From: Ptychodera flava
Taxonomy: Eukaryota > Hemichordata > Enteropneusta > Ptychoderidae
Direction: 5' to 3'
NCBI RefSeq assembly: GCF_041260155.1
Contig: NC_091930.1
Span: 38,723,937 to 38,787,936, forward strand
DNA: 64,000 nt
A program made the position numbers and the translations under genes. This document shows, in pieces, positions 1 to 64,000 of the stretch. The number at the start of each line of letters is the position of its first letter. The stretch's first letter is position 1. The notes beneath the pieces were generated by a model that searched no databases, was not told the origin of the DNA, and saw nothing but the letters and a program-made list of their open reading frames with translations.

Positions 1-1863
1 TTCGTGTGCCCCGCCGATTTGTCTGCACGTGCGCACTTCGAGGCTGGCTCCAACGTGTACCAGTATCAAATGACCCACATACCTGCCAAGTCGCTATTCA
101 AGATGAAATGGTTGAAAGCTATACACGGAGAGGATATTGCCTTCGTTTTCGGTTGGCATTTCAACAGTGCGTTGAACTGGACAATGCCTGAAGATGACGT
201 CATGATGACCTTGAAGATCATAAAGTACTGGACAAACTTCGCTAAGACAGGGTAAAATAATGAAACAACAATTCATTTTTAAAACCCAATATCATGATGA
301 TTATAATCATGATGACTCTATATAGCGAAGGCTTCGAGTTCAGCCATAGATATTTAAAATATCAATCGTAATATTACACCATTACATAAAGGAACTTAAG
401 CTCATGACTAACATACGCCTTTCAAAGTGGCAATGTGAGGAATGAATTCTTTCCCTGTCAATGATTCCGTAGACTAAAAAAATTTAGCCAATTTGATTTG
501 ACATCGTATTGATATCAATATGATAGACGATTATCAAAGACATACATACATACATGCACACACACATATACCTACCTACTACATAGATACATAGATACAT
601 AGATACATACATAGATAAATACATAGATACATACATAGATAAATACATAGATACATAGATACATACATACATACATACATACATACATACATACATACAT
701 ACATACATACATACATACATACATACATACATACATACATACATACATACATACATACATACATACATACATACATACATACATACATACATACATGCAT
801 GCATGCATGCATGCATGCATGCATGCATATATACATGCATACATACATACATACATACATACATACATACATACATACATACATACATACATACATACAT
901 ACATACATACATACATACATACATAGATACATACATAGATACATATAGATACATACATACATACATACATACATACATACATGCATGCATGCATGCATGC
1001 ATGCATACATACATGCATACATACATACATACATACATACATACATACATACATACATACATACATACATACATACATACATACATACATACATACATAC
1101 ATACATACATACATACATACATACATACATACATACATACATACATACATACATACATACATACATACATACATACATACATACATACATACATACATAC
1201 ATACATACATACATACATACATACATACATACATACATACATACCGTGTACAATAACACGTAGACATGACATTTTGACCCGTTTTCAGAAACCCCAATTT
1301 ATCCGATAATGACTTGGAATTGACGGAAGATGAGAAGCAAACAGAATGGCCTCTCTTTAAAGTACCCGGATTAGAGTACAAAGACCTGTCACCCAAGATG
1401 GAAACCAAACGAGCTCTGAAAGCCAAGGAATGTGCATTCTGGAATGATTTCATTCCAAAGCTGATGAAACATACAGGTAATAACAGACATATTTCTGAAA
1501 CCCACGATCAGTGCACATGTTTGTAATGATCTGTTGTACTGGTAGTTATATTTCCATTATCGTTGTTTCTGATGTCAAATGACACTCCTGAGCTGATGGA
1601 ATGGAATACTGACAATAATTTTAATGACATGTTATTTTTTAAACCTCAATCAGTTCATGAATAAGAAAAAATATATACAAGAAATATTGCGCCCATTGCT
1701 ATCAAATATACTTCATCAGATGTATACTAGTATTGTATTTCTTTCGGTTTCCCCAAATTCCCACCATCCCATGCGCTTCCTTGCAGACGCTGCACAAACA
1801 TGCTCAAAGGAGACGGAGGATGGAAAGTTAAAGTACAAAGAAGAAGAAGACAGGCAGTCATAG
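1..1863 (+). CDS. Carboxylesterase gene A, last three exons (5' part outside window)
   Basis: This is the C-terminal part of a secreted type-B carboxylesterase (alpha/beta hydrolase). The exons are 1-251 (continuing from the left), 1289-1476 and 1787-1863, with stop TAG at 1861-1863. The first exon starts at [13 protein letters not shown] and carries the catalytic His in KAIHGEDIAFVFG, then NWTM and FAKTG. The second gives NPNLSDNDLELTEDEK and [17 protein letters not shown], whose Cys would pair with the one in FVCPAD. The last exon encodes a charged tail ending in EEEDRQS. Donors are GT and acceptors AG; phases match genes B and C exactly. The tail has no ER-retention signal and no hydrophobic anchor segment. 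Compared with its neighbours it has WHFNSALN instead of YHFDSAMN after the His motif. The Ser and Glu of the triad lie outside the window, so catalytic competence cannot be judged here. Confidence 0.9.
541..1244. repeat. (CATA)n tetranucleotide microsatellite in intron 7 of gene A
   Basis: About 700 bp of CATA repeats with internal GCAT and GATA variant blocks. It ends about 45 bp before the exon 7 acceptor. Long open frames on both strands (MYVC and HTYI repeats) are by-products of the 4-bp unit. Confidence 0.97.
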
Positions 1864-2321
1864 GGGTGTTGTCAGAGCAGTCGTTGAAATATATTGATGC
1901 AAGTACCAGTAGTACCCGGAATGAACATGTCCGGGGTTGGGGCAATTAGCCCAAGGGACACGTGACTGATTGTTTTTCTCTTTCCAAAATTTTCTAAATT
2001 ACGAAAGCTTTACTTCTGCGTTAAAGTTTCCGCAGTTGCAATTCTTTATCGGTTGGCCCTGATGTCAATGTTTTTTCCTTTATCATCAATAGGCATGGCT
2101 GCTAAAATACAGGTAGATGCTTTTCAGCTTTTTGCGCATTTTGGACAGTCACTTTTCAAAATCAAATGAACCATCCCTTAATAATGGCAGATAAGTTTTG
2201 ATATAAAGGCGTTGTATTTTTTGAACAAATAGAAATTCTGTCCCACTATTCGTTGTACATGTGTCAGTCCTTTATGGTGATATTATATTCCTGATTTTCC
2301 ACCGTTGCCAATCTTTCCATC

Positions 2322-2670
2322 CCAAGGTAGAGTGCGCCTTCGGCACAGTTATTTGGACTTTCAAATATTTGAAATAATCTTTGTCTATGGCATGCATGAC
2401 TCAGTTCAGACCTCTTTGAGTAAGAAAGGTATTCACCGTCTTAGTCGTACGAAAAACAATTATCATATTTTACCCATCGAGTCAATACAGGGCACGGCGG
2501 CCATTTTGAATGTCAAACATCCTCGGTAAATGTTGTAAGGTAATTTTTTTATATCTATCAAACTTTACAATGACAGTAATGCCTTATTTTTAATCCTGTC
2601 ATGTTGAGAGAATGGTTTAAAGAGTGCCATTTGAGTGGAAATTAATTCTCTCACTTTTGAGACGCATACC
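2322..2670. mobile_element. TTAA-type MITE family K1, degenerate copy
   Basis: Begins with a decayed AAGGTAGAGTGCGCC and ends near GAGACGCATACC. It contains the family's internal GGCGGCCATTTTGAAT and TTCACCGTCTTAG motifs. The same family lies at 13348-13695, 53920-54277 and 58143-58499, and in introns 2 of genes B and D. No coding capacity. Confidence 0.6.
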
Positions 2671-3306
2671 AAATAACTTTAAATCTATACCAATCAATAT
2701 GTTTAGGTAACAGCGCATTGTAGAAGTATATTCTTAAACTTCGAGTTTTCCCACACATAAGCACACGATGTCTATTCATAAGAAGGCGCACATTGAATAT
2801 AGCCGACGCACTTTAGGGGCGCACTATGCCAGTTGCAGACTGCATATATATGCAAACTCCTTAAAAGGTCCACGGAAGAGAGTGTGATAAATTCCAATGT
2901 AAAATAATATTTACCCAAAATCGTAAAAAAGATTTAAAATGTCTGTATAAGTCTGCAAAGATCACTTGTCGTCTCCTTATATCCGATCTTTGACAACTCA
3001 GACAGAATTGTCAAATCTTTGATCGGTTGCAGAGGTCCCGCATGAATCACAGCGAAACCTTCCACATTCCTAAAAACACGGTGGCATCGATGTTTGATTT
3101 GCGCCAAAAATACAGTAACTCTGTATATCGCGGCGTTTATTCAGCCAGTCAGGAAATCTTCTCCATTTGACTAAAAAGCAGCAGATGTAAGCATCACTAG
3201 TTCCCTTCGCAATTTACTATGACGGTGCGTTCACAAGCTGTGGTTACGTCGGGCATCTTCAACATCAAGCAAAATAATTTCGGATTCAAGCTGGATGATT
3301 TTAACG

Positions 3307-3645
3307 TTAAAGGTCCAGTAATGCTAACTTTTGCTGATTTTTCTCGCTATTTTTGTTTTTAATGTCTACAATAATTTCTTACTTTTGTCCCTAAAAATGT
3401 TGATATACACAGTATTCACCTTATCAACTCCGAGTCGACATAAACATGAGTAAACTGTGTTGTTATTGTTGACAAGTAAATTCTGGTCCGAACTACAATT
3501 CAAATGTAAACAATAAAAGTGCATTTACGCATATAGACACTATGTTCACGAGCTAAATAATGGGTATTTCAACATTCTCTTGGCAAAAGAATAAAAACTT
3601 GCAATTGGCATACAAAATAAACAAGATTGCATTACTGGACCTTAA
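3307..3645. mobile_element. TTAA-flanked MITE (339 bp)
   Basis: TTAA followed by AGGTCCAGTAATGC at the left and GCATTACTGGACCT followed by TTAA at the right: terminal inverted repeats of about 15 bp with a TTAA target duplication, as in Kolobok or piggyBac relatives. The counterpart downstream of gene B is at about 15031-15372, so the insertion predates the A/B duplication. Confidence 0.75.
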
Positions 3646-4717
3646 AAAGAGATAACTGGTTAATTTGTGTCTGATCTAACTAATTTATACCACTCCGTAG
3701 TAAGCGTCAATTGTATGTTATTATTTTTAAATGTACCTTTCATATTTGTATGACCACAAAAACAATACATATGTCACATGTCATTTATATTGGCCCGACA
3801 TGGTTTTTGGAAACAAGTTAAGCAAAAACCTTGCTTCGCCCGCTCGCCGTTGGTCAGTGGAGCAGGTTTGAATTTCTGTTTCGTATTTGATTTCAATCAA
3901 AAAGTTGCTATCCCACAAAGTACGAACTGGGGTTTACTTCTCGACGAAAAAAGTCCAGGTAATAATAATAATTTGTTGCTTTTCAAGGCTTCCGGCCCAT
4001 ATGCGAAAAAAAGAGAACAAAGCAAATTAATAAATTGAAGATGTTGCACTGGTTTAAACATTAACTTATATTCAAACGTGATAAGTGAAGATCGCAGCTC
4101 CATAGCCTTGAAGAATAGTCCCGGTATATACCGATGACTGTCATTGTCTGTGAATATATCTCGAGTAATTGAACCCCGGGGTGAGTTAAAAGTAGTCGTA
4201 GTGCCTAAGTGTTGAAAACAAGTTCAAAAGTCCCATTGCTGACAGTACGTGACTGCAAGACACCACTTGTTAAATCTCATGATCACTTCAGTGTTAAAGT
4301 GGCGGTCACCTCAAACTTCCGATGATACAATAATTTAAAAAATGTATGTGTCTGACATATAAAATGGTCAATACAAAGTACTAAGTATTCTTTCATGCTA
4401 CTTGTATTACAACCATAGGCAGCTGTACATTAAAATTTTTATTAGAAACGCTTCGTTTCTCAAATTTTGGGGATTTTTTCTGTGTCAAAATGTTTAAAGG
4501 TGCAATCGTTTTATCCCCATGGATACTAGCATAGGCAATCACGTGGTAACAACTGTTTCTCTCCGAATCAATGAGTCTCTGATTGGACACAATCAAAAAA
4601 TCACCGCTCTGAGGTAGAGCATGTAGAGGTCACGCGAACTGTCAACTAAGAAGTTAATATTCACCAGTATTATATCATCACGGTAGTTCTTAATCGACGT
4701 CGTCGAAGAGAGGTGAA

Positions 4718-12859
<8,142 letters not shown>

Positions 12860-13347
12860 GGGTGTTGTCAGAGCAGTCGTGGAAATATATTGGTGCAAGC
12901 ACCAGTAGTACCCGGAATGAACATGTCCGGGGTTGGGGGGCAATTAGCCAAAGGGACACGTGACTGATTGTTTTTATCCTTCCAAAATTTTCTAAATTAC
13001 TAAAGCTTTAATTCTGCTTTTTACATCGTGCACACTGTAAGGTTTCTGCGGTTGCAATTCTTTATCAGTTGACCCTGATGTTAATGTTTTTCTTTTATCA
13101 TCAATGGGCATGGCTGCTAAAATACAGGTTTTGCTTTCAGCTTTTTTTGGCATTTTGGCAGGCACTTTTCAAAACAAATGAACCATCCCTCAATAATGGC
13201 AGATAATAAACAACTAAGTTTCCATATGAAGACGTTGTGTAATTTTGAACAAAAATAAATTCTGTCCCACTATTCGTTGTGTATATGTCAGTCCTTTATG
13301 GTGATGTTATATTCCTGATTTTCCACCGTTTGCCAGTCTTTCCATCC

Positions 13348-13695
13348 CAAGGTAAAGGGCGCCTTCGGGACAGTTATTTGGACTTTTCAATTTTTTGAAA
13401 TAATCCTCGTCTATGGCACGCACGACTCAGTTTAGACCTCTTTGAGTATGAAAGGTATTCACCGTCTTAATCGTACGAAAAACGATTATTATATTCAACC
13501 CATCGAATTAATACAGGGCATGGCGGCCATTTTGAATGTCAAAAATCGTTAAATATTGTAATAGGTAACTTGTTTTATCTATCAAACTTTCCACAGTTAC
13601 CCTTTATTTAATCTTGTCCTGGTGAGAGAATGATTTAAAGTGCCATTTGAAAGAAAATTAATTCTCTCATTTTTGAGGCGCATACTGCAGTACTT
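13348..13695. mobile_element. TTAA-type MITE family K1, degenerate copy downstream of gene B
   Basis: Starts near AAGGTAAAGGGCGCC and ends near GAGGCGCATACTGCAG. Same position relative to the stop codon as the copy downstream of gene A, so it is a shared, pre-duplication insertion. Confidence 0.55.
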
Positions 13696-14199
13696 TAAAT
13701 CGACACCAACCAACATGTTTAGCAATACTGCATCGTAGAAGTATGCATATTCTTACACTTTGAGTTTTACCGCGCATGAGCACACGATGTCTACTCATAA
13801 AGAAGGCGAACACTGAACATAGCCGGCGCACTTTAGGGGCGCACTATGCCAGTTGCAGACTGCATATATGTTGAAGCATGCAAATTCCTAAAAAGGTCCA
13901 CGGAAGAGAGTGTGATAAATTCCCATGTGCAATAATATTTATCCAGAACCTTAAAAAAAGATTCAACATGTCTGTATAAGTCTGCAAAGATCACTTATCG
14001 GCTCCTTATATCCAATCTCTGACAACTCAGACAGAATAAATATTTGATCGGTTGCAGAGGTCCCGCCTGCATCACAGCGAAACCTTCCACAATTCCTAAA
14101 AACACGGTGGCATCGATGTTTGATTTGCGCCGAAAACACAGTAACTCTGTAAATTGCGACGTTTATGTAGCCAGTCAAGAAATCTTCTCCATTTGACTA

Positions 14200-14888
14200 C
14201 AGAGTAAGATAACAGAGTGGTAACGCCTGCATGCCTTTTGTTCCATGGTCGTCTCGGTAGACTATTGGCTTTTCATATTAAAATGAGCTTCAAAGGTGTT
14301 AAACTTTTTGGAGGCTTTGTTTGTGGTTGATAATTACACGAGATTTTGCGAAATATACGACGACATCGTACTGCCAGTCGCGTAGCAACCATAGATACTT
14401 TGTGAGCTCTCAGGCCAGAAACACTGCTTCACGCAATCAAAACATAACACGCCAGCAGTTTCATAAACATGTCCTTCCTTGACGCACGTGTGAAAGACGG
14501 TATGACTGACCGTAAACCATTTAGTAAAACCAGACAGTATCGATAAAAGACTTTCAAGTTGGTTCAAACACACTCATTATATATTCATAAAAATATGAGG
14601 AGAATTTTTAAAACGGTAAAACTCACTTTCCTGAAGCCTCAAAACACTCCCGTTTTCGCCAGCACGTCAATTCTGCGCAGCACCACACGAAAACAACAAC
14701 ACAAACTTTGCCGAACATACTTTCGCTTAACAATTGGCGAAAATCCGAAATTACCGAAGGATTCATGGTCGGCACTCTTCGGAAAAGAGAGGCGAGAGCA
14801 ACCTGAGGCGAGGCGAACATTGATGGGTTACGTAACCGCTTCACGCCTTAAACAATACCCGTTGCGACTCTATCTATCTTTCTCTATG
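14200..14888. mobile_element. Non-autonomous TIR transposon, 689 bp, with 9-bp target duplication
   Basis: ATTTGACTA occurs at 14191-14199 and again at 14889-14897. The A-B spacer has the uninterrupted site near 3167. The left end CAGAGTAAGATAACAGAG and the reverse complement of the right end, CATAGAGAAAGATAGATAG, are imperfect inverted repeats. An 8-9-bp duplication fits hAT or MULE-type elements; no transposase is visible. Confidence 0.75.
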
Positions 14889-15030
14889 ATTTGACTAATA
14901 AGCAGCAGTATATAAGTCTGACTAGTTTCCTTCGCATTTTACGATGACTATGGGTTCACAAGCTGTGGCTATGTCGGGCATTGTCAACATCAAGCAAGAT
15001 ACTTTTGGATTCCTGCGAGGTGATTTTACG

Positions 15031-15372
15031 TAAAAGGGCCAGTAATGCTGACTTTTGATGTTTTTTCACACTATTTTTGTGTTTAAGTCAACCATAGTTT
15101 ATTGCCCTAATCCCCCAAACACGTTGATATACACAGTGTTCAGCTTGTCAACGAGGCTCAGCCCGTACATGTATAAACTGTGTTATTATTGTTCACAAGT
15201 TAATTCTGCCCGGACTAGAATTTAAATGAGAACAAAAGAAGTGCATATTACTCATGTAGACGCTATGTTGACCAGTTAAATAGTGGGTATGTGGCTATTT
15301 TACAATTATTTGGTAGTAGAATAAGAACTTGCAATGAAAAAGTATCAAAAGTTATCATTACTGGTCCTTTAA
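15031..15372. mobile_element. TTAA-type MITE, decayed counterpart of the 3307-3645 element
   Basis: GGGCCAGTAATGCTGAC at the left and CATTACTGGTCCTTTAA at the right form the inverted ends; the left TTAA is mutated. Confidence 0.6.
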
Positions 15373-16136
15373 ACAGAGAAAACTGGTTAATTTGTGCCTG
15401 TTCAAAGCAACTTATACCACTCCGTGGTAAGCGTCATAATTGCGTTTTATTATTTTTCACACGTATGTTCCACATCGGTACTACAACAATATAATGTAGT
15501 CGTCATATGTCATTGATATTGGCTCTGAAATGTTTTTTTTTCCGCAGAGCTGGAAATTAACTAGAGCCGAAACTCCTTTTGCTCTTTCGCCGTTGGTTTG
15601 GACCGGGCTAGAATTTGCAGTCGTGTTTTTTGATTTCAGTCAATGAGTCGCGACAAGTACGAGCTGGGGTCCGCTTCTCGACGACAATGTTCCAACTATG
15701 CCATCAGTTGTGGTGGAATACTTTTCGACAAATCTAACCTCGGGGTGAATTAAAAGTAGTCGTAGGTTCCCAGACCTCGATGTATAAGTTTAAAGGTCCC
15801 AATGGTGACGGTTCATAACTGAAAGATACTGTTCGTTAAATCTCGTAGGGTAAAGTGGCGGTCACCGCAAACTTGCTATGTTCCTTGCTTAAAACAATGT
15901 AATGGTCAGTACAAAGTATGTATACTTTAAGGCTACTTTTATCATAGGAAGTTTTGCATTCGCTTTCACAATGAAATATTTCAAGATACAATTGTTTTAT
16001 CTCAACGAACACAAGTACTGTATAAATCACGTGTTACTATTGTTGGTAGTTACTGTTTGCTTGCGAATCACAGGGTGTCCGTTCGGACTGAATGAATGAC
16101 TCACCGCTGAGGTCGCAGGAGTAGAGGTCAGTCCTA

Positions 16137-16144
16137 TGACGTCA
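16137..16144. promoter_or_regulatory. Palindromic CRE (TGACGTCA) upstream of gene C exon 1
   Basis: A perfect TGACGTCA lies 38 bp upstream of the ATG. The same octamer lies at the same distance upstream of gene D but not of gene B. This is the consensus for CREB/ATF bZIP factors; use in vivo is inferred. Confidence 0.45.
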
Positions 16145-16181
16145 CAGGACTTCGTAATCGACAGCGTCAAAGAGAGGTGAC

Positions 16182-16543
16182 ATGTGTACGATGGCCGCCG
16201 TACGAATCGTCGTGTATGTGGCTACGCTCCTTGTCTGCGTTGCCGCCGACGATCCGATCGTAGAGCTGAAATCAGGAAAGGTCGCTGGTAGAGTGGTGGA
16301 GTTCGCGCACAAAGACGTCGAGGTCAAACGCACGGTCCATGTCTTTCGAGGTATACCTTTGCCGAACCACCAGTCGGCGGCCTGAGATTCCGAGCACCCT
16401 TGCCGAAAAGCTCTTGGGAAGGAGTTCGCGATGCTAAGGAACTTGGTAACGCTTGCATGCAACCAGCAAGTCCAATAATCCCAATTGAAGAACCAAAGAG
16501 CGAGGACTGCTTGTACTTGAACATATTTGCACCACAGACAGGG
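16182..16543 (+). pseudogene. Carboxylesterase gene C, exon 1, one base short
   Basis: Encodes MCTMAAVRIVVYVATLLV (signal peptide) and the N-terminal domain up to the donor GTAAGT at 16544. At 362 nt it is one base shorter than exon 1 of gene B. Where B and D read GTATACCCTTTG, C reads GTATACCTTTG, which shifts the frame just after VFRGIP and before the [10 protein letters not shown] signature. The rest is highly similar to B and D, and both ATG codons are kept. Exons 2-8 of this copy lie 37 kb downstream beyond a large insertion in intron 1. It is either a recently disabled copy or a homopolymer error in the assembly; the CCC-to-CC context leaves both open. Confidence 0.8.
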
Positions 16544-17996
16544 GTAAGTTCCCAACATGATACTGGCCACCACCACGAAAACAAAGTTCTTTTTATTTTT
16601 AAAGTCTTGCAAACCCGACCTCTTCTCGATCAACTATAATGTCAATGCCAAATAACCTTCCCACTCCTTGGCTATGGATAATTAAAGAGGCAGGTTGTTG
16701 ATCAGTTTTATCTTAAAGCACATTGACTGTGCTAAACTTTAAGTGGCGCTTAAAGGATTAAAATCACTAATAATATAGTCAATATGAACGACTTGAACCA
16801 GTGAACCAGTGAGCCTGCTCCTTTTCGTTTACATGACGACGGCGTAGATTACTATACAAAAAAAATCATAAAACACCTGCCCTACTATACACCTCTCTAA
16901 TTTTAGATTACGAGATATTAATTGGCAGAGGTATTTCTTGTTTTTGTTTTACAGTACAGACAGTAAAGAGAGGGACAGGAATAATACACAGAATATAGTT
17001 AAATGTCCTTCGACAGTATTGAACTGTGTGTCTTTCAGTCTGCTTTGTTGTTCTTTAACTTGAAAAAAAAAGAATTTTAAGGCTACAGCTAAGGCTGAAA
17101 ATTCTACAAGTCAATCAATTATTTCAAGCATGACATTTTGAGAAAGCCGTCCGATGTGAGACCGCTTTGGGTCTCAAAGTCCATCAAGGGTCTCTGACCT
17201 TTGAACAGAAGCTATTGTGTCAACACATACACTGTAAAAATAGCGGACGCTAGACGCGTCTTTACGCGTTCAAAATGTACATGTCGGTGTTCAAATTTGA
17301 ACGGCTAGTGTTCACATTGTTAACACTAGTGTTCATATTATTAACAATGATGTTCTAAGCCTGAACACGTAGTGTTAACAACCATCTCCTTCAAGTGTTC
17401 AAAAACTCAGCATCACAGAAATTTTACAATACTCTGAAACAGTTAACAATCTTTTGTGTCTTTTACTTTACAATGGCTATATTAACTTTACTACTGCCTC
17501 GCTGTCCGGTATACGTACACGGATTTTGGTATGACAAATTTCACACTAAGTGAAAAATATTTCCGGTCTACAATTGCTGAAAGCATGTTTTTTCTAAAAA
17601 AGGAAGTATAAAAAATAATTTTACGCGTTTATTTCGGGTTGAAATTTTGAAAATTTGAAAAGACAATCAGAAAACCACCATGAACGTTTAAATTTTAACA
17701 TCGGCGTGCAAGAGGCGTTCTACTTCTAAACACTTGGTGTTCAAGTTTGGTGCCTTTTCTTATCCCATGATGCATCAAAACGGAAGTTGCGACATTTTTC
17801 TTGTAAGCGCACGCTGAAGTCGTGATCGTGCGGAAACAAGACCAGAAAGGGTAAGTTTTCTCTCCAAAATAGTAAAAGGTTTTAGATTTTGAAGCATCTG
17901 TATTATTATTCTTTGAAATTAATTGTATTGTACTTTGAAATAGCTTAACTACGTGAAGAAACCTTTTTTCTTTCAGTGGCTGGTATACCAACAACT

Positions 17997-18141
17997 AGCT
18001 GTGAATACGCAGTGGTACTTTTGGCCATGGCGTATCGATCGATCTCTCTCGGGTCAAGGGTCATCGGAACACACTGTAGCGATAACCCTTGATCTGAGCG
18101 CGATCGATACGCCTTGCATAGTACCGCTGCGTAATCACAGC
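17997..18141. mobile_element. Short foldback MITE
   Basis: AGCTGTGAATACGCAGTGGTAC at 17997 onward pairs with GTACCGCTGCGTAATCACAGCT ending at 18141. Arms of about 62-70 bp flank a loop of roughly 13 bp, and both include GCGTATCGATCG. Confidence 0.7.
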
Positions 18142-18523
18142 TAACACATGTCTTTCAGTAGAGACAATCGCATGTAAAACATCAATTAAACATCGTAGAT
18201 TATACAATGTATTGTTTGGCTTTTAATCAGTTGATGACAAGAATAAGCAAATATTTTGTAACAGTATTGAAAAGAGGCTTCTCTTTTCCTTAAGCTAATC
18301 AGCCCCTTGTCTTTCATGGAAAGTCTCATCTCGCCATATTACCTATTGTTGCATTATTTTCAGGATATAAAACAATGGACTTAACTGAAAATCGAAGAGT
18401 TGTTACAGAAGAGGTAGCTGTCTGCAACCAAGCTTGAGAACCCCATTCATCTCTAATATCGATTTAAACTTACAAGGGTCAGTAACTGAATTTTGATAAG
18501 TTTCTGTATTTGTGTTCTTAATT

Positions 18524-18831
18524 AATCTAAGCTTTGGTAGCATGCTATGATCAACTATATGTTGCCGGAGAATAAGCTTTCACAGACGTGTAGTCTCCTT
18601 ATCAGATGCAAGGGTGGAATGAAAAATTAAAGCTGAAAGCGACAGAAAATTCAGAGTAAAAATGTCCAATCTGAATTACTGAATTTTCTTAAATTTCACT
18701 CTGAATTTTCTGTCACTTTCTGCTTCAATTTTTCATTCCCCCTTGCATCTGATGAAGGAGACTTCACGTTTTTGAAAGCTTATGCCCCTTTAACATTTAG
18801 TTGATCGTAGCCTGCTATCAAACCTAAGATT
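18524..18831. mobile_element. Foldback element with arms of about 135 bp
   Basis: The left arm (18524-18658) and right arm (18694-18831) are near-complementary throughout; they share GACAGAAAATTCAGAGT, AGATGCAAGGG and GATCAACTA motifs in inverted orientation. No coding capacity. Confidence 0.75.
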
Positions 18832-19184
18832 ATTTTTATTGTAGCTCAACACGTCTCTTGTTATTAGCAACTGGTTTTTAGCTTTGCTGTCAGCTAAATA
18901 AGTGGATGTTTAGCATTGTACTCAAATTTGTACATAACAAGGTTTTTCTTCAAAACAGCCTGTACGAATCCATTTAAATATTTGGAATTCAGGTTCCCAG
19001 GGATTACCCTAATCAGATATGTTTAAATTATGATGAAATATGCAAATTTATGATTTTGAGGCTGATTTGGCTATTTTTTTGGTAAAAATCTTCTTCTCTT
19101 TTACTGACGTCTTCATTATTGGTAAACATGTCACTAATAATGACCTTAGTCAAATTTGTGCTAATTGTGATGAAATCACTATGT

Positions 19185-19440
19185 GAAAAAGCCAGAATCC
19201 ATCAAGCATTGTTGTGGATTCCTCCGTGGATTCAATCAGAATCCAAGGGAATCCAGAGATATCCATTGTGGGTACTCAGGGAATCCTAAGGTATCCAATT
19301 ATGGATTCTTCTATATACGGAACACTTTTAGAATCCACAGCAGAATCCATTACAGCATTTTAATGGATTCCATAAGACAGTCTCCTGAATAATCCTGTGC
19401 AGGATTTCAATGGATTCTGCGTGAAATTAGTGATCATGGG
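19185..19440. repeat. GAATCC/GGATTC motif cluster, copy 1
   Basis: More than a dozen GAATCCA or TGGATTC words in both orientations within 250 bp, plus ATACGGAACACTT. A similar cluster is at 47630-47835. Confidence 0.55.
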
Positions 19441-20787
19441 AATCCACCCTCTTGCCTTAAATTTTCCATGGTACATTGCGTGAAATCGAATAAAATATCA
19501 CTGCTCTGCTGTCATTCCTTTTAAATTTTTGAATTTCTCATGAATCGATACTTACTTGAAACAGTAACCTGTACCTTTTGCACATTTTGTACTGTTTCAT
19601 CATTTTATTTTCATAATTGTATACCAAAATAACCTTGTATTCTGCTTCTAAACATGGCCTCTGTATCCTTTATGTTATTTTTGACAGATCCATTTCAAAA
19701 GGCCTTACTTCAGTGCAATTATCAACAATTACACTGGTAATAATGCATAGACATGCTTAGAAAATAGATATGGGGCAGTTAGTTCTATTATGGGGAAACA
19801 AACAGGACCAAGTTGATATATATGTACAGCGCGGATATTTAATATCTTTTCTGCATTCTTCCATTTTGTGTTTACAGAATTATGTGCAGGCATATTGCCA
19901 TAGGATGGTATGCACAATATCTACCATTATTGATTAAAATGTATTACCGGTATTCTCATGATATACTAGTATTCTTTCATTTTACTCATACTCACATGTT
20001 ACACTACACACATCAACAATTTAAGTTCAGACAACTGTTATGCAATTAAAAAAATAATGTCCTTTTTATTCACTAAATAATACTAATCCAATGAAATATT
20101 TACAATAATTGACACATGCACATGTGTTAAACAAAAGCTGCGGTTTCTGAAAAAAAAATCACAAACAATAATATAACCAGACTTTTTGAAACCAATATTT
20201 CAAGTCATTCATTGAACGTCTGTACAATTGTAGCAGCGATTTAAAAAAAAAGACTTGGCAAAAGACAATGGTAAAAATTTTGCCAAAAATACAATTATGC
20301 AAACTTCACCACAATTTGAAACAGTCTTACTGAGCTGTACCCTAAAAACCTCCACACCAACTTTCAAATCAATTGGAGTTGTGGTCTCAGAGAAGATTTC
20401 TTGACCAAGAATAGAAAAATCCCAAAAAATACAATTATACAAATAATCACTGTTTATGACTCGTCGGTGGAATAACATGAGTACAGCCTGTATCTAGTCA
20501 ATAAAATTCAAAAGTTGAGTGGTCTTTGTTCAAAACTAAAAATGCATCATTGAGCTTTTAGCAGAATCAAGAAAATGCAAAAACATATGCTTATACATTA
20601 AACATTGTCCTGTAATGAGTTGTCAGCGCTGTTGATATTGTCATTTGTCTGTATAACGGCTCATGGCCCACAGTACAATCAATTACCCACAATGCTGTTC
20701 GATTTGTACCAACGACGTTAGTTTTCTTGTAACTTTTTCAGTTCTGCATAAAAGCAATAATGTGAAGTCTCACGATAATTGATTAAT
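19441..20787. other. Non-coding stretch inside the large insertion
   Basis: AT-rich sequence with no gene, RNA or repeat structure that I can support. Confidence 0.5.
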
Positions 20788-22400
20788 TAGTCCCCGCGGA
20801 CGAAGTCCGGCGGGGACTTATAGATTGGGTCCCGTCTGTGCGTCCGTCCGTCCGTCCGTCCGTCCGTCCGTCCGTCATCAACAGTTTCTCAGACACTGCT
20901 GAACCAATTTCGTTCAAACTTGGCACAAAGGCATAGCACTATGACCTACAGATGCACGTCGATTTATTTTGTGATACGATCAAATTTGGCCGCGAGGCGG
21001 CCATTTTGTTGCGATTTTTCATGTCTGTGGACCATAACTCAGACATCCTTGAACAGATTCTGTTCAAACTTGGCACAAAGGCATAACACTATGGCCTACA
21101 TGTGCATGTCAAATTAGGTTGCGATACGATCCAATATGGGCGCGAGGCGGCCATTTTGTTTGCGATTTTTTGTTTCTTTGAACCATAACTCAAACATCCT
21201 CGAACCGATTCTGTTCAAACTTGGCACAAAGGCATAGCACTATGACCTACAGATGCATGTCAAATTTATGGGCGTGAGGCGGCCATTTTGTTGTGATTTT
21301 TCATGTCTTTGGACCATAACTCAGACATTCTTGAACCGATTCTGTTCAAATTTGGCACAAAAGCAAAACAGTATGCCCTTCATATGAACACCAATTTATT
21401 TCGTGAAATGATCCAATATGGCTGACAGGCGGCCATTTTTTTGCGACTTTTTCATGTCTTTGAACCGTAACTCAACAATCCTTGAACCGATTTTGTTCAA
21501 ACTTGGCACAAAGGCAAAGCATGTACTATGGCATGCATATGCATGTATCAATTAACCTTGCGATAGGATCCAATATGGCTGCAGAACTGCCATTTTGTTG
21601 GAATTTTGCATGTCTTTGAATCGTAATTCAAAGGTCATTACACCCATTTTGCCCAAACTTGGCACAAAGATCAAGCACTATGGCATACATGTCAATTTAC
21701 TTCGTGACATGTTCCAATATGGCTGCCAGATTGTCATTTTTTTCCAATATCGCTGCCCGATGGTCATTTTTGGATTTTTTCATGTCTTTGAGGCTTAATC
21801 ATATGCAAATATTCCTTAACCAATGTTGTTGAGACTTGGTACAAAGATAAAGTACTATGGCATACATATGCATGTCTACTAATTTGTGCTATGATCCATA
21901 TGGTTAATAGACAGCCATTTGATTTCAATTTTGGTGTGATTTTTTTATGTTTTTGAAACATAAACATAGATCACTGTCCCTCGATGGACTGATTTTGTTC
22001 AAACATGATACGAAGATAAAATACTATGGCTGCATTCTTGTGCACATTAATTTGTTTCATTATATGATTCGAAATGGCTGATGGCTGATTACAACAACAT
22101 ACCCGATCCCATAGCATTTCCAAAATTCCACCAAACCATGTGTATAGTATGTGCCATCATGACACTAGAGGCAGTGAGGGCATCGTTATGTGTGATGTAA
22201 TCAAAAGTTCCTTCAGTGGTCATTACCGGCAGAGATGAGTCATTTATTGAACGTTCCTCAGATAACTTTATTATGCAAGTCACAGGCCTGATGCACCCGT
22301 TGCATCAATGTCATTCCACAGCTACCTAGACACCAAAGATTATACAAAATGGACAAGCGGGGACTGTGTCATCAAACAATGACTTGTTTATTTATTAAAA
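20788..22400 (-). mobile_element. Pearl/Helentron-like element (HINE), copy 1
   Basis: Read on the minus strand: a 5' region containing GATGACACAGTCCCCGC (about 22345-22390), then roughly eight tandem units of about 150 bp (20880-22085; marker GGCGGCCATTTTGTT), then an (ACGG)n microsatellite (20840-20876), then a terminal hairpin (20790-20817; GTCCCCGC/GCGGGGAC with inner GGAC/GTCC) ending TA. This order (tandem core, ACGG tetranucleotide tract, terminal palindrome) is that of pearl elements described in bivalves and of other Helentron-derived non-autonomous elements. No Rep/helicase is present. The 5' limit is approximate. Confidence 0.65.
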
Positions 22401-24338
22401 GTACGTTGAAATATTGCAGTATAAATTCAAAGAAACCATTAAATAACCATAAAAGTCACATTCTTCAGGTACTACAAATGTCACAGTTTTGGGAAGCAAG
22501 TTATTACCAACTGAAGGGGTCATTCTCTGAAATAGTTAGCATGTAAATTTCTTTTGTCTTTTCTATTTGGAAAAAATCAATATCCTTTTGTTTCATAAAA
22601 CAGGTGCAACAATTCTCCCTACTTTCCATCACTTTATTCTGTATGGCTGAGGACACAATCAGTGGAAAATTTACAAAAATCCTTTCTCTTCTCTCAATCA
22701 AGCACAATTTTCTTAATCCTTTACAATGGGAATTGAGAAGAAAGGTGTTTTTAAAAGTACGTTCTCAGAATTTCTACACGTGGTCCAGGAATTTGTCTAC
22801 ACATGGGAGACATGGTAGACTTCACAGGGGAATCTACATTGGTACAAATCATGATGTATTGTGGGAAATCTCTAGTACTGTGATGGCCCACCATCCTCAT
22901 CCTCAGGCTCTGGTCTGATTGGGGCCACGCCCTCAATGCAAGGTAGCCTCAATATGCATTTCCTTTGATGCAAGTGTTTTTCCATAATGTACGCAGTTTC
23001 ACTTCTCTCTCTATCCCATGGCAAGTGTCTCCGAATAAAGGCACCACCCTTGCAACTTCTGTCCTGCTCGCTGTCCTCAGAAGAAACACACACAACTACC
23101 AAATGTCTTCAGCTTCATGCTAGTCCTTGGATAGCCCCGTTTGCGTCCTTCAATTTCTGTAAATAACGATACACAGAATAAATCATCAGAATTGTACATT
23201 ATCCATTTAGTTGTTTTTGTTTAAATCTGTGAATTTATAGACCTTTGATAATTCATTTGAAAGTACTTCATTAGACTAGAATGGTTAAAAGTTGATATGT
23301 ATGCAAGAAATTTGATTTCTGAATCTCACTGAAATGTTGATTCACTATACACTGGAGTCTATGAGAAAACTATGAATAATTTTTTTACAATGCTTAACAA
23401 ACACATTCTGTGCTTTCTGAGGTGTTTGACAATTGATACAAATGTACTTGATTCAAATAGGGTGTTTGAAGGTTCAGATGTGGACAACAGTAATGATATT
23501 GGAATTTCAACTAAACACTTCTATTTTCATGGTACTAGTGGTCAACAGGTCACTGTTAAATATTTTCCCTGACAAAACTTGCTATATCTTTAATATGTAA
23601 GTAATAGAAATTGTTCATTGCTCTCAGTGAGCTCGATTTACAATAAGACAAGCCTCAGAGTTGCCAAGGCAAGATGTTTATGTGGCAGATAATTATACTT
23701 TTGTTCAGATTTACACTTAAATGACTACCGAGAGTGAAATAATGCAGCGAATCATTTTATCTCCCAAAAAATGTTTTGAACACTTAAACTACTTTTTTAA
23801 CAATTTAAAGTGAACCCCAACCCATTCAAATTGTGCTGGCTGTAATAACTGAATGCTCCCTTGATGAATAAACTGGTCATCTATGTACTGTTGCACATCA
23901 AACTGACAAGTTTATGCCATAATATACAAATATGAAGATAAAAATGTTTTTTCACTGATTCATTGCCTATTTTATTATTTACTAAATATTCCTGTTTTTG
24001 TTAGGAGAGACTAACATCAATGTATCTCCAAGACACATGGTGTATGGTCGTGCTTCCACTATTAATTTTACAAAACATATCATCAATTAATGCTTCAGCA
24101 AATGGACCAAGTCTTTGTACGTTGGTCGAGAACTAATACAGTAAGACATATACGTTAGAATATTAAATCTGTCAAATTAGGATGGAATATTGAGGTAGAA
24201 ATATTTTTGTACCATGCAGCAGCTTTGACCTACAGTGCCTTGTAACATTTACATATATTGAACTAAAAAGAGGGCATGTCATGCTGGGGAATCACCCAAA
24301 TCAAAGACTGAACTGACTGCGTATGGTGCCAGTATGGA
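22401..24338. other. Non-coding stretch
   Basis: No gene supported. Short open frames on both strands lack family motifs or splice context. Confidence 0.45.
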
Positions 24339-25150
24339 TTAAAGGCAGGGGGACTCGGAGCCTATAAATACCCACTATCTCCCTGGGCATTCATAATCCA
24401 ACATGAGTGGCACATGGTAACAGCATCAACGAATGCTCCCGAAAATCTGCAGTTTTCAACAACCAAAGAGTAAATTAAAGCACTGTTCCAACATATTACT
24501 TTTGTGAATACTTGTGGCATCACCTTGTTGGTGAAATTCTCTCATTATATCCATTTTAAGTTGATTTTTGATGCGAAAACTGCTGCGATGCTGTGGACGT
24601 GTTCGAAGCATTCAAAGAACAATAGGGGAAAGCTTTCAAACAGCTGCCAATCACGAGGGGATGCACGATCAAACATTTTTGTGTCAATCAGATCGATACG
24701 ATGTCAACAATGAATAAACATTTGTACCACTGAGCCTTTTATACCATCCAGAAATTTCAAAGCTACAATTTTTTTACCCTGACATATAATACAGCGACCT
24801 TGCACAATATTGATCATTCCACTGCTTCTGTTGGGTTTTGTTGGTTTTTTAAATTCGCTCCGTGGCCCCAGTAGATTTTTTTCAATATGATACACAATTT
24901 GAATTTTTTTCAAGGTAAATTTAGTATATTTCTCTTGTCCAGTTTGATAGAGTAGACGTCGAGCCCGGCACTGTTGACTGAGATCAGGCTTGGGGTCATT
25001 TAATCTGTATGATCATCGTTCAGCATTTGGGTGATTTTTGTTTGGTCAAAGTAATCAGTAACAATGTACGCAAGATTCCTTATGTTGTTTTTGTCACCAT
25101 CATACACGTATACGAACGGTTTTCGATTAAACATAGGGCCAAAGTCCCTG
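24339..25150. mobile_element. Left arm of a long inverted repeat with TTAA terminus (Kolobok-like end)
   Basis: TTAA (24339-24342) followed by AGGCAGGGGG and about 800 bp that recur inverted at 46849 back to about 46440 and 44410 back to about 43960. Shared words include GAGTGGCACATGGTAAC and GAATGCTCCCGAAAATCTG. On the minus strand a peptide segment around GRCIICQGKKI, with KKPTKPNRSSGM upstream, is partly preserved in the other arm, hinting at old coding sequence of unknown function. Confidence 0.65.
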
Positions 25151-26331
25151 AAGCTACTATAGACATGGATACAAAATTAAGTATTTCCTGACTGTATGAA
25201 ATTATCTCACTTAGGTCATCCTAGGGATCTGTATACCAAATATTAAAGCTGTCTGACCAGCGGTTTTGAAAGAACAAGCAACTCAACAGTTGACAAAGCT
25301 CTGCTGTGTTATGTAGAGAATAACCTTTTGTGACACATGTATTGATGAAGAAGGTGGATATCTTTGATTAACACTGTGAGTTCTGTTGAATAAGTTGAGA
25401 CTGTACATACTCAGAGAAAGCACACTGAAGAGACAAATGTTTGAAACTTAAGAAGTTCAAGGTCATCAAAGCATTATAAGGAATCATGTAACTTTCATTG
25501 CACTGTTTACACAGATTGCATAATTGCTATAACCCTTTTCCTGCCAAGTCGGTGAAAATCCGCTTGAAATTCGGTGTAGCCAGAATCTAAGCACTGGTGA
25601 CCAGCATGTCCTTCAAAGTTCACAACTTTAAACAAAAAACTTATCAGTGCAGACTTTGTACATGTGTATGAAGTACATACCTCTCATATTCTTCTCAGTT
25701 GTTGGCATGCCTTTTCGTGTGACTCTGTCATTCCTTGGGGCACTACACTTTTCCTATTTGTTCAACGCCTAATAAATATCTCCACGGGACCTGCAACTTG
25801 CAAGGAAATAAATAAAAAGTTAAAAATCCTACTGTGAAAAATTAAATTATCTTAAAACACAGATGATGAATCATCAGATTTCACGTGACAATAATGACGA
25901 TGAATCACCATATTAACCTGACAGTCCATCAACACATATTTGAATCAGAAATATATTGACAAGCGTTTTCATTGCCTGAAAAGGCTAAACTTCATTGGAT
26001 TCACACTGCACTATGCATTCCTGCAGTATCTCAGAGCTGGTAGACTGTCAGACCATTGATGAAAAATTGACTCTTTTTACATCCATGGGCATATCAATAT
26101 CTAAAATGTGCATGTTGAAAGTAACACCACATTTCATTTTCAGCAGAAACAGAAATAAAATGACATATCATGTTTAGGTAAGATTAAAATTAATCTCATG
26201 TTAACTTAAGCCCCCACTAGCTGTATCTTCTAGCATTGTTTTTATGATTTTAACGTCAAGCCAAAATAAGTTTGTGAGAATGTTCTAATTTTGGTGATGT
26301 ATACACTTATTATTAACTTACACTGGGACTG
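25151..26331. other. Non-coding stretch
   Basis: AT-rich; nothing recognised. Confidence 0.45.
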
Positions 26332-26839
26332 TAGGTGGGTTTACACGTGTATTTTTTTGAACCTGAGGGAATCTGATTAGTCGTTCTGTAAATATTCCTT
26401 ATCAGCGATGTAAGCGATCTCACGTTTACACGTCATATACAAGGTATGAATTTAGTTCGGGTCAAGCGCCCTCAGCAATATCTGGGCTAGAGAACAATCG
26501 CTTGCTTGCAATGGCGGACCCACACATCATGTAGCTGCTGTCTACGCTCTTTTTTGTGTTCTGTCAACCAATCGAGACGCCTTCGGCGAAGAAATTTACT
26601 AGGAGAGAATATTGTTGGCCTCGCCCCGTCTGATGTCATTATCTATTTCATGTTAAGATGAAACACCTAGACAGACACCTACAATACAGACTCTTATACG
26701 GAAAATTGAGACAATCAAAGTTCCGGCCAATGCGACACTAGTAACACTGGATTTCCATGAACACGAATACACCACATTATGAGGCAATTGAATCAGTTGG
26801 CAGAGCATTAAATCAGGAAAGATCATCAAACAATTACAT

Positions 26840-27770
26840 AATCAAGTAACCAACAACGAAATACATGATAGCTCTGCTAGAAGTAATCTTAATAAACAAC
26901 ACATTTGAATTCAACGATGAATTCTACCGGCAAATATGGGGATGCTCTTATACGGAAATAATCTCGATGGGTTGTTCGCCAGAAATAGCAGATATTAGGC
27001 CTTCATTTCACGAGACAGAAATGAGAATAATACTGAAACGCAAACAACAAATACCGACCTGGCTGAGGTTCAGGGACGATGTTTTTCTGATTTTCATCGG
27101 AACACAACACGAACTCAATGAATTCATATCAAACATCAACAAAATGCATCCTACTTTCAAATTTTCGTTTGAAAGCTCCTCTCAAGAAATCACATATTTA
27201 GACCTGACTATCTACAAAGGTCGTCGGTACAACAAAGAGAATATTCTCGACATCAAGACACACACAAAACCAACAGATATTTTCCAGTTCTTACAAAGAA
27301 ACTCATGCCATGCCATCGGCAGCAACATTCAACGGTCTGATCAAAGGTGAAACATTACCATACATCAGAACACGTAACAACGAAACCGATTTTACACAGA
27401 AAGTCACACAATTTAGTGAAAAAAAATTAGTGAAAAATTACAAGATCGACAATATAAAATAATGAAATAGAACGCATTACAGAGAGACAGATCATAAAAG
27501 CAGGAAAAGACTGCTTGAACAACAAAAAGAAACCAATAACGCCACCAACAATACAATAGTCTTCATAACAACGTATAGCCCGTACATCGACACGACAAAA
27601 ATCAAGAAGGCCCTGACATAAAACTGGAGTGAACTTGAAAAAGACGAAAACACACAAAAAAACTGTTCCAAAACCAACCAATAATCGCATATAGATGGAA
27701 CAGAAATATAGGCGACACACTTATAAGCGCCAGACTTCATCGGATACTTTCTGTAACCATACTACCGTAT
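26840..27770 (+). mobile_element. Penelope-like element, degenerate RT fragment
   Basis: The translation around 26866-27350 gives FEFNDEFYRQIWG, WLRFRDDVFLIF (the F-DD box of RT), HPTFKFSFE, YLDLTIYKG and KPTDIFQFLQRNSCH, the characteristic late-RT motifs of Penelope-like elements. Further degraded RT/thumb similarity (such as ITTYSPYIDTTKIKKAL) continues to about 27770. The N-terminal RT and the GIY-YIG endonuclease are not seen. It carries several breaks and is surely inactive. Its position inside a Harbinger-like TIR pair suggests nested insertion. Confidence 0.7.
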
Positions 27771-27899
27771 ACAGGCGACATACGGTTTCTATTCCCACTA
27801 TATCGTACCCCGCCATGGCTAAGCGACATTTTACATAAAACAGCCAAACATGATGTACACTTATATTATACACAATATCATACACAAAACGCAAACAAC

Positions 27900-28268
27900 C
27901 CAATATGAACGATGTGTGGAGTTGCTTTCCCTTTACTATCAGTTGCTTTCCCTTTACTAACAACTCATCGTAAAATGGCATCGTTTTTCTAGCTCTGCCA
28001 CTATGACGGTTGTTGTCGGACACGGACTTGAACTGAGCTTGCAACCGTTTGATTTGTTGTGGCATTGTTCCGCTGTCCTCTCGGTCCTCTCGAGTCCCTT
28101 CTCCCTGGCCTTGGCAGCGACGTCTTCATACACTTGCCGATCCCTCGACGTGCCGTCCATCATACGGATGACGTTTTCGTCTCTCCAGATTGAAATTAGT
28201 AGCCTGATCTCTTCCTGTGACCAATTGTTGCCGCGATCGCGAGAGCTTCTTACTTGAACACCGTCCAT
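27900..28268 (-). pseudogene. Myb/SANT-like DNA-binding domain protein, degenerate
   Basis: From an ATG at 28268 the minus strand reads MDGVQVRSS, then NNWSQEEIRLLISIWRDE, VYEDVAAKARE and RTAEQCHNK. The homology continues in another frame with IKRLQAQFKSVSDNN and MPFYDELL. The tryptophans, the RT-Q-KIK segment and the closing PFYDELL are the pattern of the Myb_DNA-bind_4 (trihelix-like) domain found in Harbinger accessory proteins and their domesticated relatives. The shift of frame near 28045, the lack of an adjacent transposase and the flanking terminal repeats make this a transposon remnant, not a host gene. DNA binding would be its family role; activity is unlikely. Confidence 0.6.
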
Positions 28269-28503
28269 TGTGGTAATGACCGAACCGAAGACAGGATATA
28301 GTTCGGCGTTTAGTTCGGTGTTCTGGTCACACGTGTAAATAGGCCATTGTTTAGTACGGAGCACCGAACCTGGACCAGCCCTCTGACACCGAATTAATTT
28401 AGTTCTTTGTTAGTTCGGTGTTGTCTGTTCACACGTCCAACTGACACAGGTTTATATTTATTCCGGTGTCTACTCCGGACTTAACTCCCACGTGTAAACC
28501 CCC

Positions 28504-30384
28504 TTGTACATGCAATTTTGGACAAGATAAAGATTGCAATGTGATTAAATATTTGCCAAACATTAAATCCCATCACAGTGCATACAAGCAAAAAACCCTG
28601 TATACTGTGCATATCTGCACTGAAATCTTCACACAAACTGCACAAAGCAGTCCAATGTAATGCACAGAGCATTGTGCAATTCATGCGATAAAATGTTGAA
28701 TGGCCCTTACTTCATCATTTGATGGGCCACTCAGGGCGCTACATTCTCTGAATTGTTTGGTCACACAGAGTTCATGCTAATGCATGTAGTTCATACATTC
28801 CCGCAGTGAAGTTGGGCTCACCTCAGTCATACCGGTAGTGTGAAATGTTAAACAATTTCAATACCCAACACTGTAGCTAACAGAGGTGGAGGTCTGAAGT
28901 TTAGTGGAAAGAGATGATTATGTTAACTAAGATTTCTGCTAAAATATCAAGCGACCAGGATGACATTTGACCCAGCCAATATGGCTATAGGTTTGATTTT
29001 GCTGGACGGCCATCATGGAGGAAAGTGTACAGCAAAAATATCAAGTAACCAGGATGACCTCTGACCTGAATTTAACTTATTTGCTAGTATAGTGCAATAG
29101 CTTTCATATTTGGTGAGATGAGGCGTCACATCATGAATTACTTAAGATCTGTCAAATAAAATATTATTGATGTTGACTATAGCACGTACAGGGACAGCAT
29201 AACGATTGGGGAGAGTCACTTTTATCAGCATCGTTTTGAAAAATTCGCCCTCCCTCCGAGCAGTGGATTCTGCTGCTGAAAGATATGCTTAGGACATATG
29301 TCCTAAATCGAGGAAAAATCTTTAGGACATCCCATAATCCTTTGTGGTCACTTGTTTACCTAATCGCAGCGTTTGTGTCAGAGAATATTGTTTTTAACAC
29401 ACACATATACACCATAAAGGTACCAGCCTTGTTGGTAACCAACAAGGCTGGTATCTTTATTCAGAACCTACAATACACTTGGAAATCTGGAACACAAACA
29501 AATGAAACAATAAATTTTGAATGTGAATACATCTCTGAGCTGTTTATCCCGTGAATTGTCAGAAAGATGAAATTTCAAGTCTCAAAGTGAGGTTCACAGA
29601 CAATTACAGTGAGGATATCACATAACTGTGGTATCTTCACTGTAATTTTGTTTCTGAAAATTACTTTAGAACTTTAAATTTTAACTGTCAGACAGGGTCA
29701 TCTGCAACAGAATAGTTTTTCCATAAGATGGCCCTGTCTTCACTCAAGACACTTGAGAGATCCATCTCAAATATTAGTGTTCCCTTAATTTTAACTCTCA
29801 TCACCATATCTTGATGGTTAACAGTTAAACCATTTCTGAGGGGTGTGAGAATATGATTTTTTCAATAAAACGTTTTGTGAAACAAATACTGACACTGTGT
29901 TGAATCTAGGATCAGAGAGTAGGGGCATTTTGGCCCATGGACTTCAATTTGGGGGCTTTTTTCATTCATTAATGTCCATAAGATTAATTAATATTTATTT
30001 TTCTTACTGTTATTATTTATCTGGTATTATACTGTAATTAAGCAGTGTTTTAGCCAGGTTTTGCTAGCATGAGGACACAGTGACCCATAGTAGGTTTAAA
30101 TGGGGACAAAGGACCCATAGTAGGTTTAAATGGGGACAAATTACATTTTTAAGGGACATAATATTTTTCAATAAATAACACTGTACAGTGTCATTGTGTA
30201 TCATCATCACCTGGTACTATATTTGGTTTTAAATAGACTAGTCAGGTGAGTGCATTAAAGGTAAGTAATAAACCACTGGTGTTGTGTCAAATTGTACCAA
30301 CATAAACCTTCAGTATCATTTAGTTTACTGCATTCGCACAAACTGCAGGACTTCCCTAGATCACCAAAATGATTAGCCAACTCG
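28504..30384. other. Non-coding stretch with three hairpins and a small tandem repeat
   Basis: No gene supported. It contains a near-perfect hairpin at 29415-29459 (arms of about 20 bp, GGTACCAGCCTTGTTGG type), a hairpin at 29606-29651 (arms of about 20 bp around GGATATCAC/GTGGTATC), a third at 29691-29739 (GACAGGGTCATCT/AGATGGCCCTGTC), and a direct repeat of about 33 bp at 30083-30140 (CCCATAGTAGGTTTAAATGG). Confidence 0.55.
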
Positions 30385-33300
30385 TTAGCCAAATGAACAA
30401 GTCATTGTTGATGACACAGTCCCCACTTGTTAATGGGTATTTTGATTACAGGTCCTCAGAGAGGATAGAGTCCTCTTCATTAGGTCTGTGATAAAAAATA
30501 CTTTTGAATAAATTCGCTTGATACATGTCTGAGTTGTAGTTCAGGACATGAAAAATCATAATAAAATGGCCACATGGTGGCCATAATGGATCGAATCACA
30601 AAACAAATCAATGTGCATATGTATGACATATGGTAGGTCAATGTCCTTGTACCAACTTTGATTAAAATTGGTTGAAATATGCCTGAGTTATGGCTTTGTA
30701 CATGAAAAATCATAACAAAATGGCCGCACAGCAGCCATAATTGATCGTATCACAAGACAAATTAACATGCATATGTATGACATTGGTCAATGTCCTTGTA
30801 CCAACTTTGAATAAATTTGCTTGATACATGTCTGAGTTATGGTTGTGGACATGAAAAAACGTAATAAAATGGCCACACAGCGGCCATATGGATCGTATCA
30901 CAAAACAAGTCAATGTGCATGTGTATGACATAGGTTGATGTCCTTGTACCAACTTTGAATAAAATTGGTTGAGATATGCCTGAGTTATGGCTCTGTACAT
31001 GAAAAAATCGTAACAAAATGGCCGCACGGCGGCCATATTGGATCGTATCACAAAAAAAATTGATGTGCATAGCTTTGACATTGGTCAATGTCCTTGTACC
31101 AACTTTGAATAAAATCTGTAGAAACATGCCTGAGTTATGGCTCTGTACATGAAAAAATCGTAATAAAATGGCCGCCTGGCGGCCATATTCAGTGTTCTCA
31201 CCAGAAAAAAAATTTTGTGGGACATTTTGTCCCGCTGACCAAGAAAAAGCGGGACAACGGATGATTTTTGTGAGACAATATATAAATATGTTAAAAAAGT
31301 CAAACTGCAAATACGAACCTTATTCTATGCATGGAAAAAATAAAGGACTCAACAAGACACACTTTTTTGTAAACATTCGGTAAACATATCAACTGATATT
31401 GAATATCAGTGCCTTTTAATGAAAAGTCTATGGGACTTTCGTTCTTTCCAGTGTGAAAGTCCATTTCGGGGCCCTCTACAATAACAGTAGTTGCTAGGGT
31501 GTCCAGCCGTTCAGCTCCCAGTTGATTCCTGTCATTAGTTACGTTTTTTTCGCACATTAAACCCCCTTTCACAACCAGCAGAAGGAACAGGCCAAGTCAG
31601 CATTTATTTAGATCAGGAAACATATCCCTATGATGTTTGTAAACAATCATCAACTTTTGACGTGAAATTTTGGTCGCCAGCCAAGGCTACAAATTTTGTC
31701 AATTGATTGAAGCATGGAAAAAAGACGTCCATGTTCTCACGTATAAGTTCGCCTGGAATAATATACTTATCACATGCGCAAGCAAAGAATTGATAATTTT
31801 TTGCATAATAAGAGAACTTTCCTCCAACTATTCCACATTTAAACCTCTGAACTACTTTTGGAATAATATTATCAATCGGCAGTGGGCCAACTATTCCACA
31901 TTTAAACCTCGGAACTACTTTTGGAATAATATTATCAATCGGCAGTGGGCCAGTTGTCGATCATTTCCAGTCGTGGGTACTAGGTCGCGTGGACGAGGAA
32001 CGGAGCAAATGCCTGATAACATCACACAACACGTATCTCCCGCAAAGTTTATACATGATTCCAAACAAAGCAAAGACCTAAAAATTATCTCAGACAAAGT
32101 TGCGTTATTTTTCGAGAACAAAAATTCACTGAATCTCAACGGCACGAACACTATAACGTCGTTCCCGTCAAGACCCTGGTTGCCATGCGGAACTCACAGT
32201 ATAATGCTACCAGCTTCGAGTTCGTTGTTTTCGAAAAATGTTCATGTAATTCCTTAGGGATATACAAGCTTTACATTCTTGTGTTTTCGTAGTTCGGATT
32301 ATTGTTGTCGTAGCCTATGAAAATATTTATCGTGCCCATGACGCCTCCAGCTTCCGCGAATTCCGTGGACATGTACCGGTATGCATGCAAGGCGAACACG
32401 TCCAGTGCGTCAGACTACCACAGTCTCGTGTGGTTCAATACACGACGGCCGCTGTGTGGTATACGTAATCCATCCACACATCGGCCATCATGTCCCAAGT
32501 GACTGTGGCTTAAGTACGCCCTCTGACGGGTATTGCCTCCAGATTGCCTCGGTTTCAACCAGGAAGTGTAATTACTCACGTCAATCATTTGCGTCCATTA
32601 TGAAAAGTACTGGCTGTATGATATGGCCGGCCGGCCATACGGCTGGCACCGCGAAAGTTTATAATTTCAAAGGCGCGCCACTATTGGCGCGCAACGCCAA
32701 GAAATCCGCGACAAAACAGAAAATACGCGAGAATGTCGCGGATCGCGGCCTGGTGAGAACGCTGCATATTGGATTGTATCACAAAACAAATTGATGTGCA
32801 TATGTATGACATAGGTCAATGTCCTTGTACCAACTTTGAATAAAATCTGTAGAAACATGCCTGAGTTATGGCTCTGTACATGAAAAAATCGTAATAAAAT
32901 GGCCGCCTGGCGGCCATATTGGATCGTATCACAAAACAAATTGATGTGCATATGTATGACATAGGTCGATGTCCTTGTACCAAGTTTGAATATAATCGGT
33001 TGAGATGCCTGAGTTATGGCTCTGTACATGAAATAATCGTAACAAAACGGCCGCACGGCGGCCATATTGGATCGTATCACAAATAAAATTAATGTGCATA
33101 GCTATGACATTGGTCATGTCCTTGTACCAACTTTGAATAAAATCTGTAGAAACATGCCTGAGTTATGGCTCTGTACATGAAAAAATCGTAATAAAATGGC
33201 TGCCTGGCGGCCATATTGGATCGTATCACAAAACAAATTGATGTGCATATGTATGACATAGGTCAATGTCCTTGTACCAACTTTGAATAAAATCTGTAGA

Positions 33301-33860
33301 AACATGCCTGAGTTATGGCTCTGTACATGAAAAAATCGTAATAAAATGGCCGCCTGGCAGCCATATTGGATCGTATCACAAAACAAATTGATGTGCATAT
33401 GTATGACATAGGTCAATGTCCTTGTACCAACTTTGAATAAAATCGGTTGAGATATGCCTGAGTTATGGCTCTGTACATGAAAAAATCGTAACAAAATGGC
33501 CGCACGGCGGCCATATTGGATCGTATCACAAAAAGAATTGACGTGCATATCTATGACATTGGTCTATGTCCTTGTACCAACTTTGAATAAAATCAGTTGA
33601 AACATGCCTGAATTATGGCTCTGTACATGAAAAAATCGTAATAAAATGGCCGCCTGGCAGCCATATTGGATCGTATCACAAAACAAATCGACGTGCATCT
33701 GTATGACATATGAAGTAATCCTTGTACCAAGTTTGAATGAAATCGCTTCGGGCATCTCTGAGATATCTGCGTGAACGGACGGACGCACGCACGCACGGAC
33801 GCACACACGCACGGACACGACCAAACCTATAAGTCCCCCGGACGGTGTCCGTGGGGACTA
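30385..33860 (+). mobile_element. Pearl/Helentron-like element (HINE), copy 2, interrupted
   Basis: Opposite orientation to copy 1: a 5' region with GATGACACAGTCCCCAC (30410-30426), about a dozen tandem units of about 148 bp (marker GGCGGCCATATTGGATCG), an ACGG/CACG-rich tract (33776-33815) and the terminal hairpin (AGTCCCCCGGAC/GTCCGTGGGGACT) ending TA at 33860. A 1,575-bp TIR element splits one unit. Open frames through the array arise because the unit length is near a multiple of three. Confidence 0.65.
31190..32764. mobile_element. TIR element (1,575 bp) inserted in a pearl-like repeat unit
   Basis: CAGTGTTCTCACCAG at the left and CTGGTGAGAACGCTG at the right are 15-bp inverted repeats with one mismatch. 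CATATT flanks both sides (31184-31189, 32765-32770) and matches the uninterrupted repeat unit, giving an apparent 6-bp target duplication. It holds an open frame of 195 codons (31670-32257, +) with an internal tandem duplication of about 66 bp (31828-31950). I do not recognise that protein. Superfamily unresolved. Confidence 0.7.
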
Positions 33861-36070
33861 AAAATCTTGTAGCCACTTTGAACAACTTTAGACAGTTTAC
33901 GATTTCAAGTGTGGCAATAGCTTTGTTGGCATTCAGAAGTTCCCAATTATACAAATCAAGATGTTTTGTATGTTGTTCATGATAATTTTTACAGTAAACA
34001 AATATTTGTTCAGTTTTTATTACATTAACTATCTGTGTTTTTATGACATTAGAAGGATAGAAATATTTTTTCATTTCTAGTGGTAACTTTTTTCACCAGA
34101 AATAAAATTAGGTGGCAATTCTACAAGTCTGGTAGCAATGTGAAGTGTATATTACCACAGATACAGAATACTTCTTCAGCATTTATTCAGTATTCACAGT
34201 ATGACAACTTATCATATATGTAAGCTAAAAGCTCCTCATGTGGCTAATTTATGCAGTCTTTAAAGTCATGTTGAAAATTTTGTGAGCCACACAAATAAAA
34301 ATTTTAGATGAAGAAAGCATTTGGTAGCATAGTGGCAGTATAGATACAAGTATTGTGGTGTTTAAGGCCCTGGTGTTGTGTCATACGGTAGTTGTGATCA
34401 AGCAGGCTCAATAGCATCTTAAGCATAATATTTTTCTTGAGGACAAAAAGGGTCGGCCCAAATTATGTAAGACAAGCAAGACACAATGATATCGTTCATT
34501 TAATTTCCCAATGTTTTTAAAAGTAATCATTGTATTAATGATTATGACAACATTTAGCCCAGAAATATTTTCATTTGATATTTTGATATCATCAAGAACT
34601 GTCTGGTAATGTTCACTATTGCGTCATTAAACTGTTGGAATCTGCAAAATATTAAATCATCCAGAATCACATCATTTCTTGTAGAAGTTATAGCAATTTG
34701 AAATAGGCCAAATGGACAATTTTCATACCGGTAGTTCTACTTTTGAATTGTTGCTTTGATGTTAAGTTACCATGCAAAATTGCAGTTCTCAAATGTGACG
34801 ATTTGAAAATGGATATGCTTATTGCAACTACTGTTCACAATGTCCCTTTGCCATGACTCTTAATAAACTTTTGATTTAAAACTGACAGTCAAGCTAATAC
34901 CATTAAATTGGAAGGCACCAAGGACCTTTGAACATAAGATTGTACCTATTGGACCTCCATAGGTGGTTTCTTTTGAACCATAATTTTGTACTTAAGGGTC
35001 TTCATTCATGACATCACATGAGATGACCCAGATTTGACCTTTGAGAAAACCTCAGTTTTTCTCCTCTTCCCTTGTATTATGATTCTGTTTGTGAAAGTTT
35101 CCTTTGAAATTATGGTTTTTACTAACAAACTGAGTAGTTACAGGCCAAATTTTTATTCAAGCAAAGTAGGTAAAATTTGGACTCATAGATGACCGGGACT
35201 CACATAAGTGAGTCAGTGTATTCATGGACGTATCGAACTGCAACAATGTTTGCTTCACGTACCAGGGAATTTGTAACTTTGTAGAAAGGAGAGTAAACTG
35301 TTTCAATACATTGCAACTTTGTAGGAAGGAGGGTAAACTGTTTCAACATCTTACAACATTTTATTTTAGCTGTAGTTTTCTGTTGAGGAGGCAGCCACTA
35401 AACTACAGCCGACGGGGATTGCAACTTTGTGCCTCAGGGCCTGGCGGATTGAAGTTGGTTTGTGACATTTTTTTCCGGCCATTTGTCAGAAATTACAAAA
35501 AAACTTTAGGACATTTTGCAAAAAAACCGGCCATTTGCCGAAGGCCAGTGAGTAACTGAATCACTGCCTCCCTATAAATTTTTTCCAGTCCCTTACCGGC
35601 CAGCACAGGTTGAATTCGTGAACACACATATCACAGGTCACCACTTTATGCACATACAAGGCCTCATTAAATGTGATTTAACAGTGAAGATTAAACAATA
35701 AAGTGAATTAGAGTGAAAATTCACCTATTTCTACTAGCTTAAAATGCTAATCATGCAAACTGAACTTTGGCTCGCGGCAGTGAATTAGCCTTTTTCGTGG
35801 TCGTACAGGTAACTCTCTTGTGCTGCAGTGTATGAGTAATTGTCTATGTTTGCAAAGCAGGGGCACTCTCGGAGAAATCCTACCGGTGCGCACAGTAAAA
35901 TCACAGTCCTTAGCAATTTGTAGAGTTGTGCAAGTCCAACATATCAATAATTTGTCACATAAGTTACATAAACAATACTATAGGGCAGAATTCAGAGAAA
36001 ACCAGGACAAAATGGGGAGATACATGTATTTTGAGGTAAACAAATTTCAAGACTTACAGCTAGTGGTTCT
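33861..36070. other. Non-coding stretch
   Basis: No gene supported. One short direct duplication at about 35266-35345 (TTGTAGRAAGGAGRGTAAACTG). Confidence 0.45.
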
Positions 36071-36149
36071 TTAACCCTTTGAACCCGGCTCAGACATAAA
36101 TGTCTGATGACGTCATAGAGTACCAGGGGGTCAGGGTGCAAAGGGTTAA
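36071..36149. mobile_element. Miniature TTAA element (79 bp)
   Basis: TTAACCCTTTGAACCC at the left and GGGTGCAAAGGGTTAA at the right, with no coding capacity. Confidence 0.65.
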
Positions 36150-36969
36150 ACATGCTAGTCGTCATGTACATGTAACTTTGCATTATTTATAACCTTCTAA
36201 ATTAATACTATTATTGTGACAAAGGAAATAAATTGACAACATAAATCATTAAATGTAATGTCTCCTATGACTATAGAAAAAAAAGGTCAAAAAATACCAA
36301 TGGGCCCTATTCTGTCCTTGAGCCATTGTACATACATAAATTTGAGCTTGAATAAGTGGACTTGTGGGATTGAATTAAAAAATCGGCCAACATTCAACTG
36401 ATTATAGTTTCAAAAGAAAATAAAGGATAGCAAATCTTCATTATCTTATTATTAACCTTCATGCACAGCCATTTTGAGTAGAGGTTCAACAAACAATAGA
36501 GCGTATAAATCATGTGTTCCTTGGATTACTTTTCATGGAGACTGAACAGAAATTACAGGGGGTAAGGCCTTTTTTGGGGTCCATTTTTTAAAAAAGCATT
36601 TTGAATTGTCATGCATGCCTTTGGGGCAGGGTTACCATTTTTGCGCAACTATTGAAACTATTTGAAAACAAGATGTGGCCAATACAGTGCTTTACCAAAA
36701 AAATATCAAATTTAATACATTGGAATCTGTTAGGCAAAATATTGACAGTTTTCCCCTATGCAACATGCATTATATGTACATTTATCCATGTTTGATAATT
36801 TATGTAATTCTAGTAGTTGGAATTTGGATGCAAAACACATCTGTGTACAAAAAATTTGATTTTTGGATTATTCAATATACATTGTAGTCCATGAGGAAAC
36901 CATGATTTTTTGCAATAAATCAATAGCTATATCTGTGTGTTTATAGTGCTTAATTATTGATATTAATGC

Positions 36970-37311
36970 CAGTGTTCGAAATTTGTGGAAAAAATCAACC
37001 AGTCACCAGGACTGGTAACTTCAAAAAGTTGCCTGTCCTGCCAAAAACTTACCAGTCCTGATACTGCGATTGCTTTTTGTGCCTAAGTATTTTTGTTATG
37101 CGCTGTTGAGTAGGATGAATTTACGGGAAAGAAAACTGTCTTGCCATAAAATTTGAATGGGAGCCCAGAGAAAAAATAGCAGACATAGTTTTAAAGAAGA
37201 CTCCCCACGCTAAGTCAACCTGTCCGCCAGACTGGTAACTTTTTTATTTTACAAGTCCTGCAGAAAAACAACCAGTCTCGGACTGCCGGACAGGTGTTAT
37301 TTTGAACACTG
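36970..37311. mobile_element. TIR MITE (342 bp) with 7-bp target duplication
   Basis: CAGTGTTCGAAAT and ATTTTGAACACTG are inverted ends, flanked by TTAATGC at 36963-36969 and 37312-37318. The CAGTGTTC terminus is shared with the element at 31190, so the two may be related. Confidence 0.75.
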
Positions 37312-39540
37312 TTAATGCACTTGATTAGATTGAGCTGGTTACTAGTGAATGTGTGTGCAAGAAATTTGATTTTGGAATTTCACCGGAATGTTGATTCACT
37401 AAACATGTACATTCTGGTCTCTGAAGAAATATGAAAAGGTATTTTGAAATACAACACAAGCTAAATCTGTTTGGCAATTGAAATGTGCACAATGAGAATA
37501 TTGGTTGAAAGAACAGATGTGAACAACAAATGTGATATTGGACTTTCACCCTAGTGATTTTTTGTAAAGGTTAAAAGTATTCTTTAACAGTTCAAAGTTA
37601 AATGAGAACTTATATGTCAATTATTAAGATATCATTTATACAGACTGTGACTCACAGGGCACATGAAAATTTTGGAGGGACAATCTTTTCCTTGCTAACA
37701 CTTTTTGAAGGGTCATTATTTTCCATTTTATAAGGCACTTTTGCTGATCCCTGGAATTGCCTTTGTTTAAATATGTAGGAGGACTACCTTTTGTTTTCCA
37801 TTGAAACTGTAATCTGGTTGGTAAATTTTCTGGTGAGACAATCTGGTGCCAACACAGGCCTCTAAAAACACCAATCAATCCCCCCGCCCGTAATTTTTGT
37901 CCAGTCCCTGACAGGTATCAACACTCATTAGCATAAAGTGACCCGGAAATTCGATGTTCATTATTCGTTTGAAATTATCAGGAATATCGATGATTTAAAA
38001 CAAACAAACGTTCGATACTTTGCCAGATACAGATTTTGCTGGACACGTTTATACCAGAGGGAGTAGACGTATCCCAGACACTTCTGCTGGTCAAGAATAA
38101 GTGAATAGCTATACTGTACATACATACCTGGTAAGCTTACACGAGAACCGTTCAGCTGATGCAGGACTCTTTGGCGATCACCACACTGGCACTAGATTCA
38201 AACGTACCGCATAGTCGTCGAGACGGTCCAGGATTTCAAGGTTAGAGTCTTTAGTGGACATTCCTAGACACCGGCGGGACGTGTCAGTACTAAAATATAG
38301 ACGACGCAACGCAACGCTGAGTAGGCGACGCGACGCTATCCATAACAATGGCGTCTTCTGAGTATGGCTCCCCAAGTGCTCAAATATTCACGAAACGAAC
38401 TTTGCAAAGAATTTGATAACTATCACTTTTCACTCAATCTTGAAGAAAATGTTATTTTTTTGCTCTCGTTAAATAAAAATATTGCTAACTGAACCATATA
38501 TTCGTTTTCGCCAGCTAAAGCATGGAGGTAGAAAGAAAGAGAGCAGCAGGCTACGAGCTAGCTAGGGGGTCAATTTTCATCAACAGGCTGCTAGCTGTGC
38601 AGTTTACCTCTCAGCATGCACACAATGGGATTTCGATTTACGCATTTTTTACCTTCATGAATATTCCGGTGGCGAGATCTTTATCAAGATGGTCAAAATA
38701 TAGCAGCTATTAGGCCTAATTAAAACTTTGGGAAATATGAACACGGTTTGAAATCAGTCTGATATAATAACTACCAACCTGTACATGTAGGCCTACTGAC
38801 GGGAAAAGCGAAATTCTAGCACTTTTTTATGAAATCCATCATCGTATATCACGGTCGCAATTTACATGCGGGACTGAGCTCAGAGTTCACTATGACTTGA
38901 CGTTGGATTTAATGGACCACGAAGGTAAATGCAGAAAGTGGAAAAGACATTTTCTTGAGCAATAGTCGCTACAGTCGCGGTATCTTTTCCCATACACCCG
39001 CTTTTCCGGAAAAGTGTTTTTAATATAAAAATGTGTACAATGTAAAACTTCGAAGTTCATCGTCTAAAAGTTGATTTGATATGCAGCAGTACGGTCTTTT
39101 TTATATCAATGGGTACACTGATATTATAAGTTCTCGAAACTAGTACAAATAATTCCCCTAACTCTGAAATTAATGCGCGTTAGTTCAGAATTCATCACGA
39201 TAGATCGATGCATCAAAATTTACGGATTCATGTGACTGAACTATCTTGTGATTTGTTTGCTAATTGACGTTTCGGCGGCGAAAGTCCAAGGCCCAAAGAA
39301 GAAGTATGCAGTCCAATCACATATTTTCGAAGAAATAACCACAGCTTTCCATATAATGTGCGAAATCCGGCCCTGACCAATGCTGCCGTCCTGTTTCCGA
39401 GAATAACTTTCGAGCGGTGAAGCTAACATTGCCACTGAACAGCCTTGACTCGCCTCCGAGTCGATTTTTGATGTGGTTGAAGCACGGTCCTTTGGTTGAA
39501 TTAAACCACTGGCGAAGAGTATATTGGCAATATTCAAAAA
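37312..39540. other. Non-coding stretch
   Basis: No gene supported. A CpG-richer patch near 38170-38360 contains a short ATG-initiated frame (38347, +, about 22 codons) without a following donor site. Confidence 0.4.
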
Positions 39541-39815
39541 CATACCGGTGTGAAATGTAATGCAGATCTCCTGGTTATGTGTCAAATAAGCAATTTTTGT
39601 CGCAAGTCATATCTTGTTTTTCAGAAAGTCGAACTCACAAGAGGGCAGATCGTCTGTGCAGCCGACAAGAACACAACTGTCATGATACCGGCTACCAAAT
39701 ACTATCACAAGATAGGCTGTCGTCTACTGACTCCACACATTTGTCATTTGAATGAACGATGTGTGACGAAAAGGGAAATATCCCATGTGTAACTGCTGTG
39801 GCGATATCGATGACA
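39541..39815. repeat. Direct repeat of about 280 bp, copy 1
   Basis: Nearly identical to 42639-42920, sharing CAAATAAGCAATTTT, AGAGGGCAGATCGTCTGTG and AAATACTATCACAAGATAGG. Confidence 0.75.
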
Positions 39816-42550
39816 ACCCTAACAAATCGTTATGAGACTGCATGAAGAACGAGCGCATTTTGCGAAAGATTATGATCTTAGTCGTTGTTATAAAACGTGC
39901 CTGCCTTTGAGAGTCATAATTGCTAAAGTCAACTAAAGGGACTGGTCAGTTTATTCGGCGGGGGGGGAGTGGATTCATAGGGGTCACCCCGTTTTTGACT
40001 ATGATGATAGGGGGGTCACCATGTTTTTTGAAATGTCCAATTGGGGAGGGGGTTCAGTCTGTTTTAGAATTTTGACACGGGCTCATACTTGCCTACAATG
40101 CATCGTGCAAGCGACAAATTTCATCATTCAGTTGCATTCATGGCGCGCCCTTTAGGCGCTTAACTTTAATATTAATAATACTTTTTTCAGAGCCCCCTTC
40201 AAGCTAGCACGAAACTTTAATATATCAGACATATATGTCAGAGATATATGTATTGTGTTTTAAAATGTTGTCGGTGCGCCCTTCGAGCGCATTACTTTAA
40301 AATATCGAACTTATTTTTCAGCATTCCCTTCAGCCGCATGACTTTCATATATCAGACATATATATCAGTGATATCCAGATGTTAATATTTTTCAGCGCGC
40401 GCTCCGGGCGCTGTACTTTAATATATCAGAAATATATAAAAATATTTTGATGTCTGTAAATTGAACGTCTGTTTTGCAAAGTGTACTAATCATAATGAAA
40501 CCTGCAGCGCATATGAAAAGCATAATAAGTTCCTGATACTTTTCTGTTTTCTCAATGAGAATTCAGCATTAGAAAGCAACATGCACTAATATTTTACAAT
40601 CAAGCGTCAAACTTCATGATATCTGATAGGCACATTAGATGCTGTTTTATACTATTAGGAAATTAAATTTTAGCCCAGGATTTATTAACGGAACACAGTC
40701 CCAGGTGTAGACTGGCCCCCAGTCGCGCTTTCTCTTCAGTTGAGTTACTTGCTGACCAGGCGGCGTTCACTCCACGATCTGCGCAATAGCCTACCATTAA
40801 CACAACGGTTTGCCGATGTTTAGTCCTTCAATTTATTATTTTTTGATACTTATATGCCCACAGACTTGGAGAAGTCTATCCCTGATACTCTTACACTTAC
40901 CCAACAGACAAACCTGGCGGTCATACCGTTATATGAGATACAACGTTTGCAACTCTAAAATCTGACCAGAAAATACTTGGTACACTAGGAAGCACAAGGA
41001 AAAATTTAAAAAAAGGACACATCTTACCTACAAGAGCAAAATAATTTGACCTTACAGCATTGATGTATCTTTTCACATTCATGCTTACCGATGGCTGGCT
41101 GTACCGATTTACTCATACGGAAACTATGACTATAGTAGGTTCCCTTTGAGCGTATTTCAAATTACTGATGCCATCAGCTACAGCAAAGTATTTTCAGTAT
41201 TGTCGATTCTGTGTTCAGCATTTAATTTTACTCATTATTTTAAAACATTCGTTGTTCGATTTTGAAAGGTAGTCGATTCGCCGGATAATTGCTATGCACT
41301 CGCAAGGGCACAGGCGATTTGATAGTAACTATGCGAAACCCGCACGATGCAAATGACAAGTTGTATCATAGGTTTTCGTCAAGCCACAGACCCTCTGCAC
41401 ACAAACGACGATTGAAGCATTCGTGCACCAGAGTGTTCATAACATTATGCCATACACGTAATGTGGGAGGACATCAGGCAACCTCTCCACATTCCGACAT
41501 TAACCACGGTACGGTTTTGTGGAGGGACCATGACCACGGTAATTAGGGAAGTCCCTGCCCTGACAATGCTTGTTGCACACTCAAACAAATAATTCCCTTT
41601 GTCTGTGTTGCACACTTTCACCCTGACTGTACTGCCATTGCATTGTGACCACAGAGTGCGTACCGGGGGCCTTGGTTCGACCTAAAGCGCCCTTCTCAAT
41701 CCCAGGTTCTCGCATTAGCAATGTGTCAACAGCCCATTAACAGTTTGTCATTCTTTTGTTTTCTATTGAATATTTTATCAAGTAAATAATATTTATATTA
41801 GATAAATCTGATAATTGAGTGGGGGCTTTAATATCGAAAAGGACACTAAATCATCTGGATAAAACGACCGATACATTCACAATTTTCAAATTTGATAATG
41901 GCCTTCCCGTCTCAGCAGTCTCCGACTTTTGCCATGGTAGTCAGCTGAGGTCGAGTAAGACAGCAAACAAAGGCTGTTTTAATCACGGCTATATCACGGT
42001 CATCTTTATTTCACGCAAAACTACTCAAGTTACTTTTTTTACTGTAGACGTTCTTAAAAGTTGTAGAACGCACTAGAAGTGGAGTCTGTGCAGTCGTGAA
42101 TGTAAGGGTACAGGAGGGCCTGATAATCCCTTTCACACCTATTATTTTATCTTTGTCGACGCTGGCCTTTTCAGCTGTGGCATGATCAGGACGGCCAAGA
42201 CACTCCATGGACGTATCTGTGGTACGTCCAGGGACACACACACACACACACACAAACTTCACTCATAATTTTCTATGCATCACAAAAATCTTTCAAATTT
42301 ATAACATTCCTTTTTTCATCCATAGTGCAGTAGGGCTGACAGCGATCCTGCAAATGTTATTTCGGGTGCAACTCCATGACAATGCGTTCAATCAACTTTT
42401 TAACACGTTAAGGAAAAGAAAACAAGTTTACAAGAATTTGATGTAAATTGCAGACTTGAACAAAGTCTATTTTCAGTTAAACTTTCTAGCAACAGTGACT
42501 GAAGCAAGAAAACCGCTTTTGTTTATACATTCAAGGGGTTCCTCGTGATT
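39816..42550. other. Non-coding stretch with a degenerate tandem array
   Basis: Holds the degenerate array at 40140-40440 and a short (CA)n at 42235-42255. No gene supported. Confidence 0.4.
40140..40440. repeat. Degenerate tandem repeats of about 85 bp
   Basis: Four units alternate a GC-rich word (GGCGCGCCCTTTAGGCGC, GCGCCCTTCGAGCGC, CGCGCTCCGGGCGC) with an AT-rich word (ACTTTAATATATCAGACATATAT). Confidence 0.55.
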
Positions 42551-42552
42551 GT

Positions 42553-43025
42553 GCTATTTACACCTTGAGACAATGGAGCAATGAATCAGAGCCCTGCAAG
42601 ACTTGCCATTGCCTGACCTATCACTATTTTCTTCATGACATACCGGTGCAAAATGTAATGCAGGTCTCCTGGTTATGTGTCAAATAAGCAATTTTGGTCG
42701 CAGGTCATATCTTTTTTTCACAAAGTCGAACTCGCAAGAGGGCAGATCGTCTGTGTAGCCGACACGAACACAAACTGTCATGATACCGGCTACCAAATAC
42801 TATCACAAGATAGGCTGTCGTCTACTGACTCCACACATTTGTCATTTGAGTGAATGATGTGTGACGAAAAGGGAAGTATCCTATGTGTAACTGCTGTGGC
42901 GATATCAATGGCAACCTTCCTGATATGTTAATGACATATGGCTATTTACACCTTGAGACAATGGAGCAATGAATCAGAGCCCTGCATGACTTGCCATTGC
43001 CTGACCTAGCTATTTTCGTCATGAC
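42553..43025. repeat. Nested direct repeats, including copy 2 of the 280-bp repeat
   Basis: A block of about 75 bp (GCTATTTACACCTTGAGACA onward) at 42553 recurs at about 42950, bracketing copy 2 (42639-42920) of the repeat at 39541. Confidence 0.7.
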
Positions 43026-43959
43026 TGCAGCAACATATACTGTGGTATACAAAATGCAAGCTTTATTTCAGTCGAAAGATAAAAAGACAGTTGCAAAATG
43101 ATAAGAATTCAAGGAGGGATATGTGTCTACTACAGTGCGGGGACTCCAAAGTGCAAACGCTAAGCCCTTCAAGATGGTTTCCAGATGGGTATATAGAGTG
43201 AACGTTAGAAATGTGAGCCCAGGGAAGTGATTATATGTTTCTCACTATACATCCAGCTATTCTTTAACACATATAGTCCTTTTCAATTTGTAGAGACTGT
43301 AAGTTGTCATCCTCAGTGTTGTTTTACAATCTTTACCTCACACGTAAAATTATGCAACTTTATTGGATTGCATAAAGGTACATAATTTTAGTGAGCCATT
43401 AAAGGTATGGAAATCGATCCCAGGGCCTAGGAGTGGCACATGTAAAACAGTGTGTATCTTTGCGTCAGAGGTGGAATAAATCTATTTATCCACGAAATCT
43501 TAATCCCGACTGCTATGTTTGTACGCACATAGAGCCAGTCGACGTTAGGGACACAAAAAACAACACGAGGAACAAACAGGCAGTGGTTTTGAACAAAATC
43601 AATGTACCCGGTACTTCACCGATGTCTGTAACTCAGTACATGAAAATATTCGTAGCTTGACGCACTTTGAACATAGCTCGTAACAAGTGACAGCGGAAAG
43701 CCCACAGAACTACGTGTACAACTATAACAGCCACTCATGTAGTTGGCGCTCAGTGAAGATTTTTCGATCAACAACTTTGACGGATGATGGACTGACCTTT
43801 TCTACCGCAATTGTTATCTCCCTCGATTCAGCACAAAATTTTCGTATGGACTATTGATGCGGTGTTTACAGTTGTTACGTAGTGGTAAATCCTAGTCGTA
43901 TTTACGACTGCTGCCTAAACAGTCACTGAATAAATTTTGCACGCATTTACGAGCACTGG
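43026..43959. other. Non-coding stretch
   Basis: Nothing recognised. Confidence 0.4.
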
Positions 43960-46849
43960 ATATTACTACCGTTTTTAATCGAAAACCGTCCGTATACGCA
44001 CATGACAGTTGTGACAAAAATAACAACAAAAAATCTGGCGTACATTGTTACTGCATTACTTTGACCAAAAAATCACCCAAATGCCGAACGGTGATCATAC
44101 AGAACTCTGCTGCAGGTTTCTGGACTAAACGACCCCAAACCGACCGAGTCCCAGTCAACTGTGCCGGGCTCGACGTCAACTCTATCAGCGTCAACTCAAA
44201 CTTTCACTCCAGAAAACTTTACCCCACAAACTGGGAATATACTGAAATTTACCTTGAAAAAATTTCAAACTTTGTATCGTATTGAAAAAATCTTACCGGG
44301 CCACGGAGCAAATTAAAAAACCAACAAACCCCAACAGAAACAGTGGAATGATCATTAGTGTGCAAGGTCGCTGTATTATATGTCAGGGTGAAAAAATCTA
44401 GCTTTGAAATTTCTGGACTGTACAAACGGCGGGGCAGAATTAGACAAGATTACGACCAATGTGTTACCGCCGATGGTACATAACGTACTGTTGATAGCAG
44501 GTAGTTCGGTGTCCAGTGAGAACACGATTCCGAATATATCACGGCTGTTGATTTGAGCTGCCTCCGATCGAAAATTTTCAACACAAAGACATGATATCAA
44601 TAATTTTGCGAGATTATAAGTACCCGCTGTCTTCTCGCCAAATAGCTGCGATCAAGATCATTATGATAGAAGCAATTGACCGCCGAACACCTGCTTGCTG
44701 ATCTTATACACAACGAGTAAAATTGATTATTCCTGCTGAGAAATACGACAGCAAATATTGCAATGTGAATTTCTTACTATCTTCCTCGCAATGGTTTTGC
44801 AACTGTGTTTATTTTATCACGGTCACTGGACCATTTCTGACGATTTTTACTAACAAAGAATCAGTTCACACTCATCGACGGAACACATTGCAAAGACGTT
44901 CACAAAATTGTCATCACATTCATCACATTACCGTAATCCCCGTTTCAAAGACGTAGGAAATGTATAATGATTTGTTTATCTTGAAAAATCCCGAACTGAA
45001 GCCTCTAAATACAAAATGATTTTTCTTCTGAACAACTTCCCGACAACTTTACAATCACACTCTGGTCATCACATATGGCGGTTGTAACCGTACATGTGCT
45101 GCTGCCAATGGAGAATCAAAAGACTTCAAATCAACAGTCAAAACGTACGGAAAAAGTATCAATATCCAAGCAGTGTAAAACAATAATTTTGATAAGGTCA
45201 ATTTATTGTATATTACGTATATAAAAAATCTCCGGACCACTCGGAACAGCGTAAGATAATGATCTCACTCATTCGAATACTACACTCACACGGTAGGGTA
45301 AAAATATGGGAACTCAGATCGTTATATACTGCTTCCGTCAAACGAGTCCGCTTATCTAAAGACGGCAAAAATGGTAAAAAAGACGGTAAAATGACCATAA
45401 TTATTATTGCTTGTCTCTGTAAATTTTGCCGACTATTCGTTAGTAGTTGTCGAATTTCTTGAGTTTGTCCGAAAGCTATTTCAGTGAATGACGTAAGTTT
45501 CAAGACACCCGAGTGCGAACGCAATATCGATATGGAGATAGCAAAATCAGTCACAGACAATCGAGGAAGAACATAAGAGTCTATTAATCTGCGATTTACT
45601 TCATCCTAGGTTACCATGAAAGTAAAAAAGGTAATGTTGTGCCCTGGTTGGGAAAGAAAAGTTGATTAAGTTTTCAAAAAAACGTCAGCTAATACTCGAA
45701 CAATTTAGTAAAAAACTAGCTCAGAAAAACGTATAGAGAAGAACGACATCACCGATCACGGCGATCTTCAGATCTTTTATCATGTTTCAGTCTGAACGGT
45801 CAACATTTGATGCTATAATCTATGTCAAGTGTCTCTTTTTGGTCAAATCCGACAGAGCTGAATCAATCACGATTTAGTTTCATCGCCCCGACCCGACAGG
45901 AAATAATGAAGCTCATGGGCACGCACCTGTATACATGTAATCGTGGCATGAACGTATCCAATGCCCGTCCACTGCATGAGCCATTGACCGTGCATCGCGA
46001 GCAAACAACGGTTTTGGATGTCACGAGAGCATTTTTTTTCGCAGTCTGTGAGCGGTTGAGTGGTTTTGGTAGGCTGCATACATGTAGATCGGAATCGAGT
46101 TGATTTCGGCGGAAAACAGTTAGAAAGTAGTTTTTCGTGCTCCGTCCAAATTGGATCCGCATGTTGCCGGTTTTGTCCATGGTAATCAGCAGAGCTGTGG
46201 TGGGAGGCCGTATAACGCCGGGAATACACGTCATCGTACGCAGAGCTATGCCACAACATACTTCCAAAGGCGATCTATCGTAAAATATCGTACTGCAGGT
46301 CAACAAAAACATCACCCATTCATAGGCCTACAGGTACACATATCAACGAACAAAAAGGGAGAGGCAATCTGCTTGAAACCATGAAGTAGTCCGTTTGTGT
46401 CTGAATTCACTGAGGCGCGTGTTCAGTAACCGTTGGTCAAGTTTTTACGTTCAGTAGTAAGAATCGTTTATTCATTGTTGACATCGTAATCGATCCGATG
46501 TACACAACAAATGTTTGATCGTTTGCACCTTTGCGCGTCCCCTCGTGATTGGCAGCTGTTTGAATGCTTTCATCTATTGTTCGTTGGACGCTTCGAACAC
46601 AGCATCGAAGCAGTTTTGGCATAAAAAATCAAATTAAAATGGAAAAAATGAGAGAATTTCGCCAACAGGGTGATGCCACAAGTATTCACAAAACGTAATA
46701 TGTTGGAACAGTGCTTTAATTTACACCATGGTTGTTGAAAGATCCAGATTTTCGGGAGCATTCGTTGACGTTGTTACCATGTGCCACTCATGTTGGATTA
46801 TGAATCCCCAGGGAGATAGGGGGTATTTATAGGCTCCCCCTGCCTTTAA
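43960..46849. mobile_element. Right arm of the long inverted repeat, interrupted, TTAA terminus
   Basis: 46440-46849 is the inverse of 24339-24780, and 43960-44410 is the inverse of about 24740-25150. The right terminus is CCCCCTGCCTTTAA (TTAA at 46846-46849). The 2-kb segment 44411-46439 between the halves has no counterpart in the left arm. It contains a 150-codon minus-strand frame (45863-46315) that I cannot assign. Confidence 0.6.
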
Positions 46850-47629
46850 ACCCTTTCTTATACAAGTGCATACAGATGCATATAGGCACCACCACTGACA
46901 CCATGTTTACACACCTTTATGCACTGCATAAAGGTGCGTAAAGGAGCTGACCAACTTTATGCAATTTATGCAATTGCATAAAGAATGTTAAATTTGGATT
47001 TTCATCCAGTGAGCTAGTAAAGGTCACTTCCACATTTCTGCGATTTTCTTAGTTTTTTCGGCAATGTGACGCAAGTTCTTGAGAGTATAGCTCGTCGTCA
47101 CGATGACATATTTGCTTGGTTTTATTACACAGATGGTAATGAACGATTCCGTCCACTATATACCGTCTCAAATTGTAACGAGCTCGAACAAATCCTGCTA
47201 TCGATAAACGTAAACTTGCAGCAGGAGAGGGGTCAATTTGATCGGGGGAGGGGGTTTCAAGCTGATAAGTATAAACGCAATCCATGTCTTGACTCAAATG
47301 ATTGGTCATGAAAGGCCATAGTCCTCTATCGTTAACGTTGAAGTTCTTGACGTACATTAAGTTTTGGAATTTTGTTTTATTTGTATGTGTATAGGATCTT
47401 TAGGAAAAAGCGTTTTTGACACTGCCAATGTTGATTGCAAAACGAATTTACAAGTGATAATATTTTTAGGTGTTTCAACTTTTGCAACGCTTTCACTCAG
47501 CATAAAAAAGTGTCTGCAGTAGTCATACTTTCCGTTACACTGGCTAGGCTAGTATCCATCATAAATACTTAATGGCTTCTCAAAATCTAGCCAGGTCTGT
47601 GTTTTTTAGACCCACAATGCATTGTGACA
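46850..47629. other. Non-coding stretch
   Basis: Nothing recognised apart from repeated GCATAAAGG words at 46928-46980. Confidence 0.4.
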
Positions 47630-47835
47630 CTAGAATCCATTAGTATCCAAAATGGATTTTGGCATGTATTCCCCGCAGCCTTAGTTTTTGCTGGATACTG
47701 GGGGAATCCATTATGTATTCCGGTGCTGGATTCTCAGTACTGGATAATGATGGATACTCTAATGGATTCTGCTGTATACTGTAAGAATCCATCAAAATGG
47801 ATATTGCTATAGGTCTGTGGATACGGAACACTTCA
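47630..47835. repeat. GAATCC/GGATTC motif cluster, copy 2
   Basis: Same word composition as 19185-19440, including GATACGGAACACTT, in the same orientation. Both are followed or preceded by an AGGGATTACC...TTATGATGAAAT segment (19000-19045 and 48048-48092). Confidence 0.5.
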
Positions 47836-48109
47836 CATGGTGAATATTCAAATTTTTATATTTCATGGCAATTTTGTCATTTTTGGTCAAAAATCTTTAA
47901 AAAATCTTCTTCAAACTGCTAATTTAACAGCTTTGATATTTAGGACATAGATCTCTACTGATAGCCTTTTTCAGATTGTTCAAATTATGCAGAAATTTGC
48001 AACTTTGTATTTTTAAGACATTAAAAACATTTCAGATATTTTTAAGATATTAGGGATTACCAGAATGTGATATATTCAAGTTATGATGAAATCTACGTTT
48101 TCTTTTATT

Positions 48110-49079
48110 TTAAGGTAGCGGTAAAGGCTAGAGCGTCAGTTATAAACTTCAATAAAACTATTAAAATATAAAAGTAGTCAACATTCTCTGTGGAATAGAA
48201 AAACTAGACATTTGGGGTCAAAGGCATTGCAGAGATATAGCCTGTTGAAACTTCTGAAAAAGTGACCAAATAAGAGGAAGTTGGGGAGTCCTTAGTGTAT
48301 TAACTATGGTAGAGGTCCCCTAGCTTTTAAAAAAATGTTTGAAAAGGGAAAGTCATTTTTTGCTGTTTTTCAGGAAAGTTTGACAAGGCAGTGCTTGCAT
48401 TCAGAATGCATGACTGCTATTGTAAATGCATTTTTAGATTCTTTGAGTGTCAAAGAGGTGTCAAAAGTGAGATTAACCAAAAAGACTGCTCTGTGACTTC
48501 AAAAGAGGGGTGCAAATATGGCTTGTTTCTAACATTTTTGACAGAATAACAGTTTTCCTACATAATTTTATGCCAATTTAATCCAACCTTTGAAATGAGA
48601 TATGGACATGGAATTTTTACAGCCCATTAACAAGGTTACAGACAAGATGACTATGGCACAATTTTCCTGTATTTGTACTTTTTGAAAAATCACATTTTGA
48701 AATTTGAAAGACTTTTTAAATAATTTTTTGATATGTAAGCCCATGTAAAATCATGAAAACAAATTTTATTTACAAATCCTGCCGTACAAATCTTACAATT
48801 AATAGTGTCAACATATTTATAACTAATTTGGTAGTATTAAGTACTATCCAATTATTATTAAATTCAAATATGTAAAACAATGTGAAAAATTACATTTTAA
48901 TATTTACTGGTGTCATATTTCAAAACCATGGCAGCAAATATACAATTTTTATATTCTTTGGAGAAAGTATTAAGTAAGGGAGTTATCCTGAAAACTAAAT
49001 ATCTTGATTCTAACACTTGAAACTTGACATTAACTCTGAGAAAAGAATTCGTGCAAAATAGCCTTTACCACTACCTTAA
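48110..49079. mobile_element. TTAA-flanked TIR element (970 bp)
   Basis: TTAAGGTAGCGGTAAAGGCTA at the left and TAGCCTTTACCACTACCTTAA at the right form 21-bp inverted ends with one mismatch. No open frame of note. Confidence 0.8.
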
Positions 49080-49787
49080 GAGCGATTTTTAAAATGTTTG
49101 GTAAAAAATATTGTATAAAAATTAATAGCAGGGTACACCAGAATTATAAAGGTCTTTACGAATATGTTTTTAATTTCTGAAAAGTAGATTTTTGAAATGT
49201 CACCGATTTATTTCAGGGTTTATTTAAATATATTACAAACAAACAAACCTTTTTGTTTGTGAAGGACTTCGTTGGACAAGGAAATAGGTTTTATCCTGCC
49301 AAGGACCCACTTTCCCCACTTTCTGCATGTTGTGCCTTACTTTGACAATTTGACAACTTGACATGTTGTGTTTACTTAAATGTGGACAACTATATACCAT
49401 GTGCACTAGAGAAGCCTTGACTAACTTTTTTCTTCAAAATTTACAATTGTCTACACAAGAGGAAATGTCTTTAAGAAGCCATCTTACAAAAATGGAGTAT
49501 GCATTTCATACATATACGTGTTTTCAACACAATAAGTAAGCAAATTGTGAGCTTTTTCAGATGGGTTTTGTACGTTTTAAACAAGTATAAACATAAAACG
49601 TAATCCACAATATTTAAGTAAACCAGTTTTGTCATTACTTTGTTCATATTTTTTAAACGATCTACATTGTTTATATGGATTTTTATTGCTGAAGTTTTTG
49701 ATAGGAGGGTGTTAACACCGTTAGTAGTTTCCTCTGACAAACTTTGCATACAAAGTAGCAATGTTTATTTGCCAATTTTACATGAGA
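49080..49787. other. Non-coding stretch
   Basis: Nothing recognised. Confidence 0.4.
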
Positions 49788-50619
49788 GAAAATGCCGAGA
49801 GAGTTTGACCGGTTGACCTCGCTGTTAATTTTATGCAGGAAATTACAATAACAATGCTTGGTCGAATGACGCAGTGCCTTGAGGGTGGGATCACCAGTGG
49901 TATATGGGGAGGAGTACCTTCCCGATGGTGATAAGTGGTGCAGATTACCGTCGCCTAGGTGACTGGCGTATACGCGTGCCAAAAGACACCTATGGTTGAT
50001 TTCCTGTTGACCAGTCGGATGGCAGAGTTGCAAATACCTGGACTGAACCATTTGGTTTTTTGTGGGTGTCGGTGGTACTTTGACAATATAAGTAAAAATG
50101 CACATATATTGAGTTTATTGTCTTGTTTATGAGCGGCCAGTATTTCCAACAGCATAAATTATGTGCATTTGCCCTTGAAGGAATAAATAATTTTCGAATA
50201 AAACATCGCGAATGTAACTACATTCCTTAAGCTCGACGTACACTTAAGTGCCCCAAAGAACCATGAAATCGCCCGACTTTCGATTGAAGAGATGAGTTTT
50301 GCCAAACCGCGTATACAGAAAAAGTGGCAGATGACTTTATTTTTAGAATCATAGACAGTATAGCGAGATGTAAAAAATGTGAAACAGGCTCCCCACCTAA
50401 CTATCCTAAATGTTTTTGTGTCGAGTTTGTGTTTGATTCGTTTCGAAAATGTGTTCCTACATACTTATCCGATTGTTTGTGTTAATGAATGTTTGTTTCG
50501 CTTTGGATATTTGTAGAGAAGTTTGGATTAGTGTGTACGGTAATGTTTTGTTTGTGTGGGGAAAGCTTAAGGCGAGACGCAGCCGGACCTATGTTGTTAC
50601 AAAAGTTGATAGAGTCGCC

Positions 50620-51440
50620 CTTTGACGCTTGCGTTTCGAAACCCGAGTGTGGTTTCTCATCAGTCGCAGTGTAGATTCTTTCCTTAGTTTGTGTTTGTGA
50701 AAATTTATTTTAATGCATTTTAGTGGTCTTGCTTTCCGATTAGCGAGGCAAGTATATTAATTTTGGTCACGTTGTGAGTCCGTTTGGTGGTTCGGTTTGT
50801 TTGTTCTATATTTCTTTACTTCGGTAAATTTTGTTTTGACTGGTGTGCCTTTTAGATTTTTGCGGAGGTTTGTGAATTTTTAGGCAATAAGTACCACTGC
50901 GGGGTACGGATTTTATGTTTATTGGATCAAGATACTTACAAGTATCCTGGTTGATGTGCTTGTTCTCGTACATTTTAATTAATAGTTCATTTACTTTGTT
51001 TACTGTTTGTTCTGGCTTGTTGTATAATACTGAGTGTTACGTAATTACCTTTCGCATTCGAGTACGTAATCGTTTGTGTTGACAATAACGAAAAACCGAC
51101 CCTTGTCGAAGGGTTATTTTCCCAAAATTTGTCCATTGTTTGTAAGCTGGTTTATCGCGATTCTTTTGGCACGCGACATGTTTTGTTTCCTTGTTTGAAA
51201 GGGTATCTCTAGAAGTGCGAGTTTAGAAGCTTCAGATAGCTTTCAAGTTTTTGTTTTTTTGTTATTCGTGGAGTCCAACTTGACTTTTCTTTGAATTGGT
51301 GTTGTTGCGATTGTTTGTGTCTCACGATGTAGCGTAGTCACATTATACGACTTTATTTGTTGAAATCCTGAGGTGGTTTTATTCTGTTTGGCTTTGTTGG
51401 TGTCCGAATGAATTTAAAGGCTTTTGCCTAGTACTATTTT
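50620..51440 (-). mobile_element. Penelope-like element, N-terminal RT fragment
   Basis: The minus-strand translation in mixed frames shows the early part of a Penelope-like reverse transcriptase: SSWTPRITKKQKLESYLK (the WTP box), DKGSVF, then NKHINQDTCKYLDPINI and the GTYCL..KIHKPP box. It is heavily decayed, with many breaks. The fragment ends close to a hammerhead-like motif, as expected for elements of this class. Confidence 0.65.
50624..50663 (-). ncRNA. Hammerhead-ribozyme-like motif in a Penelope-like element
   Basis: Minus strand, in order: CTGATGA core; stem II GAAACC/GGTTTC with a 7-nt loop; GAAA core; a two-base-pair stem III closing a CAAG loop; then the cleavage site, which reads GTC. 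Order and spacing match hammerhead ribozymes known from Penelope-like elements. Stem I is not convincing (the first pair would be A-A), so activity is doubtful in this copy. Confidence 0.5.
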
Positions 51441-52534
51441 TCGGAGTTTCATAGTTTGAGCGATGATAGGTTGTTGTTGAATTTCATGTTGTTGTCGGCT
51501 TTTCTTTGGAAATAGCTGATTTATTTCCACGGCCATGTTTTCTGTTACGTTACTGTGATTGTTTATTTTGTATTTAATGTTGTGTTTCAGTTGTTTGTTA
51601 TGTGTACGATTTTGTTATTTCTTTTAAGTGTTTGTGTGTTCTATGTCATCTTATCGTATTTTTTGGTAGTTCCCTTTTGGAGTATTTGGTGGCCCTGAAA
51701 AGGGCCGCTTGGTATGGGTTTTTGTTAGCGCTTGGCGCGTTTGTTTTGGCGATAAGCCTAGCTTTTTATGCTTCTTTTCGCCGATTCGATGTGCTTGGTG
51801 AGTAGGTGTTTGCCGCCTTCTTGTCACTGTGTGTGCTTACATGGACAGTCTGCATAGCCCTTGAATGTGGTCTCGATTTGATCAAACTTACAATTTAGGA
51901 GTATATATCAAAACTGATAAATGATTTATGTGATTCCTGTAGCTATAGATAGGCTACATTCAGGACGGGCAGCGACGGGCAGTAATTAGTAGGCAAAACA
52001 GGTGGTTTTCACCGTGGGCAGAACTCGGTGCAATGATACTGAACATTAATAGTAAGCCTGTCACCTTGAAGGTAATGCTGTAGGTGAAACAAGGACACAC
52101 GATGGTACAAACAACACCACAAGTGAAACGTACACACAGAATACACGCGTTCCTACGTTGTGCCCACCCGTGGCCACGCGATTAAAATATGACTGATACT
52201 GCTGGATAGTGTTAATTGGGTCGGTAAACAGTCAATTAATAGTTTAATTGACTACCTGGGTGATTGGCAGGTCGTGTCCAACGACGCATATGCAAAGCAG
52301 GCCAAAAGACAAAAGCCCCCAAAGTTATTGACAGCTGGCCAGGGGTCACCATGAATACGTAATGAAGCTGCACTACGCAGAAACTGCGTAGTCAAGCCCT
52401 TCTTAACCGGTCAAACTCTCTCGGCATTTTCCGGCATGTATAGTAAATTATTGTATTTTACCGTATAAATGTTTTGTGCATTTTTAGAATAAAATAATTC
52501 TACTGAATATCAGTGGTCTGTAATATTATTTCAA

Positions 52535-52906
52535 GGCTTGAACACCCCCTGAACGCCCAAAATTAAAGGTGTTCAACAAGCGCGCATCATGTGTTCTAGC
52601 CTTTAACACACTTATCGTTGAACGGCGTCCATGCGTTCAAAAAGTGTTACAGCCCTTTGAACGCGTAAATGCGTTCAATTTTTTGAACACATTTCATGTG
52701 CAACGAGTGTTCTGATATGGAACACCATGGTGTTCAATATAATGTCTGATGAACACGTAGCGTTCAAAATCTGCTCACATGTGTTCAAAATTTGAACGTT
52801 GGTTGAACACGTAGTGTTAAATTTCTGAACGTCTAGACGCGTTCAAAAAGTGTTACAAAAAGGCGTTTAATTGGTGTTCTATCCTTTAACACTTAACTTT
52901 ACAGTG
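52535..52906. repeat. Right subterminal repeat array of the 35.7-kb insertion
   Basis: Dense GTGTTCAA/TTGAACAC/GCGTTCAA words in both orientations run up to the terminal TTTACAGTG. The left counterpart is at 17230-17410. Such arrays are transposase-binding regions in CACTA elements. Confidence 0.65.
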
Positions 52907-53714
52907 TAGACACTACAAAACATGGCACGGTGCTTGTATTACGTTTGTACCACTATACAAAGGCGCAGGTTCTGGAAGGCGTCTCGTGTACTGAAACTCG
53001 GAGGATAGTTTCTTGACCTTTTAACACCCGGTATACTCTGGGAGTGTCTTGAATGAACGAGAAATGGGCCGACGTTATCGAACGGGCTTGTTGACTTCGG
53101 CTCCATCTATTGGTCAATTTCTTCATAAATTCTATTCGTTTATGCAAAGCTTGACAACAGATAATTTCATTACGAATATCGACGGATAGTGAGTCAACAT
53201 CGATTGAAGATTAAATGTTGTGCACCCTGCAGATCCTACTGCATTTTTCTAATATATATGTTTATTCCCAAATTAATGGCAAATCAAGTCAAATCTACAA
53301 AACTGTGAAAATATCAAGTAAACAAAAAAGTAACAGGTATTTGTCTGAAAAAAGTAGTCATTTTGCCCCAAAGAATAGAAAAATATTGAATAATATCATC
53401 AACATACGCTTATGTATTTTGGGTTTCGCTCATTTGGTTTTTGCTGAGTCATCCTAGTCAAAATTCGATTATTTAGAGGAAAATAATAAAAATATATTAC
53501 AGCACGGGTACACCAACCTGTTAGTCAAGAAAATATTCCATTGAAGCATTATTTTTTCTTTATTATTCTTTTTTTAAATTAAACTTTAACGTTAAATGAC
53601 TCAGCAAAAACAAAATCAGCGAAACCCAAACACATGAGTAGGGTAATGAAAACGGCAACAAATACATCAAATTTCGGCTAAGGGCACTTACATTTTTATA
53701 TTTCTCACACTCAG

Positions 53715-55537
53715 GCCGATGAACTCCTGTCATGGTATTCATCCACGGTGGCGGCCTCTTCATGGGCTCGGGGGGAACCGGCTGCAACCTCACAGCTCTG
53801 GCTGCCATTGGTGACGTCATCGTGGTGACAATTAATTACCGGCTGGGTCCTTTCGGCTTTTTGTCGACCGGTAAGTTCCATCTCAGAAACCAACATAACA
53901 TAATATCGAAACGGTTGGCTTAAGGTAGAATGAGTCTCGGGGACAGATATTCGGACTCTCAAACTAATTCAACACTTTTCTGAACTACTACGTGTGGGGT
54001 CTCATTTTAAAGCTCTTGGAGTAAGAAAACTTCACCATTTAGTTTTCGGAAAATGGAAAAATTTTATTTTTCCCCATGAAGTTATCTCCGGAAATGCGGC
54101 CATTTTGAATTTAAAATATCGGCTTATCGTAGGGAATTTGTTTCTTTCTTGTACTAAATTTTCCACACTGATCCCTAAATTTCATTTCTGATTTGGTAAG
54201 GGAATGGTTGAAAGATTCATGGTGAAAATTTGAGCAAAACTTCAAGTCTTTCACTTTCCAGGCGCGTACTACCTCAAGCAGATACTAACAGGATTCTTGT
54301 TCTGGTTTTTAACATGGTGACACTGTGAAAGGGAGTCTTTGTCGTTTAGGTTTCACCGCACACAGTCATGGAAGAGAGACTCTAAATCCAGTAAATTAAA
54401 TCTGTTTTCCCCTTACAGGTGATGAGCACGCCACCGGTAATTATGGTTTCCTCGATCAAGTGTTGGCTTTGCAGTGGGTTCACGACAACATAGCAGGTAT
54501 TGATCTGCCGTTGAAATCAAAATTTTAAAGGATAAGAAATAGTGTTTCTAGATCTACTGTCAAGAATGTTTCACAGTATACAATGCGCCATCATTGGTCT
54601 GATTCCGTGTATTGTTCCGTTTTCTACAGCATTCGGCGGAGATGCCAAGAAAGTGACATTATTCGGTGAAAGTGCCGGGGCGATAAGTATCGAATACCTG
54701 ATGCTATCACCTTTGACCGACGGTCTGTTTCATCGTGTAATAATGGAGGTAAGATTTTGACCGAGATTATGTTTATATACGCCGTTGTATTAAATTGCTC
54801 TCGGACCGTACTGTTACATTTAAAGTAGTTGTTGAATAGTTTACAAATTGCAATAATAGTACCTATATTCTTCAGAACTTGTGACGTAGAGGTCAATTTT
54901 AATCTGTTATGTACCTGGTCAGTACACTGCATCGATCCTTCCGTGCTTGTAACTTCTCTAGACGTCTCTCAGCATTGTATCATGCCGTCTCATCATTTCG
55001 AGTAAATAAAAGAGGTATTCCTTTGTTTCTCAACCATCTCCTGCTATTCATTTTGTCTGCAAGAAACACAATTTTTCAAAAACACTCTTAATTTAAAGAC
55101 GACAATAGGGGACAACGCTTTCAGAAGACTACAATTATTTTCTAGGGAACTTTGGTTGCATTACCGCAATATTTTGAAAATGACAATTTTAAGTTAGTTC
55201 AGCTATAGCCTTTCCCGCATAGTTCAATTGTTAAATGCACACATAATAAAGTCTGAATTCCATTATGAGTTTGTTTTATAAAGGCCTACTGAGTAATTTC
55301 TTAAGAGAACAGCATATACGAAAGTTCTAACTGACCGTAAGTTTTTCACAGTTTTTACGTAGTAGCTCTTCGTTGTCTTAATAAGCTTAATCCATAATAA
55401 CGTTGAGGTCTGAAGTCTGTAGTGTCCTCCTAATATATAGTAGATAACAGTCTTGGTCTTATTTTCCGTTTTAATCTGTATCTCTATTCACTCCTTGAAC
55501 ATCTCTCTTGCTGCTATGTCTGTCTGTCTGTCTGTCT

Positions 55538-55633
<96 letters not shown>

Positions 55634-57630
55634 AGTGGTACATCGACCATGCCAGGGTTTTTCCGTAAGGATAAAACAAAGCTAAGCAAGATAGCACACG
55701 GCGTGGGTAAACTGGTCGATTGCGAGAAAGACACATCGGAGGAATTGATTCAGTGTTTACGTGGCGCGTCTGCTGAAGATCTTACGGAAATAGGAAATTT
55801 GGAAAATGTAAGAATTTTTTTTAAGAATTATGAGTCTATCTGTGTTTGAGTGTGTGAATCTCTGCGTCTCTCTCTGTGATATAACTTGGAACTGCAGGAA
55901 TTATTCATCTAGAAGTTATGGACATGATCAATAAATATCATGTATTACATATTTTTTAACGTAAAATTACCCGTATATTGGTCATGCACGTAACAAAATA
56001 GCATCCTAATAGGCCAATGTAAATGGGAGAAAATCAGATTTCATCTGATTTATCTAAACATTCAGAAATGATTGTCTTAAAACAACAAGTGGTTTTAAGC
56101 AATATCAACCTTTCCTTTATGTTGGATTTTTTCCATAGGGAAAACTGGCCAATCTTACTGGAATTTCAGACCTGATTCCATTTCCTCCAGTCGTTGACGG
56201 CAACTTCCTCACCGCGTCACCCGAGGATCTCATTCGAGACCGTAGCTTTCCAAAGAGGGGCATCGATATTCTAATTGGAACAATGGCTGATGAAGGAAGA
56301 ACATTCTTAATTATGTTTTTTCTCGATAGCGCCAATGACACGGAGGTCTTCATGAACAAAACCACTTACGAATCGGTGTCGTCTCTCCTTTTGGGCAGCG
56401 ACAAAAGCTCCAACCCAGCCGTGGTCGACGCCGTTAAGCTCATGTACGTCAACTGGGAGGACGCAGATTCGGAAGACGCCGATTACGTCGAAGCGTTAAG
56501 TCAGACGAACGGAGACATGTACTTCGTGTGCCCTGCCGATTTGTCTGCACGTGCGCACTTCGCGGCCGGCTCCAACGTTTACCAGTATCAAATGACTCAC
56601 ATACCAAACAAGTCGCTCTTTAAGATGAAATGGTTGAAAGCTATGCACGGGGAGGATATTCCCTTCGTGTTCGGTTATCATTTCGACAGTGCGATGAACT
56701 GGACAATGTCAGATGATGAGGTCACGCTGACTTTAAAGATCATGAAGTATTGGACAAACTTTGCCAAGACGGGGTAAGATTACCATTAGCATTATGTATT
56801 TCCTGGCTGAGGTTTTTATATCAGAAAGTTGAAATGCAAATGTCAGTACGTTTAATAGGATGACAGAATAATCCATATCATTCGTGTCAAATCGGTCTTT
56901 TAAATCGGCGTTTTCAAACTCATTTTCTCCCCATGAGTTTTCGTCATAGAGGGAAAACCAGCCATCATGATCGTGTCCTTCTAACTGACAAACCTATACC
57001 TCTGACTTTGAATTTCATCTCATGTAAATCAGAAAACGATTATCGAAGACGTCAATCCATCCATCCATATGTACGTACATCAATCCACCTACATCCATCC
57101 ACCTACCCATCCCTATACATACAAACAGACAGATGGAGAGACAGACAGACTGACAGACAAACCTATAGACGTTATGACAATTTCCAACATATTTTCAGAA
57201 ACCCCAATTTATCCCATGGTGACGTAGAATTGTCGGAAGATGAGAAGCAAACAGAATGGCCTCTGTTCAAAGTACCCGGATTAGAGTACAAAGACCTGTC
57301 ACTAAGGATGGAAACCAAACGAGCTCTGAAAGCCAAGGAGTGTGCATTCTGGAATGATTTCATTCCAAAGCTGATGAAACATACAGGTAACAGACATTGC
57401 CATATTTTTGAAACCCACGAACAGTGCACAAATTAGATGATAATATTAGTACAGGATATTTTCATTCCAAGGCTATAAAATGTAGTGAAAGTATCGTGTC
57501 TATTGCCATTTTCTATATATGTTTGATCGTCCTATTTTTCGATTTCTTTAAAGATGCGACACAGTCATGTTTAGCAGCGGAGGATGGGGAAAAAGCAAAG
57601 TACAAGGAAGAAGAAAACAAAGAGCCGTAG
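53715..57630 (+). CDS. Carboxylesterase gene C, exons 2-8 (possible pseudogene)
   Basis: Exons: 53715-53870, 54419-54496, 54630-54748, 55634-55807, 56139-56773, 57199-57386, 57554-57630 (stop TAG). Exon 2 is one base shorter than in B and D (ACTCCTGTC instead of ACTCCCTGTC), which breaks the frame just before FIHGGG; exons 3-8 are open and colinear with gene B. The catalytic motifs remain: GESAGA (Ser), MADEGRTF (Glu) and [13 protein letters not shown] (His). The cysteines of the three family disulphides in these exons are kept, and the C-terminus is EEENKEP. All donors are GT, including intron 2, where gene B has GC. Exon 1 lies 37 kb upstream and also lacks one base; the two losses together do not restore frame. 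Strong conservation of exons 3-8 suggests recent inactivation or assembly error. Confidence 0.8.
53920..54277. mobile_element. TTAA-type MITE family K1 in intron 2 of gene C
   Basis: TTAAGGTAGAATGAGTCTCG at the left and CAGGCGCGTACTACCTCAA at the right, with the internal GCGGCCATTTTGAATTTAAA motif. Same intron position as in B and D. Confidence 0.7.
55517..55630. repeat. (TCTG)n/(CT)n microsatellite at the exon 5 acceptor of gene C
   Basis: Nearly pure CT for about 90 bp, running directly into the acceptor CAG (exon 5 starts 55634). Positionally the same as in gene B. Confidence 0.95.
57050..57170. repeat. Degraded tetranucleotide tract in intron 7 of gene C
   Basis: CATC/CTAC/CAGA words just upstream of exon 7; a short, diverged counterpart of the long arrays in genes A and B. 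Confidence 0.65.
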
Positions 57631-58049
57631 CGGAGCTGTCAGACGCATGCGCAGTCGTTGAAATATAATTGTGCAACAGCACCAAGTACTAGTACCCGGG
57701 ACGAATGTGATCAGATTATTCGGGTAATGCCCATAAGCCCGTGAGATATACCATTATGTCGTGGGTAAATGCTGAGATGCAGGAGGGTTAACCCGATCCG
57801 ACATTTGCAATACTAGTTTTTTTCCTGTTTTTGTGCGTCACTCATACTAGTTTTTTTTCTTAGTATTATTAGAAGACCTTCGTGTGAATATTTTTTTCAA
57901 AATCAGCATAGCTACTGACATATTTCTTTGGCATGTTTTTCCTCGTAGATTTTGCCTTATTTTTTACCACTTCCTTCCACAATCTTATGGTTTTTCCCTA
58001 CAGAAAACAGAGATAATGGCCAAAATACCAGATATTGTACTGTTTGAAG

Positions 58050-58055
58050 AATAAA
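58050..58055 (+). terminator. Candidate polyadenylation signal AATAAA for gene C
   Basis: A canonical hexamer 420 nt after the gene C stop. No downstream GU-rich element was verified. Confidence 0.3.
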
Positions 58056-58142
58056 ATGCACAGTATGGCACGCGCTACGTCATCTTCATGTCTCTCCTTT
58101 CTTTCGATGTGTTTGCAAGTCGTAAATTGAAAACCCTTTCAC

Positions 58143-58499
58143 TTAAGGTATAACGCGCCTCGGGGACAGATATTCGGACTCTCTGACTTTTTCAATTCTT
58201 TTCTGACCTGCTTATGGGGGTTCATTTCAAAGCTTTTGATGTAAGAAATCTTTTCACCATCTTAGTTTTTTGAAATTCGAAAAAATATTTTTTTCTCCAT
58301 AGAGTTAACACAGGGATAGCGGCCATTTTGAGTTTCAAATATCTGTAAATCTTGGGTTATTTGTTTCTCTAGTAATAAAATTTACAGGGTGACCCCCGGT
58401 TTTTATTCTTGATTTTGAGAGAGAATGGTTGAAAGATTCCTCAAGGTAAATTTGAGAAAAAGTTTAAGTCTTTCACTTTCGAGGCGTGAGCTACATTAA
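58143..58499. mobile_element. TTAA-type MITE family K1 (357 bp), best-preserved copy
   Basis: TTAAGGTATAACGCGCCTCG at the left and CGAGGCGTGAGCTACATTAA at the right, with TTAA on both sides. Confidence 0.8.
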
Positions 58500-58683
58500 A
58501 GGGATACTGTCACCTGTTCCCATTTCGCCAGTTATCATGGACAGAAAGAAATCTAATCTCAGATTTTAAGCGGGTGGCCGCTTTTTAAAAACAGCGCCCT
58601 CACATGGGCATTTTGAATACCAAGGAGCGCCCCTTTGACCATCTATTGGCGTATTTAGATTACAGGTGACAGTAGACCTTTAA
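58496..58683. mobile_element. TTAA MITE (188 bp) abutting its neighbours
   Basis: TTAAAGGGATACTGTCACCTG at the left and CAGGTGACAGTAGACCTTTAA at the right. Its left TTAA is the right TTAA of the K1 copy. Confidence 0.8.
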
Positions 58684-59575
58684 GGGTGATCGAGTCACTT
58701 GCTACGTCATCATAGCTGCAAACAATCGAACGCGCACTCTACGACGACGCGCACGTCCACTGTACGGGACCGTGCTCACTGTAAGAATTACACAGTGATT
58801 TTGATGGAAACCTATCTTCATACAGCTTTTTCTCAGAGCTTTTAGCATGAAAGCGGACATTGTTAGTGATGATTGAATGATCATTAAATTATCTTCGAGT
58901 CGTATGTTTTAAATGTATGAATGTCGATATATTTACAAAGTAATTAAAAATCCCAACAAAATAATTTGAAAAGACATATTTCTCATTGTGATTTTTCCCA
59001 TTTCACATATAGGGAGAGGGTGGTGTTCAGCGATGAAGCATCGTAAATAGGCTTGTGACCCCGTATTTTTAGTTGATGCATACAATGTGCAATATCTGAG
59101 CAATAATTTATGTGAAAATAAACAAAAGTGATGGATTGCAAATATAATCTAAAAAATTGTATAAAGTATGGATAACGCGTGGTCATTACTTTTAAGTTTG
59201 CAACACCTTTAACTGTTGTTTTGGAAGGCCTTGGAAATGATAATTTAAATTCATATGCACATTTTCAGCAGAAATATAGCTAAAACTTTCATTTATTATT
59301 CAATGTGGTTCACATGTAAATAAAACAAGTGCAGCATTTCAAGAAAGGGACTGAAAGTAAATATATCGGGTTGGGCAACGCTTACGGGAGATCCATAATC
59401 TCTGTCATTCGAATGGGATAAAGTGGGTGTATTTCAAATCCTTCTAGCTGCCAAATTAATCTGGTGACATATTGATTTTTTTTTGGTCGTAATCTCATCC
59501 TCACATATAAGTCTCACTTTTAGAGAAAATAACGAAAATAGTTGGTAAAAAATTTAGTGTCTCGATCACCCTTAA
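58680..59575. mobile_element. TTAA element (896 bp) abutting the previous one
   Basis: TTAAGGGTGATCGAGTCAC at the left and GTCTCGATCACCCTTAA at the right. It shares its left TTAA with the 188-bp element. No long open frame. Confidence 0.75.
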
Positions 59576-59824
59576 ATTGCGCGAAAGCATTGATCAGACG
59601 TCACTAAAATCACCATTGATTAACATCGTCAAGTACAAGGTATTTTCAAATAAGTTTATAAATAGGTCACACTTCGAGACACAATTTCACGTACAGTGAA
59701 TCGACACTACCATTGAGATCATGTAAAACGGTAACCTGATGCAGTCTTAATGGTGATTACAGTTTTTATCAATTAATGTTGACTGGCGTCAATTTCATCG
59801 CTGTTCTGAGTGATTGACAGACAG

Positions 59825-59899
59825 ACTATGTATGTATGTATGTATGTATGTATGTATGTATGTATGTATGTATGTATGTATGTATGTATGTATGTATGT
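59825..59899. repeat. (TATG)n microsatellite
   Basis: About 18 tandem TATG units. Confidence 0.95.
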
Positions 59900-60773
59900 C
59901 ACATGTAACGCTCAAGAAGTAGTAAGTAGAGAAAACTGGCTAATCTGTGTCTGTTCTAACTAATTCATACCACTCAGTGGTAAGCGTCACATTGCATTTT
60001 ATTACTTTGTACGTGTACCTTTCATATCTGTACTACCAAAAAAATACATTCGTCACATTTTATTTACCAGTAGTACGTTGGCCCGAGATTTTTTTTTTTT
60101 TTGCCGAGCTGGAAATTAAGCCGAAATTTCTTTCGCCTGCTCGCCGTTTGTTTGGACCGGGTTGAAATTTCTAGTCGTGTTTGATTCCAGTCAAAGAGTC
60201 ACGACCCCGCAAAGTCGAACCGGGGGTCCACTTCTCGACGACAATGGTCCAGGTATACCAAGGGTCGTCCATATCTGGAAATACTTCTCGACAAATTTAA
60301 TTTGGGGTGAGTTAAAAGTAGTCGTCTTTCCTAGGTGTTGATGACAAGTTTAAAAGTCCCAATGCTGACAGTACACGCTTGAAGACACCGATTGTTAAAT
60401 CTAAGTTTAAAATTCCCATTGTTGGATGACAGTACAGGACTGAAAGACACTGTAGCGTTAAAGTGGCGATGGTCACCACAAATTGGCATGATAAGTTACT
60501 GAAAAATAATGTATGTTTTTAATATATATATTTGTCAATACAATGTGGGTGCTTTATAGTTTGCTTGAACAATGCTTCGTTTCTAATTTTTTTTCTGTGT
60601 CGAAACATTTCAAGATGCAATTGTTTCATCTACATAAATACTTGACTAAGCAATCCTGCGGTACCATTATTTGTAGCTTGTTTCTGAATCACTGAGTTTC
60701 TGATTGGACACTATGAATGACTCACCGCTCTGAGGTCACAGATAAAGAGCTCAGTTAATGTTGACCTATATTG

Positions 60774-60781
60774 TGACGTCA
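60774..60781. promoter_or_regulatory. Palindromic CRE (TGACGTCA) upstream of gene D
   Basis: A perfect octamer 38 bp before the ATG, as in gene C. Confidence 0.45.
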
Positions 60782-60818
60782 CAGTATTTCCCAATCGACA
60801 GCGTCGAAAAAAGGTGAC

Positions 60819-63517
60819 ATGTGTACTACTATGGCCGCCGTACGAATCGCCGTGTTTGTGGCTACGCTGCTTGTCTCCGTTGCCGCCGACGATCCGATCG
60901 TAGAGCTGAAAGCAGGAAAAGTCGCCGGCAGAGTGGTGGAGTTTGCGCACAAAGACGTTGAGGTCAAACGTACAGTGCACGTCTTTCAAGGTATACCCTT
61001 TGCCGAACCACCGGTCAGCGGCCTGAGATTCCGAGCACCCGAGCCGAAAAGCCCTTGGGAGGGAGTTCGCGATGCTAAGGAAGTTGGTAACGCTTGCATG
61101 CAACCGGCAAATCCGATATTTCCGGTTGAAGAACCAAAGAGCGAGGACTGCTTGTACTTGAACATATTTGCACCACAGACAGGGGTAAGTTCCTAACATG
61201 ACATGATACTGGCCACCACCAGGGTGAAGCAGTCGGAGGAAATAAAGTTCTTTAACATGTATATTGAAATATGACAACCTGACCTCTTCTCGATCTACTG
61301 TTCTGTCTGTGCTAAACAAGCTACCTACTCCTTGGCTACGAATCGTTAAAGGGGCTGCTTTTCATCAGCTTTTATCTCTAAGCAAATTGACTAACTGTAC
61401 CCAAATTTCATAGGAGAACAAGGGACTAAAATCACATAAACAGGCAATGTAAACAACCACTGATGCGAGAACCAGGGAGCGAGGACAACTGCTTTAACTA
61501 ATTGCCATTGAGTCTTTCCCTTTTTCGTCCACATGACGACGATATGGATTACCATACAAGGAGATAAAATCATAAAACAACTGCCCTACTTTACATATTT
61601 CAGATTTTGAGATTACGAGGCATTTTTTGGCAGATATGTTTCATATTTACAGTCAGGGTGACAGGGATGATACACTGTTAGCATATAGTATAATGCTCTT
61701 CGTCCCTATAGAAATGTTTCTTTGAGCCCTCTGCTTTGTAACTCATTGTCTTGAAAAAAATGGTATAATAAGACTACTGTTAAGGCTGCAAATTCTGCAA
61801 CTCACAGTGCACTCAATTTCAATGACGTTAGGAGTACGCCGTCCGATGTGAGACCGGCTAGGGCATTATAAAGACGGCCAAAGTCCAAGGAGGGTGTTCG
61901 ACCTTATAGAACTCGGGACAAAAGCGACTGTGTCAACACTCAATAGGTACCACGCAGACACTACAAAGCGTGCATAGTGCTTGAAGTACGCCACTCTTGT
62001 ACATGTGATATTGTTTACCGAGGGCGCTGGTTCTTGAAGACGTCTCTTGTACAGAAACTCAGAGAATAGTTTCGTGACCTTTGAGCACCCGGTTTATTCT
62101 TGTTGTGTTTTGAGTGAACGAGAAAAAATAGCCAAAGTTTCCGAACGGCTTTTGGACTTCGACTCTATCTATTGGTCAATTTTCTAAGGAATGTTATTCC
62201 TTTATGAAAATTGTAATAATAGACATAATTTCAGAATGCAGATCAACGAATAATGAGTCAATATCAATGGAAGATATTCATCGGCCAAATGCTGTGCGCC
62301 ATTTAGATCTGACATTATTTTTTAAAAGGATAAGTTTATTCAAACATTATAGCAAATCAAGATAACTTTACGAAACAGTGAATATATTTAGTAAACAAAA
62401 GTACAAATAATTTTGTCTGAAAAAAGTAGCCATATTTCTCGAAAAGAAAGATAAATATCAATTGAATATTTGATCCCCGCTGATATATTTTGGTTTCATC
62501 AAATTCGATTATCTAGAGGAAAAGATGAGATGTGTTATAGGTTTTCCTTTTTGGCCAAATATATGGCATTTCCCATCACTTAAATCTCACGATTTCTCGG
62601 CTGGAAAGTGCTCACACTTCAAACAGAGCACTGAGCGAGGCGTTGCCGCAAGTCCGTACAGGCATCACGACATTTTGAACAACAAAATGATTTTGCCGGC
62701 ATGTGGCCAACAACTTTTGTGATTGAATGTAATAAGAAAATAACATTTACACGATTTATACAATCATATATTCTCATCGATATTTAGCAGGTTCAAAGTC
62801 ACAAAGTGACGCAAGCTAGTGCATGATCTTTGTTTGTTTTGCATATGTACTAAATATTTGTGTCTGAATTTAAAGAGGGCGTGTCAGCCGCGTTGTTTAC
62901 AAAGCATTGGAGTGCAAAATAGCATTGGCCATTATTACTAGCATTGCTAACCAAAGAACTCATTGGTTAGCTACAGTAAACATAGGTTAACATTTCAACT
63001 GTCTCCATTTCTCCCAAAAGTGTGACAAAATACTGAGTATTAGCGTTGAGGCAGTGTGCTAACTGCATGGTGTTAGCCTCGCAGGAATAGCGCAAGTAAA
63101 ATCAAGTAAAATTTGCGATGGTGTTGTTGGAAAATCAATCTCAGCCAGACCTTAGCTCACCTATCTATACAGTATCATCGTACAACATTGACGAATCGAG
63201 GCTCTATTGATGAGTTCAACTCAAGGCATTGAAGACTCGAACACTTTGCGAGTACGTCACAATGAATTATATTTCAAAAACAGGAACAAAAACTGTGTAA
63301 AATACATCAAAGTTCACCTTATGGCATTTAAATCTTTTATATATTTTTTTCACTCTACAGGCAGATAAACTCCCTGTCATGGTATGGATCCATGGTGGCG
63401 GGCTCATCATCGGCTCTGGTGGATTCGGTTACAACGGCACGGCTCTGGCTGCCATTGGTGACGTCATCGTGGTGACAATTAATTATCGACTCGGACCCTT
63501 CGGCTATTTGTCAACCG
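60819..63517 (+). CDS. Carboxylesterase gene D, exons 1-2 (continues beyond window)
   Basis: Exon 1 (60819-61184, 366 nt) starts [20 protein letters not shown], a signal peptide, and runs through [20 protein letters not shown] and the type-B signature [10 protein letters not shown] to the donor GTAAGT at 61185. Exon 2 (63361-63517) encodes [20 protein letters not shown] with the oxyanion HGGG and ends in LST before the donor GTAAGT. Both exons are open, and lengths and phases match gene B apart from one extra codon near the start. The sequence after exon 2 follows gene B's intron 2 to the window edge, so exon 3 with DERVTGNYGF-like sequence should begin within some tens of bases beyond 64000. 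A full CRE lies upstream. Secreted carboxylesterase is the family expectation; the catalytic residues are not in view. Confidence 0.9.
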
Positions 63518-64000
63518 GTAAGTTCCATGTCAGAAATCAAAAGAATATCAAAAATGGTTGGTGTAAGGTATAATGCACCTGGTGGACATATTTGGACTCT
63601 CAAACTAATTCAACACTGTCCTAGTGTACCACAAGCGGGAGAGCTCATTTTAAAGCTCTCTGTGAAAGAAAACTTAACACCGTCTTAATTTTTCGGAACT
63701 CGAAAATTGTATATTTCTCCATTAAGTTAACACGGGAATGGCGGCTATGTTTAATTTAAAATATCGGCACATTGTAGGTAGTTTTTCCTTTCTAGTAATA
63801 AATTTGGTATGGTGACCTCTGAATTGTATTGTTGATTTGGTAAGGGAAACGTTGAATGTTTCATTTAGGAAAGTTTGAGAAATACTAACATGACTCTTCT
63901 TGTGGTTTGTAGCACATCGTGGCATTCGCAATTGTGAGAGGCAGTTTTTGGTTGTTTAAGTTTTACAACATACAACCAACGAACAGTGACTCAGCATCCA

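Follow-up and report, generated by a model that had tools for sequence, protein, structure and literature searches.

What has stretched intron 1 of one esterase gene (gene C, probably animal) to about 37 kb, when the same intron spans about 2-3 kb in its paralogs B and D? In the window (the whole 64,000-nucleotide stretch of DNA analysed here), we found that positions 17230-52906 (35,677 bp) are an insertion, without which intron 1 of gene C is colinear with intron 1 of both paralogs. The joined flanks of gene C (444 bp) aligned across the junction with both paralogs, at E = 1e-50 for gene D and E = 2e-34 for gene B, bearing out a sequence-only reading of this DNA that had described a TA-flanked insertion of 35.7 kb, at whose ends the colinearity with gene B breaks and resumes. 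The empty site in gene B (5841-5854) reads CAACAC-G-TA-GACGC, with only one TA, and the site in gene C reads CAACAC-A-TA-(insertion)-TA-GACAC; we therefore read the flanking TAs of gene C as a 2-bp target-site duplication. An insertion with TACACTG ends and zero duplication is ruled out by the one TA kept in gene B. The duplication rests on gene B because about a dozen bases differ or are extra at the gene D junction, which supports the place of insertion but not the exact TA. As both paralogs lack it, the insertion most likely arrived after gene C split from them. For a transposon-bounded insertion of such size, the paralogous introns make the empty-site comparison unusually clean.

Read at the empty-site breakpoints, both ends of the element start with CACTGTAAA (Table 1). 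Taken alone, this 9-mer is not rare: the window contains it exactly 3 times and, when up to one mismatch is allowed, 39 times against 26.1 expected (a count reached by 2 of 100 shuffles); we accepted the ends as real because the 9-mer fits the empty-site breakpoints and because subterminal arrays are present. GTGTTMA/TKAACAC sites occur 8 times in the first 600 bp (shuffle mean, 0.43) and 10 times in the last 600 bp (shuffle mean, 0.40), with a maximum of 3 in 500 shuffles at either end. Outside the two ends, the scan found at most 2 such sites per 600 bp and no complete inner ends. The lack of an internal subterminal array rules out a composite flanked by two CMC elements that are both complete; one whose inner ends were deleted is conceivable. 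With the empty site and the two arrays, the CACTA-like ends, TA duplication and subterminal motifs that had been proposed from the sequence were all confirmed. A literature search for the end sequence returned no title on transposons among the matches listed, and viral-contig scans with the end motif and with the array motif gave 0 and 0 matches.

Table 1. Features of the insertion in intron 1 of gene C and of its boundaries (window positions)
Feature	Positions	Strand	Remarks
Left TA of target-site duplication	17228..17229		single TA at gene B empty site
Left terminal inverted repeat	17230..17238	+	CACTGTAAA; read at empty-site breakpoint
Left subterminal array	17287..17743		8 GTGTTMA/TKAACAC sites, mixed orientation
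Possible remnant of an element gene (promoter, 5' exons)	17765..18413	+	putative, read by eye
Palindromic MITE-like hairpin	17996..18143		75% self-complementary
Palindromic MITE-like element, 316 bp	18520..18835		80.5% self-complementary
Repeat unit, first copy	20787..22393	+	GTCCCC...GGGGAC end and degenerate ~150-bp tandem array
TTAA-starting repeat, shorter copy	24336..25131	+	TTAA|AGGCAGGGGGA; matches 43974-44430 and 46451-46852, inverted
Harbinger-like passenger	26337..28501	-	13-bp inverted repeat GGGTTTACACGTG; Myb/SANT domain 27960-28409; no clear target-site duplication at its ends
ORF resembling a Penelope-like reverse transcriptase fragment	26850..27347	+	by eye
Two short hairpins	29414..29694		29414-29460 and 29557-29694
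Repeat unit, second, inverted copy	30391..33861	-	GTCCCC/150-bp array unit
hAT-like element, 1.57 kb	31190..32764		ends CAGTGTTCTCACCAG / CTGGTGAGAACGCTG; 6-bp duplication CATATT
TTAA-starting repeat, longer inverted copy	43974..46852	-	TTAA|AGGCAGGGGGA
970-bp element	48110..49079		TTAA at each end; inverted repeat GGTAGYGGTAAAGGCTA
2.64-kb element	49788..52431		perfect 27-bp inverted repeat GAAAATGCCGAGAGAGTTTGACCGGTT; T/G-rich interior; no clear target-site duplication at its ends
Right subterminal array	52539..52892		10 GTGTTMA/TKAACAC sites, mixed orientation
Right terminal inverted repeat	52898..52906	-	TTTACAGTG; read at empty-site breakpoint
Right TA of target-site duplication	52907..52908		single TA at gene B empty site

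We further searched the insertion for coding content. The only Pfam match above the cut-off was one Myb/SANT domain (Myb_DNA-bind_4, ORF E = 3.5e-10), which probably stems from the Harbinger-like passenger. Six-frame scans of 17228-32229 and 33700-52909, run without an animal CMC protein as positive control, together with scans of ten ORFs, returned neither a transposase nor a cargo gene that passed the cut-off, in line with the earlier statement that no transposase could be recognised. The same kind of scan picks up exons of the esterase genes nearby, with matches as short as 31 residues. In codon usage, no stretch of the insertion stood out as a strong exon (best score, 10.5; four esterase stretches kept out of training scored 11.1, 15.4, 15.7 and 18.9), in a scan that can miss short exons such as 8742-8795, probably a real exon of gene B, which scored only 8.1. 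Two weaker Pfam matches below the cut-off, FAD-oxidase_C in ORF 49686-50114 (E = 0.038) and TMEM72 in ORF 22547-22915 (E = 0.07), were set aside, and the Penelope-like reading of one ORF found no supporting match in Pfam or PDB. Rfam at the gathering threshold and ARAGORN each gave 0 matches.

Eleven repeat modules make up 15,181 of the 35,677 bp (43%), a total that includes the whole span between matched ends and hence the middle of the longer TTAA-starting copy (44431-46450), which has no counterpart in the first copy and counts by position only. About 20.5 kb lies outside the assigned modules, including one 10.1-kb block (33862-43973). The underlying comparison dropped self, mirror and array-to-array rows, and the repeat pairs considered are the 25 longest of 77. 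The hAT-like element sits within the 150-bp array, and the uninterrupted site is kept in other array units. We also considered 20787-33861 as a single foldback whose inverted arms are long; its outer ends, inspected by eye, showed no duplication of at least 4 bp, and two independent inverted copies are therefore preferred.

We then compared the element with known systems, as they are presented in the parts of the sources used here. CMC MITEs have 5'-CAC..GTG-3' ends, short inverted repeats and a 2-bp target-site duplication, and in these respects CMC-NA MITEs and ENS1_Cis, a CACTA element of Ciona savignyi, are like the insertion (PMC6004678); those MITEs measure 116-422 bp against 35.7 kb here, and the end sequences are likened by description, not base by base. 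Plant CACTA/EnSpm elements combine short terminal repeats with subterminal repeats, both direct and inverted, that extend over several hundred bases, as here, and one of them (16,523 bp) contains a 5,550-bp satellite array, but they make a 3-bp duplication instead of the TA, and no Transposase_21 domain was found in our element (PMC8978399). The TA duplication is shared with ESTA, an EnSpm-like group of rust fungi within the wider CMCT group, most lineages of which end in CA..TG and duplicate 2 to 5 bp; ESTA is fungal and defined by its transposase, and no transposase was found here (PMC12730594). Overall, the insertion has CAC..GTG termini (CACTGTAAA...TTTACAGTG), a TA duplication for which gene B has just one TA, and subterminal repeats packed densely in both orientations, with 8 and 10 sites per 600 bp where shuffles average about 0.4. 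The hallmark of a CMC transposase is a DDE domain that bears C(2)C and H(3-4)H motifs; Pfam found no DDE domain in the stretches scanned, a protein that a non-autonomous copy can do without, and the Myb/SANT domain is located in a separate unit. The insertion is a DNA transposon with CMC/CACTA-like ends, whose superfamily membership is not proven, since no transposase was found.

It is quite improbable that the insertion instead belongs to another superfamily inserting at TA (Tc1/mariner, ISL2EU or PHISTA-type Harbinger) and carries CACTG-like ends by coincidence. ISL2EU, PHISTA and Harbinger elements are marked by a PHIS-type transposase with a TA or 3-bp duplication, and TA duplications occur in Tc1/mariner and in ISL2EU, the latter of which the duplication seen here would suit; no transposase was found in the insertion to decide the matter, and a Myb/SANT domain is present inside it. 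PHISTA also makes TA duplications (PMC12730594), and the one seen here would suit it as well. However, the Myb domain is enclosed by inverted repeats that are its own and differ from those of the insertion, and CAC..GTG ends with several hundred bases of close direct and inverted subterminal repeats fit the CACTA description as far as the cited accounts give it. Still less credible is an assembly join or a rearrangement that merely mimics an insertion: the two 1-bp deletions in the coding sequence of gene C could be assembly errors, but the window contains 0 N, and both breakpoints show a TA, with ends and subterminal arrays that match each other.

The size of the element is probably best explained by an element with CMC/CACTA-like ends that landed at a TA and was then swollen to 35.7 kb by nested passengers. 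In that landing, a transposase would have used the 9-bp end repeats and the subterminal GTGTTMA arrays to excise the element and paste it in, duplicating the TA, a step that we infer from the anatomy of the element and from published CACTA descriptions. The element may then have served as a landing pad for MITE-like hairpins, array-bearing repeats, the Harbinger-like unit, the hAT-like element and others, a build-up that would have taken an element of ordinary size to its present length. The modules themselves are observed; of the order of events, only the arrival of the hAT-like element within an existing array is seen. At present the element is probably dead or reliant on an enzyme made elsewhere. 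The sequence-only reading had proposed either a giant carrier or a small element swollen by nesting; the latter gained ground from the 11 modules, the hAT-like insertion with its duplication and empty site, and the lack of a cargo gene, whereas the former received no positive support. A giant carrier, in which most of the present content of the 35.7-kb unit moved in one transposition via the CMC-like ends, is rather unlikely, even though one clean landing at a lone TA, two intact ends and an interior with 20.5 kb outside the assigned modules would agree with it. Precedent comes from giant KDZ/EnSpm/Sola-1 elements of the brown alga Ectocarpus, which, like this one, are long, harbour nested unrelated transposons and often have a pseudogenised or missing transposase; their nested insertions are generally fixed among copies, indicating mobility at giant size, whereas the present element is known from a single copy (PMC12477816). 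Nevertheless, the Myb/SANT domain of the passenger is all that Pfam recognised above its cut-off, with no strong exon found, and a unit of about 35 kb exceeds the EnSpm/CACTA sizes given in the literature compared, namely up to 15.2 kb for EnSpm in Ectocarpus (PMC12477816), 16-20 kb in Chondrus, 16.5 kb for a CACTA element of a plant and 11.5 kb for Sly1-1. We hold it doubtful, then, that an animal CMC-like unit of this length moved in trans via its intact ends with a transposon mosaic and some 20 kb of unclassified DNA; if other copies do share the interior, this would be a giant animal DNA transposon carrying other transposons as cargo. Nesting is preferred over carried genes because 43% of the insertion lies in repeat modules and no cargo gene is recognisable. 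The original element may nonetheless have been large, given the roughly 20.5 kb outside the modules, and the single copy examined could have taken on passengers before it jumped. With nesting as the preferred reading, the locus offers a readable example of intron growth from about 2-3 kb to about 37 kb by one landing followed by nesting, and a pile-up of this kind within a cut-and-paste transposon is what genomes ordinarily do, here at large scale.

Richness in inverted repeats is weak support for nesting: the halves of the insertion (35.7 kb) hold 5 and 2 pairs against 4 in 28.3 kb of flank, counts that leave out pairs between the two array copies and on top of which come the cross-half pairs of the TTAA-starting repeat. 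The search dropped pairs with both arms in arrays as well as low-complexity arms. By eye, the candidate 5' exon region next to the left array contains GG|GTAAGT near 17850, a CAG acceptor at 17974-17976 and a later acceptor with an ATG at 18375, and it is broken by the first MITE-like hairpin.

Homology between carboxylesterase gene C and its paralog gene B ends at about 17.1 kb and restarts at about 52.96 kb. When positions 17000-17229 were joined to 52907-53120 and aligned to the paralogs, the gene C flanks aligned across the junction as one alignment with both gene D (E=1e-50) and gene B (E=2e-34), in agreement with the 35.7-kb TA-flanked insertion in gene C intron 1 proposed by a sequence-only reading. 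Gene B has the empty site with a single TA (5841-5854, CAACACGTAGACGC), and in gene C the 35,677-bp insertion is preceded by CAACACATA and followed by TAGACAC. At the junction point, roughly a dozen bases of gene D are either divergent or additional, and gene D thus backs the place of insertion, not the exact duplication. These alignments place the inserted unit at 17230-52906, with TA as its duplicated target.

The insertion terminates in CACTGTAAA and TTTACAGTG. The terminal 9-mer is weak alone because it has three exact occurrences in the window; the decisive end feature is the subterminal array. The motif GTGTTMA/TKAACAC was found 8 and 10 times in the first and last 600 bp, respectively, in both orientations at each end, against shuffle means of 0.43 and 0.40 (500 dinucleotide shuffles per end; largest shuffle count, 3), which bears out the earlier description of CMC-like ends with subterminal motifs. 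Between these end stretches, a further 20 sites are spread over 34.5 kb, with 11 more in the flanks, and a scan in 50-bp steps detected no 600 bp away from the ends with more than two, indicating that complete inner ends are absent. CMC MITEs have CAC..GTG ends and 2-bp duplications (PMC6004678), both shared by the insertion; CACTA elements have terminal repeats, several hundred bases of subterminal repeats and a 3-bp duplication (PMC8978399); ESTA elements, with TA duplications, fall within a wider CMCT group (PMC12730594); and Repbase sorts non-autonomous elements largely on terminal sequences and duplications (PMC4455052). A non-exhaustive literature search found no earlier report of the insertion's transposon family.

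Host genes and repeat modules of the insertion
Feature	Coordinates	Strand	Remarks
Carboxylesterase gene B	from about 4.7 kb	+	paralog of C, D
Carboxylesterase gene C	from about 16.2 kb	+	paralog of B, D
Carboxylesterase gene D	from about 60.8 kb	+	paralog of B, C
MITE-like hairpin	17996-18143		
MITE-like hairpin	18520-18835		
MITE-like hairpin	29414-29460		
MITE-like hairpin	29557-29694		
GTCCCC...GGGGAC-ended unit, ~150-bp tandem array	20787-22393		inverted relative to 30391-33861
GTCCCC...GGGGAC-ended unit, ~150-bp tandem array	30391-33861		inverted relative to 20787-22393
TTAA|AGGCAGGGGGA repeat, first copy	24336-25131		inverted relative to second copy
TTAA|AGGCAGGGGGA repeat, second copy	43974-46852		2.0-kb middle unmatched in first copy
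Harbinger-like unit	26337-28501		Myb/SANT domain
970-bp element	48110-49079		TTAA on both ends
2.64-kb element	49788-52431		perfect 27-bp inverted repeat

Self-comparison and inverted-repeat scans, with length counted as the span between matched ends, yielded 11 modules covering 15,181 of 35,677 bp (42.6%). The remaining 20.5 kb, assigned to no module, includes one 10.1-kb block (33862-43973), where a 280-bp segment occurs as two direct copies 3.1 kb apart (39540-39818 and 42553-43025; 94%); an 87-bp direct duplication (94%) flanks the second. In both array units, a palindromic end (GTCCCC...GGGGAC) is combined with a GTCC-rich microsatellite and a tandem array of variable length. The 2.64-kb element is T/G-rich and strand-asymmetric at 50001-52000 (GC skew about 0.2, AT skew to -0.36).

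A hAT-like element (31190-32764) lies within a 150-bp array unit and is bordered by CATATT at each end, and the site is intact in other units; on sequence grounds, this is one nested event demonstrable within the window. Inverted-repeat pairs numbered 3 in the left flank (17.2 kb), 1 in the right (11.1 kb), 30 in the insertion's first 17.2 kb and 2 in its last 18.4 kb. However, 25 of those 30 pair one of the two array copies with the other. Once these are set aside, the insertion exceeds the flanks by only a small margin, and the density of hairpins is therefore no proof of nesting by itself.

The Pfam scan covered ten ORFs and 18 translated chunks (X at stops), six frames, over 17228-32229 and 33700-52909. 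Myb_DNA-bind_4 (27960-28409, -) was the sole family above cut-off, consistent with the earlier statement that no transposase was recognised; two further matches in the ten-ORF scan fell below their cut-offs. A comparable scan, run on the exons of gene C cut into shorter chunks, recovered COesterase in all three + frames (shortest match, 31 residues). Codon-usage scoring, trained on 886 esterase codons, peaked at 10.5 in the insertion and gave 11.1, 15.4, 15.7 and 18.9 for four esterase stretches outside training; a short stretch at 8742-8795, probably an exon of gene B, scored only 8.1, and the scan could therefore miss short exons or other codon usage. We infer from reading by eye that 17765-18413 resembles the possible beginning of an element gene, with a promoter, a spliced leader and a start exon directed inward. 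Within the Harbinger-like unit, ORF 26850-27347 resembles a Penelope-like reverse transcriptase by eye, and Pfam and PDB searches of it gave no support for this. The hAT-, Harbinger- and Penelope-like names, taken from ends or by-eye reading, are presumptive; among interior family assignments, the Myb domain is the only one made by a family search.

Together, these data describe a genuine insertion whose boundaries are CMC-like transposon ends and whose present-day length is unusual. Other large elements are on record: Neurospora Sly1-1, a CMC element of 11,534 bp (PMC4592977); enlarged En/Spm families of 16-20 kb in Chondrus (PMC6431247); and giant KDZ/EnSpm/Sola-1 elements in Ectocarpus, which contain nested TEs and whose transposases are often pseudogenised (PMC12477816). 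The sequence-only reading had left the choice between a giant carrier, moved as one large unit, and a nested element. One TA insertion relative to the paralogs, with matched ends and subterminal arrays, is demonstrated, as are the 11 modules and a nested insertion that carries a duplication of its own; the last two favour nesting, which most simply accounts for the present length, and a giant carrier is the less likely reading. A CMC-type transposase would have recognised the repeats at and near the termini and mobilised the element, subsequent insertions would have made it larger, and today it is probably dead or reliant on an enzyme made elsewhere.

Relative to gene B, and with gene D also open, the coding sequence of gene C lacks one base at two places, near 16355 in exon 1 and near 53724 in exon 2 (CCC to CC in each case); this could mark gene C as a pseudogene or reflect small assembly errors. 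If both deletions are real, gene C would be in decay, with little to constrain the growth of its intron. By eye, positions 1-252 resemble the end of a further esterase copy. Just right of the insertion, intron 1 of gene C contains a 213-bp palindromic stretch (53418-53630; 68% self-complementary).
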